Origin: Actinomycetota bacterium
GTDB lineage: Bacteria > Actinomycetota > Acidimicrobiia > IMCC26256 > PALSA-610
Assembly (NCBI GenBank): GCA_005773635.1
Contig: SXHN01000072.1
Coordinates: 1-64,000, forward strand
Length of the DNA stretch: 64,000 nt
Reading direction: 5' to 3'
The first letter of the stretch is position 1; each line of letters begins with the position of its first letter. This document shows positions 1 to 64,000 of the stretch, one piece after another. The translations under genes were made by a program, and so were the position numbers. The notes beneath the pieces are model-generated. The model did not search any database, had not been told where the DNA came from, and saw nothing but the letters and a program-made list of their open reading frames with translations.

Positions 1-8
1 AAAAACGC

Positions 9-998
9 TTACAAATTGCTCTTGTAGTGGTCGTATGGGGCGTCGGGTTCGCCTGTGGGTTCGAAGTGCATGAGTGAATGGTGGGTACGTGTGAGCTTTT
101 CAGCCCACTTCGCTTTCACCCGCATACCCATGCGCACTTCGGCGGCTTCACAACCGCGAATCAACGCCATGATCGTGTTGTCTGCACCATCGAGCAGCAC
201 GTGCGCACTCACAAACGGCACTGGTGGCGCCAGGCCCGGTAAACCCGGAATGTTCACTACACAAAACGTCGTGATGCATCCGGTATCGGCGACGTCCACA
301 TCGATACTGGTGGGCTCTCCAGTTTTGGGGTCTGTGCCACGCGACGCGGCGTACACCTCAGTGGATCCGGGTGCGCGGCCGCCTGCAATTTTGCCCTCTG
401 CCATACCATCGAGGTAGCGGGTCAACGCAACACCCGCGGAAACCGTGTAGTGCAACTTGATCGGCTGCACCAGGCCATTGACCGGACCTTCACCATCGGC
501 ATTGACCGTCCGCGGCGGCGCGGCTACGGACGCCAAACCATCGGGCAACGGTATCCATGCTTCGATGTCGCGCACAGAACCTTTTCGATCGATTTTCCAA
601 TGCGGCATGACCCGCATTCCAACGTGTAGTTCGTCGGGAGAATTCGCAACGACCGCGTGCAACATCGCGGTGTCGGCGCCATCGGGTTTGATCATCGCAA
701 ACGCGAACGGCTGCGAAAATGGTTGCTTCTCCGGGCGCACTCGCCGCACCCAAGTGAAGCTCTCGATGGTTCCCGCCGGACCGACTTCAACCCAATCGGC
801 ATCCGACTCACCAATCGCCTCTGAAGTTTGCGGATCGTACTCAACCGGCGGAACGAGCACGCCGGCCGTTTTGGAACGCACGCCAAGGATGCGTCCATCG
901 CGCAGTCCGGTGAGGTACCGCGAAATCGCTGGCCCAATCGAACGGGTATAGCCGCCCGGGTATTCAACAACATGATCTGCGATCATCGGTTCAGCCAC
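9..998 (-). CDS. Tandem DUF35-type OB-fold protein (Rv3521-like)
   Basis: Encodes 329 residues from a GTG preceded by AAGGAGG with 5 bases between; the reading frame stays open 23 codons further upstream but without such a site. Two similar OB-fold segments (about residues 20-165 and 190-325) each end in a VGMRV/MGMRV strand typical of DUF35 acyl-CoA-binding proteins. The N-terminal zinc ribbon that usually supplies four cysteines is degenerate: the first repeat reads SKTAGVLVPPVEYDP where CxxC pairs are expected. Such proteins partner thiolase-like Ltp proteins in steroid side-chain degradation; Rv3521 of M. tuberculosis is recalled as a similar double-domain protein next to ltp4/ltp3. The gene lies downstream of the acyl-CoA synthetase on the same strand, so co-transcription is likely. 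Partner and substrate are inferred. Confidence 0.72.
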   Translation of the reverse strand: MAEPMIADHVVEYPGGYTRSIGPAISRYLTGLRDGRILGVRSKTAGVLVPPVEYDPQTSEAIGESDADWVEVGPAGTIESFTWVRRVRPEKQPFSQPFAFAMIKPDGADTAMLHAVVANSPDELHVGMRVMPHWKIDRKGSVRDIEAWIPLPDGLASVAAPPRTVNADGEGPVNGLVQPIKLHYTVSAGVALTRYLDGMAEGKIAGGRAPGSTEVYAASRGTDPKTGEPTSIDVDVADTGCITTFCVVNIPGLPGLAPPVPFVSAHVLLDGADNTIMALIRGCEAAEVRMGMRVKAKWAEKLTRTHHSLMHFEPTGEPDAPYDHYKSNL

Positions 999-1079
999 AA
1001 GGGCCTCCTTGGTGGTATCGAAGTAAACAAGCAGGCAGCCAAAGGCTAAGGACCTGCTCAGTGTCAAATGCTGGACTGA

Positions 1080-2624
1080 TTAGATCGCGCGGTCGCGACC
1101 TTCCCAATACGGATCACGCAATTTGCGCTTCAGTAACTTGCCTGTGGGTTCGCGAGGCAATTCATCCATGAAATCAAGAGTTCTCGGCCACTTGAACTTC
1201 GCGACTCGCCCGCGTATGTGTTCCATAATCGATGCCCGCAACGCATCGTCGCCCGCAATGCCCGCGACGGGTTCAACGATCGCTTTGATCTGTTCACCCA
1301 TGTCGTCGTCAGGGATACCGAATACAGCTACGTCGCCCACCGCCGGATGTTCGAGAATCGCTGCTTCGATCTCAGCAGGATAGATATTGATGCCACCCGC
1401 GATGATCATGTCGGATTTGCGATCACACAAGAACAAAAACCCATCTTCGTTGAGGTAGCCCATATCGCCGACGGTGAAGAAGCCGTCGGCGTCATGACTG
1501 CTGCTGGTCTTGGCTTTGTCACCCTTATATTCAAAGTCGCCCGAACCCATCTTCATCCACACGGTTCCAGGTTCGCCTGCGGGGACGATGACGCCATCGT
1601 CGTCGGTAACTTTGACTTGAGAAATAGGCCATGGTGACCCAACAGTCCCGGGGTACTTCAACCAATCTTCGGGTGTCGCCGTTGTGCCGCCGCCTTCGGT
1701 AGCGCCGTAGTACTCCCAGATAACCGGTCCCCACCAGTCGAGCATCTTGCGCTTCACATCAATCGGGCACGGCGCCGCGGCGTGAATCGCCCACTTCATT
1801 GATGAAACGTCGTGCTTGGACTTCACATCTTCGGGAAGTTGCAGCATGCGGTGGAACTGCGTTGGCACCATGTGGGTATGTGTGCACTTATAGGTTTCGA
1901 TGAGCCGCAGCGCTTCGGCAGGATCCCACTTATCCATGTACACAATGCCGTGCTTCGCGTGAATCGAGTTGCCCGCAAACGTGGTCACGGCAGTGTGATA
2001 ATTCGGCGACGTCGAAAGATGAATGTTGTTGTCAGCTTCAGGGATACCGAAGAGTGCGAAAAACATCGTGCCCAGTGACGCTGCAGTATCGGGGTCGATG
2101 GGTGGCAACGAACGCTTGACACCTTTGGGAAAACCCGTGGTACCCGAGGTGTAGTGCATCGCCGCGCCGGTCGCAAGCAGTTCGGGGCGGGTGGTCGGGT
2201 GCGGAGCAACGAAATCGTCGTAGTTCGTGAAGCCGTCGATGTGGCCAATCGCAATGCGCGACGTCGGCGCAAGGTCCGCCTCGTCCGCAGCCGGCCCGAT
2301 GACCGCACCAAATTTTTCGTGAGTCAGCACGGCCTTGGCATCAGAATCTTTGAGAATGTAAGCAATCTCGGGCGGCGCCAACCGGTAATTGATCGGGACG
2401 TAATAGAAACCGCCTTGTTGTGCCGCAAGCAGCGCGGTTAACGGTTCCACACCGTTTGGCAACACCGCGGCCACCGCATCGCCCGGTTGGAGGCCCAGCG
2501 CCTGGAGCGCGTGCAGGAGCCGATTGCATCGGGCGAGCAGTTCACCGCCGGTGTACTGGGTGCCGTCAGGGTCGACGACCGCGAGATACCCAGGGTCGTC
2601 GGTCGCGTGCTGCCAAAAGCTCAT
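1080..2624 (-). CDS. Acyl-CoA synthetase (FadD family, AMP-forming)
   Basis: 514-residue ANL-superfamily ligase that should activate a carboxylic acid to its CoA thioester through an acyl-adenylate. Visible motifs are the P-loop YTSGTTGFPKGV (about residues 158-169), YYGATEGGG, the hinge region DRKSDMIIAGGINIYP, and the C-terminal catalytic lysine region PTGKLLKRKLRDPYW. The start is the ATG at 2624; a KstR-type box ends only about 12 bases upstream. It is divergent from the EchA19-like hydratase, the arrangement of fadD19/echA19 in mycobacteria, but the protein is not obviously FadD19-like in sequence and is shorter. A steroid side-chain acid is the likely substrate from context; this is inference. 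Confidence 0.85.
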   Translation of the reverse strand: MSFWQHATDDPGYLAVVDPDGTQYTGGELLARCNRLLHALQALGLQPGDAVAAVLPNGVEPLTALLAAQQGGFYYVPINYRLAPPEIAYILKDSDAKAVLTHEKFGAVIGPAADEADLAPTSRIAIGHIDGFTNYDDFVAPHPTTRPELLATGAAMHYTSGTTGFPKGVKRSLPPIDPDTAASLGTMFFALFGIPEADNNIHLSTSPNYHTAVTTFAGNSIHAKHGIVYMDKWDPAEALRLIETYKCTHTHMVPTQFHRMLQLPEDVKSKHDVSSMKWAIHAAAPCPIDVKRKMLDWWGPVIWEYYGATEGGGTTATPEDWLKYPGTVGSPWPISQVKVTDDDGVIVPAGEPGTVWMKMGSGDFEYKGDKAKTSSSHDADGFFTVGDMGYLNEDGFLFLCDRKSDMIIAGGINIYPAEIEAAILEHPAVGDVAVFGIPDDDMGEQIKAIVEPVAGIAGDDALRASIMEHIRGRVAKFKWPRTLDFMDELPREPTGKLLKRKLRDPYWEGRDRAI

Positions 2625-2635
2625 GACTTCGATAG

Positions 2636-2649
2636 TAGAACGTGTTCCA
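2636..2649. promoter_or_regulatory. KstR-type operator, copy 1 (fadD side)
   Basis: TAGAACGTGTTCCA matches the mycobacterial KstR consensus TnnAACnnGTTnnA as I recall it. It lies just upstream of the acyl-CoA synthetase start, where a bound repressor would block the promoter. A perfect second copy lies about 92 bases away on the echA19 side, and a KstR-like TetR gene is about 3.4 kb away. Confidence 0.78.
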
Positions 2650-2727
2650 CTTGTGTGGCAACCGGACCGAACAGCACTGGTCGACGAGAGGCGACCCGGC
2701 ACGGAACGCGCGGGCCTGACACCGGCC

Positions 2728-2741
2728 TAGAACGTGTTCTA
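2728..2741. promoter_or_regulatory. KstR-type operator, copy 2 (echA19 side), perfect palindrome
   Basis: TAGAACGTGTTCTA, extended by one base each side to CTAGAAC-GT-GTTCTAG, is a perfect 7-2-7 inverted repeat 12 bases upstream of the echA19 ATG. It fits TnnAACnnGTTnnA exactly. Together with copy 1 it brackets the divergent promoter region. Confidence 0.82.
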
Positions 2742-2753
2742 GCCTCGCGCCCC

Positions 2754-3566
2754 ATGCCGATCCTTGAAGCTCTCACTACTGCACACTGCACCGTCGAACA
2801 AAACGGCCATGTCGTCACCATGACGATGAACCGTCCCGAAAAAAAGAACGCACTATCTTCGGACATGCTTGCCGGCCTTGTGTTGGCGTACGAATACATC
2901 GACGCGACTCCGGAGGTTCGTTGCGCAATCCTCACCGGAGCCGGCGGAGCATTCTGTTCGGGTATGGACTTGGTGTCGATGGGCCAAGAACCCACCGACC
3001 CTCGGGTCAAAGAAGTGATGGCCCGTGGCAATAGCCCGCACTGGAAAGCACTGTTGCGCGATTACCGGTTGTCGAAACCGCTCGTCGCGGCTGTTGAGGG
3101 CTACGCAGTTGCCGGAGGTACCGAGATTCTTCAGGGCACGGACATACGCGTCGCCGCCGAGACCGCGATCTTCGGTGTGTGGGAAGCAAAACGTGGGCTC
3201 TTCCCACTCGGCGGATCGGCGTGCCGGCTCCCCCGCCAAATTCCTTACACCCAAGCGATGGAAGTGCTGTTGGCGTGCCAACCAATTTCGGCACTAGAAG
3301 CGCAGCGCATGGGGCTCATCGGCCGCGTTGTCCCCGAGGGACAAGCGCTGCACGTTGCACGCGAAATCGCAGACCAAGTCGCGGCGTGCGCGCCGTTGTC
3401 CACGATGGCCATCTTGCGCGCTTGGCGTGAAACTGAACACATGTCCGACTACGACGCGATGCAGCACCAAGACAAGATTGGCTGGGAAGTATTCGCGAGC
3501 GAAGATGCCCAAGAAGGGCCAAAGGCATTCGCTGAAAAACGACCCGCGAATTTCTTGGGCAAATAA
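2754..3566 (+). CDS. echA19: Enoyl-CoA hydratase, EchA19-like
   Basis: 270-residue crotonase-fold enzyme expected to hydrate an alpha,beta-unsaturated acyl-CoA. The oxyanion-hole segments LTGAGGAFCSGMDL and VAGGTEILQGTDIR are clear, and the C-terminus GPKAFAEKRPANF closely matches my recollection of mycobacterial EchA19, a KstR-controlled hydratase acting on steroid side-chain enoyl-CoA. The ATG at 2754 is chosen because the homology begins there and the operator sits immediately upstream; the frame is open to 2487 but that region covers the divergent promoter. It is followed after 3 bases by a thioesterase gene, so the two are probably one transcript. Confidence 0.85.
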   Translation: MPILEALTTAHCTVEQNGHVVTMTMNRPEKKNALSSDMLAGLVLAYEYIDATPEVRCAILTGAGGAFCSGMDLVSMGQEPTDPRVKEVMARGNSPHWKALLRDYRLSKPLVAAVEGYAVAGGTEILQGTDIRVAAETAIFGVWEAKRGLFPLGGSACRLPRQIPYTQAMEVLLACQPISALEAQRMGLIGRVVPEGQALHVAREIADQVAACAPLSTMAILRAWRETEHMSDYDAMQHQDKIGWEVFASEDAQEGPKAFAEKRPANFLGK

Positions 3567-3569
3567 ACC

Positions 3570-4232
3570 GTGAGCGAAGCTGCGCCTGGCTACCCCGACG
3601 AAATCGCGTACGTCAACCCACAGCGAGCCCGGCTCGCGGCATCATTGCGAGCGATGATCGAAACGATGATGACGACGGCCGATGCGACCGACGCTGAACT
3701 GGACGCGGCCGCAAGCGCAATCGAAGCCGCAACATCATCGCTCGCGGGCGCTCGAAACACGACGCCGGGAGCCGGATATTCACCGAGAAGCCACGGCGAC
3801 TATTTGCCCCGATCTCCGGTCGTGGGAGCCGCGTCGCCCATCGCGCCCGGTTCCATCGAATGGCAGATCGAACCCGATCCCGACCGCCCAACGTTGAAGC
3901 GCTGTGTCGCTACTGGAAATATCAACGCGGCATACGAGGGCCCGCCGGGCTACGTTCACGGCGGAGTCATCGCGTTGATCTTCGATGAAATGCTCGGCAT
4001 CATCAACATCTCAAACGGTTGCCCTGGCATGACTGGATCACTCACGATTCGCTATCGCAAACCCACGCCGTTGTACTCGGATTTGCGCTGGGTGGCATGG
4101 ATCAACCGCATGGAAGGGCGCCGCGTGCAATCGACAGCACAGTTGTGGCACGGAGGTGTGCTGTGCGCCGAAGCCGACGGTTTGTTCATTCAACCGCGCG
4201 AAGAGGTTCGTAAGGCATACTTCGGTCCATGA
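3570..4232 (+). CDS. PaaI/hotdog-family acyl-CoA thioesterase
   Basis: 220-residue protein with a hotdog domain in its C-terminal half; the motif YVHGGVIALIFDEM (about residues 128-141) is the usual PaaI-type helix with the catalytic acidic residue, followed by GSLTIRYRKPTPL. The first 80 residues are helical and Ala-rich. It begins with GTG three bases after echA19 and its stop overlaps the next start (ATGA), so it belongs to the echA19 operon. A likely role is hydrolysis of stalled CoA esters to recover free CoA. The substrate is unknown. Confidence 0.82.
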   Translation: MSEAAPGYPDEIAYVNPQRARLAASLRAMIETMMTTADATDAELDAAASAIEAATSSLAGARNTTPGAGYSPRSHGDYLPRSPVVGAASPIAPGSIEWQIEPDPDRPTLKRCVATGNINAAYEGPPGYVHGGVIALIFDEMLGIINISNGCPGMTGSLTIRYRKPTPLYSDLRWVAWINRMEGRRVQSTAQLWHGGVLCAEADGLFIQPREEVRKAYFGP

Positions 4233-4777
4233 AACGCGCGATCCGCGAGCTTGTAGTTGGCGTTACCCTGGCGCTTGCATTCGGAGGCGTTGCCACCGCC
4301 GTACTGAGCGAAAGCTTCGATCAGCAGCCCCGGCTCGCCGTCTCAAACGAGACCGAATCATCAACCAACGGCGCCAATATCGACCCAGACGGCATCGACG
4401 ACCTCGACCGCCCGCTCTTAGTCACACCAAGAGTGCCGACCACCAAAGGCGAACTCCGCTTGGTGAAAGTCTTCGAGCCGTTTGATCTTGCCCGGGGGAG
4501 CGAATCCGCGTACTCAGTGGTCACGCTGGCACAGCTCGGCCAACAGTTCCCGGCGATCGGATTCGTACGACCAGACCGACCGTCGATGAGCGAGGGCGAA
4601 GTGTCGGTACTCATCGCCTCGCCAGAAACATTGATTCTCGCCACCCTCGATGCCACCGGTTGCGTGTGGCTTCACGAACTCGGAGGAGGCCCCGAAATCA
4701 CGCACTCCGAGGATCCGTCGATGTGTTCAGCATCGAATTCGCCAATCGATGGGTGGGCAGGGATCACCTCGGCGTGA
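4229..4777 (+). CDS. Hypothetical membrane-anchored or secreted protein
   Basis: 182 residues. An N-terminal basic start followed by a hydrophobic stretch (about residues 9-27) looks like a signal anchor or signal peptide; the remainder is acidic and soluble. There are Cys residues near the C-terminus that could form a disulfide outside the cell. The start ATG overlaps the thioesterase stop by 4 bases, so translation is coupled. I do not recognise a domain. Its position inside a fatty-acyl/steroid operon is unexplained. Confidence 0.6.
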   Translation: MKRAIRELVVGVTLALAFGGVATAVLSESFDQQPRLAVSNETESSTNGANIDPDGIDDLDRPLLVTPRVPTTKGELRLVKVFEPFDLARGSESAYSVVTLAQLGQQFPAIGFVRPDRPSMSEGEVSVLIASPETLILATLDATGCVWLHELGGGPEITHSEDPSMCSASNSPIDGWAGITSA

Positions 4778-4789
4778 CATGCTGCAGCT

Positions 4790-6040
4790 ATGACATCACT
4801 CAACCAGCAAGGCCGCAGCAAAGAGGAACTCCTAGCCGCGCTCACTACCAAACGCGCCCGCGATGCGCGTTGGCAAGACGGACGAACGTTCGGCATGGTC
4901 TATGACGGCGGCCCTGAAGTTCACGCGGTCGCAGAAGCGGTCGCCAAGATGTACTTGCACGAAAACGCCCTCAATACCATTGCATTCCCAAGCTTGGGCG
5001 AAATCCAAAGCGAAGTGTGCAGCTGGACCGCAGCACTGTTTCACGGCGAAACTGCAGCGGGATTCATGACGAGCGGCGGCACCGAGTCGATTCTGTGCGC
5101 GGTCAAAGCCGCGCGCGAACGGGCAAAAGCCGAACGAGGAATAACCGCTCCGGAAATCGTGCTCGCGGAAACCGCACACGCCGCGTTCCACAAAGCTGCG
5201 TACTACTTCGGATTCCAAGTCCACAAGGTCAAAGTCCGCGACGACTTTCGCGCCGACGTCGAAGCCATGGCAGACTGCGTCAACGCAAACACCGCACTCG
5301 TGGTTGGTAGCGCCCCACAGTATCCACAAGGTGTTATCGACCCAATCCCCGACCTCGCGCAACTCGCGCTGAGCGTTGGCGCGTCGATGCACGTCGACGC
5401 GTGCATGGGCGGCTTCGTCTTGCCCTTCATGGAACAGCTGGGGTTCGACGTGTTGCCGTGGGACTTTCGAGTCGAGGGCGTCACGACAATTTCCGCAGAC
5501 ATCCACAAACTCGGATACGCACCGAAGGGTGCTTCGGTGATCCTGCACGCCAACAAACAGCTCCGCCAGTACCAAACCTTCATGTTTGACCAGTGGCTCG
5601 GCGGCTTTTATGCGTCGCCCAACATTCAAGGCACACGGTCTGGGCTCCCAATGGCGTGCGCTTGGGCAGTGATGCAACACCTCGGCATCGAGGGCTACCA
5701 ACGCCTCACGAAGCTCACCATCGACACCCGAGCCACCATGGTCGCCGGAGTACGAGCGATTGACGGACTCATGGTTTTGGGCGAACCTGAGGCACAGCTT
5801 GTGGCAATCGCCACGCGTCCGCACAGCGATCTCGATGTGTTCGCAGTCGGCGACGCACTCAATCGCCGAGGCGGGTGGTTTCACGACCGTCAAACCCCTC
5901 CGGACACGCTGCACGCGACCGTGTCGGCAGGAAACGCACCAGTAATTGATCTGTACCTTGAGGATCTCGCCGCTTCAGTTGCTGAAGTGCAAGGCCTTCG
6001 CGCCGAAAATCGCAGCACAAGCTACGCGACGTTGGAATAG
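4790..6040 (+). CDS. PLP-dependent lyase/decarboxylase, sphingosine-1-phosphate-lyase-like
   Basis: 416-residue fold-type I PLP enzyme of the group II decarboxylase/S1P-lyase family. Seen in order: GGTESILCAVKAAR (cofactor phosphate loop), ETAHAAFHKAAYYFG, the Asp/Ala motif HVDACMGG, and the Schiff-base lysine K240 in SADIHKLGYAPKG. S1P-lyase relatives perform retro-aldol cleavage of phosphorylated long-chain amino alcohols. It lies 12 bases after the preceding gene and just before the KstR-like regulator. Whether it acts on a lipid linked to this pathway is not known. Confidence 0.82.
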   Translation: MTSLNQQGRSKEELLAALTTKRARDARWQDGRTFGMVYDGGPEVHAVAEAVAKMYLHENALNTIAFPSLGEIQSEVCSWTAALFHGETAAGFMTSGGTESILCAVKAARERAKAERGITAPEIVLAETAHAAFHKAAYYFGFQVHKVKVRDDFRADVEAMADCVNANTALVVGSAPQYPQGVIDPIPDLAQLALSVGASMHVDACMGGFVLPFMEQLGFDVLPWDFRVEGVTTISADIHKLGYAPKGASVILHANKQLRQYQTFMFDQWLGGFYASPNIQGTRSGLPMACAWAVMQHLGIEGYQRLTKLTIDTRATMVAGVRAIDGLMVLGEPEAQLVAIATRPHSDLDVFAVGDALNRRGGWFHDRQTPPDTLHATVSAGNAPVIDLYLEDLAASVAEVQGLRAENRSTSYATLE

Positions 6041-6084
6041 TCAAACGTGCGTCGCCTACAACGCCTCGTTTACGCTGCCACGTC

Positions 6085-6699
6085 ATGACCGAGAGCAGCG
6101 CTGCGACGAGCGACCTCGCAATTCCTTCAGCCCGCCGCACCGGCACGCGGGCTGCAGAAACAGTCGCCCGAAAACAACGGATCTTGCGCGCGGCAGTGTT
6201 GATGGCTCGCGAAGGCGGCTACGACGGCGTGCAGATGCGAGATGTCGCAGCCCACGCCGAAGTGGCGCTCGGCACCTTGTATCGCCATTACGCATCCAAA
6301 GACCAGCTTCTCTTGGCCGTCATGCTGGATCAAACCGAAACGTTGCGGCAACGACTTGAACAACACCCAGTACCCGGCGGTTCGGCTGCAGAGCGAGTGA
6401 GCGAAGTTCTGCGCAGAGCCTGTCGGTCGCTTGAGCGCGAGCGCAACGTCACCGGTGCGTTAGTGCGCGCGATGTTCGCCACGGAACCCGAGGTCGCGCA
6501 AATCAAGGCCGACGTCCATGACGAAATGAAGTCGATTATTGCTACTGCAATCGGCGACGAAGAAGCAAACCTCGACGCCATCGTCGACGTGCTCGGGCAC
6601 GTTTGGCTTTCCACAATGGCATTCTGGGTCGGCGGCGTTTCCCCAGAAACCACGATGAATGAACGGCTTGCGACCGCCGCGCACTTGCTGCTGCGGTAA
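6085..6699 (+). CDS. kstR: TetR-family regulator, KstR-like
   Basis: 204-residue TetR repressor. The helix-turn-helix region (about residues 32-75) contains GGYDGVQMRDVAAHA and LGTLYRHYASKDQLL, which strongly resembles mycobacterial KstR as I remember it (GGYEAVQMR, VGTLYRYFPSK). The C-terminal ligand domain keeps a DVLGHVWLSTMAFW segment like KstR's DVWLSNLLAWL. KstR represses cholesterol catabolism and is released by 3-oxo-cholestenoyl-CoA. Two matching TAGAAC/GTTC boxes occur at 2.6-2.7 kb, supporting the name. I see no KstR box directly upstream of this gene, so autoregulation is not evident. It converges with the LLM gene. Confidence 0.75.
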   Translation: MTESSAATSDLAIPSARRTGTRAAETVARKQRILRAAVLMAREGGYDGVQMRDVAAHAEVALGTLYRHYASKDQLLLAVMLDQTETLRQRLEQHPVPGGSAAERVSEVLRRACRSLERERNVTGALVRAMFATEPEVAQIKADVHDEMKSIIATAIGDEEANLDAIVDVLGHVWLSTMAFWVGGVSPETTMNERLATAAHLLLR

Positions 6700-6717
6700 C
6701 ACTCACCCGCTACCTTG

Positions 6718-7527
6718 TTACCAGCGAAAATTCTCCTGCACCACTGCGCACCACAACGGGTTATACGCATTCGACGCATCGACCGGAGCCAACACGCATA
6801 CCTCTGCGTCGCTTTCCTCGTAGCGACGAAGTTGTTGGGCGACCGTCTCTGCACTTCCCACAATCGCATTGGATGGTGCTCGTAGTCTTCTCGCTCGCTC
6901 GTGAGCATCATCGTCGGTAGCCCCGAACACGACAAGACCACCCCAGGTTGCGATTGCGTCAGGGTTTGCATCATGCAATTCGCGGGCGTACACAGCGAAT
7001 TGATCAGGGGAAGCACCCCATACATTCAACCCGCCAAATTCTGCGGCGACCGATCGCAGTTTGTGATGAGTTCCGGCGATCCACCGTGGAACTGTTGGCG
7101 CCGCGACCCCCACAGCCGCCGCAGTAGTTCTCAATGCCGCGACACGTTCGTCGAGCTGTGGAAATGGAATACCGAATGCGTCGTGTTCTGCAACGCTTTG
7201 CGAGTCACCCGCACCGATCCCCATGATCAGGCGAGTGCCACCCGCAACTGCGACAAGTGCCGTCACGTTCGCCGCAACCACCGCCGCGGGTCGCAATGAT
7301 GCGCGCACCACCATCGAGCCCACCTTGATGTTGCGGGTCTCGCCCGCGACCGCCGCCATGAGCGCAAAACACTCGATAGCCGGACGGCGCACGCCGTCGA
7401 TTCCAGTGCGAAAGAGATGGTCGTACGCAAAAACGGCGTAGACGCCAGCCCGCTGTGCGCTCACCGCCATTTCGATCGGCGTCTCAATATCGCGAACGAA
7501 CGACGGAAGCGTGAGCCCGATCTTCAC
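6718..7527 (-). CDS. LLM-class flavin/F420-dependent oxidoreductase
   Basis: 269-residue luciferase-like TIM-barrel enzyme. MKIGLTLPSFVRD at the start, FAYDHLFR, and GVGAGD-type segments such as LIMGIGAGDSQSVAEHDAFG are family hallmarks. The GTG start overlaps the ROK kinase stop (GTGA), so it is the last gene of the minus-strand operon that begins with the PimB-like gene. Cofactor F420 is likely in this group but FMN cannot be excluded; the substrate is unknown. Confidence 0.8.
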   Translation of the reverse strand: MKIGLTLPSFVRDIETPIEMAVSAQRAGVYAVFAYDHLFRTGIDGVRRPAIECFALMAAVAGETRNIKVGSMVVRASLRPAAVVAANVTALVAVAGGTRLIMGIGAGDSQSVAEHDAFGIPFPQLDERVAALRTTAAAVGVAAPTVPRWIAGTHHKLRSVAAEFGGLNVWGASPDQFAVYARELHDANPDAIATWGGLVVFGATDDDAHERARRLRAPSNAIVGSAETVAQQLRRYEESDAEVCVLAPVDASNAYNPLWCAVVQENFRW

Positions 7528-8477
7528 GACGCACGCAATTGTGATGCCTGCAGTGCCGCGCCAATCGCTCCCGCACGTTCTCCAAGTATCGCGGGTCGCA
7601 CCGGGATATGCGGTCGATGTGCTAGTCCTTCGAGGTGCCGAGTGAACGCAAGATTCACCGGATCAAACAACAAAGGCCCCATCTCTACGAGACCACCTGC
7701 AATCACAATCACTTCGGGGTCGAGGATATTTGCGAGCCCAGCGAGCCCCAATGCCACATTGTCAGCGAACGCAGCAATCACCGCAATCGCGAATGGATCG
7801 CCTGCGGCGGCGGCGGCCGCAACGTCTTGGCCGGTCACTTCCGAGCTATTGGCTGCAGTGATTGCGCCGCCTTGCCCGACAGAGATGGCTTCGCTACCCA
7901 TCCGACCCAATGCGTTGCCACACGCGATTGCCTCCCAATGCCCTACCTCTCCGCACGCACACACCGGGCCTTCCTGGCGCACGGTGAAGTGTCCGATCTC
8001 GGCCGCGAATCCGTTCGCACCGCGATAGATATCTCCGTGCACAATGATCGCTCCGCCGATGCCGGTTCCCAAAGTGACCAGCAACGCATTACGTGCACCC
8101 CGGAGTGCGCCCATCTTCAGCTCGCCATAGCCCGCGCAGTTCGCGTCGTTGTCCACGCATACCGGCACGCCAGTCGCTGCCTCCATTAGCTGTCGTACTG
8201 GCAGTGCCAAAACATCGGGAAGATTCGGCCCGAAGCGCATGCTTCCTTCACCGTCGACAAGCCCAGCGATGCCAACACCTACGGCAGCCGCGGGTCCGCA
8301 TTGGCGAGTGAGATCGCCCAACACAAGCGCAATTGCCGCTTCTACACCGCCTGCTGCCACGTTACTTGCGGTACGCGTTTCTGCGACGACCTCAGACGCG
8401 GCATCAACAGCAACTCCCAACACCTTCGTGCCGCCAATATCTATCCCGTAGACACAATCAGACACCGAGGCGCTCAC
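7524..8477 (-). CDS. ROK-family sugar kinase, glucokinase-like
   Basis: 317 residues. The N-terminal phosphate loop GIDIGGTKVLG, the DNDANCAGYGE segment with the catalytic Asp, TLGTGIGGAIIV, and the metal-binding motif CACGEVGHWE are visible. In most ROK proteins the last motif reads CxCGxxGCxE; here the third ligand is His. The GTG start overlaps the stop of the 79-residue protein. A role in cytoplasmic glucose phosphorylation is the usual one for actinobacterial members next to ArsA-like genes. Confidence 0.85.
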   Translation of the reverse strand: MSASVSDCVYGIDIGGTKVLGVAVDAASEVVAETRTASNVAAGGVEAAIALVLGDLTRQCGPAAAVGVGIAGLVDGEGSMRFGPNLPDVLALPVRQLMEAATGVPVCVDNDANCAGYGELKMGALRGARNALLVTLGTGIGGAIIVHGDIYRGANGFAAEIGHFTVRQEGPVCACGEVGHWEAIACGNALGRMGSEAISVGQGGAITAANSSEVTGQDVAAAAAAGDPFAIAVIAAFADNVALGLAGLANILDPEVIVIAGGLVEMGPLLFDPVNLAFTRHLEGLAHRPHIPVRPAILGERAGAIGAALQASQLRAS

Positions 8478-8713
8478 ACAATGTCGATGCGCCGCACGCG
8501 GCTCGTTTGCGATCGACGTTGTTCGCGCTCCGACCGCTGATGTTCGAGCGCGCGGTCAGCAACGTCGATAGCGCTTCGAGCAACGTTGAGCAGTTCTTGA
8601 GCCGCCAAAAGGAGATGCTCCGTCGCGTCCGGTTGTGCATCCTGCAAACCGACAAAAAACGAACCCACGGGGCAGGCATAACACTCATCATGAACCTTCG
8701 GATTGTTCGTCAT
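8474..8713 (-). CDS. Small conserved protein with DECYACPVG motif
   Basis: 79 residues. The N-terminal DECYACPVGSFFVGLQ resembles a Cys-containing motif I associate with short actinobacterial proteins that lie between ArsA-like and ROK genes; the C-terminal half is a charged amphipathic helix rich in Arg and Glu. Its start overlaps the ArsA stop (TGATG) and its stop overlaps the ROK start (GTGA), strong evidence for a real, translationally coupled gene. The two cysteines three apart could bind a metal. Function unknown. Confidence 0.7.
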   Translation of the reverse strand: MTNNPKVHDECYACPVGSFFVGLQDAQPDATEHLLLAAQELLNVARSAIDVADRALEHQRSEREQRRSQTSRVRRIDIV

Positions 8714-9900
8714 CAGGTCGCCCGAGTGCGAGGTTCGACGCGGACAAACACGATTTCCAATCGACCATCGATAAAGGTTGCAGTCGTCGCTTGGCGGTTA
8801 CGAAGACTGTCGGGCAACACGATGGCTCGACGATACGGGCCGAGCGCGATCAGCACTTCATCGACGCTCTGAGCCAACTCCACATCGTGCTTGCCGGAAA
8901 AGGGTAGATGCACCGAAAGCACGAACTTGTCGCCGCGGGCTTCGACGTGCAACGGATCAATCTCCGCTAACCGTTGCGCCGGATCGTTCACACCGTATAT
9001 TGCGCTCGAGAACCCATGAAGTTCTTCAACTCCAATAACCTCGCGTTGCACCAATGGCACTCGCAATACGGGCAACGGTTCAAAGGCCTCATCGATGATT
9101 GCCAATTGGGCCTTTTGATCAATACGCCACTCGTCGAAAAACGGGTCGGAAACCGCGTCCGGCAACATGCGATTCACAACCACCGCATCGACGTGGTAGC
9201 CAAAGAGCGAAAGGTACGTGAAAGTACGGCGAGCTTCGGCGACCACCATGCGTTGAGGGTTCACTACGAGTCGAGCACTCGTAACCTCACCGTCGATCAA
9301 CAAGTCGCGCACGCCATCGAGTCGGTCATAGAAACGTCGTATCGCTTCGAAGACTTCGGTGCCGGCAATCGGCATATTGGTTAGGCGGCTTACAAACGGT
9401 CGAGCAAACTTTGTGAGTTTGCGTTGGCGTTCGAACAGCTTGCCCATATACCAACTCAACACATCAGGCAGCGAAAGTAATCGCAGGGTCTCCGCGGTCG
9501 GAGCGCAATCCACAACCACAACGTCAAAGTTGCCCGACTCTGCGTGGTCTTTGATATCAGCGAGTGCGAACACTTCGTCGAGTCCTGGTACGACTGCGAG
9601 CTCCTCAGCTTCGACAGCATCGGCTCCGACCCATCCGAGCATCTCTACCGCGAAATCACGGATTTCAGCCCATGCCTCTTCGAAGCGAATGCGGGCATCT
9701 AGTTGCTGCGCAACCAAATTCACTTCGATCATGGTTGGTTCGTCGTGCAACTGCACGTCGAAGGCATCCGCGAGAGAATGCGCAGGATCGGTCGACAAGA
9801 TAATCGTGCGCAATCCGCTGCGAGCACAGGCGACGGCTGTCGACGCGGCGACGGTGGTTTTACCGACCCCACCTTTACCTGTAAACAGCAAAATCCGCAT
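8713..9900 (-). CDS. ArsA/Get3-like ATPase
   Basis: 395 residues. The deviant Walker A FTGKGGVGKTTVAAST near the N-terminus, DPAHSLADAFD (switch I) and VVVDCAPTAETLRLLSLPD (switch II) define an anion-pump/Get3-type ATPase. The C-terminus (about residues 310-390) looks like the HSP20-like domain found in actinobacterial ArsA paralogues. The ATG at 9900 is chosen because homology starts at MRILLF. The order PimB, membrane protein, SRPBCC, ArsA resembles M. tuberculosis Rv2188c-Rv2184c as I recall it. Arsenite export is unlikely in this context; a role in membrane-protein or envelope-lipid handling is more plausible but unproven. Confidence 0.85.
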   Translation of the reverse strand: MRILLFTGKGGVGKTTVAASTAVACARSGLRTIILSTDPAHSLADAFDVQLHDEPTMIEVNLVAQQLDARIRFEEAWAEIRDFAVEMLGWVGADAVEAEELAVVPGLDEVFALADIKDHAESGNFDVVVVDCAPTAETLRLLSLPDVLSWYMGKLFERQRKLTKFARPFVSRLTNMPIAGTEVFEAIRRFYDRLDGVRDLLIDGEVTSARLVVNPQRMVVAEARRTFTYLSLFGYHVDAVVVNRMLPDAVSDPFFDEWRIDQKAQLAIIDEAFEPLPVLRVPLVQREVIGVEELHGFSSAIYGVNDPAQRLAEIDPLHVEARGDKFVLSVHLPFSGKHDVELAQSVDEVLIALGPYRRAIVLPDSLRNRQATTATFIDGRLEIVFVRVEPRTRAT

Positions 9901-9937
9901 CGGTGCCGAGGTTAGCGGCACTGCACGCGATGCGCGC

Positions 9938-10378
9938 TTACGCGGTCGCTTCGATGTGCGCTTTCAGATCCCGCAAGGCGCTGCCCATGATGATCCCGGT
10001 CGCACGCCGGACAATCATGCCGGGCAACGGCGCACGCAGTTCAGCTGCGAGGTCGTAATGCACCCTTGTGCCGTCATCTTCCGCCTCGAAGCGATAGCTC
10101 CCGTCGAGACGGCGAAGAAGGTCACCGTGGTCAAGGCGCCACGAAAAGGAGTGTGGAGCGTCAGCAAAATCGTAGAGCAACACATAGGTGATGCTTTTGC
10201 CGAGTGCGGCTGCTCGGTATTCCACCGACGTCGCGCGCCCATCGCTGTCGCGCGTCAATGCTGTGGCCCGTTTAATATCGCGTACCCACGACGGGTATTG
10301 CTCGAAATCGAGCGCCACATCCCAACACCGTTGCGAATTCGCGGCGATACGAATTCGTTCACTTACTTGGTCGGCCAC
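9938..10378 (-). CDS. SRPBCC (START-like) lipid-binding protein
   Basis: 146 residues beginning at a GTG preceded by GAGGAG. The pattern of an N-terminal strand VSERIRIAA, a helix with CWDVALDFEQYPSWV, and a final helix after PGMIVRRATG is typical of polyketide-cyclase/START-like folds, which form a hydrophobic pocket. It overlaps the upstream membrane-protein gene by 20 bases. By synteny it corresponds to Rv2185c. The ligand is unknown; a lipid or isoprenoid is likely. Confidence 0.8.
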   Translation of the reverse strand: MADQVSERIRIAANSQRCWDVALDFEQYPSWVRDIKRATALTRDSDGRATSVEYRAAALGKSITYVLLYDFADAPHSFSWRLDHGDLLRRLDGSYRFEAEDDGTRVHYDLAAELRAPLPGMIVRRATGIIMGSALRDLKAHIEATA

Positions 10379-10847
10379 GCGACGCTCCTCTGGCTGATCT
10401 TGGGCTGACTGTCCGGGCAGGGAACGTACCGTGCCTTGCGCCCCAGAGCGCGCTCATCGCAAGCGGCAAAAGGTTCGCAAGCCAGACAAATGGACCCGCG
10501 GCAGTCGTCGCGAGGGTCACGAACAATGTGAGCAGCGCCACTCCCAATAAATGACGGCGCACGGCGGTGGGGGCCGAACCGGCGAGGAACACCCAGTTAC
10601 TGACCGCAATCTCGGAACCGTTCGCAGTGCGTGCCAAGGCTTGAAAGAACGCCACAATCCATACGACAATCCCTCCACCAAACGAAGCCAGCCCAACCGC
10701 CGCCGTCGGCGTTTCAAATGCGTCCACGCCGAACGCGAATGGCACGGCTACGGCGATAAGGATGAATAACGATGCCCAGGAAACGACAACGATAGATCTT
10801 CCGGCGGGGCTGGCCTCGGGCGGGCGCGTTTCAGGTTCAAGAACCAT
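10359..10847 (-). CDS. Conserved membrane protein (Rv2186c position)
   Basis: 162 residues with at least four hydrophobic segments (around residues 20-40, 50-70, 95-115 and 118-135) and a basic C-terminal tail rich in Arg. The start ATG shares one base with the stop of the glycosyltransferase (TAATG), so it is translationally coupled. I recognise no catalytic motif. Its conserved slot between a PimB-like mannosyltransferase and a lipid-binding protein suggests an envelope function. Confidence 0.68.
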   Translation of the reverse strand: MVLEPETRPPEASPAGRSIVVVSWASLFILIAVAVPFAFGVDAFETPTAAVGLASFGGGIVVWIVAFFQALARTANGSEIAVSNWVFLAGSAPTAVRRHLLGVALLTLFVTLATTAAGPFVWLANLLPLAMSALWGARHGTFPARTVSPRSARGASRGRPSK

Positions 10848-11986
10848 TATCGATCGAATTCCAACAGTTGCGAGAAGTCGCCCAGCGCAACCGGTTGTAG
10901 CTTCGCCATCAGCACCTCGTACGAGAAGTCTTCGCACGCACGCCGTCGAGCAGCTTCGCCCATCTTGGCGCGCATCCCAGGATCATCCAGCAACGTCCTC
11001 AGCGCGCTGCGCACAGCGTCAACGTCACGAGGTTCGACCACGATGCCAGTCTCGCCGTCGGCAACTGCTTCGTGCGAGCCCCCACTACGACCGGCAATCT
11101 GCGCGACCCCGCACGCTGCAGCTTCCATGAACACGATTCCAAAACCTTCAACCTCAAGACCGCCCCAACGGTCGCCCCGACACAACATCGAAAAGATGTC
11201 AACACACCCGAACAACGCAGGGAGATCGGCGTCCGCAACGCGTCCAAGAAATCGCACCGCGACATTGTGTTCGTTCGCAATCTTTTCAAGGCGCTCGCGA
11301 TCTCGACCAGACCCGCCGATCGCTAGCTGCACATCACGCCCAAGCCCCGCAACCGATTCAATCAAAACATCAAACCCTTTTCGCGGCACCAGTCGCGATA
11401 ATCCGAGCACCACCGGAAGATCCAATGACAATCCGAAACGGGCTCGAGTTGCTATGCGAGTTTTCGCATCGATCGGCTGAAACCGTTGCGTGTCAACACC
11501 AGGAGGAATCACGACACCGCGTATAGACCGCCCGGCCGCACGTACACATTCCGACATTGGATAGTGGCCGAATGCGACCACACCCGAGGCTCGATTCAAC
11601 ACTCGCCGTGCTAGCAGGCTGGCCGGTGGAACCCGTCCGTACCCGGTGATTTCAGCGCCGTGAGCAACAACGATGTACGGGGCCACATCCAGGCTCGGGC
11701 CTATCGCGCCGAGCGGGAGCATGGGATCAACAAACACGACATCCGCGCCCACTTCACGAGCAATTCGTTGTGTCGTTCGCTTCACCCACGGCGTTGGCAG
11801 CAACACTTTTTCACGGCTCCGCACCACTCGGAACGCTTGGTCCGCATCCCACTGCGCGTCGCCTGGATACGGCGTGGTGAACACAGTGGTTTCGTTGGGC
11901 GGCAGGCGACGCCACATCTCCCACAGCACCGACTGAATCCCACCCAACTTCGGCGGAAAGTCGTTGGTCACGAGCAACGACGGCAT
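10847..11986 (-). CDS. GT4 glycosyltransferase, PimB-like mannosyltransferase
   Basis: 379 residues with a GT-B fold. VTNDFPPKLGGIQSVLWEM at the N-terminus matches PimB-type enzymes, followed by VIPPGVDTQRFQP, LSRLVPRKGFDVLI and the nucleotide-sugar motif EGFGIVFMEAAACG. PimB adds the second mannose to phosphatidyl-myo-inositol from GDP-mannose on the inner face of the membrane. It is the first gene of the minus-strand operon. A close relative with another acceptor cannot be excluded. Confidence 0.8.
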   Translation of the reverse strand: MPSLLVTNDFPPKLGGIQSVLWEMWRRLPPNETTVFTTPYPGDAQWDADQAFRVVRSREKVLLPTPWVKRTTQRIAREVGADVVFVDPMLPLGAIGPSLDVAPYIVVAHGAEITGYGRVPPASLLARRVLNRASGVVAFGHYPMSECVRAAGRSIRGVVIPPGVDTQRFQPIDAKTRIATRARFGLSLDLPVVLGLSRLVPRKGFDVLIESVAGLGRDVQLAIGGSGRDRERLEKIANEHNVAVRFLGRVADADLPALFGCVDIFSMLCRGDRWGGLEVEGFGIVFMEAAACGVAQIAGRSGGSHEAVADGETGIVVEPRDVDAVRSALRTLLDDPGMRAKMGEAARRRACEDFSYEVLMAKLQPVALGDFSQLLEFDR

Positions 11987-12024
11987 CGCGTTGATATTAC
12001 GGGCGCAACCGGCCGGGATCGTTA

Positions 12025-13221
12025 TTACTGGTCAACTGCGGGAGCGTGCTGCGTTTGTGGAAGTACATACAGCACAACCAACCCAACTGCCGCGATGCCT
12101 GCCCCAGCCCAAAACACTGCGGAGTATCCGAACAAACCTTTGAATACGCCGCAGATCGCCGCGCCAACACCTTGGCTCATGTCAAAGAACGACGACACAG
12201 TTCCAATCACTGAGCCCCGCTCGTTGGCTGGGACGCCATCAAGCGCCATTACCAAGATCGCGGGATACATCAACGACATACCCACGGCGAACACGACGGT
12301 GCCGATGTACAGCCCCGCAGGCGATGACCAAAGCGCAATGACGGACATGCCGGCTATACCCAACGTCAACGCGCCTGTGCACGCCACTTTGGCGCCGAGT
12401 TGATCGGGAATACGAGCCCCGATCACCCGTATCAGCAGAATCACCACGCCGTATACGAGGAACACCGTTCTGGCTTGCTCGAGGCCAAGCTCATCACGGG
12501 CGTAGAGCTTGACGAATGTGGCCCAACCCGCGAGGGCAACTAAGCCGGAAAAGAGCACCAAACCTGGTCCGACCGCATTGCGATGTATCAGCCGAGCCTT
12601 GACCGATGATTGGGAGGCTTCAAAGCCTCCGACTTCCCGAGTGAACCACCCAATTGCAACCGCGAGCACAGCAAGCCCTGCGCTTACAAACCATGCTCGT
12701 GCGAAATGCTCACGCCCTGTCGGGCCAAGCACAACCTCGCCCAAGAAAGGCCCGAACGCAAGGCCCCCGTAGACCGCCACCGACCAATAGCTCATTGCCT
12801 CGCCCCGGCGAGCTTCGGGGGCGAGATCCGCAATCATCGTTGCCGCGCCAACAAAGAATGCGGCCTCACCGATGCCAGCGACGAAACGCACAATGCTCAG
12901 CCACCACAATGCGTCAACAACCCCATACATCGCAGTCGCCGCCGCTACCACCAGCGCACCATCAAGCAACAGCACGCGTCGGCCGACGCGATCTCCGATG
13001 CGCCCGGCGAACGGGCGCAGCAGCACCGCGCCAAGTGCAAAAGTGCCGACCCCAATGCCTACCTGGATGCCGTTACCGTTGAGCGGCCCGTCGATGTACA
13101 CCGGCAACACGGGATTCAGCATCGCAAGACCAAGAAAATACGCGAGTCCGCTCGCAACGATCAAAACAAACGGAACGGTGAGCAGAGGCTGCGAGTCGCG
13201 ATCGACGTTCACACTACGCAT
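12025..13221 (-). CDS. Major facilitator superfamily transporter
   Basis: 398 residues with twelve predicted transmembrane segments. GRIGDRVGRRVLLLDG between helices 2 and 3 is the MFS signature, and the symmetrical C-terminal copy is present. It most resembles drug/metabolite efflux members. Starts possible at 13230, 13221 or 13212; all overlap or abut the end of the ferredoxin reductase gene, so the two are co-transcribed. Substrate unknown. Confidence 0.85.
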   Translation of the reverse strand: MRSVNVDRDSQPLLTVPFVLIVASGLAYFLGLAMLNPVLPVYIDGPLNGNGIQVGIGVGTFALGAVLLRPFAGRIGDRVGRRVLLLDGALVVAAATAMYGVVDALWWLSIVRFVAGIGEAAFFVGAATMIADLAPEARRGEAMSYWSVAVYGGLAFGPFLGEVVLGPTGREHFARAWFVSAGLAVLAVAIGWFTREVGGFEASQSSVKARLIHRNAVGPGLVLFSGLVALAGWATFVKLYARDELGLEQARTVFLVYGVVILLIRVIGARIPDQLGAKVACTGALTLGIAGMSVIALWSSPAGLYIGTVVFAVGMSLMYPAILVMALDGVPANERGSVIGTVSSFFDMSQGVGAAICGVFKGLFGYSAVFWAGAGIAAVGLVVLYVLPQTQHAPAVDQ

Positions 13222-14413
13222 TGGCCGCATTCACCGCGTCGGCGTACGACACGCGTTCCGCGATCTGACGCCGCGCGATCATCACGTGGCGCGGCTGGCT
13301 GAAGCCAAGCGCCCCCGTCAAGCGGCCGTTGCGGCCAAACAGCGCAACAAACTTGCGGCTTTCAAGGCTGCCCCGAACAATCGTGAACTCGTCGTCGGCG
13401 CTAAATCGACCGACACTTTGAATCTTGCAATCGTACTGATCACTCCAGACAAACGGAACTGGAGCGAACGACGTCGGTTCGCCCGAAACGATTGTCTCAG
13501 CTACGTGGGCGCCCTGTTCAACAGCATTCGTCCAATGTTCGAGTCGCATCAGCTCACCGTCGAACAAAGAGTTCGGCCACCGCGCAACGTCGCCTGCTGC
13601 AAATACGTTCGGTGCTGCGATGCAAAATTCATCGCACACGATCCCATTGTCGATTTCGAGTCCGGAACCCTGCAACCAACCCGTGCTTGGCTCAACTCCA
13701 ATCCCGATCACGACGACATCGCACGCAATGTCGGTCCCATCTACGAGCCTGACTCCATCGACCGTTTCCTCACCGTGAACGCTGCTGATCTGCACACCGA
13801 GTCGAACATCAACGCCATGATCACGATGAAGCTGTGCGCACACCGACCCGAGCGTTTCGCCGAGTCCTCTGATCATCGGCTGTGCTTGTGCTTCGAGCAT
13901 CGTCACAGCAACGCCCAACGCTCGACACGAAGCCGCGATCTCGGCACCAATGAAACCCGCACCGATGACGCACACACGACCAGCCTGCACGATGTCGCGG
14001 CGCAGGGCTACCGCGTCGTCGTACGTGCGCAGATAGTGCACACCATGTAAATTTGGGTCACAAATTTCCGGCGGGAGCCGACGCGGCTCGGTCCCTGTGG
14101 CAATGATGAGCTCGTCATACTCGACCGCTGATCCATCATCAAGAGCAACGGAGTGTTCGACGACGTTGAGGCCAACCGCGCGAACGCCGAGCCGCAGTTC
14201 GGCGTCAAAGTTGTCGTATCCCTCACGCCGGAGCGAAATGTCGGCGAATGAACGTGTCTTGGTCAGGAATTCTTTCGACAATGGCGGTCGGTCATACGGC
14301 ACCCACGACTCCGCGCCGATCGCAGTGATCGTCGCGTCGAAGCCCGATCGCCGCAACGTCTCAGCGGCCCGCAGACCAGCCAAACTCATACCAACAATGG
14401 TGACGCGCTTCAT
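13214..14413 (-). CDS. FAD-dependent ferredoxin reductase (rhodocoxin/putidaredoxin-reductase type)
   Basis: 399 residues. Two Rossmann motifs are visible, VGMSLAGLRAAE for FAD and VIGAGFIGAEIAAS for NAD(P)H, along with YDRPPLSKEFLT, ATGTEPRRLP and the FAD-ribityl motif VFAAGDVARWPN. Such enzymes pass electrons from NAD(P)H to a ferredoxin that feeds a P450 or Rieske oxygenase. No ferredoxin or oxygenase gene is next to it here. The first Rossmann motif is GxxxAG rather than the standard GxGxxG. Confidence 0.85.
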   Translation of the reverse strand: MKRVTIVGMSLAGLRAAETLRRSGFDATITAIGAESWVPYDRPPLSKEFLTKTRSFADISLRREGYDNFDAELRLGVRAVGLNVVEHSVALDDGSAVEYDELIIATGTEPRRLPPEICDPNLHGVHYLRTYDDAVALRRDIVQAGRVCVIGAGFIGAEIAASCRALGVAVTMLEAQAQPMIRGLGETLGSVCAQLHRDHGVDVRLGVQISSVHGEETVDGVRLVDGTDIACDVVVIGIGVEPSTGWLQGSGLEIDNGIVCDEFCIAAPNVFAAGDVARWPNSLFDGELMRLEHWTNAVEQGAHVAETIVSGEPTSFAPVPFVWSDQYDCKIQSVGRFSADDEFTIVRGSLESRKFVALFGRNGRLTGALGFSQPRHVMIARRQIAERVSYADAVNAANA

Positions 14414-14510
14414 ACGGCGACGACAATAGGGGCCAAGCCTGCGACAGCCTCAACCAGTTTTGCGCGCGGCTCAGCGCCCACAAGGGCGTTCTCTGCGGAT
14501 CAGAACTGGT

Positions 14511-15155
14511 TCATCGGGGGCGACCACCCGTGTCACGGCCGATATCGAACGCTTGGTTCTCTCCCGGCGCCGCGATTTCCACGCACGGCTCATCCTTGTC
14601 GTCAAACTCGGTTCGCAGTGCACGCGACATTCGCGCGTGCATGTCGTACAACGACGTGATGTAAGTAAGTTCGAGAATCATCTCTTCGGTGAGATGTTCA
14701 CGTAACGCAGCAAACGTGCCGTCGGCAACCCGACCGTGGTCGTATACAAGTGCGTCGGTATACGCCAGCACTGCTCGTTCGGCGGCGCTGAAGCAGGTCG
14801 CAGTTTGCCAACTCGGGATAGCCGCAATGTGTTCTTCGGAAAAACCCACGGTGCGCATCGATTTGCAGTGCTGAGAGAATACGAACTGCGAGCCATTCGC
14901 CCACCCTGCGCGCGTCTGGCCCAATTCGCGCAATTTGGGGTCCAAGAAACGATCCGGGCTTCGATAGACCACAAACCCGCCAACCGCATGGTTGAACACG
15001 TCGGGTACTTGTGCGAAAACAGTCCACCAATCACCGGGAGTTCCCGTAGCGGTGCCGGGGTCGGCGACCGGGTCTCGGTCGCCAAACAGCATGTCGTACA
15101 GCGGGAGCACAGAAGGCGCAGCTTCAGCGCGGGCAACTTGTCGGAGTCGAGGCAT
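14511..15155 (-). CDS. Carboxymuconolactone-decarboxylase/AhpD-like protein
   Basis: 214 residues from an ATG at 15155, chosen because family similarity starts at MPRLRQV. The helical core contains LRELGQTRAGWANGSQFVFSQH, CKSMRTVGFSEEHIAAI and ERAVLAYTDALVYD, typical of CMD-fold proteins. There is a single Cys in the region where AhpD has CxxC, so peroxidase-type redox chemistry is unlikely. The gene is divergent from an enoyl-CoA hydratase across a 60-base gap. Function unassigned. Confidence 0.72.
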   Translation of the reverse strand: MPRLRQVARAEAAPSVLPLYDMLFGDRDPVADPGTATGTPGDWWTVFAQVPDVFNHAVGGFVVYRSPDRFLDPKLRELGQTRAGWANGSQFVFSQHCKSMRTVGFSEEHIAAIPSWQTATCFSAAERAVLAYTDALVYDHGRVADGTFAALREHLTEEMILELTYITSLYDMHARMSRALRTEFDDKDEPCVEIAAPGENQAFDIGRDTGGRPR

Positions 15156-15215
15156 ACACCGATACTTGCACGCTCGGAGTTGCACGCGCACAACGAGGTC
15201 GCGCAGTATGGCCGC

Positions 15216-16055
15216 GTGACTGACACCGATTTCGCTGCCCTTGCCGACCAAGACCTCCTGACCGTGCTCGATAATGGCGTGTTGTGGCTCACCATTAATC
15301 GGGCCCAGGCCGGAAATGCGATCCCGTTCTACGTGCGTGATCGCCTCATCGAGCTATTTCGTGACGCGCATACCAACCTCGCGGTTCGAGCCATCGTGCT
15401 CACCGGCGCAGGCGAGAAGCATTTCTGCACCGGCGCCGACCTCTCCGTGCGGCCTCCGATGCCGCACCGCCCAGCAACCGCGCCGGAACGAGTGGTTGGC
15501 ACCGGTATCGACATGATGCGCCGCGGCTTCCAAACGCTGATGCAAACCATGCTGGATTGCGAAAAACCCATCATTGTTGCACTGAACGGCACCGCGGCAG
15601 GCGGCGGTTCAATGTTCGCACTCGCCGCCGATCTCGTGATTGCGGCGGATACCGCGAAACTCATTCAGGTGTTCGTGCGCCGAGGGCTTGTACCCGACGG
15701 TGGCGTGGCGTATCTCCTGCCGCGCATCGTCGGCATGCACAAAGCTAAGGAACTCATTTTCTTCGGCGACGACCTCGATGCCCAAGGCATGAAAGAGCTC
15801 GGCATCGCAAACAAGGTTGTGCCCGCTGCAGAACTGCACAGCGCGGCAAAGGAATGGGCAGACCGGCTAGCGAGCGGACCGACCAAAGCAATCGGCTGGT
15901 CGAAGAAGCTGCTCCAGGATGCCACCGAACTCGATCGCCGCACATTGCTGGAACAAGAAGCAATGCTGGTGGAAATCAACACCTCTACCCACGACGGGAT
16001 GGAAGGCGTGAACAGCTTTCGGGAGAAGCGTCCTGTCGAGTTCACCGGTTGGTGA
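15216..16055 (+). CDS. Enoyl-CoA hydratase/isomerase family protein
   Basis: 279 residues from a GTG at 15216. The frame is open far upstream, but that part overlaps the divergent CMD gene and shows no crotonase pattern. Oxyanion-hole segments LTGAGEKHFCTGADL and LNGTAAGGGSMFALAADLVIA are clear. The end GVNSFREKRPVEFTGW is typical. It forms an operon with the Ltp2-like aldolase (10 bases) and its DUF35 partner, which suggests hydration of an enoyl-CoA before aldol cleavage. It does not look like EchA20. Confidence 0.84.
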   Translation: MTDTDFAALADQDLLTVLDNGVLWLTINRAQAGNAIPFYVRDRLIELFRDAHTNLAVRAIVLTGAGEKHFCTGADLSVRPPMPHRPATAPERVVGTGIDMMRRGFQTLMQTMLDCEKPIIVALNGTAAGGGSMFALAADLVIAADTAKLIQVFVRRGLVPDGGVAYLLPRIVGMHKAKELIFFGDDLDAQGMKELGIANKVVPAAELHSAAKEWADRLASGPTKAIGWSKKLLQDATELDRRTLLEQEAMLVEINTSTHDGMEGVNSFREKRPVEFTGW

Positions 16056-16065
16056 GCACGTGACA

Positions 16066-17220
16066 ATGAGCATCAAAGACTTGACCGCGGTTGTGGGCAT
16101 TGGTCAAACCGAATTCGGCAGGCTCGAACAGAATGAACTTACGCTCGCTTGCCGAGCAATCAGCCTGGCCCTCGATGATGCAGGTATCGCACCGCACGAA
16201 GTCGATGGCTTGGCGAGCTCAACCATGGAACCGAATCGCGAAGTCGAAGTTGCCCGTAACGTTGGCCTCGGCGACATCACTTTTTTTAGCCAGGTTGGCT
16301 ATGGCGGTGGCGCAGCCTGCGGCATTATTGGGCACGCGGCGATGGCGGTGGCGACGGGGCAATGCAACGTCGCAGTTGCGTGGCGCGGCCGCAAACGCGC
16401 AGCAAAGTCGAGCCGACCGTGGACCCAAGCGAGTACCCGTATCGCCGACAAAAACATGTGGAGCCGCCCGTTTGGCATGCTGCGACCCGTCGATGAGATC
16501 GCGATGCTGACGCGTCGATACATGCATGAATACGGCGCCACTCGCGACCACCTTGCGAACGTCGCGCTCGCCTCGCGTGCCCACGCCAACCGAAATCCCA
16601 ACGCTGCGATGTACACGAAACCCATGACTCGCGATGCGTACATGGACTCGCGGTGGATCAGCGAACCCCTGTGCCTGTTCGACAACTGCCTCGAAAGCGA
16701 CGGTGCGCTCGCAGTCGTCATCGCGCGGCGCGATCGGGCGGCAGATACCCGCCATGAACCCGTCATTGTGCACGCGGTTGCGCAAGGGCTGCCACCGCAA
16801 CACCAAACGATGACCAACTTCTTCAACGACGACCCGTTGCGCGGCCCCGCATGGGTGACCGCCCGCAAGCTCTGGGAACGCGCCGACGTTGGGCCCCGCG
16901 ATGTCAATGTGGCGCAGCTGTACGACGCGTTCAGCCCGCTCATTCCTTTGTCGCTCGAAGGCTACGGATTTTGCGAACGAGGCGAGGGCGGTGCGTTCAC
17001 CGACAACGGCAACACGCAATGGGGAACGGGCGCCTTGCCCGTCAACACCAGTGGCGGAGGAATGAGCGAGGCATACGTACACGGTTTCAATTTGATTGTT
17101 GAGGGAGTGCGCCAGATTCGCGGCACCTCTACGAGCCAAGTTGAAAATGCCCAGGTGTCGCTCGTAACTAGCGGCGAAGGCGTCCCAACATCCGCGGTCC
17201 TGTTCACAAAGGCGCGGTGA
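16066..17220 (+). CDS. ltp2: Thiolase-like lipid-transfer protein, Ltp2-type aldolase
   Basis: 384 residues. The ATG at 16066 is preferred over GTG at 16060 because GGTGAG lies 9 bases before it. The protein follows the Ltp2 pattern as I recall it: AVVGIGQTEFG, EVEVARNVGLGDITFFSQ, YGGGAAC, LYDAFSPL and SEAYVHGFN. Ltp2 with a DUF35 partner cleaves a beta-hydroxy acyl-CoA by retro-aldol reaction, releasing propionyl-CoA from the cholesterol C17 side chain. Tyrosines in LYDAF and EAYVH correspond to those I recall as important in Ltp2. The gene is followed 4 bases later by a DUF35 gene, the expected partner. The exact steroid substrate is inferred. Confidence 0.8.
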   Translation: MSIKDLTAVVGIGQTEFGRLEQNELTLACRAISLALDDAGIAPHEVDGLASSTMEPNREVEVARNVGLGDITFFSQVGYGGGAACGIIGHAAMAVATGQCNVAVAWRGRKRAAKSSRPWTQASTRIADKNMWSRPFGMLRPVDEIAMLTRRYMHEYGATRDHLANVALASRAHANRNPNAAMYTKPMTRDAYMDSRWISEPLCLFDNCLESDGALAVVIARRDRAADTRHEPVIVHAVAQGLPPQHQTMTNFFNDDPLRGPAWVTARKLWERADVGPRDVNVAQLYDAFSPLIPLSLEGYGFCERGEGGAFTDNGNTQWGTGALPVNTSGGGMSEAYVHGFNLIVEGVRQIRGTSTSQVENAQVSLVTSGEGVPTSAVLFTKAR

Positions 17221-17224
17221 CGAC

Positions 17225-17677
17225 GTGTTGGAAACCAACGATGATCGATTGTTCGTCCCCGACCTCGATGATGATGACTCCCGCCCGTTTTGGGAAGGCT
17301 GCGCCCTCGGCGAACTGCGAGTGCAAGCGTGCGCGAGTTGCTCGCAATGGCGGATGCCACCACGCCCAATGTGTCCGCGTTGCCGGTCGCTCGACGTTAC
17401 CTGGGTGGTTTCCTCAGGCCGCGGAACCGTGTGGTCGTTCGTGGTTCCGCATGCCCCCCTGCTTCCGGGCTACACAGAACTCGCTCCGTACAACGTCATC
17501 GTCGTCGAGCTCAATGAGAATTCGTTGATTCGTTTCGTCGGCAACCTGGTCCTCGGCCCCAACGCACCAATCAACAGCATCGACCCAGCAACCATTGCCA
17601 TCGGCGAGGCCGTTGCCGTCGTATTTCAGCGCGTCAATGGCATCGCTCTCCCCTTTTGGATCCGCGCACCGAGCTGA
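17225..17677 (+). CDS. DUF35 zinc-ribbon OB-fold protein, partner of the Ltp2-like aldolase
   Basis: 150 residues from a GTG. The N-terminal rubredoxin-like ribbon is intact: CASC and CPRC pairs near residues 36-54, followed by the linker GRGTVWSFVVPHAP and the OB fold ending in VAVVFQRVNG. In steroid-degrading actinobacteria the DUF35 domain of ChsH2 binds Ltp2 and is needed for its aldolase activity. Here it is a stand-alone protein rather than fused to a MaoC domain. A strong hairpin terminator follows. Confidence 0.85.
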   Translation: MLETNDDRLFVPDLDDDDSRPFWEGCALGELRVQACASCSQWRMPPRPMCPRCRSLDVTWVVSSGRGTVWSFVVPHAPLLPGYTELAPYNVIVVELNENSLIRFVGNLVLGPNAPINSIDPATIAIGEAVAVVFQRVNGIALPFWIRAPS

Positions 17678-17720
17678 TGCGCAGCGAACTGGAATCGTTG
17701 CCATGCTCCAAGGACGCGAA

Positions 17721-17748
17721 AAGGCCCAGACCAATTGGTCTGGGCCTT
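17721..17748 (+). terminator. Intrinsic terminator-like hairpin after the ltp2-DUF35 operon
   Basis: Perfect 12-base stem AAGGCCCAGACC / GGTCTGGGCCTT around an AATT loop, 43 bases after the DUF35 stop. There is no long T-run, so it may work with other factors or in both directions. Confidence 0.8.
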
Positions 17749-17852
17749 CGCTTATCTGGGCACCTACAACCGGGGGGAGATTGCAGTGCCTCGACGGCAG
17801 CCTGGGCTCGGGGGATGCGCCCGGCGGCCGGATCTAGCGACCGATCACCGCG

Positions 17853-17972
17853 CTATGCAGCTTTGCGGACCTTCACCGCGGGTCGAACGACGTTGTTGGC
17901 GGAACGAAGCTGATCAAGTCGGGACTCCCAGATGATCTGCTTGGCCAGCCATGCGATTGCGTTTGCGTTCAT
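17853..17972 (-). CDS. Small 39-residue basic ORF divergent from the MerR gene
   Basis: ATG at 17972 is preceded by GGGAGG with 6 bases between, a strong ribosome site. The product starts MNANAIAWLAKQIIWESRLD and ends in the basic tail VRPAVKVRKAA; the first half would form an amphipathic helix with two Trp residues. A longer in-frame reading from 18359 covers the MerR coding region and is not believed. No family is recognised. The leader contains alternative pairing elements (separate entry). Confidence 0.5.
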   Translation of the reverse strand: MNANAIAWLAKQIIWESRLDQLRSANNVVRPAVKVRKAA

Positions 17973-18036
17973 TTCGGACCTCCCGGTCTTCATCTGATCG
18001 AAATTCATGCGATTCGGACTCAGGAACGGGTCCGAA
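17973..18036 (-). promoter_or_regulatory. Leader with mutually exclusive hairpin elements before the 39-residue ORF
   Basis: Read on the minus strand, TTCGGACC (18036-18029) can pair either with GTCCGAA (18019-18013, 7 base pairs) or with GGTCCGAA (17980-17973, 8 base pairs). The second partner overlaps the end of the GGGAGG ribosome site and reaches the ATG, so the two folds would expose or hide the start. The repeats are seen; the regulatory role is inference. Confidence 0.4.
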
Positions 18037-18185
18037 AGGTGAAACTGTTGCTGAACACTTGCCTCTGGAGCAAAAACTCCGTAAGTTGTGGATCTTGGCG
18101 CACGAACACTGTAAGTAAACACTCTCAGCGTATCGACTGTCAAGTCATTCACGTATCGAACCAAGAACTTTCTCAGGGAGGCCTT

Positions 18186-18926
18186 GTGGCCGAATGCAGT
18201 TGGCGTATCGACGACCTCGCGCAGCGGGCGGCGCTCACCGTCGACACGATCCGCTACTACACCCGAGAAGGCCTCCTTCCGGCCGCCATCAAGGCCGGCA
18301 AGAACAAGCTGTATGGGCAATCTCACCTCGACCGCATCGCCTATATCAAACAACTCCAAGAAAAACGATTCTCGTTGGCTGCGATTAAGGCGATCGTCAC
18401 GACGGACCGACCGGGGCTCGACGGTCTATTTCTTGGCGCTGAGCACCAATTCAGCCTCGAAGAACTCATCGAACGCTCCGAACTGACATCGGAGTTCGTC
18501 ACCAAGATTTCCGCGATTGGGTTGCTCGCAGACCCCGAAGGTCTGGGTCGCCAGAGCTACGACGATGCCGATGTCGCCCTATTGCGCAACGTCGCTGAAC
18601 TCCTTGCGGTGGGCATGACCCAGGACATCCTCGTGGAGTTAGGCCGCATTTACGTCCGTCATTTCAGCGAACTCCAACGCGAGGTGCACGCGATGCTCGC
18701 GGGTTGGAGCCACCCCGAATGGGACCCTGCAGAAATGGAAACGATGCAACGCGAACTCACGGCGAACGCGTCGCGCATGCTTCCTGCCGTTGACAAAGTG
18801 TTGAACTACGTGCACCAACGAACCGTGCAACGCCTCACCATTGAAGCGCTCCGCACCGCCGCGGCAACCGGCACAGGTGTTGGAGGCGTCAAGAACTCAC
18901 CGTCAACCAGCGGTCCCCCCGACTAA
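18186..18926 (+). CDS. MerR-family transcriptional regulator
   Basis: 246 residues from a GTG with GGGAGG four bases upstream. The N-terminal winged helix contains WRIDDLAQRAALTVDTIRYY and TREGLLPAA, followed by GQSHLDRIAYIKQLQ, the standard MerR layout. The C-terminal 150 residues are helical and lack the metal-binding cysteines of MerR or ZntR, so a small-molecule or acyl-CoA signal is more likely. It is divergent from the 39-residue ORF across 213 bases that hold several repeats. Confidence 0.85.
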   Translation: MAECSWRIDDLAQRAALTVDTIRYYTREGLLPAAIKAGKNKLYGQSHLDRIAYIKQLQEKRFSLAAIKAIVTTDRPGLDGLFLGAEHQFSLEELIERSELTSEFVTKISAIGLLADPEGLGRQSYDDADVALLRNVAELLAVGMTQDILVELGRIYVRHFSELQREVHAMLAGWSHPEWDPAEMETMQRELTANASRMLPAVDKVLNYVHQRTVQRLTIEALRTAAATGTGVGGVKNSPSTSGPPD

Positions 18927-18956
18927 TTCGCAAACCTCGCGAACCATTGGCAGCGA

Positions 18957-20114
18957 CTAGATACGCCAAATCCGCGCCGCATTGCCGCCCGAAATCTTCG
19001 ACTTCTCTTCCTCAGTGCACTGCCCCATCGAGTCGTCAATCACTTTGCGCGAATACGGCCAGTCGTTGCCGTGATGCGGATAATCACTCGACCACATCAT
19101 GTTGTCGACACCCACCCGATGCCGCAACTCGACGCCACTGCGGTCGGTGATGAAGCTCGCAGCGTTATTGCGATACCAATAAAACGACGGAGGATTCGAT
19201 ATAGGCAGGTCGCCCCAAACCCGGTTGCGCCACCATCGGTCGTCAACGCATTCCAAGAAATGCGGAATCCAACCGACGCCAGTTTCGATCCAACACACTT
19301 GCAAGGTTGGAAAGCGCTCATAGACGCCAGTGAAAATCATGCTCGTCATGGCACCAGTGGCCATCGCGAACACGTGGCTCATTCCGCCAATAGCTTTCGC
19401 TCGGGTCGCTTCGCTGTTCATGTTGTACAACGCGTTGCCTTGGACGGCAGCAGCTTTGCGCGATGCCATGCGGGCGTTGCGCGAAATGATGTTGATGTGA
19501 ATCGACACCGGCATGTCGGCTTCCGCGGCGGCAGCCCAAAAAGGGTCGTCGTCGCGCGACACGACTTCGCCTCCGGCCGGCCAGTTCGAAAGCAATACGC
19601 CCTTCGCACCGCGGGCTTTGGCCGCGTGTAAACCGGTGATCGCATCGTCAATGCCCGTCGACGGCATTTGCGCGATTCCGATAAGCCGCTGCGGATCAGG
19701 GGCACAGAACTCATCGAAGAGAAAGTTGTTGTACGCCTCGACACCTGCAAGCACGAAATTCGGGTCCTCATCACCGAGAAAGTGGCTCAGGGTGCGCTGC
19801 GGCGGAAAAAGCACCTCGGCAAAAACGCCGTCGATGTCCATGTCAGCGAGCCGAGCGTTGCCGTTGTAGCAGCCAGTGCGCGCCTGCTCGTACGTCACTC
19901 CGAACCAGCGAAACTGGTCGAACGGCATCCCCGGAGTAGCGGTAAGGCCGATCGGGTCAGGGTCGCCGCCAACTGCGGTGAGCCAAGCATCTCCGCCTTC
20001 GTGGTCTTTGACGAGCTTCGGAGCTTTGTCGGCGTATTTCGCGGACAAGTGATTCGTCCAGATGTCGGGCGGCTCGAGCACATGGCAATCAGCATCGATA
20101 ATTCGAGCGTTCAA
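18957..20114 (-). CDS. Amidohydrolase-2 family metal-dependent hydrolase
   Basis: 385 residues from a TTG with GGAGGT six bases upstream. IIDADCHVLEP at the N-terminus supplies the first metal ligands, SIHINI the middle His, and WSSDYPHHGNDWP near residue 350 the catalytic Asp, as in 2-amino-3-carboxymuconate-semialdehyde decarboxylase-like TIM barrels. These enzymes hydrolyse or decarboxylate ring-cleavage intermediates. It is divergent from a CaiB gene with an operator-like palindrome between them, so the two are probably co-regulated. Substrate unknown. Confidence 0.85.
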   Translation of the reverse strand: MNARIIDADCHVLEPPDIWTNHLSAKYADKAPKLVKDHEGGDAWLTAVGGDPDPIGLTATPGMPFDQFRWFGVTYEQARTGCYNGNARLADMDIDGVFAEVLFPPQRTLSHFLGDEDPNFVLAGVEAYNNFLFDEFCAPDPQRLIGIAQMPSTGIDDAITGLHAAKARGAKGVLLSNWPAGGEVVSRDDDPFWAAAAEADMPVSIHINIISRNARMASRKAAAVQGNALYNMNSEATRAKAIGGMSHVFAMATGAMTSMIFTGVYERFPTLQVCWIETGVGWIPHFLECVDDRWWRNRVWGDLPISNPPSFYWYRNNAASFITDRSGVELRHRVGVDNMMWSSDYPHHGNDWPYSRKVIDDSMGQCTEEEKSKISGGNAARIWRI

Positions 20115-20154
20115 CGGTTACCTCCAACAGTGGAAATACATTTCGATCCCTACA

Positions 20155-20170
20155 CTGACACGCGCGTCAG
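20155..20170. promoter_or_regulatory. Near-perfect palindrome between amidohydrolase and CaiB genes
   Basis: CTGACACGCGCGTCAG is a 16-base palindrome with one mismatched pair, 40 bases from the amidohydrolase start and 57 bases from the CaiB start. It shares CTGAC/GTCAG ends with the three-copy operator elsewhere in the window, but the half-site spacing is one base longer and the centre differs. Probably a TetR-type operator; the regulator is unknown. Confidence 0.5.
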
Positions 20171-20227
20171 GTTGGCGCCAACTGCCACATCATTGTTGCG
20201 CGACCGCACCCCATCTCGGAGAAACCC

Positions 20228-22555
20228 ATGCAAGACGCATTACTCGAAGGAATGAGAGTTCTCGTGCTCGGCGGCGAACCGGCGGTGCGCACAGGGCGAG
20301 TACTCGCCGACCTCGGCGCCGAGGTCATTCGGGTAACACGCGCCCTCGATCCACTCGTATCGACATCGGTGTCCTGGCTTGCCTGGACCGCCGGCAGCAC
20401 CGTCGTGATCGGCGACGAGACCAGCGCGCTTGCCCTGGCTCGCGACGCCGACGTCGTGATCGACACACCAAAAGACCCTGCGTCGCTCGTCATTGATCCA
20501 ATGCAAGCGCCAGCCGCGAGTTGGGTTCACATCACACCATTCGGAATGACGGGTCCGCGCGCCGACTGGCGAGCGACCGACCTCGGAATCATGGCCTCCA
20601 GCGGCAACATGTATTCCACCGGATATGCAGATCGGGCCCCTATACGCGCAACGGAACCAACCAGTTATGCCCACGTCGCCGGCGAAGCCGCATTCGCTGC
20701 GATCGCCGCGATCAACAGTGGTCGACGCCAGATCGCAGATGTCTCGACGCAAGAGTGCATCTGCATTGCATCGATGGGAGCGGCGGGACGCCATTTCCGC
20801 GCGCCGAGCCGAGGCGGTCGCGGCGGTGCAAATATTGGTAGGACACGAGAGATTTGGCCCACTCAAGATGGTTACGTCAGCTTCGGCATCCGCGGCGGCA
20901 AGGCACGGCAAGCAAGCATGCGACTCATCGCACAGCTCGTGCACGATGCAGGCATTGAGTGCGCAGCACTCGATCAAGATTGGAGTTCGTGGAGCCAAGT
21001 AACTGCACCACATGAAGAACTCATGGCAATGGAAACAGCTGTCGGCGAGTTCTTCTCGCGCAACAGCATGCAATCGCTCTACGACATCGCGTGCGAAAAA
21101 AACTTGATGCTCGCACCAGCCAACTCGCCAGTTGAAATCTTTGCGTCTGCGCAACTCGACGCACGCGAGTTCTTCACACCGCTTGGAAGCATCGCGAAGT
21201 TCCCACGATCGTTCGTCAAAGTGCACGGGGCCGCAGAAGCTGGACCTCGCGCTCCCGCGACCGTTCGCACTTCGGCCGCGTTTGAGTCGCCGACACGATT
21301 CACTTCGAAATCGACTGCATTAAACGGCGAAGCAGTATTCCACGGGCTGAATATTCTTGAATTCGGATCGGGAGCTGCAGGCCCCATCGCGACGCGATAT
21401 TTCGCAGAACACGGGGCGACCGTCGTGCGCATCGAAAGCAAGACGAGACCCGATTTCCTACGCACGATGGCGCTAGGGCCCAACAATCCACATGGTCTCG
21501 AAGGTTCCGACCTGTACGACGCGTTGAACTGCGGCAAGGCGAACGTCACTTTGAATCTGAAGCACCCAGAAGCGGTCGCGCTTGTGAAGCGACTCGTCGT
21601 CGAATGGGCCGACGTCGTTGCCGAAAACTACGCGCCGAAAGCCATGATGGGTTTCGGCCTCGATTACGCGACCTTGCGCACATTGAAACCCGACCTAGTG
21701 ATGGTCAGCGCTTGCCTCAACGGACAAACCGGCCCGCATAAGGACTATCCGGGATTCGGTGGCCAAGGGTCTGCGCTTGCGGGCTGGAACTGGGTAACGG
21801 GCTGGCCCGACCGCGAACCCGTTGGACCGTACGGAACGATCACCGATTCGCTCGCGCCAAGATACGTCGCGGCTGCGCTTGCTGCCGGGGTGCTCCACCA
21901 CCGCAGAACCGGCAATGGCTGCTATCTCGACGTATCCCAGGTCGAAGCAGGGCTGTGGGCGCTGAGTCCTTGGCTATTGGAATACCAACGGGATACAACG
22001 GTCGGGATGCGCGACGGCAATCGAAGTCGCCATTGCGCCCCGCACGGCGCGTTTCGCTGCGCGGACGAATTCGTCAACGGCGAGACCATCGACGATCGCT
22101 GGATCGCGATCGCGTGCCATACCGATAAACAGTGGCAACAGTTGGCTGGTGTTATCGGCGCCGACTCCCAAAGGTTTACAAGCATCTCCGCACGCATCAC
22201 CGCAGCCAACGAAATCGAGGAAGTTGTGAACGCCTGGACCGCAACCCGAACACGTGATGAGGTCGCGACGCAGCTACAGGCACTGGGTATCGAAGCCGTC
22301 CCGGTGGCAGATTTCGCGGACGTTGCCCTCATCGATGCACAACTCCAACACCGGAAACACTTCGTCGCGCTACAGCACCCGGTTCTCGGTGAAGGTCGGT
22401 ACGAACGCAACGGGATTCGCTTCAGCCAAGCGCGCTCGGGGTACGAAAACTCCGGGCCGATGCTGGGCGACCATAATGACTGGATCCTCAACCAGGTGCT
22501 GGAAATCGACCTCATGCACATTGCCGAAATGCGCGTATCCGGAGCTGTCGAATAA
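20228..22555 (+). CDS. Double-domain CaiB/BaiF (class III) CoA-transferase
   Basis: 775 residues, about twice the usual 400. The N-terminal half (1-370) starts with MRVLVLGGEPAVRTGRVLADLGAEVI and keeps IADVSTQEC; the C-terminal half (about 378-775) starts with LNILEFGSGAAGPIATRYFAEHGA and keeps GCYLDVSQVEA. Each DVS motif contains the position of the catalytic Asp that carries the aspartyl-CoA intermediate. Class III enzymes move CoA between carboxylic acids without ATP and normally work as interlocked dimers, so the fusion may form a pseudo-dimer. Substrates unknown. Confidence 0.85.
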   Translation: MQDALLEGMRVLVLGGEPAVRTGRVLADLGAEVIRVTRALDPLVSTSVSWLAWTAGSTVVIGDETSALALARDADVVIDTPKDPASLVIDPMQAPAASWVHITPFGMTGPRADWRATDLGIMASSGNMYSTGYADRAPIRATEPTSYAHVAGEAAFAAIAAINSGRRQIADVSTQECICIASMGAAGRHFRAPSRGGRGGANIGRTREIWPTQDGYVSFGIRGGKARQASMRLIAQLVHDAGIECAALDQDWSSWSQVTAPHEELMAMETAVGEFFSRNSMQSLYDIACEKNLMLAPANSPVEIFASAQLDAREFFTPLGSIAKFPRSFVKVHGAAEAGPRAPATVRTSAAFESPTRFTSKSTALNGEAVFHGLNILEFGSGAAGPIATRYFAEHGATVVRIESKTRPDFLRTMALGPNNPHGLEGSDLYDALNCGKANVTLNLKHPEAVALVKRLVVEWADVVAENYAPKAMMGFGLDYATLRTLKPDLVMVSACLNGQTGPHKDYPGFGGQGSALAGWNWVTGWPDREPVGPYGTITDSLAPRYVAAALAAGVLHHRRTGNGCYLDVSQVEAGLWALSPWLLEYQRDTTVGMRDGNRSRHCAPHGAFRCADEFVNGETIDDRWIAIACHTDKQWQQLAGVIGADSQRFTSISARITAANEIEEVVNAWTATRTRDEVATQLQALGIEAVPVADFADVALIDAQLQHRKHFVALQHPVLGEGRYERNGIRFSQARSGYENSGPMLGDHNDWILNQVLEIDLMHIAEMRVSGAVE

Positions 22556-22685
22556 CAGATACACATCCTGAACACCAGGTGCTGCTCCCACAAACATCAA
22601 ATCTTCATTGCGCGAGCATCAATTTGCAAGACCGTGGCCCGCACTGACAGGCGCAGGCAGCGCCGCGTGCGAAGATATCGGGGAC

Positions 22686-23627
22686 ATGCGAACCATCTTG
22701 CGGATTATCACATTCAATGCTGCGGGGATGGTCGCGCTCGCGACGCTAGTTGCACGACTTCGTAGCTCCATGTGGCCATTCGAATGGTTCGCCAACTTCA
22801 GCGTGCAGCTATTGGTCGCGTCCACCATGCTCCTGCTGATCGCGGGCGCGTTGAAATCGAAGATCACGCTGGCAGTTTGTGCGTTCGCGGTAGTTGTCAA
22901 CGCCACGATGGCCGCAACTGTCCTTCGTTCCGATCGAATCACACCTCCGCATGGCACAACAGTCGTGGTTGGGCACTTGAACGCGCAAAGCGGCAAGATC
23001 GACGTCAATGCCTTGCGCTCTATGTTGCGCAGTGAACGACCCGACGCATTCGTCGTGCTTGAACCGGCACAAGGTGACGTCCGGGCGCTGCAACGCGATG
23101 CAGCGCAGTACACGGTGCACACGACGGCGACCAAGGCATCGCCACCATGGGTGCGAACCATTGTGCTCGCTCGCGTTCCAGTGGCGAACGTTGTACACCG
23201 CGAAGCAAAGCATCTTCCGCCCGCCACGGTTGAGTACACCATCTTGATAGATCGCCAACCGGTCAACATCCTCGCGTTGCACACCGCCTCCCCTACGACG
23301 CCGGACCGCATGCGGGAACGCAACCGCGCACTGCGAGCCACTGTGAGCTGGAGCACTTCACGCGACGGCGATCACATCGTGATGGGCGATCTCAATGCGA
23401 CACCGTGGTCGCCCGAATTTGGTGACACCGAACGCGGCGCGCGCCTACGAAGCTCCCTACGCGGCTTTGGACAGCAAGCGACGTGGCCAAGTGAGTTGGG
23501 ATGGCTCGGGTTACCCATCGACCATGCACTCCTCAGCGCAAGACTCGTGACAGTCGATCGTCGAACGGTAAGTGGCTTTGGCTCCGAACATCGCAGCTTG
23601 TTGGTGACCGTCGCCCGGAAAATCTAA
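22686..23627 (+). CDS. Membrane-anchored endonuclease/exonuclease/phosphatase (EEP) protein
   Basis: 313 residues from the ATG at 22686. Three hydrophobic segments fill residues 1-82, then an EEP domain runs to the C-terminus. Visible catalytic elements are VGHLNAQSG, VVLEPAQGDV (metal-binding Glu), HTASPTTPDRMRERN, MGDLNATPWSP and the final SEHRSLLVTV with the active-site His. This layout is common in actinobacterial membrane EEP proteins that may act on phospholipids or nucleic acids outside the membrane. The 130 bases before it show nothing clear. Confidence 0.8.
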   Translation: MRTILRIITFNAAGMVALATLVARLRSSMWPFEWFANFSVQLLVASTMLLLIAGALKSKITLAVCAFAVVVNATMAATVLRSDRITPPHGTTVVVGHLNAQSGKIDVNALRSMLRSERPDAFVVLEPAQGDVRALQRDAAQYTVHTTATKASPPWVRTIVLARVPVANVVHREAKHLPPATVEYTILIDRQPVNILALHTASPTTPDRMRERNRALRATVSWSTSRDGDHIVMGDLNATPWSPEFGDTERGARLRSSLRGFGQQATWPSELGWLGLPIDHALLSARLVTVDRRTVSGFGSEHRSLLVTVARKI

Positions 23628-23641
23628 GTAACTACGATGCT

Positions 23642-24478
23642 TTAGGGAGCCCCGTAGTACTCGATGATTGATTGCGTCATGGTGTCGTGCGGTGTCTGCT
23701 TCCATGCGTCCACCATTGATTGCGCCATGTCGTCACAACCCACACGCATGAGTTGCGGTGCTTCGGTTTGAGTACACGCATCCGCGATACGGCGAGCGGC
23801 TTCTTCCGCCGGCGTGTATTGATCGATGATTTGCTGACGGGTGACCCACATTGCATCAGCGAGCCGCGCGTACTCCTCATGATCACCCGCCGCGGCGCGG
23901 CGCTCCGATGCCGCGAGCATGTCAGTCACAATCGGGCCAGGCATCACCTCTACGATGCGGATACCGAACTGAGCAACCTCGGCAGCTAACGATTCACCCA
24001 ACGCCATCACTGCCGCCTTACTTGCGCGGTACATCGCGAGAAAGGGAACCGGCGCCAAAATCGACGACGATGTGATGTTGCAAATTACTCCCCCTCCGTT
24101 CGCCCGCAGCACAGGAATGGCACGTTGCGTCACCCGCACCAATCCGAACACATTCGCTTCGAAAAGATATTTCCAGTGTTCGTCGACGTCGCCGTGCTCA
24201 ACGCTGAGATTCTCTGTCTCGACGCCCGCGTTGTTCACAACAATGGTTACATCGCTGCCTACCGAGATCGAAGCTGAATCGTTCACGTCGAGCCGTTCAA
24301 CCCGTAGCGTTCCCGCGCAATTCTGCGCGTCTGAGATCAACGAAGCTCCCGCGTCGGGGTCGCGCATCGTGGCGATGGTCGCGTGTCCGCGGCGAGCGAA
24401 CTCCAGCGCCGTAGCCCGGCCGATACCGCGCGACGCGCCCGTTACCAACACCGCGCCTTGTGTGTGTGATCCAGACAT
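23642..24478 (-). CDS. Short-chain dehydrogenase/reductase
   Basis: 278 residues from an ATG with GGGAGG four bases upstream. TGASRGIGRATALEFARRG is the NAD(P) motif, NNAGVE follows, and the catalytic YRASK lies after SSSILAPVPFLAM. The start overlaps the stop of the upstream 107-residue membrane protein (TGATG), so the two are translationally coupled. The substrate is unknown; SDRs of this kind oxidise or reduce hydroxyl or keto groups. Confidence 0.85.
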   Translation of the reverse strand: MSGSHTQGAVLVTGASRGIGRATALEFARRGHATIATMRDPDAGASLISDAQNCAGTLRVERLDVNDSASISVGSDVTIVVNNAGVETENLSVEHGDVDEHWKYLFEANVFGLVRVTQRAIPVLRANGGGVICNITSSSILAPVPFLAMYRASKAAVMALGESLAAEVAQFGIRIVEVMPGPIVTDMLAASERRAAAGDHEEYARLADAMWVTRQQIIDQYTPAEEAARRIADACTQTEAPQLMRVGCDDMAQSMVDAWKQTPHDTMTQSIIEYYGAP

Positions 24479-24801
24479 CAATCCTCCCGGATTTTCTTGG
24501 CTCGACGAATCGCGCTCACGAGCCCGGCGATAGCAACCGAGGCCAGCAGCCCGATCATGAGCCACAACGTTTCCTTTTTGATGTTCGACTTGGGTGGCGC
24601 CGACGTGGCGCCCAAATTTTCAACGACACCAAAAGCAGCCCACGGCGCCGACACCACCGCGAGCGCTTCGGAGCTCACGTGTCCTGCCGCGACCATCGAT
24701 TTCGCAGTTGTTGCGTGGCCGTGGGCTGGGGTGGAGTTTGGAATTGCACTCCCAAACCACATCACAAGTATCGCAAAGATCAAGGTCATCGAACGACGCA
24801 T
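24478..24801 (-). CDS. Small exported or membrane protein
   Basis: 107 residues. The N-terminus has a signal-like hydrophobic stretch (about residues 5-22) and the C-terminus a transmembrane helix WLMIGLLASVAIAGLVSAI followed by basic residues RRAKK, so most of the chain would lie outside the membrane, anchored at its end. Overlap with the SDR start supports it as a real gene. No domain recognised. Confidence 0.6.
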   Translation of the reverse strand: MRRSMTLIFAILVMWFGSAIPNSTPAHGHATTAKSMVAAGHVSSEALAVVSAPWAAFGVVENLGATSAPPKSNIKKETLWLMIGLLASVAIAGLVSAIRRAKKIRED

Positions 24802-24860
24802 TGCTGCAGTCTGGCACCGGGGTTAGCCGCGTCCGCGCTACACCAACTACTTTCGCATTC

Positions 24861-26057
24861 ATGGACCTGCGCTTCTCCCCCGAGCAGGAGGCGTTTCGCC
24901 TCGACGCTCGCGCATTTCTTGAAGATCGGCTCGGGCCCGGGGGCCCATTTGCGGATGTACATGGCCGCGGAGGACCAGGCGACGAACACGAACTGTTCGA
25001 AGAACGTTGGGCATGGGAACAAGAACTCGGCGCTCACGGATGGATCGGGCTGGGCTGGCCGACATCGGTAGGGGCGCGTGGTGCAACGCTGCTCGAACAA
25101 GTGGTGTTCTACGAGGAATACGCCCGCGCCGGGGGCCCAGGACGCATCGGGATTGTCAGCGAAGGCCTCATTGGCCCGACCATCGTGCACTTTGGCAGCT
25201 CAGAACAGCAAGCCAAATTCCTTCCCGGCATTTTACGGGGCACCGAGATCTGGTGCCAGGGCTATAGCGAACCCAATGCCGGTAGCGACCTCGCGAATCT
25301 CGCAACTCGAGCGGATCGCGACGGAGACGAGTGGGTGATCCACGGACAAAAAGTTTGGACTTCGCTTGCACATTGGGCGCAGTGGTGTTTCGTGCTGTGC
25401 CGCACCGATCGCGACGCGCCGAAGCACAAGGGCATTTCCTACGTCCTGTGCCCTATGGACCAACCGGGGATCGAGATCCGACCGATCGTGCAAATCACTG
25501 GAAATTCCGAATTCAACGAAGTTTTCTTCGACGGCGCGCGAGCCCGTGTCGACGACACGATCGGCGGGCCAGAAGGCGGTTGGAAAGTAGCGATGGGCAC
25601 GCTCGCGTTTGAACGCGGCGCATCCACGCTTGGGCAACAACTCGCATTCGAAAACGAGTTAACCGTCATCACCGCAGCAGCCAAGGCCAACGGTACAGAC
25701 CAAGATGGCGCTACCCGACAACGCCTTGCCGATGCTTGGATTGCGTTACGCATCATGCGGATGAACGCGATGCGATCCCTGAGCGCATTGGAGACCGGCG
25801 GCATGTCGCGGGAAAGCTCGATTCACAAGTTGTACTGGGCCAATTTTCATCGGTCGCTCGGCGAACTCGCGGTCGATATTGCGGGGCCGAACGCGATGAT
25901 CGCCGATGGGTTGGCGGATGAGCCGTATCCGCTCAACGCGGCGCAACGACTCTTTCTCTACTCGCGGGCCGACACAATCTACGGCGGGTCGAATCAGGTT
26001 CAACGCAACATCATCGGCGAACGCGCCCTCGGACTTCCACAGGAACCCAAAGTATGA
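24861..26057 (+). CDS. fadE30: Acyl-CoA dehydrogenase, FadE30-like
   Basis: 398 residues from the ATG at 24861. The FAD-binding acyl-CoA dehydrogenase pattern is clear: WCQGYSEPNAGSDLANL, GDEWVIHGQKVWTS, and the C-terminal YGGSNQVQRNIIGERALGL. It overlaps the next gene, an IpdF-like SDR, by 4 bases; in M. tuberculosis fadE30 (Rv3560c) and ipdF (Rv3559c) are neighbours in the same order. FadE30 acts in degradation of the steroid C/D-ring propionate (HIP) CoA ester. Assignment rests on this synteny and general similarity. Confidence 0.8.
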   Translation: MDLRFSPEQEAFRLDARAFLEDRLGPGGPFADVHGRGGPGDEHELFEERWAWEQELGAHGWIGLGWPTSVGARGATLLEQVVFYEEYARAGGPGRIGIVSEGLIGPTIVHFGSSEQQAKFLPGILRGTEIWCQGYSEPNAGSDLANLATRADRDGDEWVIHGQKVWTSLAHWAQWCFVLCRTDRDAPKHKGISYVLCPMDQPGIEIRPIVQITGNSEFNEVFFDGARARVDDTIGGPEGGWKVAMGTLAFERGASTLGQQLAFENELTVITAAAKANGTDQDGATRQRLADAWIALRIMRMNAMRSLSALETGGMSRESSIHKLYWANFHRSLGELAVDIAGPNAMIADGLADEPYPLNAAQRLFLYSRADTIYGGSNQVQRNIIGERALGLPQEPKV

Positions 26058-26833
26058 GCACTCAACCTCCATACGTCAGCGGCCACGGTCTGCTCACAGG
26101 CAAGACCGTGTTGATTACCGCAGCCGCCGGTACCGGAATCGGCTTCGCGACAGCCAAACGATGCGCCGAGGAAGGCGCTCGGGTCGCTATTGCCGATATT
26201 CACGAGCGGCGGCTTGGCGAAGCACGCGACGCTTTGGCGGAAGTGTTAGGCAGCGTGCCCCCCGCGTTTATCGCAAACGTCACCAATGAAGCAGACGTGC
26301 AGAACCTCTTCATGAATGTGATTGCGGAGTTTGGCCACATCGACATCTTGATCAACAACGCAGGCTTGGGTGGTACCGCGAAGCTCGCGGATATGACCGA
26401 CGAACAGTGGTCGTCGGTCCTTGACGTCACACTCAACGGCACAATGCGCATGATGCGAGCAGCGATCAATCACATGGCACCCAGAGGCGCTGGAGTGATC
26501 GTCAACAATGCGTCGGTGGTGGGTTGGAGAGCACAGGAAGGCCAGTCGCACTACGCCGCCGCCCAGGCAGGCGTGATGGCGCTCACCCGCTGCGCGGCCA
26601 TGGAGGCCGCGCACGACGGGATACGCATCAACGCAGTGTCGCCATCGCTTGCGATGCACCCGTTCCTCGCAAAAGTAACCACCGAGGAGCTGCTCACCGA
26701 GCTCACCAAGGGCGAAGCCTTCGGACGCGCCGCCGAGCCGTGGGAGATCGCGAATGTGATCGTGTTTCTCGCGAGTGACTACAGCTCGTACATGACGGGC
26801 GAGGTCGTGAGCGTCAGCTCGCAGCACCCGTAG
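26054..26833 (+). CDS. ipdF: Short-chain dehydrogenase, IpdF-like, with altered YxxxK motif
   Basis: 259 residues. SGHGLLTGKTVLITAAAGTG, the start of the nucleotide-binding region, and the end YMTGEVVSVSSQHP closely match my recollection of M. tuberculosis IpdF (Rv3559c), a hydroxysteroid-type dehydrogenase acting on the hydroxylated HIP-CoA intermediate. The expected catalytic YxxxK after NNASVVGWRAQ reads YAAAQ: the lysine codon is CAG (Gln). Surrounding residues are intact and the frame is clean. Either catalysis tolerates Gln or the role has shifted. It converges on a serine hydrolase gene. Confidence 0.82.
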   Translation: MSTQPPYVSGHGLLTGKTVLITAAAGTGIGFATAKRCAEEGARVAIADIHERRLGEARDALAEVLGSVPPAFIANVTNEADVQNLFMNVIAEFGHIDILINNAGLGGTAKLADMTDEQWSSVLDVTLNGTMRMMRAAINHMAPRGAGVIVNNASVVGWRAQEGQSHYAAAQAGVMALTRCAAMEAAHDGIRINAVSPSLAMHPFLAKVTTEELLTELTKGEAFGRAAEPWEIANVIVFLASDYSSYMTGEVVSVSSQHP

Positions 26834-26849
26834 CGCAGGTTTCGGTTTG

Positions 26850-28256
26850 CTACCCCTCGACGTTGGCCTGGTACCACTGCACCCGTGGTGGCTGTTGCGA
26901 ACTCAACTGAAACTCGATTCGCAATGTCGCATCGTTCGCCGTCCCGCGAACTACAACGTCACCTTCAGCCCACGACATCGGCTCGACCGTGTGAACCTTC
27001 AGCAGGCCATGAGTACGCACGAGCTCGCGTGCAGCATCGGCGCGACGCTCGTACGGCTGATCCATTGCAACGTTGTCACTGAACAGCGCATCGGCATCGG
27101 CATCCGTCCAGGCATTCAATAACGCGACCAGCCGTTCACCACACGACTCAACCGCGGGAGCAGACAAACATCCACGCCGGGCCTGTTTCGTACCTAACAA
27201 CTCGATGGCGGCCGCCGCGGCATCCGACATTCTGGCGTACGTGATATTCGCCAACGCGATCACGCCGATCGAGCGGTCGGGCACCCAGCGCATGTTGCTG
27301 CCGTACCCCGGCAATCCTCCCGAATGAGTCACGGCAGTTTCGAACGTGTCGCTGAGCACGCGCATGAGCCCCATGCCGTAGCCGCCTTGAATCAGACGCG
27401 GCTGGCCGTCAAGGCCGCGCCGACTCTCGGGAACGAACTGGGTGTGAGCCTGTTGCATCTCTCGGCGCGTAGCCCGCGATAGCGGGGCATGATCGATGTC
27501 GTCACGAGCGGGGAAAGCATCGCTGAAAAACGCAACCCATTTCGCAAGGTCGTCGACCGTTGTGAATAAGCCGCCCATCGGAGCAATCCCGCCATCGCCT
27601 ACATGGTCAATTTCCTGGTATTCGCCGTCGACTCGCTGTTGTCCAATAGCAACATCGTGGGCGCTCGAATAGTCGTCGATGGTCCAATGGGTGTTCAACA
27701 TGCCGAGTGGCTGGAGCAACTCTCGACTGATGATGCTCTGCACCGATTCGCGGGTCGAGCGCAGCACGATTCGACCGAGCAGACCGTAACCAAGGTTGGA
27801 GTACTGCATCGCGGTGCCCGGAGCGACGGCAAACAAAGCTCCCTGTGTCAACTCCGCATCAAGTTCCGCGTCGCTGAAATCCATATGACGGTCAGCCCAT
27901 GGGTCGTCGGTGGCTAGGCCAGAGCTCATCGTCAGGAGTTGACGGATCGTAATGGGACGCGAATCACCGGTAGGGAGTTTGATGGTGGCGAGCTCGGGCG
28001 CATGTTTCGTGATCGGGTCATCGAGCGCGAGCACATCACGGTCACGGAGCCACAGCACCGCGGCCGCAGTGAAGCTCTTCGTCATCGATGCAATACGAAA
28101 CACCGTGTCTTTGTTGGCATCATGGCCGCCGGACGCCTTCAACCGGCCGTCACTCACCACACCCCACGCCAAGCGAGGTGCTCCATTGAGTATTCGATGC
28201 GTCTCAAAGAGCGCGTTCAGTGGTGCCGAGAGTTCGAACTCGGCGTGGCTTGTCAT
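26850..28256 (-). CDS. Serine beta-lactamase-like hydrolase (class C/esterase family)
   Basis: 468 residues. The active-site SxxK is S57-M-T-K60 in RIASMTKSF; the second motif is YSNLGYG, and HSGGLPGYGS stands where KTG is found. An extra C-terminal domain of about 100 residues follows the hydrolase core and resembles an NTF2-like cone (MDQPYERRADAA). There is no signal peptide, so it is probably a cytoplasmic esterase or peptidase. It faces the ipdF gene tail to tail. Confidence 0.83.
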   Translation of the reverse strand: MTSHAEFELSAPLNALFETHRILNGAPRLAWGVVSDGRLKASGGHDANKDTVFRIASMTKSFTAAAVLWLRDRDVLALDDPITKHAPELATIKLPTGDSRPITIRQLLTMSSGLATDDPWADRHMDFSDAELDAELTQGALFAVAPGTAMQYSNLGYGLLGRIVLRSTRESVQSIISRELLQPLGMLNTHWTIDDYSSAHDVAIGQQRVDGEYQEIDHVGDGGIAPMGGLFTTVDDLAKWVAFFSDAFPARDDIDHAPLSRATRREMQQAHTQFVPESRRGLDGQPRLIQGGYGMGLMRVLSDTFETAVTHSGGLPGYGSNMRWVPDRSIGVIALANITYARMSDAAAAAIELLGTKQARRGCLSAPAVESCGERLVALLNAWTDADADALFSDNVAMDQPYERRADAARELVRTHGLLKVHTVEPMSWAEGDVVVRGTANDATLRIEFQLSSQQPPRVQWYQANVEG

Positions 28257-28300
28257 GTCATGTCTACCGTTTCGCTATCGCCCGAACGCCTATCGCACCG

Positions 28301-29068
28301 TTAGATGATGTTGCACGCGTCCGCGACCTTGGCTGCGTATGCCTCATCGCCGAGGACCACCACGCCCTCGTCGCGCCAAGGTCGGCGCTTCGTGCCCCAT
28401 CGCACGAATGCGTCGGGGGTTGAAACAATCGTTGCAATAGGTGTCCCAGACGCGTCACCGATGAGAAACGATCCGCCGCCTGGACCGTCGAGTTGCAACA
28501 CCACGGGCTCGCTCATGAACGCAACTTCGTTGGCGCACATTTGTGGAAGACCGGCGAGCATCCACTCGACGATTGGCGCTAGGTGCTCGGCCGAGGCCTC
28601 AGGGGCGGGCCGTTCGAGTGGACCGAATGGTGCAATGAGGTCGTTGCGCAGGTGACAGTAAGCATCAAATACAAACGCGTTCGCAAGCAAGTGCAGCGGA
28701 TGCGTACCAATGTTGCCCATCGGTATCTCCATCGCGGCAATATCGCCAGTTTGCATGCCTGCGAAGTTGTCGCAGGCTTTGCCCGAAAACTCTTCAAACT
28801 CTGCGACCAGGTCAGCAATCGACCATTCACGTCGCTCAGCAACACCGATTTCCATCGCAGCTTCCATATCGTTGGGGTCATCACCCGCACGCATGAAGCT
28901 GGGGTCAACCAATCCGTGGTACACGCCAGCGATGTGCGCGTACACGTCGCGCACCGTCCATCCCGGACAGTCACTTGGAAGCATCCACTCAGCATCGGTG
29001 AGCGACCTCGCGATGCTCAACGCCTCCTGTTGCAGGTTGCGCAGTGCTGGGATTGCGGCTTCAGTCAT
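28301..29068 (-). CDS. Mycothiol-dependent maleylpyruvate-isomerase-like (DinB-fold) protein
   Basis: 255 residues from the ATG at 29068. The four-helix N-terminal domain has DCPGWTVRDVYAHIAGVYHG, the usual WTVRDxxAHI signature with a metal-binding His. The C-terminal half resembles the SCP2-like sterol-binding domain often fused in this family (LQLDGPGGGSFLIGD). Mycothiol enzymes of this type handle electrophilic intermediates. It lies 59 bases downstream of an SDR gene on the same strand. Confidence 0.8.
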   Translation of the reverse strand: MTEAAIPALRNLQQEALSIARSLTDAEWMLPSDCPGWTVRDVYAHIAGVYHGLVDPSFMRAGDDPNDMEAAMEIGVAERREWSIADLVAEFEEFSGKACDNFAGMQTGDIAAMEIPMGNIGTHPLHLLANAFVFDAYCHLRNDLIAPFGPLERPAPEASAEHLAPIVEWMLAGLPQMCANEVAFMSEPVVLQLDGPGGGSFLIGDASGTPIATIVSTPDAFVRWGTKRRPWRDEGVVVLGDEAYAAKVADACNII

Positions 29069-29127
29069 GTTGAACTCCCAATCGCAAAATGTTGTGCAGC
29101 GTTTGAGGATTTGCGTTGATGCGCAAT

Positions 29128-29901
29128 TCAAACCCTTGCTGCGTCGATGTACACGGGCTTCTCGCCGCCGCCATGGACCACGATGTTGGCGCCACTGACG
29201 TACCGAGCGAGCGGCGAAGCAAGAAATAGCACGACGTCGGCGATCTCGTGGGGCTCAGCCATGTGCCCGAGTGGCACGGTGTTGCCAACAGCAGCCATTC
29301 CGGCTTCGTCGCCATAAAACAAATGCGACTGCTCGGTCACGATGTATCCCGCGCTCACGGTATTGACACGAACATTCGGACCAAACTCGACCGCAAGCGT
29401 CTGGGTGAGGTTGATGAGTCCTGCCTTCGCCGCACCGTACGCAGCCGTACTCGGCGACGGGCGGATGCCACTCACCGAGGCGATATTTACAATGGAGCCT
29501 CCGCTCGCTTGGGCGGTCATCACTCCGAAGGCAGCCTGGGCACACAGCAATGGTGCTACGAGATTCAACCCCACGATGGCGTTGGTAAACTTCGCCGACG
29601 CGGTGGCGGTATCTGCCGGTGGCGCTCCGCCAGCGTTGTTTACCAACACGTCAAGGCGACCGAAGCGTTCCGTAATACGCGCAGTCATCGCAGCCACGCT
29701 CTCGGCATCACGCACATCAGCAGCCAAAAACGTGATGCCAGCCGCATCGGTTTCGGGCTCCTTGCGCCCGCACACAACAACCGTCGCGCCGGCCTGCGCG
29801 AAGCGGTCAGCAATACCGCGCCCGAGCCCGCGGGTCCCTCCGGTGACCAGCACAACCTGATCAGAGAAATCAAGTACACGGGCAAGATCAGGGGCTTCCA
29901 T
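29128..29901 (-). CDS. Short-chain dehydrogenase (Rv3549c-like)
   Basis: 257 residues. ARVLDFSDQVVLVTGGTRGL, NNAGGAPP, YGAAK and the end SGANIVVHGGGEKPVY match the pattern I recall for Rv3549c, an SDR near echA20 and ipdA in M. tuberculosis. Catalytic Ser, Tyr and Lys are present. It is divergent from ipdA, and the perfect palindrome at 29991-30011 lies between them, so one repressor could control both. Probable role: a dehydrogenation in C/D-ring catabolism. Confidence 0.82.
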   Translation of the reverse strand: MEAPDLARVLDFSDQVVLVTGGTRGLGRGIADRFAQAGATVVVCGRKEPETDAAGITFLAADVRDAESVAAMTARITERFGRLDVLVNNAGGAPPADTATASAKFTNAIVGLNLVAPLLCAQAAFGVMTAQASGGSIVNIASVSGIRPSPSTAAYGAAKAGLINLTQTLAVEFGPNVRVNTVSAGYIVTEQSHLFYGDEAGMAAVGNTVPLGHMAEPHEIADVVLFLASPLARYVSGANIVVHGGGEKPVYIDAARV

Positions 29902-29990
29902 CAGGGCAACTTATCGTGACCGAGTCACGACGAAGGCTGCTGATGAATGACCAAGCACTCGCAGTCGGCTGTTGCGGCGCGCCAAGCTCT

Positions 29991-30011
29991 AATCTGACGG
30001 CCCGTCAGATT
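29991..30011. promoter_or_regulatory. Palindromic operator, copy 1 of 3 (ipdA/SDR divergent promoter)
   Basis: Perfect inverted repeat with core ATCTGACG-GCC-CGTCAGAT; the symmetry reaches 10 bases on each side of the central C (arms at 29991-30000 and 30002-30011). It is 16 bases before the ipdA start. The same core occurs at 37598-37620 and 44398-44416, in each case before an acyl-CoA or SDR gene. The form suits a TetR-family dimer. Confidence 0.8.
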
Positions 30012-30027
30012 GCGCGAAGGAAATGCT

Positions 30028-30876
30028 GTGGCAGCACCAGACAAGCGAGTCACGTTTGATGAGATCGTTGGCGAGATCGACGATGGAATGACCGTAGGAA
30101 TCGGCGGTTGGGGTTCGCGCCGCAAGCCAATGGCACTCGTGCGTGCGCTCCTGCGATCGCCGGTCAAAGACCTCACAATCGTGAGCTACGGCGGCCCCGA
30201 TGTTGGCATGCTGTGCCGCGCTGACAAGGTCGCCAAGGTTGTCTACGCGTTTGTGTCACTCGATTCGATCCCCCTTGAACCCCATTTCCGCAATGCCCGC
30301 CAGCGTGGCGCAGTGGCAACCACGGAACTCGATGAAGGCATGTTCTTGCTTGGCCTACAAGCTGCTGCGTGGCGCGTGCCGTTTCTTCCCACTCGCGTTG
30401 GGCTCGGCTCCGACGTCCTCGCGAACCCTGACCTCAAACTCGTTACATCGCCATATGGCGAACAGGAACAGCTCGTTGCGATGCCCGCACTCGAACTCGA
30501 TGTCGCACTCGTGCACATGCACCGAGGCGATCAGGGCGGCAACGGGCAGTTCCTCAATGTCGACCCCTACTTCGACGATCTGATGTGCTCGGCAGCAACC
30601 AAGAGCTTCATGAGCGTGGAACGCATTGTCGCTACCGAAGACTTTCTCAAAGAAGGCTCGGTGCACACGCTGCGGATCAACCGACTCATGGTGAGCGGCG
30701 TCATCGAAACTCCCAATGGCGCGCACTTCACCGACTGCCCACCCGACTATGCACGCGACGAAGCATTCCAAAAGGAATACGCCGCTAGCGCCAAGTCTGA
30801 TGAAGCGTGGGACGCCTTCAGGGCGAAGTACCTAGATGTTTCCGAAGCCGACTATCAGAAAGCGGTGACGTCATGA
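30028..30876 (+). CDS. ipdA: IpdA: alpha subunit of steroid ring-cleaving CoA hydrolase
   Basis: 282 residues from a GTG with GAAGGAAA upstream; the frame reaches 30010 but that lies in the operator. VGIGGWGSRRKPMALVRALL, VSYGGPDVGMLC, DPYFDDL and FMSVERIVATEDFLKE match M. tuberculosis IpdA (Rv3551) as recalled. IpdAB has a class I CoA-transferase fold but hydrolyses the remaining carbocyclic ring of the COCHEA-CoA intermediate. The glutamate in ELDEGMF (E103 here) aligns with the one I recall as catalytic. IpdB follows after 40 bases. Confidence 0.9.
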   Translation: MAAPDKRVTFDEIVGEIDDGMTVGIGGWGSRRKPMALVRALLRSPVKDLTIVSYGGPDVGMLCRADKVAKVVYAFVSLDSIPLEPHFRNARQRGAVATTELDEGMFLLGLQAAAWRVPFLPTRVGLGSDVLANPDLKLVTSPYGEQEQLVAMPALELDVALVHMHRGDQGGNGQFLNVDPYFDDLMCSAATKSFMSVERIVATEDFLKEGSVHTLRINRLMVSGVIETPNGAHFTDCPPDYARDEAFQKEYAASAKSDEAWDAFRAKYLDVSEADYQKAVTS

Positions 30877-30916
30877 GCCACTCGGGGCGCGTAACGCAGC
30901 GCAGCGGGGGTGCAGC

Positions 30917-31687
30917 ATGAGCGCGCCTACGCGTGCCGAGGTTGTTGCCGTTGCTGTCGCGGAAGCCTTTCGCGGCGATGGCGAAATTCTTGCCAATCCA
31001 ATCGGCACGATTCCCATGATTGGTGGGCGGCTCGCGAAAGCGACGTTCGAGCCCTACCTGCTGATGACCGACGGCGAAGGCCTTCTGATCGAAAACATCA
31101 TGCCGGTTGGAGTCGAGAACCCCGAGAAAGTAATCGCCGCTTGGAATCCGTATCGGTCGATGTTCGACATCGTCTGGAACGGCCCGCGGCACGTCATGAT
31201 GGGCGCAACCCAGATCGATCAATACGGCAACCAAAACATCGCGATGTTGGGCGGCACGATCGCTCAACCAAAAACACAATTGTTGGGTTTTCGCGGCGCA
31301 CCCGGCAACACCATCAACAACAAGACGAGCTATTTCGTACCGAATCACTCAACCAAATCGTTCGTTGCGCACGTTGACGTCGTCTCGGGCATCGGCTACG
31401 ACAAGGCCGCGAAACTCGGTGCACACGCAGCGCGCTTCCACTGTTTGCCCCGAGTGGTGAGCAACCTCGGCGTATTCGATTTCGAGACTCCTGACCACCG
31501 CATGCGCCTTCGCTCGGCGCATCCCGGAGTGTCAATCGACGTCATCGTCGCGGCGACTGGATTCGAGTTAGAGATCCCGAACGGGTGCCCCGAAACGCGC
31601 CTCCCCACCGACGCGGAATTGCAACTCATTCGCGATGTGATCGACCCCAACAGTTGGCGCGAGCAAGAACTCCCCAATCCGTCGTGA
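30917..31687 (+). CDS. ipdB: IpdB: beta subunit of steroid ring-cleaving CoA hydrolase
   Basis: 256 residues with a class I CoA-transferase beta-subunit fold. TIPMIGGRLAKATFEPYLLM, GATQIDQYGNQN and FRGAPGNTINNKTSYFVPNH are visible. IpdB pairs with IpdA in an alpha2-beta2 hydrolase. The strand order, alpha before beta, and the following ipdC gene are as in M. tuberculosis Rv3551-Rv3553. The stop is shared with a possible GTG start of ipdC (GTGA). Confidence 0.88.
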   Translation: MSAPTRAEVVAVAVAEAFRGDGEILANPIGTIPMIGGRLAKATFEPYLLMTDGEGLLIENIMPVGVENPEKVIAAWNPYRSMFDIVWNGPRHVMMGATQIDQYGNQNIAMLGGTIAQPKTQLLGFRGAPGNTINNKTSYFVPNHSTKSFVAHVDVVSGIGYDKAAKLGAHAARFHCLPRVVSNLGVFDFETPDHRMRLRSAHPGVSIDVIVAATGFELEIPNGCPETRLPTDAELQLIRDVIDPNSWREQELPNPS

Positions 31688-31689
31688 GT

Positions 31690-32751
31690 ATGAACGACAC
31701 GCTGCAGACCGCAGCATGTGCCCTCTTCGGAATTCGTTACCCGATCGTACAAACGGGAATGGGCTACGTCGCTGGCGCACGCCTCGCAGCGGCAACCAGT
31801 GAAGCGGGTGGGTTGGGCATCATTGCATCAGCAACGCTGAATTACGACGAGCTCGAAACTGCAATTCACAAAGTCAAGGAACGCACGAACAATCCGTTCG
31901 CGGTGAACCTGCGGGCCGATGCCGAAGACGCCACGAAGCGCATCGAATTGCTCATACGCGAGCAAGTGAAGGTTGCGTCGTTCGCGCTTGCCCCGAAAGA
32001 AGCACTCATCAAACAATGCAAAGACGCAGGCGTCGTCGTGATGCCATCGATCGGAGCACGACGCCACGCCGAAAAGGTGGCAGCATGGGGCGCCGACGCG
32101 GTGATCTGTCAGGGCGGCGAAGGTGGCGGCCACACAGGCTCGGTGCCTACAACGTTGTTGTTGCCACAAATCATTGACGCGGTCGACATTCCGGTCATCG
32201 CCGCAGGAGGATTCTTCAGCGGGGCCGGTCTCGTTGCCGCACTCGCGTACGGAGCGGCGGGAATTGCCATGGGAACCCGCTTTCTGCTCACCCAAGAATC
32301 GACCGTGCCCAACGACGTCAAGGCGTTCTATCTCGACAAGACTGTGAATGACACCGTCGTCACCACCAAAGTCGATGGCGCGCCCCATCGCGTGTTGCTC
32401 ACGCCGATGGTCGAAGGTCTTGTCTCGGGATCATCAGTCACAGCACTCCCCCGCGCACTCAAAAATGCGATCGGTTTCAAGAAGATCTCGGGCTTGTCGT
32501 GGCAAGCGATGATTCGAGAGGGCCTCTCGATGAAACAAAGCGGCGAGTTGTCGTGGGCCGCGGTACTGATGCAGGCCAACACGCCGATGCTGCTCAAAGC
32601 GGCGATGGTCGATGGCAACCTCAAGGGTGGCGTCATGGCCAGTGGCCAAGTGGTCGGCGTAATCGACGACGTTCCAACGGTTGAAGAAGTAATCGAACGC
32701 ATCATGAGCGAAGCGCGCGCGTCGCTCACACACCTAGGAGTCTCACCGTGA
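31690..32751 (+). CDS. ipdC: IpdC: flavin-dependent reductase of steroid C/D-ring catabolism
   Basis: 353 residues of the nitronate-monooxygenase/FMN TIM-barrel family. FGIRYPIVQTGMGYVAGARL, GQGGEGGGHTG-type CQGGEGGGHTGSVPTTLLLP, IPVIAAGGFFSG and GTRFLLTQESTVPN are visible. It matches Rv3553 (IpdC) as recalled, a reductase needed before ring opening. The ATG at 31690 or the GTG at 31684, which overlaps the ipdB stop, could be the start. It is translationally close to ipdAB and belongs to the same operon. Confidence 0.87.
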   Translation: MNDTLQTAACALFGIRYPIVQTGMGYVAGARLAAATSEAGGLGIIASATLNYDELETAIHKVKERTNNPFAVNLRADAEDATKRIELLIREQVKVASFALAPKEALIKQCKDAGVVVMPSIGARRHAEKVAAWGADAVICQGGEGGGHTGSVPTTLLLPQIIDAVDIPVIAAGGFFSGAGLVAALAYGAAGIAMGTRFLLTQESTVPNDVKAFYLDKTVNDTVVTTKVDGAPHRVLLTPMVEGLVSGSSVTALPRALKNAIGFKKISGLSWQAMIREGLSMKQSGELSWAAVLMQANTPMLLKAAMVDGNLKGGVMASGQVVGVIDDVPTVEEVIERIMSEARASLTHLGVSP

Positions 32752-32764
32752 CCCGAGTCTTGCC

Positions 32765-33202
32765 ATGACAAGAGTGCCGGCCATAGACGGTTGGTTCACC
32801 GCGGATGAAGCGAATCCTCATCTTCTCGGCACCCGTGGCGTCACGAGCGGGAGCTACTTCTTTCCGCCGTCGCTTGCCGTTTCCGCAAACCCAAACGCGC
32901 CGTTCGAAAGTCGCGAACCGGCGGAGCTGTCGCGCACTGGCACCTTGTGGTCATACACCACCAACCATTACTCCCCTCCCGAACCATCAGTGCAGAAAGC
33001 GCCGTACACGGTGTGCGCGGTCGAACTCGTCACCGAGAAGATGGTGGTTCTCGGACCCCTTGCGACCGGGGCTGACGCGTCGCGGCTCAAAGTCGGAATG
33101 CAAATGGAACTTGTCATTGGCCCACTCTTCACCGAAGACGGCGTCGAACACACGATGTATCAGTGGGCGCCGCTCACGGATCCACAAGGAGGTGTGCGAT
33201 GA
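32765..33202 (+). CDS. DUF35-type OB-fold protein without zinc-ribbon cysteines
   Basis: 145 residues. The OB fold GTLWSYTTNHYSPPEP, YTVCAVELVTEKMVVLGPL and VGMQMELV is clear, but the ribbon segment reads LLGTRGVTSGSYFFPPSLAV, where CxxC and CxxC normally stand. It overlaps the following Ltp gene by 4 bases, so it is the Ltp partner. It probably binds acyl-CoA or stabilises the thiolase-like dimer without zinc. Confidence 0.78.
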   Translation: MTRVPAIDGWFTADEANPHLLGTRGVTSGSYFFPPSLAVSANPNAPFESREPAELSRTGTLWSYTTNHYSPPEPSVQKAPYTVCAVELVTEKMVVLGPLATGADASRLKVGMQMELVIGPLFTEDGVEHTMYQWAPLTDPQGGVR

Positions 33203-34404
33203 GCCGCGACCGCGACCTTGCGATCATCGGTGTTGGTATGCATCCGTGGGGCAAGTGGGGCAAGAATTTCGTGGAGTACGGCGTTATCGCGGCACGCGAA
33301 GCACTCGCTGATGCGGGGGTGGACTGGCGCGATATCCAATTTGTCGCCGGTGCCGACACGATGCGTAACGGGTATCCGGGTTACGTCGCCGGAGCAACGT
33401 TCGCGCAGGCACTCGGCTGGCAGGGTGCACAAGTGGCGTCGTCGTACGCCGCGTGCGCGAGTGGCGTCACGGCAATGTCGACCGCCCGAGCACAGATCCT
33501 CGCCGGTATGGCAGACGTCGCGATGGTCATTGGTGCCGACACCACGCCCAAAGGCTTTCTGGCTCCCAATAAGGGCGAACGCGGCGATGACCCCGACTGG
33601 TTGCGGTTTCGGCTACTTGGCGCTACCAACCCGACGTACTTTGCGTTATACGCCCGCCGTCGCATGGACCTCTACGGTGCGACTCGCGAAGATTTCGCGC
33701 GGGTCAAGGTAAAAAATTCACTCCACGGTCTTGAGAATCCCTACGCGCGGTACCGGCGTGCAGCTTCGATCGAAGACGTTGTGACATCTCCGCTTGTCGC
33801 CGACCCGTTGTCGTTACTCGACATTTGTGCCACATCTGACGGTGCGGCGGCGATGATCGTCACCTCCATGGACTGGGCCAAAGCGCACGGCTACGACAAA
33901 GCGATTCGTATCCGAGGCGTCAGCACAACAACGCCTTCGTATCCCAACACCGTGATCGAAATGCCGAACTTTGCAACCGACAGCGCGGCGGGTATCGCAA
34001 CTCCTGGCGCGACGGGCATTGGCTTTAAGGATTCCATCGCGCTACGAGCGTACGAAGAGTCTGGGCTTGGCCCTGAAGATCTGTCGTGCGCCGAGGTATA
34101 CGACCTCTCGACTGCGTTGGAGCTGGACTGGTACGAACACATTGGTTTGTGCGCCAAAGGTGAAGCCGAAAATCTCCTGCGGTCCGGTGCGACCGCGCTG
34201 GGAGGACGTGTGCCCGTGAACCCGAGTGGCGGCCTCGCCTGCTTTGGCGAGGCCGTGCCGGCGCAAGCCATCGCACAGATTTGTGAACTGACTTGGCAGC
34301 TACGCGGTACCGCGGGGGCACGTCAAGTCGACGGTGCAAAGGTTGGCCTTTCAATCAACCAAGGTCTGTTCGGCCATGGCAGTTGCGTCATCGTCTCGCA
34401 GTAA
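33199..34404 (+). CDS. Thiolase-like lipid-transfer protein (Ltp3/Ltp4-type)
   Basis: 401 residues from an ATG overlapping the DUF35 stop. DLAIIGVGMHPWGKWGKNF, YAACASGVTAM (with a Cys at the thiolase nucleophile region), EVYDLSTALELDWYEHIGLC, NPSGGLACFGEAVPAQ and GQFGHGS-type LFGHGSCVIVS are visible. Relatives (Rv3522/Rv3523) work in actinobacterial sterol side-chain degradation as aldolases or thiolases. Placement after ipdC ties this step to the ring-degradation operon here. The exact reaction is not determined. Confidence 0.8.
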   Translation: MSRDRDLAIIGVGMHPWGKWGKNFVEYGVIAAREALADAGVDWRDIQFVAGADTMRNGYPGYVAGATFAQALGWQGAQVASSYAACASGVTAMSTARAQILAGMADVAMVIGADTTPKGFLAPNKGERGDDPDWLRFRLLGATNPTYFALYARRRMDLYGATREDFARVKVKNSLHGLENPYARYRRAASIEDVVTSPLVADPLSLLDICATSDGAAAMIVTSMDWAKAHGYDKAIRIRGVSTTTPSYPNTVIEMPNFATDSAAGIATPGATGIGFKDSIALRAYEESGLGPEDLSCAEVYDLSTALELDWYEHIGLCAKGEAENLLRSGATALGGRVPVNPSGGLACFGEAVPAQAIAQICELTWQLRGTAGARQVDGAKVGLSINQGLFGHGSCVIVSQ

Positions 34405-34415
34405 CCGCACCGATG

Positions 34416-34437
34416 AGCCAGCTCTGATCAGCTGGCT
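34416..34437. terminator. Bidirectional terminator-like hairpin between ltp and DJ-1 genes
   Basis: AGCCAGCT-CTGATC-AGCTGGCT forms a perfect 8-base stem followed by TGTTCTTC on the plus strand. It includes the last codons and stop of the DJ-1 gene on the other strand. Confidence 0.6.
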
Positions 34438-35069
34438 TGTTCTTCAGCTTCATTGATCGCCCGCAACAACGCAACAAAATCCGGGCCAGCTTTCGTTGGC
34501 GACCCACAGTCGAACGGCGGCTGCGGGTCATATTCGATGCCAAGCTGAATTGCCTTCGCGACGTCGTCGCCTTGAATACGCGACACTAACGTGAGCGCCA
34601 TATCGATCCCGGCAGAAACGCCAGCGCCCATCATGATCTTGCCGTGTTCTACTACGCGCTGTTCGGTGTAGATCGCGCCCGTGGTCTCTAGCAAATCCGT
34701 CGAGGCCCAATGCGTGGTTGCGGTCAAACCGTTGAGTAAGCCCGCAGCACCGAGCAACAACGATCCTGTGCACACCGATGTCGTCCACTGCGAAACGCCG
34801 TGCACTCCTCGAATCCATTCCATCGTGTAGGCATCGCTCATCAATCTCCGTGTTCCGAAGCCGCCAGGAATCAGCAAAACGTCGGGTGACGGAATTTCGC
34901 TCATCGCAACGTCGGCCGTTATGCCGAGCATCCGCGAGTCGGTTCGTATTTCACCGCGTTCGCGAGCACAAAACACCACCTCTACTCCAGGCATGCGACA
35001 TAGCACGTCGTAGGGGCCGATGCAGTCGAGTGCAGTGAAGCGGTCATACAGCATGATGGCTATTTTCAT
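34428..35069 (-). CDS. DJ-1/PfpI-family protein (AraC-like N-domain type)
   Basis: 213 residues from an ATG with AAGGGA seven bases upstream; an upstream ATG at 35090 overlaps the AraC stop but gives an unusual N-terminus. IAIMLYDRFTALDCIGPYDVL, the acidic residue in CARERGE, PGGFGTRRL and the nucleophile elbow SVCTGSLLLG with an active-site Cys are family features. It is coupled to the AraC-type regulator, itself of the same fold at its N-terminus. Isonitrile-hydratase-like or signalling roles are possible. Confidence 0.82.
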   Translation of the reverse strand: MKIAIMLYDRFTALDCIGPYDVLCRMPGVEVVFCARERGEIRTDSRMLGITADVAMSEIPSPDVLLIPGGFGTRRLMSDAYTMEWIRGVHGVSQWTTSVCTGSLLLGAAGLLNGLTATTHWASTDLLETTGAIYTEQRVVEHGKIMMGAGVSAGIDMALTLVSRIQGDDVAKAIQLGIEYDPQPPFDCGSPTKAGPDFVALLRAINEAEEQAS

Positions 35070-35086
35070 TGTGTTTTCCCTTGATG

Positions 35087-36058
35087 TCATGCGGCACGAA
35101 ACCGCGAACGGTAGTCAGACGGGGCGACGCCAAGCTGGCGATGAAACGAGCGCCGCAACGTTTCGGTTGAACCAAAACCCGCGGCGCTCGCGACGTCGTC
35201 AAGCGACAGCGCCGATTGTTCAAGCAATCGACGCGCAGTTTCGACGCGTACCCGCTCCACGTATTCGCCAGGAGTTACCCCAGTCTCGTTCGCAAACACC
35301 CGTGCAAAGTTCCGTTCGCTCATCGCGGTTCGTTGTGCCATCGTCGCAACCGACAGGTCGGCTCCCGGTTGTTCCAATATGAACTGTTGAAGCTCGCGGA
35401 TCGGCCCTCGTTGCGCGGTCTGGGCACTGAGTTGTGCGCTGAATTGCGCTTGTCCGCCCTGCCGATGCACGAAGAGCACAAGCCATCGCGCCACGTACAG
35501 CGCTGCGTCGCGACCCAAATCTTCTTCCACCATTGCCAACGCCAAGTCCATGCCAGCGGTCACTCCGGCACTCGTGAGATACTTGCCGTCACGCACAAAA
35601 ATGGGGTCGGGTTCAACCACGATTGAGGGAAACAAGGTCGCAAGCCGTTCGCATTCACTCCAATGCGTGGTGGCGCGGCGACCTTTGAGCAAGCCGGCAG
35701 CGGCAAGCACAAACGAACCAGAACAGACGCTTGTTGTTCGTGTCGTCGTGGCATCAATCGTCTGTATCCAATCCAGCAACCGCGCATCGCGCGACGCGAC
35801 AGCAGTGCCTTCGCCGCCCGCCACGATTACCGTGTGCACCGGCAACGCAACTTCGTCGAGCCGGCACCGCGGTGAGATTTCTAGACCGCTTGGCGTCGAA
35901 AATGGCGTGCCGTCACACGTCGCCACGATCGGGTCGTACCTAGTCGCCAGACCCTGCTCCGCTGCCCACCGGTCAGCGCGCGCGAACACTTCGAGTGGTC
36001 CCACAACGTCAAGGATCTGGACGTCGGGATAGGCGACGATAACGACCGAACGGTTCAC
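35087..36058 (-). CDS. GATase1-like AraC-family transcriptional regulator
   Basis: 323 residues from a GTG at 36058; the frame is open to 36100 but the extra residues lack similarity. The N-terminal DJ-1/PfpI-like domain has VIVAYPDVQILDVVGPLEVFARAD and SVCSGSFVLAAAG. The C-terminal AraC domain has two helix-turn-helix units, including MSERNFARVFANETGVTPGE and LDDVASAAGFGSTETLRRSF. Such regulators (CdhR, FtrA-like) sense small metabolites. It probably controls its own operon with the DJ-1 gene. Confidence 0.85.
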   Translation of the reverse strand: MNRSVVIVAYPDVQILDVVGPLEVFARADRWAAEQGLATRYDPIVATCDGTPFSTPSGLEISPRCRLDEVALPVHTVIVAGGEGTAVASRDARLLDWIQTIDATTTRTTSVCSGSFVLAAAGLLKGRRATTHWSECERLATLFPSIVVEPDPIFVRDGKYLTSAGVTAGMDLALAMVEEDLGRDAALYVARWLVLFVHRQGGQAQFSAQLSAQTAQRGPIRELQQFILEQPGADLSVATMAQRTAMSERNFARVFANETGVTPGEYVERVRVETARRLLEQSALSLDDVASAAGFGSTETLRRSFHRQLGVAPSDYRSRFRAA

Positions 36059-36174
36059 GAATAGGAGTTTTACCGATATTGCATGTGGCAGCAATGACAA
36101 TATCCGGTCATTTACTGCCAGAATGGCTGTCCCCGGTGGCCGCCGCCCTATCTCCAGTCACTACGCTTGCAGCG

Positions 36175-37422
36175 ATGCCTTTTCAGCGTGGCCATGCCGA
36201 TGTTGATGGTCCCGCAAACTGCACCCAGAACCATCTACAGGTTCAACGCCATCGCGCTCCACACCTGGGCCGAGCGCGGATCACGCTCCCAGTGTTCGCA
36301 GCCTCAATCCTGGCGCTCCTGGCAGCCTCAGTCGTTCCCGTCACCGGGGCCACGACTGCGGAATCGCTCGCGCAAGCCAAAGCGCGGCTACTCGTGCTGC
36401 GCGCCGAAGGGCGGGAGTTCGCTCAGAAGTTTGATGTTGCTGAGGAGCGGCTCGATGAACTCGACGATCAGATTGCGGCGACAACAGCCCGGCTCGATTC
36501 ACTCACTCGGGCATCAGCGGCGCAACGAGCCGACCTGGCGAGAATCGCGGCACGGCTCTACGTCTCGGGCTCGGCTTCGCAGCCTCAACCAAACCCGCGC
36601 GCGCTCGATGTCGCGCGTTCTACTACGTACGAACAAACGCTCGCCGATCGCGACCGTGCAGCGATAGAGCGCTACGGACGCACAGCATCAGAGCTACGTG
36701 ACCGAAAAGCGACGTTAAACGAAGCAAAAGATCAGCAGCAGGAGTCGTTATCCGAGCTTGCCGCGCAACGAGCGCAGCTCGACAAGCGCCTCGCCGAAAC
36801 CCAAGCGATCTACGACCGCTATGGCATCAAGCTTGCCCAAGAAGCAGCCGCGGCAGAAGCCGAAGCTGCCGCCGCCAAAGCACGCGCGGACGCGGCCCGT
36901 ACAGCTACAACCCGTCGGCCGTCGTCCAATCCGGGCAGTGGTTCCGGAACAACTCCACCCACCCGGCCAACCGCGACAACAACACCAAGTGGTGGTGGTG
37001 GTGGTGGTGGCGGAGGCACGCCGGCCGGCGGCGCGTACGGTATGACCACGTGCCCAGTACGCGGCGCGAACTACTTCACCGATACCTGGGGCGCACCGCG
37101 ATCGGGCGGACGCCAGCACAAAGGGGTCGACATGATGGCGGCGCAAGGCACGCCGGTCGTGGCGGTCGTCAATGGCACGATTGTGCAGCGTTCCGGATCA
37201 AACCAGGGCCTCGGGATCTTCTTCGCAGGCGATAATGGCAATAGCTATTGGTATTTCCACCTGGTTCGCTACGAAGGCGGCCCTCGTCGCGCATCTGCTG
37301 GCGAAGTCATCGGATACGTCGGCCACACCGGCGCTACCCGCGCCGACCACCTCCACTTCGAGATTCACCCCGGTGGTGGAGGCCCCGTCAACCCAACCGC
37401 TGCCGTCCGCGCCGTCTGCTGA
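36175..37422 (+). CDS. M23 (LytM-type) peptidase with coiled coil, secreted
   Basis: 415 residues from an ATG at 36175; the true start is uncertain because no good ribosome site is seen. A signal peptide (LPVFAASILALLAASVVPVTG) precedes a long coiled coil (about residues 60-260), an Ala/Thr/Pro and Gly-rich linker, and a C-terminal M23 domain with QHKGVDMMAAQGTPVVAV (His and Asp zinc ligands) and HLHFEIHPGGG. This EnvC/NlpD-like architecture acts in peptidoglycan hydrolysis or its activation during division. The linker is encoded by a short GGT repeat. Confidence 0.82.
   Translation: MPFQRGHADVDGPANCTQNHLQVQRHRAPHLGRARITLPVFAASILALLAASVVPVTGATTAESLAQAKARLLVLRAEGREFAQKFDVAEERLDELDDQIAATTARLDSLTRASAAQRADLARIAARLYVSGSASQPQPNPRALDVARSTTYEQTLADRDRAAIERYGRTASELRDRKATLNEAKDQQQESLSELAAQRAQLDKRLAETQAIYDRYGIKLAQEAAAAEAEAAAAKARADAARTATTRRPSSNPGSGSGTTPPTRPTATTTPSGGGGGGGGGTPAGGAYGMTTCPVRGANYFTDTWGAPRSGGRQHKGVDMMAAQGTPVVAVVNGTIVQRSGSNQGLGIFFAGDNGNSYWYFHLVRYEGGPRRASAGEVIGYVGHTGATRADHLHFEIHPGGGGPVNPTAAVRAVC
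36991..37010 (+). repeat. (GGT)6 trinucleotide repeat
   Basis: Six GGT units followed by GG of the next GGC codon, encoding part of a nine-Gly linker in the M23 peptidase. Length changes would alter only linker length because the unit is one codon. Confidence 0.9.
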
Positions 37423-37597
37423 TCTCTACAAACAAACTTGCCAGCACGCGCGGCAACATGCGAGCGCGTTGCAGATACGCGCAAGATGAACTGCGAGAAC
37501 TTCACCAGAGCGACGATGGCGCGTTTCTTTACCGTGGGCGGTCGAATCTCGCGCCAACCAGACCCGACGAATTCGGCATGGTTGTCACGACGACTTA

Positions 37598-37620
37598 TGA
37601 TCTGACGCCCCGTCAGATCA
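37598..37620. promoter_or_regulatory. Palindromic operator, copy 2 of 3 (fadE-fadE-fadA6 operon)
   Basis: TGATCTGACG (37598-37607), CCC, CGTCAGATCA (37611-37620) is a perfect 10-3-10 inverted repeat, 27 bases before the acyl-CoA dehydrogenase start. The rest of the 225-base gap to the M23 gene shows nothing else I can identify. Confidence 0.8.
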
Positions 37621-37647
37621 GCCTTCAGGTCACGTGAATCCGGAGCT

Positions 37648-38799
37648 ATGGACCTCAGTTTTTCTCCCGCAGAAGAAGCGTTCCGCACCGAGCTACGTGC
37701 GTGGCTTGCGGCCAACGTTCCCAGCCCATCGCTCCCCTCGGGCGACACCGCGGAGGGCTTCGCGTTACACCTTGAGTGGGAGCGGAAGCTCTTCGCCGCG
37801 CGATACGCAGTTGTGAGTTGGCCCGAGGAATTTGGTGGTCGCGACGCATCGCTCTGGGAGTGGCTGATCTTCGAGGAAGAATATTGGCTCGCAGGCGCGC
37901 CACAACGCGTCACGCAGAACGGAATCTTCCTCCTCGCACCCACCATCTTCGAATTCGGCACATCTGCGCAGCAGCACGCAATTCTGCAGAAGATGGCGTG
38001 CGGTGAACAGACCTGGTGCCAGGGCTGGAGCGAACCAAACGCGGGGAGCGACCTCGCCGGCATTTCGAGCACCGCGACACGCGACGACGCCGATGACGGA
38101 TGGCGCCTGAACGGACAAAAGACGTGGACAACTCGCGGCGCGTTCTGCACCCATCTCTTTGGATTGTTCCGCACCGACCCATCGGCTGAGCGTCACAACG
38201 GCATGACCTATTTGTTGGTGGATCTTGATCAGCCCGGTATCACAGTGCGCGGCGTTGAACGTCTCGACGGCGACGAGGGATTCGCGGAAGTGTTCTTTGA
38301 CGACGCATTTGTGCCCGACAGCATGGTGCTCGGCGAAGTGAACAAAGGGTGGGGTGTCGCAATGGCGACAACAGGTTCCGAACGAGGTCTCACCTTGCGG
38401 TCGCCAGGACGTTTCCTCGCTACCGCACACAAGCTCATCGATCTCGCGCAACAGCTGCCGCACGACGCGACTCCCGAACTTCGCGATCGCATCACCCAAG
38501 CTTGGATTGATGCGCAGGCCTACCGCTGGCAAACTTTTTGGACCGTCACCAAACTGGTGGAAGGCGGCCATACCGGCCCGGAATCCAGCATGGTCAAGGT
38601 GTTTTGGAGTGAACTTGACGTGGAACTCCACGAAATCGCGCTCGACCTGCTCGGGCCGCATGCTGAGCTCGTCGACGGCGAATTCGCCCATTGGATGAAG
38701 GGCTATCAGTTCGCACTGTCGGGCCCGATCTACGCAGGCACCAACGAAATCCAACGCAACGTGATCGCCGAACGAGTGTTGGGACTCCCCCGCAAATGA
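37648..38799 (+). CDS. Acyl-CoA dehydrogenase, subunit 1 of a heteromeric pair
   Basis: 383 residues. Family features are LFAARYAVVSWPEEFGGRDA, TWCQGWSEPNAGSDLAG, WRLNGQKTWTT, and the C-terminal GPIYAGTNEIQRNVIAERVLG. The stop overlaps the start of a second, shorter dehydrogenase. In mycobacteria many steroid-specific acyl-CoA dehydrogenases are alpha2-beta2 enzymes from adjacent fadE genes, each lacking half of a FAD site, and this pair probably works likewise. Placement with fadA6 suggests ring C/D intermediates (FadE31-FadE32-like). Confidence 0.84.
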   Translation: MDLSFSPAEEAFRTELRAWLAANVPSPSLPSGDTAEGFALHLEWERKLFAARYAVVSWPEEFGGRDASLWEWLIFEEEYWLAGAPQRVTQNGIFLLAPTIFEFGTSAQQHAILQKMACGEQTWCQGWSEPNAGSDLAGISSTATRDDADDGWRLNGQKTWTTRGAFCTHLFGLFRTDPSAERHNGMTYLLVDLDQPGITVRGVERLDGDEGFAEVFFDDAFVPDSMVLGEVNKGWGVAMATTGSERGLTLRSPGRFLATAHKLIDLAQQLPHDATPELRDRITQAWIDAQAYRWQTFWTVTKLVEGGHTGPESSMVKVFWSELDVELHEIALDLLGPHAELVDGEFAHWMKGYQFALSGPIYAGTNEIQRNVIAERVLGLPRK

Positions 38800-39752
38800 A
38801 GTTTTCGTTCACCGACGATCAAGACGCGTTTCACGATGCGGTGCGCGACCTCTTGGCGCAAAGGTGCACAGCTGCAAAGGTGCGCGCCGCGTGGAGCAAT
38901 CGCACCGGCCGCACGCCCGATGCTTGGAGTGCACTCAGCGAAATGGGAGTGCTCGACGCACTGCGCCCAGAATCCGACGGCGGGCTCGGGCTGAATGAAG
39001 TCGACGTCATTCGCATTCTCGAAGCCACCGGCCGCGTGGCACTGCCTGAACCGATCGTCGAGACCATGATGGTCGCGGCGCCGTTGAATTTGGCGAGCGT
39101 CGGCCAATCGGCGAGCGTCACGATTCCCGAATCTCCGCTTGCCCCTTGGGCCAATAGCACCGATGTGGTCATCTCACTCGCAGCCGACGGATTGCGAGCA
39201 CATGCGGCCGCGGCGATTACGTGCACATCAAGGGGGTCGGTAGATGGAGCCCGACGACTGTTTCAGGTCGCGCTCGATGATGTTGCGGTCGCGTCAACAC
39301 ATGTGGCGATCGCATTTCGTCGCGGTGTACTCGGGTATGCCGCGCAGCTGTGTGGGCTCAGCGACACGATGCTCGCGCTCACCGTGGAGTACGCGAAGGA
39401 ACGCAAACAGTTCGGCGTACCCATTGGTACGTTTCAAGCGGTGAAACATCAGCTCGCAAACGCGCGTATCAAACTCGAGTTTGCGCGGCCGCTCGTATAT
39501 CGCGCCGCGATGTCGCTTGCCACAAATGACCCGGCGGCCTCAATGCACACGAGCATGGCAAAGGCGGTCGCAGGTGACGCCGCAATGGCGAGCGCGAAGG
39601 CATCACTGCAATGTCACGGCGCGATCGGCTACACAACCGAACACGATCTGCACCTCTACATGAAACGGGCGTGGGCGCTGAACGCGGCGTGGGGCGACGC
39701 TGCATGGCACCGTCGCCGAATTTCCAACGTGTTGTTGAGCGACGCTCAATAG
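38796..39752 (+). CDS. Acyl-CoA dehydrogenase, subunit 2 of a heteromeric pair
   Basis: 318 residues from an ATG overlapping the previous stop. It is short for the family: the middle beta domain is reduced, while KERKQFGVPIGTFQAVKHQLA and SLQCHGAIGYTTEHDLHLY are intact. These match the FadE32/FadE33 type (recalled as about 318 residues). It is followed 22 bases later by fadA6, so dehydrogenation and thiolysis genes are coupled. Confidence 0.83.
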   Translation: MKFSFTDDQDAFHDAVRDLLAQRCTAAKVRAAWSNRTGRTPDAWSALSEMGVLDALRPESDGGLGLNEVDVIRILEATGRVALPEPIVETMMVAAPLNLASVGQSASVTIPESPLAPWANSTDVVISLAADGLRAHAAAAITCTSRGSVDGARRLFQVALDDVAVASTHVAIAFRRGVLGYAAQLCGLSDTMLALTVEYAKERKQFGVPIGTFQAVKHQLANARIKLEFARPLVYRAAMSLATNDPAASMHTSMAKAVAGDAAMASAKASLQCHGAIGYTTEHDLHLYMKRAWALNAAWGDAAWHRRRISNVLLSDAQ

Positions 39753-39774
39753 CCAATGATTACAGGAGTATTCC

Positions 39775-40923
39775 ATGGCTGAGGCCTATATCGTCGACGC
39801 AGTCCGCAGCCCCGTGGGCCGCAAGAATGGTGGATTGAAAGACATACACCCTGCGGATTTGGGCGCGCACAGTATCGCTGCACTGATGCACAGAACTGGT
39901 CTCGATCCAATGGCAGTCGATGACGTGGTGTTCGGCTGCGTCGATACGATCGGGCCACAAGCCGGAGATATTGCGCGCACTGCGTGGCTGGTAGCGGGGC
40001 TGCCCGACGCGATTCCTGGCACGACCGTCGATCGCCAGTGTGGTAGCAGCCAACAAGCGGTCCACTTCGCAGTACAAGCTGTCATGAGCGGGACTATGGA
40101 CATCGTCGTCGCCGGCGGCGTGCAAAACATGAGCATGATCCCAATCAGCAGCGCGATGACAGTCGCACAACCAATGGGATTTGAGACTCCTTTCAGCACC
40201 TCGCCGGGTTGGCAAGCGCGTTACGGTGACCAAGAAATCAGCCAGTTTCGTTCGGCCGAAATGATCGCTGAGCATTGGAACATCTCGCGCGTCGAAATGG
40301 AAGACTTCGCAATCGAATCGCATCGCCGCGGGCTGCGAGCAATTACCGAAGGCCGCTTTGAACGAGAGATTGCTCCACTCGCGGGCGTCGCCCACGACGA
40401 AGGCCCGCGGGAACCCAACGTCGACAAGATTCGTTCACTGCGCACGCTCGTTGAGGGCGGTCGCCTCACGGCCGCGGTCAGCTCGCAAATTTCTGATGCT
40501 TCAGCCGCGTTGTTGATCGTGAACGAAAAGGCATTGAAAACACATGGCCTCATACCCCGTGCCCGCATTCATCATCTCTCGGTGCGCGGCGCAGACCCAG
40601 TATGGATGCTCACTGCGCCAATTCCCGCGACGCAGTACGCAATGAAAAAGTCGGGTATGACACTCGATCAAATTGATCTCATCGAAATCAACGAAGCCTT
40701 TGCATCTGTGGTGCTCGCCTGGCAACGTGAAACCGGTGTCGACTTATCCAAAGTCAATGTCAATGGCGGTGCCATCGCACTCGGTCACCCACTTGGGGCA
40801 ACCGGAGCGCGCCTTATGACAACGCTGCTCAACGAACTCGAACGCACCGGCGGCCGATTCGGCATGCAGACGATGTGTGAAGGCGGGGGCCAAGCCAACG
40901 TCACCATCATCGAACGCCTGTAA
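39775..40923 (+). CDS. fadA6: Thiolase FadA6 (acetyl-CoA acyltransferase)
   Basis: 382 residues with the full thiolase set: nucleophile C89 in VDRQCGSSQQAV, GGAIALGHPLGATGAR with the catalytic His, and TMCEGGGQANV with the second Cys. MAEAYIVDAVRSPVGRKNGG and the YGDQEISQFRSAEMIAEHWN segment match M. tuberculosis FadA6 (Rv3556c) closely as recalled. FadA6 cleaves acetyl-CoA from C/D-ring propionate derivatives. It is the last gene of the operon controlled by operator copy 2. Before the next gene there are 56 bases without a clear terminator. Confidence 0.88.
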   Translation: MAEAYIVDAVRSPVGRKNGGLKDIHPADLGAHSIAALMHRTGLDPMAVDDVVFGCVDTIGPQAGDIARTAWLVAGLPDAIPGTTVDRQCGSSQQAVHFAVQAVMSGTMDIVVAGGVQNMSMIPISSAMTVAQPMGFETPFSTSPGWQARYGDQEISQFRSAEMIAEHWNISRVEMEDFAIESHRRGLRAITEGRFEREIAPLAGVAHDEGPREPNVDKIRSLRTLVEGGRLTAAVSSQISDASAALLIVNEKALKTHGLIPRARIHHLSVRGADPVWMLTAPIPATQYAMKKSGMTLDQIDLIEINEAFASVVLAWQRETGVDLSKVNVNGGAIALGHPLGATGARLMTTLLNELERTGGRFGMQTMCEGGGQANVTIIERL

Positions 40924-40979
40924 ATCCAGAAGTGGTGATATATCCACCGCCGGTCGATCACATTTCGTTAAGGTAAGCC

Positions 40980-41546
40980 ATGACTTCCGTGCCGCCACCG
41001 CCCCCCGTCGACGCCCAGCCATGGGGCGAACCCATTGCATATCAACCCTCCATGCAAATCGCGTACGCGAGTTGGGGAGCGCGTTTGGGTGCGCTTTTGA
41101 TCGACAGCTTCATTGTTGGAGCGATGAACATCCCGGCAATCATTGCCGTCTTTGCGGGTCCTAAAACCACCGAATCCTGCTCGGTCGGCAGCGATGGCAA
41201 CATCGACTTCAGTGGTGGCGTCAATAACGCGATCTGTGAGGTTCCGAGCGGCACGACCTGGGCGCTTTGTGGCCTGCTGTTGGTCGCGGCTTTCGTCGGA
41301 GGTCTCGTATATCGAGCCAAGACCGATGGGGTGACCGGCCAGACGATTGGCCGAAAAGCCGTCGGAATCAAGCTGGTCGATATCAACACCGGCCAACCAA
41401 CTGGTGCCGTTCGAGCCGTCGCCCGCCAGTTTGCCTACACAATCTCGGCAATTCCGTGCTACATCGGTTTTCTGTTTCCGCTCTGGGACGCCAAGAAGCA
41501 AGCGCTACACGACAAGGTGCTGTCGACCGTCGTTATCAAGGCGTAG
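40980..41546 (+). CDS. RDD-family membrane protein
   Basis: 188 residues. A Pro-rich cytoplasmic N-terminus (PPPPPVDAQPWGEP) leads into three or four transmembrane helices. The RDD hallmarks are LGALLIDSF near residue 40 and TIGRKAVGIKLVD before the last helix, ending KKQALHDKVLSTVVI. Function unknown; RDD proteins are proposed transporters or stress-related. AAGG lies just upstream of the ATG. Confidence 0.8.
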   Translation: MTSVPPPPPVDAQPWGEPIAYQPSMQIAYASWGARLGALLIDSFIVGAMNIPAIIAVFAGPKTTESCSVGSDGNIDFSGGVNNAICEVPSGTTWALCGLLLVAAFVGGLVYRAKTDGVTGQTIGRKAVGIKLVDINTGQPTGAVRAVARQFAYTISAIPCYIGFLFPLWDAKKQALHDKVLSTVVIKA

Positions 41547-41556
41547 CCCCGACGAT

Positions 41557-41784
41557 CTAGTCGTCCTTCAACGCAACTGCGTTTGGGGTTACGTTCATCT
41601 TGGGCACGTATTCGGCTTTGTCGATGTCTTGGGCACTCGCGGCAAACTTCTCACGTAGAGATTCCGCGCAGGCCGCACAAGGCCCATGGAATCGCTGGTG
41701 CACAACTGCACCACAGCGCGGGCATCCGCACTCGACATCGGGATAGTCGTTGGCATTGATGACGTCGAGCACTCCCATTCCCAT
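41557..41784 (-). CDS. Small zinc-ribbon protein
   Basis: 75 residues if the ATG at 41784 is used; two other in-frame starts exist (41805 TTG, 41778 ATG). VECGCPRCGAVVHQRF and GPCAACAESLREKF form two CxxC pairs expected to bind zinc. The C-terminus VPKMNVTPNAVALKDD looks conserved-like. It faces the RDD gene tail to tail. Function unknown. Confidence 0.55.
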   Translation of the reverse strand: MGMGVLDVINANDYPDVECGCPRCGAVVHQRFHGPCAACAESLREKFAASAQDIDKAEYVPKMNVTPNAVALKDD

Positions 41785-41883
41785 GGCCGCATACTCGCGC
41801 GGCAATACCCTCAGTGCGGGTATTTGTCACACCGACGATGCAGCCATCTTGTCGCCGATCTGCACACACTGCATGCTGCGACC

Positions 41884-42075
41884 ATGGCGAACCGGTTGGG
41901 TCTCATTGGGCGCGGGACGCTCCTCGGCATGCTGTGGGGCATCACCGCAGGCACTTTCTACGGCACCACTTGGCAACAGGGTGCCCTCGTTGGCCTCGCG
42001 CTCTGGGGTCCGTGCGTTTTCGTCGCCGTACCAGGGCCGCACCCGACCGTATACGACCCAATCCGCGTCGAATAG
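41884..42075 (+). CDS. Small hydrophobic membrane protein
   Basis: 63 residues. The Gly-rich segment LLGMLWGITAGTFYGTTWQQ is followed by a second hydrophobic stretch LVGLALWGPCVFVAVPG, suggesting a two-helix membrane hairpin. It lies in a 315-base gap between the zinc-ribbon gene and the M15 peptidase and is 25 bases before the latter on the same strand. No family recognised. Coding status is moderately likely. Confidence 0.4.
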   Translation: MANRLGLIGRGTLLGMLWGITAGTFYGTTWQQGALVGLALWGPCVFVAVPGPHPTVYDPIRVE

Positions 42076-42099
42076 GGCTACGCGCGCCACAATGGCACT

Positions 42100-42876
42100 A
42101 TGCGCGTTGCACAAGTCTCGTTTGGGTTAGCCGTCGCGGTGGCGTTGTCGTCGTCGTGTGGTGTGTTCCAACGCGATCCCGACCGCCGCGAATCAAGCAC
42201 ACGGCGAGCATCAGCGCACACAGCCGCGACGACTCCTCCCACGGCGCCCCGTCGAATTGTCATCCCTGCGCCTCAAGGAATGGTCGCGGACTCAACCCAT
42301 CGGTTCAGCTACACCTCCGACCACATCTCCGCAGCCATAGCCGCGCGAGTGTCCGGCAGTTCTTGGCGGCCCGGTTGCCCAGTGCCTCTCGAACAGCTTC
42401 GCTATGTGCGGCTGTCCTACTGGGGTTTCGATGGCCTCCCGCACACCGGCGAGCTCATCGTGCACGCCGACGCCGTTGGCACGATTGCGACTGCGTTTCG
42501 ACGCATGCACGCAGCTCGCTTTCGGATCGCGAAAATGCAGCTAGTCGACGACTTCGGCGCCGACGATGATCGCTCCACGCAAGCGAACAACACATCGGCA
42601 TTCAATTGCCGGGCTGTGACTGGCGGCGGACGATTTTCGCAACACTCCTACGGTCGAGCCATCGATATCAACCCGGTCCAAAACCCGTATGTGTATGCCG
42701 ACGGAAACGTGCTCGACCCTGCGGCACGCCCGTACATCAGCCGATCGCCGGTGCGGACGGGCATGATTGTCGACGGCGATGTCGTAGCAACTGCATTCTC
42801 CGAAGCCGGGTGGGGCTGGGGTGGAAACTTCAAGAGTTTCAAGGATTATCAACACTTCAGCGCCAACGGCGGCTAG
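42100..42876 (+). CDS. M15-family D-Ala/L-Ala peptidase-like exported protein
   Basis: 258 residues. The N-terminal hydrophobic stretch ends in SSSCG, a possible but non-standard lipobox. The C-terminal domain (about 110-258) has the M15C signature SQHSYGRAIDIN, supplying His and Asp zinc ligands, and DYQHFS with the third His. Members cut peptidoglycan peptide bonds at the cell wall. A Thr/Pro linker joins the two parts. Confidence 0.78.
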   Translation: MRVAQVSFGLAVAVALSSSCGVFQRDPDRRESSTRRASAHTAATTPPTAPRRIVIPAPQGMVADSTHRFSYTSDHISAAIAARVSGSSWRPGCPVPLEQLRYVRLSYWGFDGLPHTGELIVHADAVGTIATAFRRMHAARFRIAKMQLVDDFGADDDRSTQANNTSAFNCRAVTGGGRFSQHSYGRAIDINPVQNPYVYADGNVLDPAARPYISRSPVRTGMIVDGDVVATAFSEAGWGWGGNFKSFKDYQHFSANGG

Positions 42877-42888
42877 CCAGCTGGCCCA

Positions 42889-43527
42889 CTAACTCATGAA
42901 CACGGTTGGTACCGTAATGCCCAACGGTTTGTGGCGCAGCGTCGCAATACGACGCCCCGTTTGTACGGCGTCTTTCGGCGGACTCAACGCGTCGGCGAGT
43001 AGTAGCGCGCAAGCATCAAGATCTGCGGTGGTGAATGCCAACCCCCAAAATGTCGCAGGCCGCGCCGCGACATCCGGGTCGTCGGAAACTGTTGGCGGCC
43101 CAATGATCTCAAGAATCACTTCGCCTGCGCGCACAAACACTTGACGAATCGGCATCGACTCCGAGCCACCTTTCCGTTCGCGCTTCGGATCGCAACCGGC
43201 GACGACGAATGATGCAACGGTCCGGTCTACGTCGGGAGTTGCGATCACGACGTGGTCGATGATCGTTGCGCCATTCGCGTGAACCGCCGGCGTTCCCAAT
43301 GCGCCGTCGGTCACCGTCGTGGGAAGGCCATCAAGAACCGTTCCTATAGGTATGCCGCGCACAGTCCAGCCGACAACTCCAACGCCGGATGCGCCGCAAC
43401 GCATGGCAACGGTGCCCACCCTGACGGTGTCCCCCTCGACGGTGAACCCGGCGCGGCCCCATGATTGTGCATCATCGCCCATGTCCAGTGCGACAATCTC
43501 CAGCATCGAAGCACTCTGTGCACTCAT
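42889..43527 (-). CDS. VOC/glyoxalase-like superfamily protein
   Basis: 212 residues with a first module HVVIATPDVDRTVASFVVAG and a second AFTTADLDACALLLADAL, the paired beta-alpha-beta layout of VOC proteins. EVILEIIGPP contains a candidate metal-binding Glu. The start overlaps the LLM gene stop (ATGA), so it is coupled to that enzyme and may act in the same catabolic step. Reaction unknown. Confidence 0.75.
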   Translation of the reverse strand: MSAQSASMLEIVALDMGDDAQSWGRAGFTVEGDTVRVGTVAMRCGASGVGVVGWTVRGIPIGTVLDGLPTTVTDGALGTPAVHANGATIIDHVVIATPDVDRTVASFVVAGCDPKRERKGGSESMPIRQVFVRAGEVILEIIGPPTVSDDPDVAARPATFWGLAFTTADLDACALLLADALSPPKDAVQTGRRIATLRHKPLGITVPTVFMS

Positions 43528-44357
43528 AACAGCGCTGCGAACGAGTCGAGGTACGGCAACACTGCATCACGACTTCCCCCCGGGAGCCGCAGCACAACCT
43601 CCTCGATCCCAAGGTCTGCGTAGTAACTCAGTTTGCCGGCCTCGGGAATCGTGCCAAATGGGATCACCGCGAGGTCTTCGACATTCCGGCCGTGCTGGTC
43701 ACACAACGTGCGCAGTTGGTTGAGCGCGGCGCGCACACCGGCACCTCCGATTGGCAGCCAACCATCGGCGTACTCCGCAACATGCGACAGCAACTTCGGG
43801 CCTGGTGCGCCGCCGATCAAAACGGGTGGACCTTTTGGATCACTGCACTTGGGCCACGACCACGAAGGCGAAAAGTCAACGTGGATACCGTGATATTCGC
43901 CTTCATCGTTTTGCCACAACGCCCGCATCGCGGCAATTCGTTCGCGGGTCACATCACGTCGGTCTGGCATCGCAACGCCGTGGTGTGCCAATTCATCGGC
44001 ATTCCAACCGAACCCGATGCCGAGACGAAAACGTCCGCCTGATTGTGAGTCGAGCGTAGCAATCGCCTTGGCGGTAACAATGGGGTCGCGTTGAGCGGGC
44101 AACAAAATACCGGTTCCGACTACGAGATCCGTCGTGACTGCCGCAGCCATCGCGAGTGCGACCAACGGGTCGAGGGTCCGCTTGTATTCCTCCGCGAGTT
44201 GCGATTCTCCCGTCGGTGGCGGCGTCTTACGACTCGTAGGTATGTGGGTGTGTTCGGGAACATACAGCGAGCACAAACCCCTCGCTTCGACTTCGCGGGC
44301 CAAGTCCATGACGCGAATGGTCTGATCGGTTGCAAACATCGTGACGCCGATTCGCAC
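43524..44357 (-). CDS. LLM-class F420-dependent oxidoreductase
   Basis: 277 residues. MRIGVTMFATDQTI, SLYVPEHTHIP, VGTGILLPAQRDPI and RLGIGFGWNADELAHHG are typical of the TIGR03619-like F420 family. It lies under operator copy 3, divergent from an Hsd4A-like SDR, so both should respond to the same repressor. A steroid-related reduction is likely from context. An extra inverted repeat CCGCTGACAGCGG (44375-44387) lies in its leader. Confidence 0.82.
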   Translation of the reverse strand: MRIGVTMFATDQTIRVMDLAREVEARGLCSLYVPEHTHIPTSRKTPPPTGESQLAEEYKRTLDPLVALAMAAAVTTDLVVGTGILLPAQRDPIVTAKAIATLDSQSGGRFRLGIGFGWNADELAHHGVAMPDRRDVTRERIAAMRALWQNDEGEYHGIHVDFSPSWSWPKCSDPKGPPVLIGGAPGPKLLSHVAEYADGWLPIGGAGVRAALNQLRTLCDQHGRNVEDLAVIPFGTIPEAGKLSYYADLGIEEVVLRLPGGSRDAVLPYLDSFAALL

Positions 44358-44374
44358 TGCGACTCCTTCGTGGC

Positions 44375-44387
44375 CCGCTGACAGCGG
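44375..44387. promoter_or_regulatory. Short perfect inverted repeat in LLM gene leader
   Basis: CCGCTG-A-CAGCGG, 17 bases before the LLM start and 11 bases from operator copy 3. It might be a second repressor contact or an mRNA hairpin; short enough to be chance. Confidence 0.35.
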
Positions 44388-44397
44388 AAGTTAGGGT

Positions 44398-44416
44398 ATC
44401 TGACGGGCCGTCAGAA
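44398..44416. promoter_or_regulatory. Palindromic operator, copy 3 of 3 (LLM/SDR divergent promoter)
   Basis: ATCTGACG-GGC-CGTCAGAA keeps the 7-3-7 core TCTGACG/CGTCAGA (44399-44415) of copies 1 and 2. It lies about 45 bases before the SDR start and 41 before the LLM start, a position suited to control of both. Confidence 0.75.
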
Positions 44417-44460
44417 ATTGCATGGCCTCGTGGCATCGGGTCGAACCAAAGGAAAACAAG

Positions 44461-45363
44461 TTGGGTATCTGCGAAGGACGCGTGGTCATCGTGACCGGGT
44501 CGGGCAATGGCCTCGGTCGGGAACACGCATTGGAGTTCGCCCGCCAGGGTGCGCGTGTAGTGGTGAACGACCTTGGAGTCGATCGCACGGGGCACGGGCG
44601 AGAATCCGACGTTGCGCAATCTGTCATTGAAGAGATTCATGCTCTCGGTGGCGAAGCGGTCGCCAACGCGAGCGACGTTGCCGACTTTGCGAGCGCTGAA
44701 ACGCTCATCCGAACCGCGATCGAGACTTTTGGACAACTTGACACCCTCGTCTGCAACGCCGGGTTCGTACGCGATCGGATGTTCGCAAATACTGCAGAAG
44801 ACGAGTGGGACGCCATTATCCGCGTGCATCTCAAAGGCCATTACGCACCGGCACGCCACGCGACAGCGTATTGGCGGGATCAAGCCAAAACCGGTCAACC
44901 CGTCGATGCGCGCATTATCAACACCTCGTCGGGCGCGGGGCTGATGGGGAGCGTTGGGCAAGCCGCATACTCGGCGGCAAAAGCGGGGATTGCTGCGCTC
45001 ACACTCGTGCAAAGCGCCGAACTTGGCCGTTACGGCGTGACCGCGAATGCAATTGCGCCGTCGGCGCGTACCCGCATGACTGAGAGCGTTTTTGGTGACC
45101 GCATGGCCGTTCCTGAATCTGGATTCGATCCGAACCACCCCGAAAATATTGCACCATTAGTGGCTTGGCTCGGATCCCACGACAGTGCGGACGTCACCGG
45201 CCGAATCTTCGAAGTGGAAGGCGGCATGATTTCGGTGGCAGACGGCTGGCAACACGGAGAGGTCGTTGACAACGGCGCTCGTTGGCAACCCGTTGATATC
45301 GGTGCGGCGGTTCGGGGTCTCATCGCCCGCGGCCCCACCCAGACTCCGGTGTACGGGGCCTAG
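44461..45363 (+). CDS. Short-chain dehydrogenase, Hsd4A-like
   Basis: 300 residues from a TTG at 44461 with AAAGGA about 7 bases upstream; this gives the N-terminus MGICEGRVVIVTGSGNGLG, matching Hsd4A-type SDRs (Rv3502c) as recalled. An ATG at 44422 would place the start close to the operator. YSAAK is the catalytic pair, and REHALEFARQGARVVVNDLG is typical of multifunctional-enzyme-type 17-beta-hydroxysteroid dehydrogenases. Likely role: NAD-dependent oxidation of a 3-hydroxyacyl or 17-hydroxy group in steroid side-chain catabolism. Confidence 0.82.
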   Translation: MGICEGRVVIVTGSGNGLGREHALEFARQGARVVVNDLGVDRTGHGRESDVAQSVIEEIHALGGEAVANASDVADFASAETLIRTAIETFGQLDTLVCNAGFVRDRMFANTAEDEWDAIIRVHLKGHYAPARHATAYWRDQAKTGQPVDARIINTSSGAGLMGSVGQAAYSAAKAGIAALTLVQSAELGRYGVTANAIAPSARTRMTESVFGDRMAVPESGFDPNHPENIAPLVAWLGSHDSADVTGRIFEVEGGMISVADGWQHGEVVDNGARWQPVDIGAAVRGLIARGPTQTPVYGA

Positions 45364-45383
45364 GTGCAGCTAGATAACTGCGG

Positions 45384-47081
45384 CTACAGCAATCCCACAT
45401 CAACAGCAACCCCGGCGGTAACCCCCAGTGCCGCGGCGACATTCGCGGGAAGTGCACCGCCTGCACCCCGACCGACCGAGGAAGTCGAAAGTGCGAAATT
45501 TCCGGTACTGGCCTTCACGAAGAAGCCAGTAGCGACCGTCGCTTCACATGCAAGACCATGAGTCTCATTACCGGTTCCAGCGCGAAACGCGCTGACCGAG
45601 TTGTAGTTGGCTTGCGTTGTATTGCTACGTGACCAATCCACAACCCGCGACGGCGTGCCCGCGACAGATCGGCAGTAAGCGTTGTAGTCCGCAGTTACTC
45701 CCATCTCCGCGCCGGACAGTGTGTGCGTTTTGTCATCGACGTCAAGCAACGCGGTCGAGGTCGCGCGTGCATCCATCAACACGTTATTGCGGATCGCGAT
45801 ATTACCGACCAGATGGGGCCGCGATCCGTCCCACACTGTGAGTGCCACATCATTCTTGTATACGACGTTGTTGTAAACGTCGATATTCGTCGATTCAATG
45901 ATGTGAATACCAACGTCGGTGTTGCTACGAACAGTGTTTCCGGCAATGATCGCGCCGTCGGAAATTTCGAACTGGATTCCGTTGCGGTTGTTCGAAAACG
46001 CTTCGTTTCGAACAATGACCGCGTGATCAGAGTCGATATCGAACCAGATGCCATTGCCAATATTGTTCAACACGTAGTTTCCGGCGAACTGGACGTTGAC
46101 CGACTGCACAAGCTTTGCACCACCCGCCTCTTGGAACTGATCAAAACGTTCGGTGTTGTTGTTATTGATCTTGTTGTCCTCAATCACAGCACCGTCGGTC
46201 TGGAACGCGTGCAATCCCAATTGCCCGTTAAACCCAAACGTGTTGCCCGCCACAACGGTGCGGTTTCCGCGCAATGACAGGCCCGAAGAGGCGTTGTCTA
46301 CAAAGATATTGTGTTCAAACGTCACATCGTCGGACAGATCAACAACCGCTCCGTGGGTATTGACCGGAGTCGCGAACCGTTCAAACTGCAGGCCGCGAAC
46401 AATGCTGTTGTCAGCGTTATTCAACATCAAAGCCGTTTGTAGGTAGGACCCTTCGAGTACGTGACCAACGGGATCAATCCCGATAAACAGTTGTGAAGTT
46501 GTGTAGTCAACGAAAAAGGCCTTGCCCGACACTTGCGAAAGCTTGGAAACCTGGCGAAGCGGCTGCCCGTCGTAGAACACCATGTCGGGCGCATTCGCCA
46601 TCGGATAATTGGCGGCAACGGTCTCAGGTGCTTGGCGCGGGAATTGATAGTTCCATCCATCGCGGCGCCAATCGCCACCTACCGCAATGAAGCTTGACAA
46701 CGTTCTGCTGCCGCGGATAATCACCGCTTCGTTGGGATACGGCTGCAGCGTTAGCCGCTCGTTCGAAATCGTGAGCGACTCGCGATACACACCCCCGCGA
46801 ATCACAACAGTTCCGCCATGAGGTGCCGCCGTGATAGCGCGACCAATGGTTTTCAACGGCGCGGTCTGGCTACCGGAAGCGGAGTCGTTGCCGGCGGACG
46901 ACACAAAGATCGCGCCAACGGGAACGGGGTACGTGGTGGTACCGAGTGGCTTAGCGCCCGCGCTGCGCGTGGACGCCGCGGATACTGGGTCGAGTGCGTC
47001 ACTGAGTGGGACACCGATCACGACGCCGCCAACCATCAACGTCACAACGCATCTCGCGCCGAATTTGGCGGCGAATTTCAT
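45384..47081 (-). CDS. Secreted right-handed parallel beta-helix protein
   Basis: 565 residues from an ATG at 47081 with GGGAGC upstream. A signal peptide (RCVVTLMVGGVVIGV) is followed by IFVSSAGNDSASGSQTAPLKT, the conserved start of DUF1565/pectate-lyase-type folds, and then about 15 PbH1 repeats rich in N, G and V (for example FAGNYVLNNIGNGIWFD, VIVRNEAFSNNRNGIQFE). Such proteins bind or cut polysaccharides outside the cell. The repeats explain its higher Asn content. It is divergent from a Tat-exported protein. Confidence 0.85.
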   Translation of the reverse strand: MKFAAKFGARCVVTLMVGGVVIGVPLSDALDPVSAASTRSAGAKPLGTTTYPVPVGAIFVSSAGNDSASGSQTAPLKTIGRAITAAPHGGTVVIRGGVYRESLTISNERLTLQPYPNEAVIIRGSRTLSSFIAVGGDWRRDGWNYQFPRQAPETVAANYPMANAPDMVFYDGQPLRQVSKLSQVSGKAFFVDYTTSQLFIGIDPVGHVLEGSYLQTALMLNNADNSIVRGLQFERFATPVNTHGAVVDLSDDVTFEHNIFVDNASSGLSLRGNRTVVAGNTFGFNGQLGLHAFQTDGAVIEDNKINNNNTERFDQFQEAGGAKLVQSVNVQFAGNYVLNNIGNGIWFDIDSDHAVIVRNEAFSNNRNGIQFEISDGAIIAGNTVRSNTDVGIHIIESTNIDVYNNVVYKNDVALTVWDGSRPHLVGNIAIRNNVLMDARATSTALLDVDDKTHTLSGAEMGVTADYNAYCRSVAGTPSRVVDWSRSNTTQANYNSVSAFRAGTGNETHGLACEATVATGFFVKASTGNFALSTSSVGRGAGGALPANVAAALGVTAGVAVDVGLL

Positions 47082-47121
47082 GTGTAGCTCCCGGTCCGCA
47101 GGCAAGGCCCGCCCTACTCCG

Positions 47122-47179
47122 CAGTGGACAGTACTGGCCACCCACCGTGAGTGTCCACTGGCAGCAGTGATACTGGCCA
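47122..47179. repeat. Inverted and direct repeats between the two exported-protein genes
   Basis: CAGTGGACA (47122-47130) and TGTCCACTG (47152-47160) form a perfect 9-base inverted repeat. TACTGGCCA also occurs twice in direct order (47132-47140 and 47171-47179), 39 bases apart. The block fills much of the 218-base divergent promoter region. Probably regulatory; function inferred only from position. Confidence 0.5.
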
Positions 47180-47299
47180 AACCTTTCCATCGTTCGCTCG
47201 GCGCCCACTCAACCTCGACTGTGGCGCATGACACTGCAAGAATCACCACAGTCGTGCGTTATGAGAGCGGGCAACCACTCCAGCAGAACAGGAACCAAC

Positions 47300-48079
47300 A
47301 TGGACCCAGCAGCAACTGCGAATTCTGGCGATGTCACGTCACAGACCCGGCCAGAAAGTACGCGACGCCGCTTTCTCGGGCTCGGCGCGATCTTGGCGAC
47401 GGCGGGCGTAGCAAAAGTCATCGCGGCCGACACCGCGCACGCGACCGTTGGAGCAATGCAGTTCGGCAGCAGTAACAACGCCGGCGTATCGCAGACCAGC
47501 CTCTCATCAACGAGTGCCAAAACGCTGTACGTCGACAACTTGGGTACTGGCATCGCGATCGAGGCCTTTTCAGCCAGCGCTACCGCGAGCACAATTCAGG
47601 CATTTCATAGTGGTTCAGGTGGCGATCCAATCGCCGCCGCGGTGTATGGCTATACCAACGCAGGAATTGGCGTTCATGCCCTCGCATACGGACCTGGCGT
47701 CGGACTTCGAGCTCGCTCGAACGGCCAGCAGGCCGGGGTTGCAATAGAGTCGGTTTCTGAGAGCACTTTGAATCCCGACACCAACGCCACCTTCACGCAC
47801 GAAGGTTTGGGTCACGGCATCTACGCGTCGCTCAACAATGCAGTGAGCAACAGTTACGCGATCGTGGCCTCCACCAAGGGCAGCGCGTCGGCGCTCTTGG
47901 CCAACGGCTTAACCCAGGCCCGAGGCATCAAAATACGAAGTCAGATTGCACACTTATGGCTGGTGCCCGCAGCCACTGCATCGCACCCAGCTTCGGGAAA
48001 CGCAGGCGACCTGTTCGTCGACAAATCGAAGCGCCTCTGGTTTTGCAAAGGCGGGGCTTCGTGGGTGCTAATCGCCTAA
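47300..48079 (+). CDS. Tat-exported protein of unknown function
   Basis: 259 residues from an ATG with AGGAAC upstream. RRRFLGLGAILATAGVA is a twin-arginine signal. The mature part is rich in Ala, Ser and Gly with a repeated pattern (GIGVHALAYGPGVGLRARSNGQQAGVAIES split into short strands), suggesting a beta-rich trimeric or helical fold like those of phage tail fibres. The C-terminus GDLFVDKSKRLWFCKGGASWV resembles the terminal segment of surface-attached proteins. No enzyme motif seen. Possibly co-regulated with the divergent beta-helix protein. Confidence 0.7.
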   Translation: MDPAATANSGDVTSQTRPESTRRRFLGLGAILATAGVAKVIAADTAHATVGAMQFGSSNNAGVSQTSLSSTSAKTLYVDNLGTGIAIEAFSASATASTIQAFHSGSGGDPIAAAVYGYTNAGIGVHALAYGPGVGLRARSNGQQAGVAIESVSESTLNPDTNATFTHEGLGHGIYASLNNAVSNSYAIVASTKGSASALLANGLTQARGIKIRSQIAHLWLVPAATASHPASGNAGDLFVDKSKRLWFCKGGASWVLIA

Positions 48080-48122
48080 CAGGTGACGCCGAGCGACCGC
48101 CTGGCAAGTCATCGGTATTGCA

Positions 48123-48156
48123 GCAGTGAGAGAGCCCGCACGAGCCCTCTCACTGC
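48123..48156 (+). terminator. Terminator-like hairpin after the Tat protein gene
   Basis: GCAGTGAGAG / CTCTCACTGC, a perfect 10-base stem with a 14-base loop, 43 bases after the stop. No strong T-run. The remaining bases up to the next gene at 48278 show nothing identifiable. Confidence 0.65.
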
Positions 48157-48277
48157 AACTGCGCTACTCCACCGCGCCGAATTTGCGACCGTTTGATCTA
48201 CCTGTTCTCGTCGGTCAATTGCTGCAGCAGATGAGGGGTTACTCACCCGTTTCCTGGGTTGCGAATACCCTGTTGCG

Positions 48278-49807
48278 ATGCTCGGACCAACAGTCGCGGA
48301 AGCCGCACGGCGATTTGGTGAGCGAAAGGCCTACGTGGCGCGGCTCCCGGACGGCGACTGGGCCACAGCACTGCGCTTGTCGTATCTCGACCTCGATCGG
48401 ATCTCTGATGAAGTTGCGGCCGGTCTGGCCCATCGAGGGATCGGCATCGGCGACCGAATTGGCCTCGTCACGGCGCCGGGGCTCGAGTACGTCGTGGCTT
48501 ACCTCGCGGCTGCAAAGCTCGGGGCCGTGACTGCTGGTGTCAATGATCGCCTCGCGCCCGAAGAACGCGATGCCGTACTCGCCAAGCTCGACCCGAAAAT
48601 CGTATTGTGTCAACCGGGATACGAAGCCCGTGGTTTCAACTACGAAACTACTGAACGCGCAGAAGCATGCGACTCGCTGCTGTCGGCGTTTCGCAGCGCT
48701 GGCTCCGACATACCGCATCTCGCTCCCGATGCCAACGCCGACACGGCAATAATCTTCACATCAGGCACCACCGGCCAGCCCAAAGGCGCGCGCTACACCA
48801 ACCGCCAACTGCAGTTCATTACCGAAACCGATGTTGGCGATGCCTGGGGCACAGGCGGCCGGAGCTTCACTGGCACATCGTTCGCGCACCTCGGCTTCAT
48901 GACGAAACTCGCAGGCAACCTGCGCCGAGGTGGAACCAGTTTCATTGTTGAGCGGTGGCGTGCCGACGATGCATTGCATCTCCTGAGCTCACAACGCATG
49001 ACCACGGTGGCGGGAGTTCCAACGCAATTTGCGTTGATGCTGCATGATCCAAACTTCGACGACTACGACCTTTCGTCTGTGGAGTACATCGTGACCGGAG
49101 GCGGACCCATCACCGCTGGGTTGGCTGACGAGTGTCGCCGTCGTTTCCAAGCGAAACTCCAAACTCGCTACTCCTGCACCGAAGCTGGCATCGGGCTCGG
49201 TACGGCATTCGACGATCCCGAGATCGACGCGATCGTCTCAGTCGGGCGACCACACCCCGCGGTGGCGCTAGCGATTCGCGACTGTGCCGACCCGGCTCGT
49301 ACCGCTGACCTTGCGACCGGAGACATCGGCGAAGTGTGCTTACGATCCGACGCATGCATGCAGGGCTATTGGAATGACCCCGACGCCACCCGAGCAGCAT
49401 TCACACCGGACGGCTTTGTACGAACTGGCGATCTCGGCTACATCGACGACCAAGGCCGTGTACGGCTCGTCGGCCGCACAAAAGAGATGTACGTCCGAGG
49501 CGGCTACAACGTATATCCAGTTGAGGTCGAAAGTGTTCTTTCGGAGCATCCCTGCGTGGCAGCGGTCGCCATCGTGCCGCGCGCCGATGCCGTAATGGGC
49601 GAAATTGGCGTTGCCTGCGTCGTGGTGCGCGACAACGTCGAGCCCCCTACGCTTGATGCGCTGCGCAGCTTCTTGGTTGATCGCGTCGCCCGCTACAAAG
49701 CGCCCGAAGCGCTGGAGCTCATCGACTCGTTGCCACTCACGCCCATGGACAAACTCGACCGCGTAGCCCTGCGCCAAAAAGTGACGGAGCCGTCAGCTTC
49801 TCATTAG
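48278..49807 (+). CDS. Acyl-CoA synthetase (FadD family)
   Basis: 509-residue AMP-forming ligase: FTSGTTGQPKGARYTN (P-loop), YSCTEAGIGLGTA, GDLGYIDDQGRVRLVGRTKEMY and GGYNVYPVEVES, with the C-terminal Lys in LTPMDKLDRVALRQK. It is followed 11 bases later by an acyl-CoA dehydrogenase gene. It may activate the C/D-ring propionate acid (role of FadD3) or a fatty acid; sequence reading alone does not decide. Confidence 0.86.
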   Translation: MLGPTVAEAARRFGERKAYVARLPDGDWATALRLSYLDLDRISDEVAAGLAHRGIGIGDRIGLVTAPGLEYVVAYLAAAKLGAVTAGVNDRLAPEERDAVLAKLDPKIVLCQPGYEARGFNYETTERAEACDSLLSAFRSAGSDIPHLAPDANADTAIIFTSGTTGQPKGARYTNRQLQFITETDVGDAWGTGGRSFTGTSFAHLGFMTKLAGNLRRGGTSFIVERWRADDALHLLSSQRMTTVAGVPTQFALMLHDPNFDDYDLSSVEYIVTGGGPITAGLADECRRRFQAKLQTRYSCTEAGIGLGTAFDDPEIDAIVSVGRPHPAVALAIRDCADPARTADLATGDIGEVCLRSDACMQGYWNDPDATRAAFTPDGFVRTGDLGYIDDQGRVRLVGRTKEMYVRGGYNVYPVEVESVLSEHPCVAAVAIVPRADAVMGEIGVACVVVRDNVEPPTLDALRSFLVDRVARYKAPEALELIDSLPLTPMDKLDRVALRQKVTEPSASH

Positions 49808-49818
49808 TTTGGTGCGCA

Positions 49819-50925
49819 ATGGACCTCGAACTTACCGACGACCAACTCGAATTGCGCGCGTCCATCAACGCCGTGCTCGCGAAGGAATGTCCACCCTCGC
49901 TGGCTCGAGCAATCACCGAAACCGGTGCGTCCACCGCTGCGTTGTGGGCCACATTCGTGGATCTTGGCTGGCCCGCGCTCACCGTGCCCGACCGGTTTGG
50001 GGGGATCGGCCTCGGAGCGATCGAAGCTGCGGTATTGAGCGAAGAACTGGGACGAACGCTTGCGGCGACGCCATTGCTCGCCACCGTTACGCAGTTCATC
50101 CCACTGGTGATCGCGTGCGGCGACGAACAGCAACAAGCCCGTTGGCTCGGCGCGGTCGCACGCGGCGAGTGTCGCGGCTCCGCGGCCATCGCCGAGGCGA
50201 CGGGGAGCTTCGACCCGAGTCATACCCAAGCAACTGCAGTCGCGGCCGGTGCCGGCTGGGTCTTGTCCGGCAGGAAACGCTTCGCATTCGCCGCCAACGA
50301 AACCGACGCAATCGCGTGCACGGTCGCAATCGACGGGGCGCCGAGGATCGTCATCGTCGACACGGCCGCGGTCACGGTCACCCAGATGCACGCCATCGAC
50401 TTCACTCGCTCGCACTGCGACGTTGTCCTCGACGGTGTCATCATCGCCGACGACCAAGTCCTTTCCAACAATGCTCCGCACGCGATCGCCGATGCGCTGC
50501 AGCACGCAACGCTGGGCGTCGCGTTAGAGACCGTCGGCGTGTGCAATTCGATCTACGAAATCACGTTGGAGTACGTGAAGCAACGCGAACAATTTGGTGT
50601 GCCGATCGGTTCGTTTCAGGCCGTCAAGCACAAGTTTGCAGATCTTGTCATTGCGCTGGAGCGAGCGCGCAGCATCGGCTACTACGCTGCGCTGTGCGTG
50701 GCTGAACACGACGACCGGCGCCACATTGCGGTTGCCGCCGCGAAGGCGGCCGCGGGCGACGCGCAACGGGCTTTGGCCAAAGAAGGTATCCAACTCCACG
50801 GCGGGATCGGCTACACGTGGGAACACGACATGCATCTCTACGTGAAGCGAGCCAAAAGCAACGAACAACTCTTCGGCACCGCGGCCATGCATCGCGCGGC
50901 GATCGCCGATCTCCTCAACGTCTAA
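49819..50925 (+). CDS. Acyl-CoA dehydrogenase
   Basis: 368 residues. LGWPALTVPDRFGGIGLGA, VKQREQFGVPIGSFQAVKHKFA and QLHGGIGYTWEHDMHLYVKRA are family signatures. The central segment is reduced, as in the shorter FadE subunits that need a partner, but no second fadE is adjacent; the upstream gene is a FadD. A strong terminator hairpin follows, ending the fadD-fadE unit. Confidence 0.85.
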   Translation: MDLELTDDQLELRASINAVLAKECPPSLARAITETGASTAALWATFVDLGWPALTVPDRFGGIGLGAIEAAVLSEELGRTLAATPLLATVTQFIPLVIACGDEQQQARWLGAVARGECRGSAAIAEATGSFDPSHTQATAVAAGAGWVLSGRKRFAFAANETDAIACTVAIDGAPRIVIVDTAAVTVTQMHAIDFTRSHCDVVLDGVIIADDQVLSNNAPHAIADALQHATLGVALETVGVCNSIYEITLEYVKQREQFGVPIGSFQAVKHKFADLVIALERARSIGYYAALCVAEHDDRRHIAVAAAKAAAGDAQRALAKEGIQLHGGIGYTWEHDMHLYVKRAKSNEQLFGTAAMHRAAIADLLNV

Positions 50926-50959
50926 CGAAGCGCTGCGGAGAACGCGGTGACCCGAAACG

Positions 50960-50991
50960 CAGTGATGCCCCGCCAAAGCGGGGCATCACTG
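50960..50991. terminator. Strong bidirectional terminator hairpin
   Basis: CAGTGATGCCCCGC-CAAA-GCGGGGCATCACTG is a perfect 14-base stem between convergent genes ending at 50925 and 51014. Confidence 0.88.
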
Positions 50992-51013
50992 AAGTTCGAT
51001 CGATGTATCGGGA

Positions 51014-51754
51014 TCAGGCTTTGCCCAGGAAAATTTCGTAGAACAACCATACGAACACCATGAGCCCAAGACCGGTGTACAGCGCGGCTTGGTGCGTGTC
51101 GTAGATCTTCGTGTTGGGCTTGCCGACCTCAGTCCCGAACTTGCCAAGCGCGTTCAGCTCCATTACGACGGCAACAGCAATCATCAAAATGTAAAACAGC
51201 GTCCGCACTCCACCTTCCGCTTGCTCAAACAGTGGGAAAAAGTGTTGCGCTCCGACCATGCCCAGGAACACTGTGAACGAGAAAATCGTGTTCTGACGCG
51301 ACGCCATCGCGCCACGACGCGCAGCTTTGGGTGCTTCAGGATTGGCTTCTCCACCGGCGGCAACCGCGCGGGCGTTCGCAATCACAATTTGTTGGTTTGG
51401 CCAAATGACCATCCAAACATTCGCAGCCATGATGGTGGAAAAAACGATGGCTGTGGCGAGCACGCCGCCGCTCGGCGATTTCCAAAATGCACTGCCGTAT
51501 CCGTCATCGCCCATGTTGACGGCCAGAATCAGCAGCCCACTGGCAAATGTGGCCATCGCGGCCCACCGAAACCACCACAACGCTCGCCACGTGACTTTGT
51601 CGAACGCATTGTTTCGAGCGGCGGGGTCCATTTCGGCATACCCCGGGGTCTGCACGAAGTTAAAAAACCACAGCAGACCCATCCACATCACCGCAAAGAT
51701 CACGTGGGCGATCCGTAGTTCGCCAGTGAATCCGTCTTTCGAAAATAACACCAT
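51014..51754 (-). CDS. Urate-oxidase-N/PuuD-type membrane protein without cytochrome domain
   Basis: 246 residues from an ATG at 51754. Six or seven hydrophobic helices are visible, with IAHVIFAVMWMGLLWFFNF and WRALWWFRWAAMATFASGLL matching the membrane part of cytochrome-linked urate hydroxylase (PuuD). The C-terminal cytochrome c domain and CxxCH motif of PuuD are missing, so electron transfer would need a partner, or the protein has another role. It converges on the fadE gene. Confidence 0.72.
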   Translation of the reverse strand: MVLFSKDGFTGELRIAHVIFAVMWMGLLWFFNFVQTPGYAEMDPAARNNAFDKVTWRALWWFRWAAMATFASGLLILAVNMGDDGYGSAFWKSPSGGVLATAIVFSTIMAANVWMVIWPNQQIVIANARAVAAGGEANPEAPKAARRGAMASRQNTIFSFTVFLGMVGAQHFFPLFEQAEGGVRTLFYILMIAVAVVMELNALGKFGTEVGKPNTKIYDTHQAALYTGLGLMVFVWLFYEIFLGKA

Positions 51755-51823
51755 ATTTGTCTCTTTTCCAAGCCTATTGAAGTGCGCGGAAACTAACACA
51801 GGTGCTCCGATATCAGCGGGATC

Positions 51824-52627
51824 TCAGAGCGGCGCTGCGGATTCGTCGAGGCCATCCCACCAATCGAACAGTCGCCGCACATCACCGTCAGCGCGCACCG
51901 CGCGTATCAACACGCCTGAGGCGTTGACAGTCCAGAGCAACTCGGAGCCGCGCTCCGTTGTCCCACACGCAAATACCCCAACTGCCGCATCCGGGCCAGA
52001 AGGACGCGCCCAGGTCGAGACCGGTTTGCCCACTTCACCGCACGGTGACTCCACCACCGCGAAAGGTTTGGCATGCGCACCAAACGCTGATTCTGCGATC
52101 GTTGCGCTCGGGAACTGCAGCATTTCCACGACGATGTCTGGCGTCACCTTGCACGACCATTGCGAAGTCGCATCGCGATGCAATGCAGCCGCCTGCCGAC
52201 ACAATTTTCGCCAACCGGCAGGCACGTCAAACTCAGATGCCCCAAGCACGGTAGAAGTAGTTGGAACACTTGTCGCCGTGCTGCTGGTTGCCATTTGGCC
52301 GACTCGAGGCATCGCCGCGTGCGCTTCTTGCTTCGAGTCGCCGCGCTCGAATCGCAACGCAACACCGAGGCCGACGACGCCGACTGCCACGACCAGCAGA
52401 GCAGCGTTGACGGCTCGCGGTGAGCCAATACGGTGGCCACGAAGAGACCGGCGCCGAGAGGGCCGGGAGCGGCGAGTCTCCCACCAGATCTCGCAACGTT
52501 CGCGTAGGCCGGGCTTTGGATCAGCGTCCACGGCCAGGACTCGTTCGCGAACTCGGGCGACAAGATCTTCAATCGGCTCATCGGGATCGATCAGCCGAGG
52601 GTCGATGGCTTCCTCGTCTTCAAACAT
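51824..52627 (-). CDS. Hypothetical single-pass membrane protein
   Basis: 267 residues. An acidic N-terminal 30 residues and a basic segment RRSRPSRRRSLRGHRIG precede one transmembrane helix (about residues 73-92), so the C-terminal 170 residues should lie outside. The outer part has several Cys (CRQAAALH, WSCKVTP, VESPCGE, GVFACGTTE) that may form disulfides. The layout resembles anti-sigma or regulatory anchors, but no ZAS motif or sigma gene is near. Divergent from the LysM gene. Confidence 0.65.
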   Translation of the reverse strand: MFEDEEAIDPRLIDPDEPIEDLVARVRERVLAVDADPKPGLRERCEIWWETRRSRPSRRRSLRGHRIGSPRAVNAALLVVAVGVVGLGVALRFERGDSKQEAHAAMPRVGQMATSSTATSVPTTSTVLGASEFDVPAGWRKLCRQAAALHRDATSQWSCKVTPDIVVEMLQFPSATIAESAFGAHAKPFAVVESPCGEVGKPVSTWARPSGPDAAVGVFACGTTERGSELLWTVNASGVLIRAVRADGDVRRLFDWWDGLDESAAPL

Positions 52628-52676
52628 TTACCCACTATGACACAACTTGACATGATTTCAAGTGTTCAGGCATGAT

Positions 52677-53465
52677 ATGACCATGACACGACGACATCGC
52701 TGGATTCCCGCTGCAACATTCTTCACCGCCCTCGTTGCCCTCGGCGTAGCGCTGGCTCGAATGTTCGACACCGCAGTGCAACACCCCAGAGGCGGCCAGG
52801 CCGCACAAGCTGTCGCAGCACTGTGGTGTCTGTCGGCGATCGTTTGGGTATGGCTCGTGCTCAGCACGACCTTGTCAACCCTCCGACGCGCCGTCCCCGC
52901 ACTCCGAGGCTGCACCGCCCTCGATCGCGCAACGCTTCCGCTCGTACGCACCTTCTTCGACCGAGTTGCAGTTGCGTCGCTGACGGCGGTCGCAATTATC
53001 CCAATGATTTCCCCACCCGCCCACGCACAAACTGCACAGTTGACGACAACTTCCGCGGCTCCATACGTGCGCGGCACAGCTTCGGAGACTGCAAAGGTGC
53101 CACCGCGCATACGAGGCTCTCAACGTTCCACACCATCGACCCCGCGCACGTCTGCCGCAAAGGATCCAGCAACTCCTTCGGAATCGAAACCGCAATCCCT
53201 ACAGCAGCCAGCCGCCGATCCCACCCGTCCCGCCACTCCACACGCGCCTGGTGCGCAGACCAACCTTGGCGCGACCCACCTCGTGATGGCGGGTGAAAGC
53301 CTGTGGTCGATCGCGCGCGACGAACTCCATCGTAGAGGCGAGTCGACGAGCAACCCTGCGATCGCTCGGTATTGGGGTGGACTCATCAGACTCAACCGCA
53401 ATCAGCTCCGGTCGGGTAATCCAAATCTGATATTCGTCGGCGAAACGGTTGTGCTCCCCTCCTGA
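52677..53465 (+). CDS. LysM-domain membrane protein
   Basis: 262 residues from an ATG at 52677; a GTG at 52662 and an ATG at 52683 are alternatives. Two or three hydrophobic helices occupy residues 10-120, a Pro/Ser/Thr-rich linker follows, and a LysM-like domain ends the chain: HLVMAGESLWSIARDEL, WGGLIRLNRNQL and LIFVGETVVLP. LysM binds peptidoglycan glycan chains. The short promoter region before it has CTTGACATGATTTCAAG, an imperfect palindrome. Confidence 0.8.
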   Translation: MTMTRRHRWIPAATFFTALVALGVALARMFDTAVQHPRGGQAAQAVAALWCLSAIVWVWLVLSTTLSTLRRAVPALRGCTALDRATLPLVRTFFDRVAVASLTAVAIIPMISPPAHAQTAQLTTTSAAPYVRGTASETAKVPPRIRGSQRSTPSTPRTSAAKDPATPSESKPQSLQQPAADPTRPATPHAPGAQTNLGATHLVMAGESLWSIARDELHRRGESTSNPAIARYWGGLIRLNRNQLRSGNPNLIFVGETVVLPS

Positions 53466-53564
53466 GCCGCAGAGTCGCCAACCGCGGTCGCAGCCCGGCG
53501 ACTCCGGGCGACCGCGTACGCGCAGTGTGGCGCGATGTCACGGTGGTTCATTACGCTGGCCGCC

Positions 53565-54044
53565 ATGGCGTTGACAGAACTCATTGGTACGGCTCTCGGC
53601 AGCCAGACTGTGCATATCGAACGCGGCCCAGTTCGCGTATTCGGACAAGCGATCCTGGACGATTCGGGCATGTACGAAACCGATGACGCTCCCGTTCCTC
53701 CGACGTTCCCGTTCGTGATGAGCTATTGGGGCTCCATGGGCCAAGGCGGCGCCGCAGGGTTGCCGATCGAAAATCTGCGAGGCAAGGGCCGAGCGATTCT
53801 GCACGGCGAACAGGAATTCATCTACCACACCGACCGGTATCCACACGTTGGCGACACACTCGTCGGCACTGGCATCGTTTCCGAGGTCTACGAAAAGCCG
53901 AAAAGCGATGGAGGAAAGCTCGAATTTTATGTCACCGAAACAACTTGGTGTATCTCTGGCAGCTCCGACCCGGTCGTAACCACGAAATTCACCCTTGCAA
54001 TTAACTGCAAGCCGGGGGCTCCCGAGGCCAAGGCATTGGCCTAA
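53565..54044 (+). CDS. MaoC-like N-terminal (FAS1-type) dehydratase-domain protein
   Basis: 159 residues from an ATG at 53565; an ATG at 53535 is an alternative. ELIGTALGSQTVHIERGPVRVFGQAILD and the proline-rich VPPTFPFVMSYWGSMG correspond to the MaoC N-terminal hotdog, and EFIYHTDRYPHVGDTLVGTG follows. The catalytic hydratase half is not present, so it probably pairs with another protein or binds acyl-CoA. Its stop overlaps the next start (TAATG). Confidence 0.7.
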   Translation: MALTELIGTALGSQTVHIERGPVRVFGQAILDDSGMYETDDAPVPPTFPFVMSYWGSMGQGGAAGLPIENLRGKGRAILHGEQEFIYHTDRYPHVGDTLVGTGIVSEVYEKPKSDGGKLEFYVTETTWCISGSSDPVVTTKFTLAINCKPGAPEAKALA

Positions 54045-54499
54045 TGGGTTACTCGCACCAAGACGTTGCTGATCGACTTGCAATCCAAGACCTCCTTACC
54101 CGCTACGCGTGGGCGGTCGACACCCAAGATTGGGATCTGTTTCGCACCGTATTCACCGCGGACGCGCACCTCGACTACACCGCGAATCCTGGCGGGGTCA
54201 AGGGTTCCCTCGACGAAGTCGTGCCTTGGCTGAAACAATCGCTATCAGCATTTGCAGTATCACAACATCTGCTCAACAACTTCGACATCGTGCTCAACGG
54301 CGACCTCGCGACCGCACGCACCCAAATGACGAATCCGATGGGCGCAAAACTTCGAGAGGGCGGACTCCACTGGTTTTTCATCGGCGGCAGCTACCACGAT
54401 GATCTCGTACGCATAAACGGGGCCTGGAAAATCACGCAACGGATCGAGAAAACCGCTTGGTTTCAAGGATCTTTTCCCCCAGAGTTATTGTTCGATTAA
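54044..54499 (+). CDS. SnoaL/NTF2-like fold protein
   Basis: 151 residues: DRLAIQDLLTRYAWAVDTQDWDLFRTVFTADA is the SnoaL_4 start (read in parts), followed by a cone-shaped beta sheet with HLLNNFDIVLNGD and WKITQRIEKTAWFQG. Members include steroid delta-isomerase-like and dehydratase enzymes. It is coupled by a one-base overlap to the MaoC-like gene. Substrate unknown. Confidence 0.78.
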   Translation: MGYSHQDVADRLAIQDLLTRYAWAVDTQDWDLFRTVFTADAHLDYTANPGGVKGSLDEVVPWLKQSLSAFAVSQHLLNNFDIVLNGDLATARTQMTNPMGAKLREGGLHWFFIGGSYHDDLVRINGAWKITQRIEKTAWFQGSFPPELLFD

Positions 54500-54519
54500 C
54501 AACAGCCGATTATTTTCGC

Positions 54520-55317
54520 GTGCAATTCACTCCGCCCCTGGACACCAATGCCGATGTCTATCGACGTCGCATCACAATTGCAGTGGTCGAAGGTCTCGCC
54601 GCACGGTGCGAGTTGCAGGACGATTTTCATCACTTCATTGTGACGATCTCGCACGACCACACCACTGTTACGGGTACTGCAGTCGAATCCCGACGATTCC
54701 CGTGGGCGACGTGTCCTCATGCCGAAGTGGCGTTGCAAGCACTCATCGGAATGCCGCTCTCAGAACGCTTTACGGCGGCGGCTCGTTTCACCGACGCCGC
54801 CCAGAATTGCACGCATCAATTCGACGCGGCCGCGCATGCGATCACCCATATCGCGCGGTCCGAACGCGAAGGATCGCACACGCCTCGCCAATACGACTGC
54901 GAAGTCGGAGCCACGCTTGCGACAAGTGCAGCCGGGCCTGGCCGCAATCGACTATGGGTTGACGGCAAACTCGCTCACGACTGGCAGATACAAGCCGGGC
55001 GCGGGCCGGTCAATATCCCAGCGCCGTTCGACGTAGCCCCGTGGCGCGGCGGCTTCATGCGGTGGGCCGACGCGACGCTGCCGGCCGATGAAGCCGAAGT
55101 CGCAATCGTGTTGCGGCGAGCTTGTGATATTGGCATGGGTCGAGGCATGGATCTCGACGCCGTTCCCGAGGCCGGTCAACTACTGCAAATCATGTCCGGT
55201 GTTTGCTACACAATGCAGCCTGAAACCGCGGTCGGGTCGCTACGCAACGTCGGCTCAATCGAAGACTTCGCGAGCACACCACAACGTTTACAGCACAACG
55301 TCGGCGAATCGCCGTAA
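54520..55317 (+). CDS. DUF2889-family protein
   Basis: 265 residues from a GTG at 54520; the true start is uncertain. YRRRITIAVVEGLAARCELQDDFHHF, SRRFPWATCPHA, CTHQFDAAAHAITHIAR and DWQIQAG are the DUF2889 pattern. I recall Rv3531c, in the mycobacterial cholesterol regulon, as a DUF2889 protein, which links this gene to steroid catabolism. Its 3' end overlaps the convergent LLM gene by 30 bases. Function unknown. Confidence 0.7.
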   Translation: MQFTPPLDTNADVYRRRITIAVVEGLAARCELQDDFHHFIVTISHDHTTVTGTAVESRRFPWATCPHAEVALQALIGMPLSERFTAAARFTDAAQNCTHQFDAAAHAITHIARSEREGSHTPRQYDCEVGATLATSAAGPGRNRLWVDGKLAHDWQIQAGRGPVNIPAPFDVAPWRGGFMRWADATLPADEAEVAIVLRRACDIGMGRGMDLDAVPEAGQLLQIMSGVCYTMQPETAVGSLRNVGSIEDFASTPQRLQHNVGESP

Positions 55318-56124
55318 CCCATCGACAGCATCAGGGCTACGCGTCCACGGCGCCACAATCAATCTTGTAATGCCGGCGCGTTCCCATCGGAGCACGTCAT
55401 CACGATGCTCCACGGGCCCACCACACACAAATTGAAAACCGTCGATATCGCGACCGTTGTCTTCGAGCAGTGCCTTGAGCTTGTCGACCTGCACAATCGC
55501 CGATTCAACGGTGTGGCCCATACCTACCCACCCGTCGCCTAATCGCGCCGCGCGCCGCAGCGCCGCAACCGACTCTCCACCAATCAATATTGGGGGCCCA
55601 GGTCGTTGCACCGGCTTCGGTTCAAACACAACCCCTTCGAACACGAAGTGCGATCCTTGGTATGTCGTCACAGGCTGAGACCAAAGCTGGCGGCAAATCT
55701 CGATGCATTCATCCACACGCGCTCCCCTACTCGCGAAATCGAGTTGCGCTGCGTCCCACTCTTGGTGCAGCCAACTCGCGCCTACCCCAAACTCCACCCG
55801 ACCATTGCTCACGATGTCAAGCGTCTGAACCGCGCGCGCCGTCGTGAATGGATGTCGGAGTCCGATGTTGAAGACATGTGTGGCGAGCCGTATGCGTTGC
55901 GTCTTTGCCGCGAGATAGCTCAGATACGACAACGCATCAAATATTGGAGTTTCTGGGGGCACCGGCGGGTGCGTCGCACCCGGATACGGTGAGTTACTCA
56001 TCGCCGTGGTGAACACCAAGTGTTCAGGCAACCACACGCTTTCATACCCAAGTTCGTCTGCTGCCACTGTCACCGATTCGAAGAACGCGGGATTGAGGCG
56101 GCCCAGCGCAATGCCGAATTTCAT
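55288..56124 (-). CDS. LLM-class F420-dependent oxidoreductase
   Basis: 278 residues from an ATG that overlaps the upstream SDR stop. MKFGIALGRLNPAFFESVTV, VWLPEHLVFT, ATHVFNIGLRHPF and FGVGASWLHQEWDA are the F420-dependent LLM signature, and PILIGGESVAALRRAARLGDG closes the barrel. Coupled to an SDR; both may process the same substrate. Confidence 0.84.
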   Translation of the reverse strand: MKFGIALGRLNPAFFESVTVAADELGYESVWLPEHLVFTTAMSNSPYPGATHPPVPPETPIFDALSYLSYLAAKTQRIRLATHVFNIGLRHPFTTARAVQTLDIVSNGRVEFGVGASWLHQEWDAAQLDFASRGARVDECIEICRQLWSQPVTTYQGSHFVFEGVVFEPKPVQRPGPPILIGGESVAALRRAARLGDGWVGMGHTVESAIVQVDKLKALLEDNGRDIDGFQFVCGGPVEHRDDVLRWERAGITRLIVAPWTRSPDAVDGLRRFADVVL

Positions 56125-56945
56125 TGCTGATCCATTGGATCGCCATTGTTGCGAACACTGGTGCTGAACGAGCCGTTCGGCTGCCGCATCCACCCCGAGG
56201 CCGCGAGGTTGCCACCGTCGACGTGAATGGTCGTGCCAGTCACGAAGCGCGACCAATCGCTGGCGAGATACACGAGTGCACCCACAACGTCGTCGGTATC
56301 GGCCCGCATGGGCAACGGCGAGTGATCGCCCATGTCTACGCCGATTCCTGGTGTTGGGATTACGTCCATCGCGATGCAGTTCGTACGAATGTGGCGACTT
56401 CCGAGTTCGAGTGCCAACGACTTCGACAAACTCATGAGCGCGGTCTTCATTGCGGCGTAGACGGCAAAGCCGGGTGCTGCGCGATGCGCTTCGATGGATG
56501 TCATCGTCACGATGCTGGCACCAGTTGACGGAAACAGCGCATCGCATCCTCGAATGAAATTCGTGACCGACGTGAAATTCTCTCGAATCAACGAGTCTTG
56601 ACCCTTATCGTTGACGTCGAGGAAGTCGGCCATGAACCCGCCGCCAGCGTTATTCACAAGCACATCAACTTGGCCAAACTCCAAGCCGACCCGAGCCAGA
56701 TGCGACCTCACGGCGTCGCCGTCGCGAACATCGAGTACGTCCATCACACACCGACCGCCGAGCGCACGAATCTCGTCGGCAACGTCACGCAGCAACGGTT
56801 CGTTGCGATCACAGATTGCGAGGTCGCATCCGAAACGGGCCAATGCCAACGCGCAGGCCGCACCAATGCCTTGCGCGGCACCGGTGACGACCGCAACCTT
56901 GCCGTCGAGTCGAATCGATTCGGGAGTAATTGTTGAGGCTTCCAT
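56121..56945 (-). CDS. Short-chain dehydrogenase/reductase
   Basis: 274 residues. GKVAVVTGAAQGIGAACALAL, NNAGGGFMADF and the catalytic YAAMK (after SIEAHRAAPGFAV) are visible; an unusual long C-terminal tail after HVDGGNLAASG adds about 25 residues. Two adjacent ATGs (56948, 56945) are possible starts. It is divergent from another SDR across 54 bases. Confidence 0.84.
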   Translation of the reverse strand: MEASTITPESIRLDGKVAVVTGAAQGIGAACALALARFGCDLAICDRNEPLLRDVADEIRALGGRCVMDVLDVRDGDAVRSHLARVGLEFGQVDVLVNNAGGGFMADFLDVNDKGQDSLIRENFTSVTNFIRGCDALFPSTGASIVTMTSIEAHRAAPGFAVYAAMKTALMSLSKSLALELGSRHIRTNCIAMDVIPTPGIGVDMGDHSPLPMRADTDDVVGALVYLASDWSRFVTGTTIHVDGGNLAASGWMRQPNGSFSTSVRNNGDPMDQQ

Positions 56946-56999
56946 CATGGCGACGATAGTTGTTGCCAATGCATCCTGTCTTGGACGAAGCTGCATTCC

Positions 57000-57794
57000 A
57001 TGACCTACGACTTCAGCGACAAACGCATCCTCGTCACAGGTGCGACATCCGGTATCGGAGCGGAGCTTGCGCGGGCGTGCGCCGCACGCGGCGCGACAGT
57101 TGGCGTGTGCGGGCGCCGAAGCGAACGTCTCGATGCTCTGCTTGTTGAACTACACGCCACATCACCAGGCTCTCGAGCGTGGACAATCGACCTATCCGAG
57201 ATCGAAGGTATCAACAACTTCGCACAGTCGGTACTCACCGAATTTGGCGGCATCGATGTGCTCATCAACAACGCAGGCATCCCGAAACGGCGCACCGCAA
57301 TGTCGGTCACGTACGACGAAGTTGAATACGTCAACCGCATTAACTACCTATCGCCCATAGCGTTGACAATTGCGCTGTTGCCATCGTTGATCGAATCATC
57401 GGGCGAGATCATCAACATCTCGTCGGTAGCTGCCCGTTTATCACCGCCCGCAGAGTCGGCGTATGCAGCGACGAAGGCCGCGATCACCGCGTACTCAGAG
57501 TCGATGTTGGTCGATCTTGCGGTTGCAGACATCAATGTCGGAGTCCACATCGTGAACCCAGGTGTTGTCGATACCGAGCTCTTCACGCTGCCTGGCAACG
57601 ACGACTTCACCTCACCCGTCGAAATGCTTGCGGTGAGCGAAATGGTGGAGCCCGTCCTGTCGCTCCTCGGCACCGACCAATTCGAGGTGTACGTACCCGC
57701 ATGGTTCGGCGACGTTGTCGGCCACAAGTTCCCCGATACAACGGCGTACCTCAAAGGGAATATCGCATACGCCAAAGCACAAGCTTCGACGTAA
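57000..57794 (+). CDS. Short-chain dehydrogenase/reductase
   Basis: 264 residues. RILVTGATSGIGAELARACA, NNAGIPKRR and YAATK after SSVAARLSPPAESA define a classical SDR; the C-terminus (EVYVPAWFGDVVGHKFPD) resembles the DHRS7/fatty-acid-reductase-like subgroup. No partner gene is coupled. Substrate unknown. Confidence 0.83.
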   Translation: MTYDFSDKRILVTGATSGIGAELARACAARGATVGVCGRRSERLDALLVELHATSPGSRAWTIDLSEIEGINNFAQSVLTEFGGIDVLINNAGIPKRRTAMSVTYDEVEYVNRINYLSPIALTIALLPSLIESSGEIINISSVAARLSPPAESAYAATKAAITAYSESMLVDLAVADINVGVHIVNPGVVDTELFTLPGNDDFTSPVEMLAVSEMVEPVLSLLGTDQFEVYVPAWFGDVVGHKFPDTTAYLKGNIAYAKAQAST

Positions 57795-57887
57795 ACCGCG
57801 CTCCAATGCTCACTGTCTCACCCTCTCGTTAGTGTCACACCCGACTCCGCGATTGCGGGATCCCGATCGAGGCCGTGGTCAAGAAGC

Positions 57888-57915
57888 CTCCCGAATTCGT
57901 TACCTATTTCGGGAG
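57888..57915 (+). promoter_or_regulatory. Hairpin that would hide the comM ribosome site
   Basis: CTCCCGAA (57888-57895) and TTCGGGAG (57908-57915) form a perfect 8-base stem with a 12-base loop. The comM ribosome site GGGAG is the 3' half of the stem, 7 bases before the ATG at 57923. A palindrome CGGGATCCCG lies about 25 bases further upstream. Pairing is seen; control of translation is inferred. Confidence 0.55.
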
Positions 57916-57922
57916 TTTCGTC

Positions 57923-59425
57923 ATGCTTGCTGCTATTCCATCCGCCGCGGTCCTGGGCATCGACGGCTACCCCGTAATCGTCGAAGTTCATGTCGCAGCA
58001 GGGCTCCCGGCCTACGATCTCGTTGGCCTCCCCGATGCCGCGGGCCGCGAATCACGAGAGCGCGTCCGGGCCGCGATCCTGAGTAGCTCGCTCGAATGGC
58101 CCATGCGACGCATCACGATCAACCTGGCGCCTGCAGTGCTGCGCAAAGCCGGAACCGGTCTCGAAGCCGCCATCGCATGCGGGATCCTGGCGGCATCGGA
58201 ACAAATCCCTGAAGGGGTGCTCAATCGCACTGCCGTGATCGGCGAACTTGGGCTCGACGGCACAATGCGTCATGTACCGGGCACCCTTGTGATCGTCGAC
58301 ACGCTGGCCCGCCAAGGCGTCGAGCGGGTGATCGTGCCGGTGCCGTCGGCTCGCGAAGCAGCGCTGGTTGAGGGCATCGAGATACTGCCCGTTGCGACCC
58401 TCGCCGAACTCGTTGCATGTCTCAAAGGTGAATGGTTGTGGGCCAATATTCCCGAAACCGCGCCACAGGTCATCGAGCCTTGCCTCAATGACGCCCTCGA
58501 TCTTGGCGAAGTGCGCGGCCTCACCAACGCAAGGCTCGCGCTCGCCGCGGCGGCGGCAGGCGGCCACCACCTCTTGTTCGTTGGTCCGCCCGGCGCCGGC
58601 AAGACCATGTTGGCCAAGCGATTCCCAACGATTGTCGATGATCTCGATCAAACACACGCGCTCGAAGTCACGAGGATTTCCTCGGCTGCTGGCATTCCTA
58701 CTCACGGCCGCCTTGTCGCTACTCCCCCATTCCAGACGCCGCACCACAGTGCTTCGGCCGCGGCGCTGATCGGCGGTGGCACAGGAGGGCGAGTCCGGCT
58801 CGGCGAAGTCACCCTCGCGCACCGGGGCACACTGTTTCTCGACGAGCTTGGAGAATTCAGCCCCTGTGTTCTGGACGCCTTGCGACAACCCCTCGAAGAC
58901 CGCACTATCCACATCAGCCGTGCCGGAATTTCTGCTCAGCTACCAGCCGACTTCACGCTCATCGCCTGTTGCAACCCGTGCCCATGTGGCTTGGGTGGCA
59001 ACTCATGTCGATGCAACGAAGTGATGCGGGCGAGGTACCGCCGTCGGCTGTCCGGCCCATTACTCGATCGCTTCGATCTACGTATTTTGGTCGAAGGTCC
59101 TGGCGCGAATGACCAGCGCGGCGCTACATCGAATGAAACCAAAGCGGTCGTCCTCGCGGCCATCGCGTTGCAGCGCGAGCGGTTTCAAGCGACACCGTTT
59201 CGACGAAATTCCGAGATACCGCAGCGTTGGCTCGATCGCTTCGCTCCACTCGATCATGGCGCGAGCAAGGTGCTGCGCGATATCTCCGAGATCCGCAGCC
59301 TGACTGGGCGCGGCGTCGCTCGAATTTGGCGGGTAGCGCGCACCTTGGCAGATCTCGAACTTCATCCCACGATCGCGGCCGAACACATTGATGCTGCATC
59401 CAACATGCGCGAGGAAATCATCTAA
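57923..59425 (+). CDS. comM: ComM/YifB Mg-chelatase-like AAA+ ATPase
   Basis: 500 residues. The N-terminal ChlI-like domain starts MLAAIPSAAVLGIDGYPVIV; Walker A is GPPGAGKTMLAKRFP near residue 222; Walker B LFLDELGEF and the Cys-rich ACCNPCPCGLGGNSCRCNE follow. ComM is a hexameric helicase that promotes branch migration during natural transformation. The ATG at 57923 follows the hairpin-embedded ribosome site. dprA overlaps it by one base, so both are expressed together. Confidence 0.92.
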   Translation: MLAAIPSAAVLGIDGYPVIVEVHVAAGLPAYDLVGLPDAAGRESRERVRAAILSSSLEWPMRRITINLAPAVLRKAGTGLEAAIACGILAASEQIPEGVLNRTAVIGELGLDGTMRHVPGTLVIVDTLARQGVERVIVPVPSAREAALVEGIEILPVATLAELVACLKGEWLWANIPETAPQVIEPCLNDALDLGEVRGLTNARLALAAAAAGGHHLLFVGPPGAGKTMLAKRFPTIVDDLDQTHALEVTRISSAAGIPTHGRLVATPPFQTPHHSASAAALIGGGTGGRVRLGEVTLAHRGTLFLDELGEFSPCVLDALRQPLEDRTIHISRAGISAQLPADFTLIACCNPCPCGLGGNSCRCNEVMRARYRRRLSGPLLDRFDLRILVEGPGANDQRGATSNETKAVVLAAIALQRERFQATPFRRNSEIPQRWLDRFAPLDHGASKVLRDISEIRSLTGRGVARIWRVARTLADLELHPTIAAEHIDAASNMREEII

Positions 59426-60510
59426 TGGGTTGTTCAGACAACGAGATTGCCGCGGCTTCGCTCTGTGCGCTGCCCGGCGCCACCGCACAACGCCTCAATC
59501 AGCTTTGGCGCATCTGGGGCAGCGCAACCAATGCGCTGAAGGCTGTGCGTGAGGGCGAGACCGACTACAAAAGATGGGAGATATTCAAAGATCCTCGTGC
59601 GTGGCCACGAAGGGCAGAACCGGAAATCATCGCGGCCACGATGCTGCGCAGAGGAACCCGAGTATTGCTACCGGACGACGCTGATTGGCCCGACACCGCG
59701 GGCCTCGACGACCCACCCGCGTTGCTCTTCGCCGAGGGCAATCGATTCGAAGCCCTTCATACCCATGCGGTCAGCATCGTTGGTACGCGCGCAGCATCGC
59801 CGCACGGGCTAGCAGATGCCTACGAACTCGCGACGTTGTGCGCGAAAAATGGCGTGACTGTCGTGAGTGGTCTTGCGATCGGAATCGATGCTGCCGCGCA
59901 TCGCGGAGCCATTGATAGCGAAGGCGTGACTGTCGGCGTCGTGGCGACTGGCGTCGACGTCACCTATCCACGTCGCCACGTCGAGCTGTTCGCTCGTGTG
60001 CGCGACAACGGGCTCGTCATCGGCGAATACGCGTTTGGAACTGGCCCTGAACAGTGGCGGTTCCCGGTACGAAATCGTATTATCGCAACGCTGGCGGGAA
60101 CATGCGTTGTAGTCGAAGCAACGCACAGCGGTGGTGCATTGAGCACCGCCAAGCGCGCACTCGACCTCAACCGCGCGGTGTTGGCGATGCCCGGATCTCG
60201 CCGCAACCCGGCAGCTGCAGGCACCAACGCGCTGTTACGCGATGGTGCAACGATGCTGTTGGAGCCCCGAGACTTGTTCTTGGCCATCGATACCGCGGCG
60301 GCAGTCAGCACGCCGTGGGCGATCCAACACCGAGTACCGCTATCACCAAACGCGCAGCGGATACTCGATGGATTGGCGGGTGATGCGGCCAACGTCGACC
60401 AACTCATTAGCGCGACCGGCCTTGAGCCCGCAGGCGTCGCCGCCGCGTTGCGAGAACTCGAACGCTGCGGCCGCGTCGAACGCAAACACGGCAAATTCTG
60501 GCCGCGTTAG
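59425..60510 (+). CDS. dprA: DNA-processing protein DprA
   Basis: 361 residues. An N-terminal helical domain precedes the Rossmann core with SIVGTRAASPHGLADAYELA, VVSGLAIGIDAAAHRGAI and RFPVRNRIIATLAGTCVVVEA, and a C-terminal winged helix ends in ELERCGRVERKHGKFWPR. DprA loads RecA onto incoming single-stranded DNA. Its ATG shares one base with the comM stop (TAATG), the usual comM-dprA order. Confidence 0.93.
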   Translation: MGCSDNEIAAASLCALPGATAQRLNQLWRIWGSATNALKAVREGETDYKRWEIFKDPRAWPRRAEPEIIAATMLRRGTRVLLPDDADWPDTAGLDDPPALLFAEGNRFEALHTHAVSIVGTRAASPHGLADAYELATLCAKNGVTVVSGLAIGIDAAAHRGAIDSEGVTVGVVATGVDVTYPRRHVELFARVRDNGLVIGEYAFGTGPEQWRFPVRNRIIATLAGTCVVVEATHSGGALSTAKRALDLNRAVLAMPGSRRNPAAAGTNALLRDGATMLLEPRDLFLAIDTAAAVSTPWAIQHRVPLSPNAQRILDGLAGDAANVDQLISATGLEPAGVAAALRELERCGRVERKHGKFWPR

Positions 60511-60674
60511 CGGTGCTTTGCAGAGGCCGAGTGTCGAAAACGGGTTTCGGGGAGCTCCTGCGCCGATTCGTTCGGGGAACGGGCCGCGCCTGCGTCCAAC
60601 ATCGCAGGATCCGAATCGTCGTCGGGAGTCACTCCATCAGTGCCATTGTGGGCAGGCGGCGTACCGTAGGACAC

Positions 60675-60785
60675 ATGGGCTACAACCCGTATCGCAAAGC
60701 AGTCCGCCGTCGTTCCGACTACGTGTTTTTGCTGGCCGCCATTTTTGTTGCTGCTGGTCTCGTGGCCTGGGCGCTCTTCGCGTAG
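60675..60785 (+). CDS. Small conserved membrane protein (36 residues)
   Basis: MGYNPYRKAVRRRSDYVF followed by one transmembrane helix LLAAIFVAAGLVAWALF. The MGYNP[YF]RK start plus single helix is a pattern I have seen in short actinobacterial proteins near dprA. A basic cytoplasmic N-terminus and C-terminal anchor are predicted. Function unknown. Confidence 0.65.
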   Translation: MGYNPYRKAVRRRSDYVFLLAAIFVAAGLVAWALFA

Positions 60786-60796
60786 CGCCTGCAACT

Positions 60797-61015
60797 ATGT
60801 ATCTCCGCGACGACGAGCCAGTTGAAGTGCGCCACGTGCAGCCGTATGAGGCCGTGAAGGCCTACCGCTGCCCCGGATGCGACCACGAAATTCAAGTCGG
60901 CCTCGGGCACAAAGTCGTGGTGCCCACCGACGCTGCGGATTTACGACGGCATTGGCACGTGGGCTGCTGGACGCAGGCCGAAAAACGTCGCAAAAACGCC
61001 CGCACTCAGCGCTAA
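60797..61015 (+). CDS. Small zinc-ribbon-like protein (HWHxxCW type)
   Basis: 72 residues: VQPYEAVKAYRCPGCDHEI, VVVPTDAADLRRHWHVGCW and a basic tail EKRRKNARTQR. CPGC with HWHVGCW should form one zinc site. The VQPYxAVKxYRCPGC pattern resembles a conserved actinobacterial ATP/GTP-binding-annotated protein. The frame is open upstream into dprA, but only this part looks real. Confidence 0.7.
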   Translation: MYLRDDEPVEVRHVQPYEAVKAYRCPGCDHEIQVGLGHKVVVPTDAADLRRHWHVGCWTQAEKRRKNARTQR

Positions 61016-61030
61016 CCGTCCACCCACCGC

Positions 61031-61070
61031 GGTCCCACACAAACCCCGCAAACCACCAGATCGTGGGACC
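61031..61070. terminator. Possible terminator between convergent genes
   Basis: GGTCCCAC (61031-61038) and GTGGGACC (61063-61070), a perfect 8-base inverted repeat with a 24-base loop, between the zinc-ribbon gene and the YraN-type gene. The long loop makes it weak. Confidence 0.35.
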
Positions 61071-61094
61071 ACCCAAGCCCCGGCGATGGCGCGT

Positions 61095-61457
61095 TTAGAA
61101 CGCGGCTTCGATGATCTCGACCTTGGGCCCCGCAGCGCCTGGCATGACGGATGCGACATCGAAACGCACTCCGCAGCCTGGCTGCGGTTGCGCCTCCAAG
61201 AACAGCCCGGCGAGTTTGCGCAATCGCAGCTGTTTGGCACGAGTGATGGCTTCCACCGGCAGGCCAAAGGCGCTCGACGACCGCGTCTTCACCTCGCAAA
61301 TCACGAGCACGCGACCGCGCCGCGCGACGATGTCAATTTCGCCGCCACGGACCCGCCAGTTGCGCGCCACGATGGCATAGCCCGCCGCGACATACCAAGC
61401 TGCCGCGGCTTGTTCTCCGAGAGCGCCCACTTCACGGCGATCCACCACGACATTCAC
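61095..61457 (-). CDS. YraN/UPF0102 endonuclease-like protein
   Basis: 120 residues with the Holliday-junction-resolvase-like core: LGEQAAAAWYVAAGY, RNWRVRGGEIDIVARRG (Glu and Asp of the PD-(D/E)xK fold) and LVICEVKTRSSSAFG. It overlaps the DUF2469 gene by 4 bases. The order rplS, DUF2469, yraN is typical of actinobacteria. Confidence 0.88.
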   Translation of the reverse strand: MNVVVDRREVGALGEQAAAAWYVAAGYAIVARNWRVRGGEIDIVARRGRVLVICEVKTRSSSAFGLPVEAITRAKQLRLRKLAGLFLEAQPQPGCGVRFDVASVMPGAAGPKVEIIEAAF

Positions 61458-61747
61458 GCTTCCTTAACGGGAAGCTCCTCGATGTTGACGTCTTTAAAAC
61501 TCAACACGCGAACGCTTTGGACGAAACGCGCCGGGCGATACATATCCCACACCCAAGCGTCGCTGAGTGTCAGCTCGAAGAATGTCCGACCGTTTTCGGT
61601 CCGCACCTCCGTAGCCACTTCGTTGGCGAGATAGAAACGGCGCTCGGTTTCGACAACGTAACGAAATAGAGGCGCGACGTCTTTGTACTCTTTGTAGAGC
61701 TGGAGCTCGATCTCGGTTTCGTATCGTTCCAGATCTTCTGTGCTCAT
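61454..61747 (-). CDS. DUF2469 family protein
   Basis: 97 residues: MSTEDLERYETEIELQLYKE, YVVETERRFYLAN and DAWVWDMYRPARFVQSVRV are diagnostic of this actinobacterial family of unknown function, usually near rnhB. Here rnhB and lepB, often present between rplS and this gene, are absent. Confidence 0.9.
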   Translation of the reverse strand: MSTEDLERYETEIELQLYKEYKDVAPLFRYVVETERRFYLANEVATEVRTENGRTFFELTLSDAWVWDMYRPARFVQSVRVLSFKDVNIEELPVKEA

Positions 61748-61823
61748 AGTCCCATCCTAGAAGCCGACGTTGCTACTTTCTTCGGTGGTTCGCGCAGACT
61801 TCTGACAATTCCGGCCCACAACG

Positions 61824-61851
61824 AAAAAGTGCGCCCTCGAAAGGGCGCACT
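61824..61851 (-). terminator. Intrinsic terminator of the rplS operon
   Basis: On the minus strand, AGTGCGCCCT-TTCG-AGGGCGCACT is a perfect 10-base stem followed by a run of T (complement of 61824-61828). It lies 26 bases after the rplS stop. Confidence 0.9.
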
Positions 61852-61877
61852 CGACGACATACTGATCGCAATTTGGG

Positions 61878-62222
61878 CTAGAAGCGCTTCTCTTTGATCT
61901 TGGCTTTCTTACCAATACGGTCGCGCTGATAGTAGAGCTTGGCGCGCCGAACGTCACCGAGGGTGACGACTTCGATCTTGGAAATCGTTGGCGAGTGCAG
62001 CGGGAATGTGCGCTCAACGCCCACGCCGAAACTGACCTTGCGAACAGTGAATGTCTCACGCAGCCCGCCACCCTGGCGACGAATTACGTGGCCTTGGAAC
62101 AGCTGTACCCGCTCACGGTTACCTTCAACAACCCGGACGTGCACCTTCAGCGTGTCGCCGGGCGCGAATTCGGGAACGTCGTCTCGCAGGCTGTCGCGAT
62201 CGACTAGATCAGTGCGGTTCAT
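61878..62222 (-). CDS. rplS: 50S ribosomal protein L19
   Basis: 114 residues from an ATG with GGAG upstream, the normal length. [43 protein letters not shown] and [20 protein letters not shown] are the L19 signatures. It follows trmD and ends at a strong terminator. Confidence 0.97.
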
Positions 62223-62306
62223 GGCGCAGGGCTCCTGTAGTGGCTTCGTTGAGTCGCGGTCGCGAGGATCCCAACCGAGTGGGGCAACGTGCAACAGGTG
62301 GGTATG

Positions 62307-63035
62307 TTACCGGTCTGGTGTCGCTGACGGGAACTCGCGCAGCAGCGCCTCATCAGACTCGCTTAGGCCACCAGCGAGTAAGTCGGGCCGGCGAGCAATC
62401 GTGCGCCGGAGTGCTTCGGCCCGCCTCCAGCGGGCTACGCGAGCGTGGTCGCCGCTGCGTAGCACCTCAGGGATCGTCCAACCTCGGAACTGCGCCGGGC
62501 GGGTGTACTGCGGATATTCCAGTAGTCCGTGGCTGAAGCTCTCATCGGCAGCCGATGCATCGTTACCGAGCACACCAGGAACCAGCCGAGCAACGGCCTC
62601 GATTATCACCAACGCGCCAGGCTCCCCGCCTGCCAACACGAAATCACCGATCGATACCTCGTCGTCACAAAGATGGTCGGCTACGCGTTGATCGACACCC
62701 TCATATCGTCCGCACAGCAACGAGAATCCTTCCAGCTGCGCCAACTCTTCGGCATACCGCTGATCAAAGCGACGACCACTCGGACTCAGCAACAACAACG
62801 GGCGCGGAGGCTGTACCGTTTCAACGGCTTCGAAGAGCGGTGCCGGCAGCATCACCATCCCCGCACCTCCACCGAACGGCGCATCGTCGACGCTGCGGTG
62901 CCGATCGTGGGTGTAATCCCGGGGATCGTGCATCCGCACGTCGAGCACCTCCGACTCGATCGCACGGCTGAGAACGGTAGTTTCAAACGCGCCCCGCAGA
63001 TACTGCGGAAAGAGCGTGAAAACATCGATTCTCAT
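62307..63035 (-). CDS. trmD: tRNA (guanine37-N1)-methyltransferase
   Basis: 242 residues. MRIDVFTLFPQYL, the knot-forming LLCGRYEGVDQRVADH and SIGDFVLAGGE are typical. It makes m1G37 in tRNA with S-adenosylmethionine, preventing frameshifts. The start at 63035 is 5 bases after the rimM stop. Confidence 0.96.
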   Translation of the reverse strand: MRIDVFTLFPQYLRGAFETTVLSRAIESEVLDVRMHDPRDYTHDRHRSVDDAPFGGGAGMVMLPAPLFEAVETVQPPRPLLLLSPSGRRFDQRYAEELAQLEGFSLLCGRYEGVDQRVADHLCDDEVSIGDFVLAGGEPGALVIIEAVARLVPGVLGNDASAADESFSHGLLEYPQYTRPAQFRGWTIPEVLRSGDHARVARWRRAEALRRTIARRPDLLAGGLSESDEALLREFPSATPDR

Positions 63036-63039
63036 TGGA

Positions 63040-63549
63040 TTATTCGAACAGTTCAAAGAGTCCGGCGGGTGGGTCTATCGTCACAATTCGCGCCGCTCTG
63101 TCGTGGCGCACCACAAACACCATCGGCACCAACGCACCGCCCGATAGCGACAAAATATCGTGGGCGGGGTTTTCAAGCACAGTCTCGATGACGCCGCACT
63201 CGGTGCCATCAGCCAGCCGACACGTGCTACCGACGAGTTCGTGCAACCACATTTCGCCGTCGGGCAACTCGCCGAGCGGGTCGCCATACAACAACGTACC
63301 CCGCAACGCCTCGGCAACCTCACGAGTACCAATGACATCAAGACGCACGACATACTTTTCTGACTGCAACCGGCTCGCCATGATCACATAGGTGCGATCA
63401 TGAACATCGAACAACGTCGAACCGACTTGGAACCGCTCCGGGCGATTGGATATCGGTGCAATCACAACATCGCCTTTCAGCCCGTGAGCTTTGGCGATGC
63501 GGCCTACTTCGAGGCGATCAGTCAACAACTTCGAGCGTAACGCGCTCAT
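63040..63549 (-). CDS. rimM: 16S rRNA processing protein RimM
   Basis: 169 residues if the ATG at 63549 is used. DRLEVGRIAKAHGLKGDVVI is the RimM start, and a TTG at 63525 would give a shorter N-terminus closer to the family, overlapping the KH gene by only 8 bases; the ATG overlaps by 32. The C-terminal PRC-barrel (GVIETVLENPAHDILSL) binds S19 during 30S assembly. Confidence 0.92.
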   Translation of the reverse strand: MSALRSKLLTDRLEVGRIAKAHGLKGDVVIAPISNRPERFQVGSTLFDVHDRTYVIMASRLQSEKYVVRLDVIGTREVAEALRGTLLYGDPLGELPDGEMWLHELVGSTCRLADGTECGVIETVLENPAHDILSLSGGALVPMVFVVRHDRAARIVTIDPPAGLFELFE

Positions 63550-63838
63550 TGTCGGCGGCACCAGCAGCCCGGGCCACCTGTCGCAGTGCCTGAACTGTGC
63601 GGCCTCGCCGCCCGATCAAACGACCGACATCGCCAGGTGCAGCACGGACGGTGAGCACCGCTTCACCATCGCGACCCTCTTGCAAATCAACGTCGATACC
63701 GGCGGGTTCGTCGACGAGTGCTTTTGCAAGAAACTCCGTGACGCGATGCGCACGCGCACCAACGACACGATTGCCTGGCGCACCAACTTCGTCGAGTTCA
63801 TCGGCTTCTGCGTCGAACGCTTCGCCGTCGATGCTCAC
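63518..63838 (-). CDS. KH-domain RNA-binding protein (KhpA type)
   Basis: 106 residues from a GTG that overlaps the rpsP stop (GTGA). The GxxG loop is in GRLIGRRGRTVQALRQVAR. An acidic N-terminal extension (EAFDAEADELDEVG) precedes the KH fold. KhpA-type proteins bind RNA with KhpB. Its place between rpsP and rimM is conserved. Confidence 0.92.
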   Translation of the reverse strand: MSIDGEAFDAEADELDEVGAPGNRVVGARAHRVTEFLAKALVDEPAGIDVDLQEGRDGEAVLTVRAAPGDVGRLIGRRGRTVQALRQVARAAGAADNERVTLEVVD

Positions 63839-64000
63839 TCGGTTGCGGCTTTCGGCTTCGGAGCCGAGGTCCGCGGCTTGGGCTTACACGCAGCCGGTTT
63901 GCCATGTTTGGCTTGGTAGGAATCCCAAACGCCGGCGATAGCAAGGATCTTGCCTGCCTGCTCTGTGGGCTGTGCGCCTTTTTCAATCCAGGCAAGCGCG
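63835..64000 (-). CDS. rpsP: 30S ribosomal protein S16, C-terminal part
   Basis: Only the last 54 codons are inside the window; the gene continues beyond 64000. The visible part reads WIEKGAQPTEQAGKILAIAG, then a Lys/Pro/Ala-rich tail typical of actinobacterial S16. The stop overlaps the KH gene start. Confidence 0.93.
   Translation of the reverse strand, partial: ALAWIEKGAQPTEQAGKILAIAGVWDSYQAKHGKPAACKPKPRTSAPKPKAATE

Follow-up and report, generated by a model that had tools for sequence, protein, structure and literature searches.

A pair of candidate KstR-type operators on divergent fadD and echA19 promoters in Acidimicrobiia, and the small side-chain regulon to which they would belong

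In the stretch of Acidimicrobiia DNA analysed here (64,000 nucleotides, called the window below), two palindromic boxes separate a gene for an acyl-CoA ligase, fadD, from a divergently oriented gene for an EchA19-type enoyl-CoA hydratase. Sequence comparisons make it quite probable that these boxes are a pair of operators for a KstR-family repressor, placed on back-to-back leaderless promoters that would be repressed within a small side-chain regulon. KstR control has been demonstrated for mycobacteria; for some further members of the class Actinomycetes, for example Nocardioides, it has been predicted. We found no open-licence literature on Acidimicrobiia with KstR or EchA19, and two surveys of steroid degraders do not mention Acidimicrobiia in their main text. 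The operator and the side-chain regulon are very probably conserved in Acidimicrobiia, as judged from the genomes compared below, and the data suggest a KstR circuit of greater age and wider spread than the form known from mycobacteria.

Results

Each box overlaps a predicted promoter

The gap between the start codons of fadD (ATG at complement 2624) and echA19 (ATG at 2754) measures 129 bp and contains both boxes, TAGAACGTGTTCCA at 2636-2649 and TAGAACGTGTTCTA at 2728-2741, where the first-pass annotation had placed them. The candidate operator for fadD, on the reverse strand, is TGGAACACGTTCTA when read towards fadD and has one mismatch to the palindrome TAGAACnnGTTCTA; that for echA19, on the forward strand, is exact. 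Towards echA19 we read TAGAACGTGTTC-TAGCCT-cgcgcccc-ATG, with the predicted -10 hexamer TAGCCT at 2740-2745 (forward strand) and the ATG 8 nt on. Towards fadD we read TGGAACACGTTC-TACTAT-cgaagtc-ATG, with the predicted hexamer TACTAT at 2632-2637 (reverse strand), 7 nt before the start codon. In both promoters, the box and a TAnnnT hexamer share two bases, which end the former and open the latter, and the ATG lies 7-8 nt beyond the hexamer. From this spacing we infer the layout of a leaderless actinobacterial promoter, and the two boxes are candidate operators, one for each divergent promoter. A composite pattern made of a box half, the -10 hexamer and the start codon gave 47 matches in the 14 genomes of the family, against one in the reversed control, and five against none when only the genome of the window was considered.

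In the KstR regulon of Mycobacterium tuberculosis and M. smegmatis (Kendall et al. 2007, PMC1995591), the operator TAGAACnnGTTCTA likewise overlaps the -10 region, partly so in the case of the mycobacterial kstR box. The Acidimicrobiia arrangement differs from the mycobacterial one in having two boxes, one per predicted leaderless promoter, and in the small size of the regulon.

Genes of the divergent locus

On the reverse strand, fadD (1080-2624) encodes an acyl-CoA ligase which is FadD4-like (NCBIfam FadD4, 487 bits, under the cut-off of 850). Its identification as FadD19 was rejected, with 201 bits against a cut-off of 543 for PRK07798, the family to which FadD19 presumably belongs. Twelve bp past fadD, and co-directional with it, lies the gene for a DUF35/ChsH2-C OB-fold protein (9-1067, reverse strand; Pfam OB_ChsH2_C). 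The fadD operon of relatives continues after DUF35 with PRK07937 and PRK08313 thiolase genes, and in some of them it also holds the gene for KshA. Elsewhere in the window lies a second thiolase locus (16060-17677), devoid of a KstR-type box, in which a gene for a lipid-transfer thiolase of the PRK07855 type precedes a small gene that has no NCBIfam match.

On the forward strand, the hydratase (2754-3566) resembles EchA19, as had been proposed: its best PDB matches are EchA19 (4f47, 6wyi), with 282 and 281 bits, the next one reaching 197 bits, and it passes PRK07799 with 364 bits for a cut-off of 316. Like EchA19, it is encoded divergently beside an acyl-CoA ligase, but with 342.8 bits it stays under the 400-bit cut-off of the NCBIfam EchA19 equivalog. 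It is followed on the same strand by the genes for a hotdog thioesterase (3570-4232; Pfam 4HBT), 3 bp from echA19, for a small protein with a hydrophobic N-terminal segment and no match in NCBIfam (4229-4777; 4-bp overlap with the thioesterase gene), for a PLP enzyme of the sphingosine-1-phosphate (S1P) lyase group (4790-6040; PDB S1P lyases, E about 1e-92) and for a TetR regulator of the KstR family, paralogue clade B (6085-6699). The place of the S1P-lyase-like gene in the echA19 operon is kept in the relatives' operons examined.

In M. tuberculosis, an EMSA-positive KstR box is located between fadD19 and echA19 (Rv3515c/Rv3516) (PMC1995591). A box in the divergent fadD/echA19 promoter is a feature that both systems have in common; in the genome of the window the ligase beside echA19 is FadD4-like, a FadD19-type ligase adjoins the regulator encoded on contig C47 and the operon includes the S1P-lyase-like gene.

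The tight palindrome marks side-chain genes across the genome

The loose motif TnnAACnnGTTnnA, with which the first-pass annotation had proposed to scan the genome, has four matches in the window against 0.56 expected, a number attained by none of 100 shuffles. Over the whole 3.56-Mb genome, however, it is not enriched: with 42 sites against 71 in the reversed control and a Markov expectation of 31, the loose consensus has no genome-wide signal, and it was rejected as a regulon finder at that scale. The tight palindrome TAGAACnnGTTCTA sits in promoters above chance level, with three exact sites in 3.56 Mb (0.017 expected) and ten sites with at most one mismatch (1.15 expected). As a positive control, an exact box was present upstream of all seven mycobacterial KstR genes found.

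Nine of the ten sites precede sterol side-chain or lipid genes or KstR-like regulators, two of the nine being those of fadD and echA19 in the window. Contig C47 contributes a KstR-like gene together with a ligase of the FadD19 type (PRK07798, 688 bits). On C18, another KstR-like gene stands divergent to an F420 oxidoreductase of the Rv3520c type (TIGR03559, 418 bits), and on C32 the genes are two divergent luciferase-like oxidoreductases. On C60, the gene is that of a P450 (C60:34863) with CYP125 as its best solved relatives (495 and 352 bits), CYP124 reaching 343, and a two-mismatch box stands ahead of an aldehyde dehydrogenase on this contig. On C104 we found a pair of ChsE4/ChsE5-like acyl-CoA dehydrogenases, the best or second-best solved relatives of which are both chains of 4x28, which we take to be ChsE4-ChsE5, and of Tcur3483/Tcur3481; one member scores 469 (to 4x28_A) and 389 bits, its partner 211 and 268 bits. 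One more acyl-CoA dehydrogenase follows the C105 site. The one-mismatch site at C110:62636 lies within a RecF-like gene; it was counted as chance and rejected as a member of the regulon.

Boxes are thus found at likely orthologues of the known regulon members echA19, cyp125 (presumably Rv3545c), the FadE pair, FadD19 and Rv3520c; we also take Rv3504 to be fadE26. As in the mycobacterial regulon, there are boxes at CYP125, FadE pair, Rv3520c-type and kstR genes, and in M. tuberculosis those of Rv3520c/Rv3521, Rv3503c/Rv3504, Rv3545c and kstR are EMSA-positive as well (PMC1995591).

The C32 box (C32:34097-34123 in this genome, G000; 9598-9624 of locus L034) is exact and separates two divergent genes for luciferase-like F420/FMN oxidoreductases. 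Such a divergent pair with boxes recurs in relatives (L214, L226 and L232).

The boxes are conserved in the family

We compared 14 genomes of one Acidimicrobiia family, that of the window and 13 others. Each of these others encodes a single close orthologue of EchA19, 74-90% identical, and a box upstream of echA19 (at most two mismatches, within 130 bp) was seen in 13 of the 14. The sole genome devoid of it, G011, has an exact box at its fadD. At least two boxes occur in the gap in six of the 14 genomes. In G004, which is of the same genus, inserted genes separate fadD from echA19 and each of the two retains its own box with the same geometry. Beyond the 14 genomes, a freshwater relative (L143) has an exact box ahead of echA19. 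The KstR-type nature of the boxes, also put forward in the first-pass annotation, is supported by the enrichment of the tight palindrome, by its persistence before echA19 in the family and by its presence before other likely orthologues of mycobacterial KstR-regulon genes.

In genome G002 (L093), GAGAACGCGTTCTC occurs twice in tandem with a spacing of 22 bp, 119-141 bp upstream of echA19 and next to a third KstR-like box.

Ring-degradation genes are found in relatives only in part

KshA (PF19298) is present in nine of the 14 family genomes, in several of which its gene adjoins this locus. The relatives' proteins have KshA structures as their best match (E 1e-47), and their kshA promoters display the same box and start geometry. 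The PF19298 profile gave no match for KshA in the genome of the window or in its congener. HsaC was above the cut-off in none of the 14 genomes, these two included, with weaker matches in two genomes, and the positive control recognised it in five of five Mycobacteriaceae-type genomes with about 550 bits or more. Since the assembly of the window is about 95% complete, one missing gene could be a gap; it is unlikely that the absence of KshA from both genomes of the genus and that of HsaC from the whole family are all gaps. For complete cholesterol degradation via the known 9,10-seco route, we find no support here.

In this respect too, the genome differs from those of mycobacteria. The first-pass annotation had suggested that the mycobacterial cholesterol switch is conserved; this very probably holds for the operator and the side-chain regulon and fails for the ring-degradation genes KshA and HsaC, not found in the genus, and for the ligase, which is not FadD19. 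"KstR-type sterol side-chain regulon" is therefore a better term, and, for the same reason, a sterol substrate is not proved. In M. tuberculosis, fadD19 and echA19 are cholesterol-induced but dispensable for growth on cholesterol (PMC8196197), so that gene content alone proves no substrate.

Three KstR-family regulators

The genome encodes three proteins of the KstR family, on C47, in the window and on C18, and these three paralogues are a further difference from the mycobacterial regulon. Against the KstR model NF033703 they score 146.2, 129.6 and 98.3 bits, respectively, all below the 280-bit equivalog cut-off, whereas mycobacterial KstR reaches 332-340 bits. The window protein is made of TetR_N and TetR_C_20 domains (Pfam) and its closest solved structures are those of KstR (Rv3574; PDB 5cw8, 5fmp, 5ua1 and others, E 2e-21). 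In its HTH, 26 of 47 aligned residues are identical to KstR and the motif VQMRxVAxxAxVAxGTLYR is conserved. The first-pass annotation was thus right that the gene at 6085-6699 codes for a TetR protein most like KstR with a common recognition region, and the conserved recognition segment is another likeness to the mycobacterial system.

Its expected grouping with KstR was nevertheless contradicted by the phylogeny. In a tree with TetR outgroups, the KstR-type proteins of mycobacteria and Streptomyces group with the C47 clade (97/96), and a union of the window clade with KstR was rejected (p-AU 0.0044); as the outgroup branches are long and the rooting rests on them, this evidence is good but not final. 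The window protein was accordingly rejected as KstR orthologue by both score and tree. By these comparisons, the C47 protein is the candidate KstR orthologue and the window TetR counts as a paralogue within the KstR family.

The genes of the C47 and C18 paralogues have boxes of their own. Directly upstream of the window tetR (6041-6084) there is no box; this gene follows a tightly packed directon that starts from the box at 2728, and its transcription probably also begins at the echA19 promoter.

In other genera, clade B genes (L045, L048-L051, L053, L056-L058 and L060) have an operator of their own, TGCAACnnGTTCTA, which is absent in the genus of the window. KstR-like genes outside the class (L120, L122 and L123) have the same TGCAACnnGTTCTA-type variant, and in Streptomyces-like genomes (L112-L119) all KstR-like genes have TAGAACAAGTTTCA upstream, a conserved diverged operator.

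Discussion

We propose that a dimeric TetR repressor bound to each box would cover the -10 hexamer and exclude RNA polymerase. Two units would be repressed in this manner, fadD and, downstream of it, the DUF35 and thiolase genes on one side and echA19-thioesterase-ORF-S1P-lyase-like-tetR on the other, and, by analogy with mycobacteria, the repressor would be released once a sterol-derived acyl-CoA accumulates. As the last gene of the echA19 directon, and one that lacks its own box, the local tetR would be autoregulated via the box at 2728. The regulon may serve to oxidise a sterol-like side chain, activate it and degrade it by beta-oxidation, with a CYP125-like P450, an aldehyde dehydrogenase, a FadD19-type ligase, ChsE4/E5-like dehydrogenases, EchA19 and thiolases. 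We regard the candidate KstR orthologue on C47 as the probable main repressor; the window TetR would be a second repressor of the same family that may share its sites.

Alternatively, both boxes could be bound and controlled by the window TetR alone, acting locally on its operon, with a separate regulon for the C47 protein. We consider this rather unlikely, although the window tetR is adjacent to echA19 and co-directional with it, the clade B gene keeps a place near echA19 in most genomes of the family and the box centres of this genome differ, GT/AC at the window versus AG/CT at C47, C18 and C32. Indeed, distant genes share the box and need a trans-acting regulator that serves them too. In addition, the 5' half of the clade B operator of other genera is unlike the TAGAAC, TGGAAC and TGAAAC halves at echA19, fadD and kshA, which resemble the operators of clade A and of true KstR, so that clade B may not be the binder of the boxes at 2636 and 2728. 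However, M. tuberculosis KstR also binds one box with a TGCAAC half (Rv0551c/Rv0552) (PMC1995591), and half-sites alone therefore cannot assign the protein. Taking these points together, the C47 protein, alone or jointly with the window TetR, is the most likely occupant of both boxes.

Another reading concerns the substrate: an old KstR-type repressor and side-chain enzymes would be used for an iso-branched or isoprenoid acyl compound, for example hopanoid- or terpenoid-derived, and not for sterols. The enzymes of the regulon match steroid enzymes best (CYP125, ChsE4/E5-type acyl-CoA dehydrogenases and EchA19, with KshA in relatives), which speaks against it; the lack of KshA and HsaC in the genus, the absence or weakness of HsaC family-wide while the control is positive, the FadD4-like window ligase and the S1P-lyase-like enzyme in the operon speak for it, and we hold it to be possible but on balance unlikely. 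That the boxes are chance palindromes, or the operator of an unrelated regulator, is highly improbable. Such a view could only appeal to the loose consensus, common and not enriched genome-wide, and it is already contradicted by the conservation data: the tight motif is enriched, its position is kept in nearly all the family genomes, the -10 geometry is fixed and boxes stand at KstR-like genes themselves.

Since likely orthologous side-chain genes of another class carry this operator too, the age of the circuit becomes testable, and the finding points to uncultured Acidimicrobiia as degraders of sterol, or sterol-like, side chains. It also sets a conserved core, made of side-chain genes and repressor, apart from a later or lost ring-degradation part. 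Tentatively, the Acidimicrobiia KstR circuit might be an early-branching one, a compact leaderless side-chain regulon with two or three paralogous repressors and partly different operators; side-chain control would then have preceded, or been separated from, the complete cholesterol pathway, some genera having no known ring-opening genes.

Further genes with a box and a predicted leaderless start were seen in related genomes. Amidohydrolase-like proteins with FDADNHYYE near the start (L204, L225, L228 and L234) are possible members of the regulon, and a protein of about 430 residues with REWLLIGHLQDRVGMPLVL near its start shows the same arrangement in two genomes (L203 and L231).

Follow-up and report, generated by a model that had tools for sequence, protein, structure and literature searches.

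A palindrome beside steroid-type catabolic operons of an Acidimicrobiia bacterium is linked to a TetR-family regulator found in several phyla

A palindrome, ATCTGACG-N3-CGTCAGAT, stands before steroid-type catabolic genes in the window (the whole 64,000-nucleotide stretch of DNA analyzed), is conserved across genomes, and is linked, both genome by genome and through its gene neighborhood, to one type of TetR-family regulator. We consider it very probable that the palindrome is the operator of this regulator, a repressor governing the steroid-type catabolic operons, whose binding, repression, and response to an effector we infer. The regulator is most likely encoded outside the window, on contig C60 of the same genome. 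The putative repressor–site pair recurs across several phyla, in bacteria from soil and water, Streptomyces among them. A literature search by the letters of the palindrome and by topic, judged on the titles listed and of a kind that figure-only motifs escape, found no description of it as an operator.

Results

Copies of the palindrome in the window and the genome

The palindrome occurs at positions 29992, 37600, and 44398 of the window, the third copy with one mismatch. A sequence-only reading of this DNA had reported three copies with a shared core, two of them perfect over 9 to 10 bases per arm, and both statements are borne out: TCTGACGNNNCGTCAGA matches exactly at 29993–30009, 37601–37617, and 44399–44415 in a window search, and the perfect arms measure 9 bases (29991–30011), 10 bases (37598–37620), and 7 bases (44398–44416). 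The copies and the genes around them are as follows.

29128..29901, minus strand: ipdF-like SDR (PRK07856), divergent from ipdA
29992..30010, no strand: putative operator copy 1, ATCTGACGGCCCGTCAGAT, between the divergent ipdF-like SDR (minus) and ipdA (plus)
30028..30876, plus strand: ipdA, CoA-transferase alpha subunit, GTG start at 30028; best solved relative 6co6_A, E = 5e-104
30917..31687, plus strand: ipdB, CoA-transferase beta subunit; best solved relative 6co6_B, E = 3e-75
31585..32751, plus strand: ipdC-like FabK-family reductase, given as the longest ORF (real start probably downstream of 31585); below the FabK model cut-off
33163..34404, plus strand: lipid-transfer/thiolase-like protein (PRK06059)
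37600..37618, no strand: putative operator copy 2, ATCTGACGCCCCGTCAGAT, 29 bases 5′ of the fadE start
37648..38799, plus strand: fadE, acyl-CoA dehydrogenase; best solved relative 4x28_A, E = 1e-39
38691..39752, plus strand: IpdE2-like acyl-CoA dehydrogenase, given as the longest ORF; NF050027, E = 4e-35, below cut-off
39775..40923, plus strand: thiolase (PRK07801), which we take to be fadA6-like, a name adopted from the sequence-only reading
43524..44357, minus strand: F420-type LLM oxidoreductase (TIGR03619), divergent from Hsd4A
44398..44416, no strand: putative operator copy 3 with a single mismatch, ATCTGACGGGCCGTCAGAA, flanked by the divergent LLM oxidoreductase and Hsd4A-like SDR
44422..45363, plus strand: SDR (PRK07791), presumably Hsd4A-like; start perhaps TTG 44461

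The second and third copies stand where the earlier reading had placed them, before the fadE operon and between the LLM and Hsd4A genes. Its placement of the first, before ipdAB, needed amending: this copy lies between divergent ipdF and ipdA, ending 17 bases 5′ of the ipdA start codon.

The genome-wide motif scan that had been proposed as a check yielded nine near-exact places, each adjoining a catabolic or uptake gene. All nine depart from the palindrome at no more than 1 of 14 positions (0 exact for the reversed pattern). In the whole 3.56-Mb assembly, TCTGACGNNNCGTCAGA has six exact places (reversed control pattern 0), and the 19-base form ATCTGACNNNNNGTCAGAT has seven exact and two one-mismatch places (reversed control 0 exact). 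Since, with three mismatches allowed, the short form showed no excess (129 places against 115 for the control in the genome; 6 against 4.6 expected in the window) and the 19-base form some (80 against 25 in the genome), counting was restricted to near-exact copies. Among 75 unique listed sites from several genomes, the free positions −2 and +2 are G and C in 95%; these are the only informative arm positions, because the search pattern itself fixed the remaining arm letters.

Genes adjoining the sites

In the genome under study, the sites stand a short way 5′ of ipdABC (with ipdF divergent), fadE-ipdE2-fadA6, the Hsd4A/LLM pair, amidohydrolases, a lipid-transfer gene, and two ABC operons. The earlier suggestion of an undescribed operator for the KstR2 regulon thus stands in part: the palindrome is operator-like over HIP-pathway genes (those for the steroid C/D rings), but the regulon is not simply that of KstR2, as it takes in the amidohydrolase, ABC uptake, and lipid-transfer genes too. 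At one of these places (contig C25), a carbonic-anhydrase-type gene lies on the far side of the site, off the catabolic theme.

In the set drawn from several genomes, 63 of the 75 sites coincide with a gene 5′ end or precede one, compared to 26% of random positions; 10 of the 75 fall inside called genes and 2 elsewhere. When neighbors of the listed sites were named by their best match within 29 reference proteins, the commonest among those named was an Amidohydro_2 gene rather than ipdAB, and at 33 of 72 sites the neighbor received no name. Among the sites listed, the LLM/Hsd4A pair also flanks the site in genomes G001 and G006, and an ipdF-like SDR adjoins it in G015.

Conservation before orthologous ipdA genes, another proposed check, was found in about half of the genomes: 15 of 28, the one under study included, have a site with at most 2 of 16 mismatches in the 1.5 kb upstream of ipdA, and the rest have no site there. 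The same search with 60 permuted palindromes gave 0. The sample comprised 30 of 47 matches, of which L168 and L184 were dropped for having no upstream DNA. That the link to ipdA is limited to the window's own family is ruled out, as outside that family the site lies 783 to 909 bases before ipdA; in G015, the gene that it precedes is an enoyl-CoA hydratase (PRK07938).

A candidate repressor on contig C60

The candidate TetR is encoded at about 51728–52402 of contig C60 in the genome under study (G000). It carries a TetR_N helix-turn-helix domain (PF00440, above cut-off, at C60:51821), and its predicted structure is all-helical with a pLDDT of 92. The nearest solved structure is EthR of Mycobacterium tuberculosis, by profile (E = 1e-12) as well as by fold (TM-score about 0.8), yet a distant one at 21% identity. 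EthR has a different operator and target, ethA. Against NCBIfam at 1e-10, the C60 TetR matches no family, the KstR model included; the TetR encoded in the window matches NF033703. The next gene after the C60 TetR is an aldehyde dehydrogenase (ALDH) of the Rv0768 family, scoring below the cut-off of that model.

A TetR gene with its own upstream copy of the palindrome had been named as something to look for, and this is seen in some relatives but not in the genome under study. There the C60 TetR promoter has no site, and the nearest one, 3.1 kb upstream, is separated from the TetR gene by a gap and by a gene that matches no family, so autoregulation is doubtful in this genome. In a sample of 30 of the 37 TetR orthologue matches, six have a site in their own promoter (four with one mismatch, one with three, and one with four; 0 of 200 mononucleotide shuffles for each) and 24 have none. 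At some further TetR loci, the site stands at the head of the TetR operon.

Co-occurrence of site and regulator

Genome counts, which are not phylogenetically independent, tie the site to this type of TetR. Among 61 genomes, the one under study included, 24 have both site and TetR, 2 the site only, 8 the TetR only (no exact site), and 27 neither, at an orthologue cut-off of E ≤ 1e-50 that was picked after the list was seen; at 1e-20, with 36 TetR-positive genomes, the corresponding counts are 24, 2, 12, and 23 (p = 4e-6). Both site-only genomes, G018 and G046, are incomplete. Across 396 actinobacterial genomes, the site occurs in 37 of 41 with the TetR versus 15 of 355 without it, and every one of the 26 genomes with at least three sites has the TetR. 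The four TetR-positive genomes lacking a site are Streptomyces-like, and the reversed control gave 0 among the rows listed.

The pairing also emerges when loci are found by the TetR alone. The best 80 of 562 relatives yielded 36 sites with at most one mismatch (reversed control 0), and 50 of these 80 loci were inspected singly. This set overlaps the G-numbered genomes, as some loci share upstream sequences and apparently come from the same genomes. TetR and site were found together again in records labeled Myxococcota, Gammaproteobacteria, and Streptomyces, the Myxococcota locus having the order site-kshA-tetR. Of 28 loci with Streptomyces members of the TetR clade, 27 have an AfsK-like kinase next to the TetR, and by this position these members probably correspond to SCO4421.

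Other candidate regulators

KstR2, the TetR repressor of HIP catabolism in mycobacteria and rhodococci, offers the closest parallel, with a TetR-type palindrome before ipdAB, ipdC, ipdF, and fadA6-type genes. Its operator has the form AnCAAGnnCTTGnT, a sequence different from the palindrome studied here, as the sequence-only reading had said, and its targets are narrower. In mycobacteria it controls ipdAB, ipdC, ipdF, and fadA6, according to the available text of PMC5380842, which favors reading the site as a diverged KstR2 operator or as one that KstR2 itself binds. We regard this reading as very unlikely: the KstR2 form is not enriched in the genome (9 places versus 7 for the control, with 0 on the window's contig, C56), KstR2 structures match the C60 TetR no better than at E = 0.06 and do not appear in the profile search at 0.001, and the palindrome tracks a TetR clade other than that of KstR2.

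The TetR that the TetR_N search found in the window itself, at 6085–6699, is KstR-like and by location could be the protein that binds the palindrome. It scores 129.6 bits against NF033703 (below the cut-off of 280) and matches the KstR structure 5ua2 at E = 2e-21, and KstR-like and C60-type TetRs are often found together (both in 32 of 396 genomes). The genomes that have only one of the two decide between them, with the site present in 8 of 9 that have the C60-type without a KstR-like TetR but in 2 of 19 of the reverse class. The window TetR fails this test of specificity, so we reject it as the regulator, its role at the palindrome being highly improbable.

Because an Rv0768-type ALDH adjoins the C60 TetR, as expected for the "motif X" regulon of phytosterol-induced genes, that regulon at first seemed to be the answer. 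Its palindrome precedes sterol-induced operons and has been matched to the TetR Rv0767c, encoded beside an Rv0768-family ALDH (available text of PMC6593523). In Mycobacteriaceae-like genomes, however, the gap between TetR and Rv0768-type ALDH appears to bear a different palindrome: GGACA-N2-TGTCC, as read here from DNA rather than from the published logo, occurs twice in 9 of 10 readable gaps and the palindrome core in 0 (17 loci, in 7 of which the script did not find the TetR). Nor are these TetRs close to the C60 TetR in sequence, matching it over short stretches at 33% of 70 residues for the best of the genus and 38% of 50 in another genus. We therefore set aside identity with motif X as extremely improbable.

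That the palindrome works as an RNA hairpin or terminator rather than a protein operator, as its perfect inverted repeats of 7 to 10 bases per arm in the window might suggest, is scarcely credible given the constancy of the −2 and +2 letters, the position of listed sites before the starts of divergent genes, and the way site presence tracks a DNA-binding protein.

Discussion

We propose that a dimer of the C60-type TetR would occupy the 19-bp site. This site would coincide in part with the promoter or the start of transcription, some tens of bases 5′ of the first gene, and the bound dimer would hold the steroid-type catabolic operons off until freed by an intermediate of the pathway, probably an acyl-CoA thioester. 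The regulon here would comprise the HIP genes ipdABC and ipdF, fadE-ipdE2-fadA6, and the Hsd4A-like dehydrogenase, together with amidohydrolases, the lipid-transfer gene, and two ABC uptake systems.

A wider reading, which to us could equally well prove right or wrong, is that Acidimicrobiia, Streptomyces, Myxococcota, and Gammaproteobacteria all run steroid-type catabolism under one ancient TetR-operator pair, which either predates the divergence of these lineages or was passed among them together with its site, and that this pair replaces KstR2 over HIP genes outside mycolic-acid bacteria and gives SCO4421 its targets and ligand class. To our knowledge, an operator preserved nearly letter for letter across phyla is unusual. 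Another TetR repressor of steroid catabolism, the estrogen repressor EdcR of Caenibius tardaugens, has a different palindrome, TnnCnnTACnAnTnGTAnnGnnA, proposed to lie over the −10 box (available text of PMC8700777).

If the operator reading holds, uncultured bacteria could be searched for steroid-type catabolic genes with a single short DNA motif, and the unnamed amidohydrolases and transporters beside the site would be marked as likely parts of steroid-type metabolism. A Streptomyces regulator without a phenotype would likewise gain a testable role: SCO4421 of S. coelicolor, a TetR close to afsK much as the Streptomyces clade members sit beside an AfsK-like kinase, is reported to be developmentally regulated and to have a mutant without a phenotype, and the available text of that report mentions neither operator nor targets (PMC3878966).

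In genome G026, one site stands directly 5′ of a TetR gene from another clade.

A palindromic site recurs across the genome

The sequence-only reading had taken a three-copy palindrome for a likely undescribed operator over ipdAB- and fadA6-type genes, and its three positions proved exact when checked against the window. The assembly as a whole (G000; 3.56 Mb in 125 contigs) has the 17-base core at six exact places, against none for the reversed control. A 19-base form, ATCTGACG-N3-CGTCAGAT, describes the site better; with its five central bases free, it occurs at seven exact places and at two more with one mismatch. When three mismatches are allowed, the short form is lost in background (129 versus 115 for the control), and the 19-base form is less swamped (80 versus 25).

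Places of the 19-base site in G000 (contig:position; the window lies in C56) and adjacent genes
C9:8418, before an Amidohydro_2 gene
C47:44480, between a thiolase-like lipid-transfer gene and two Amidohydro_2 genes
C56:29992, between an ipdF-like SDR gene and ipdABC
C56:37600, before fadE, IpdE2-like and fadA6-like genes
C56:44398, between an LLM gene and an Hsd4A-like SDR gene
C60:48596, before fadE and IpdE2-like genes, with a divergent gene without assigned name on the other side
C105:2159 and C105:7878, before two ABC uptake operons with Peripla_BP_6 proteins
C25:102213, before an Amidohydro_3 gene with an acyl-CoA ligase gene behind it, and with a carbonic-anhydrase-type gene on the far side

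The assignments of IpdA and IpdB are firm, their best solved relatives being the CoA-transferase 6co6 chains (E=5e-104 and 3e-75, respectively). Family models and assumed equivalences underlie the names Hsd4A, ipdF, fadA6, and KshA, and several family-model matches score below the NCBIfam cut-offs. At C47:42500-46400 (L002), the site separates the lipid-transfer/thiolase-like gene and a small neighbor without assigned name from the two divergent Amidohydro_2 genes; a similar arrangement is found in G008 and G012, and the gene set possibly serves a retro-aldol type step. The region C105:1700-12900 (L005) holds a tandem pair of branched-chain-type ABC uptake systems with one operator copy apiece, whose substrate is perhaps a steroid acid. 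Between the ipd and fadE operons of the window (34428-36100, minus strand), a DJ-1/PfpI-type gene adjoins an FtrA-like AraC-family regulator.

The site is conserved and lies at gene starts

The exact 14-letter pattern is present in 26 of 61 genomes, our own included, and its reversed control in none. Because of shared ancestry, such genome counts are not independent. The listed places whose surroundings were fetched give 75 unique sites, of which 63 lie at or before the 5' end of a gene (26% for random positions taken from these loci) and 10 within a gene body (65% for random positions); the remaining 2 fall elsewhere. At the two pattern-free positions flanking the searched letters, 95% of these 75 sites have G and C. 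With a small reference set, Amidohydro_2 of the C9 type is the commonest named neighbor (26 of the 72 sites with a start nearby; 33 have a neighbor without a match), and therefore the core target appears to be this gene and not ipdAB.

A TetR on contig C60 is the candidate regulator

Among 25 TetR_N matches in G000, the candidate is the TetR at about C60:51728-52402, where the order is site, fadE, ipdE2-like, a gene without family match, tetR, ALDH, and aldolase. Two other genomes have a TetR with 55-60% identity to this protein no more than 3 kb from a site; in G020, it stands directly behind the site. The site stands in the own promoter of 6 of 30 orthologues examined and is absent from that of the C60 TetR itself. 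At E<=1e-20, C60-type TetRs are found in 36 of the 61 genomes, and 32 of these also pass 1e-50; at the latter threshold, 24 genomes have both TetR and site, 2 the site only, 8 the TetR only, and 27 neither (p=6e-8).

The association was tested again on a larger and more independent set, 396 actinobacterial genomes of at least 90% completeness drawn across the phylum, with up to one of 16 mismatches allowed in the site. The site is found in 52, the TetR in 41, and both in 37. Outside a Streptomyces-like genus, all 22 TetR-positive genomes carry the site, versus 15 of 355 TetR-negative genomes, which have a single site each except for two in G442. Computation establishes the site, its position, its conservation, and its linkage to the TetR.

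The KstR-like TetR of the window (6085-6699, plus strand), which matches the KstR equivalog model below its cut-off, served as the control regulator. It is present in 51 of the 396 genomes, 32 of which also have a C60-type TetR; the site accompanies it in 2 of the 19 genomes without a C60-type TetR, versus 8 of 9 with the C60-type TetR alone. A second KstR-like gene of G000 (C47:55434-56018, minus strand) is 42-43% identical to it.

In G026, the variant ATCTGACAGTGTGTCAGAT (L066:1713-1731) stands immediately before both a divergent gene (384 aa) and a TetR from a different clade; the half-site may be shared by a paralogous regulator.

The site upstream of ipdA tends to occur with the TetR

Of the 61 genomes, 45 have an ipdA match, and 30 of these loci were fetched. 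All seven genomes of the window's own family having both TetR and an ipdA match carry the site, with at most one mismatch, directly before ipdA; an eighth TetR-positive genome of the family, G010, has no ipdA match. G003 and G007, the two examinable same-family genomes without a TetR match, keep ipdA and have no site directly before it. In G003, a remnant with four mismatches lies 8 bases upstream of the start (1.5% of shuffles do as well), as if the operator had decayed after regulator loss.

Outside the family, nothing convincing lies within 250 bases of ipdA in the fetched loci; in eight of them, the site is 783-909 bases upstream, with a PRK07938-type enoyl-CoA hydratase gene intervening in G015 and a similar-sized ORF of unassigned identity in the other seven. 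Over 1.5 kb, with up to two of 16 mismatches, the footprinting proposed by the sequence-only reading finds the site in 15 of 28 loci (own included), and 60 permuted palindromes give no match. Among loci of TetR-positive genomes, 13 of 20 have the site, versus 2 of 8 among the others, namely G018 (87% complete) and G029 (with a 37% identical homologue).

Known systems and a proposed mechanism

Motif X of PMC6593523, a serious candidate, appears to be a different palindrome, as judged from the DNA between a TetR and an Rv0768-type ALDH. In mycobacteria-like genomes, GGACA-N2-TGTCC occurs twice in 9 of 10 readable regions of this kind (among L315-L328) and is perhaps motif X of Rv0767c. The core of our site is in none of the 10, and their TetRs are not close to the C60 TetR. 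GGACA-N2-TGTCC is absent from L330, the one region of another genus. The palindrome proposed for EdcR also differs from the site, and the KstR2 site is not enriched.

We infer that the C60 TetR binds the site directly, with a negative sign of control and an effector. Its dimer would block transcription from over the promoter, and a catabolite would loosen the dimer so that transcription resumes. The C60 TetR model has an all-helical TetR fold (mean pLDDT 92); EthR is the nearest known structure, a likeness that says little about the ligand. Our guess of a CoA thioester is made by analogy, because the KstR2 effector is HIP-CoA (PMC5380842).

The site extends beyond the phylum

Named genomes were searched with the TetR alignment alone. 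In the best 80 of 562 relatives (0.8 Mb of DNA), the site occurs 36 times with no more than one mismatch, and the reversed control never. Of these copies, 39 acidimicrobial and other loci contain 17, 13 loci labeled Proteobacteria or Myxococcota contain 5, and 28 Streptomycetaceae loci contain 14. Some organism labels are doubtful; L192, L205, and L206 are titled Bifidobacterium breve, but their TetR and neighbors are of acidimicrobial type, and the labels look wrong.

The site is followed by a kshA-type oxygenase gene (KshA_C E=2e-40) and tetR in L210 (labeled Myxococcota), by an SDR gene and tetR in L231 and L201, by Amidohydro_2 and tetR in L208 (labeled Pseudomonadales), and by fadE, IpdE2-like, Hsd4A-type SDR, and tetR in L220. 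Among the same best 80 of 562, the TetR adjoins an AfsK-like kinase in 27 of the 28 Streptomycetaceae loci. According to PMC3878966, the TetR gene SCO4421 is located near afsK, and its deletion gave no phenotype; from this position, SCO4421 would be the Streptomyces member of the C60 type. In the one Streptomyces locus annotated (L237), the site lies between IpdE2-like and thiolase-like genes, and a further copy precedes a lipid-transfer protein gene with a ChsH2-like OB-fold partner.
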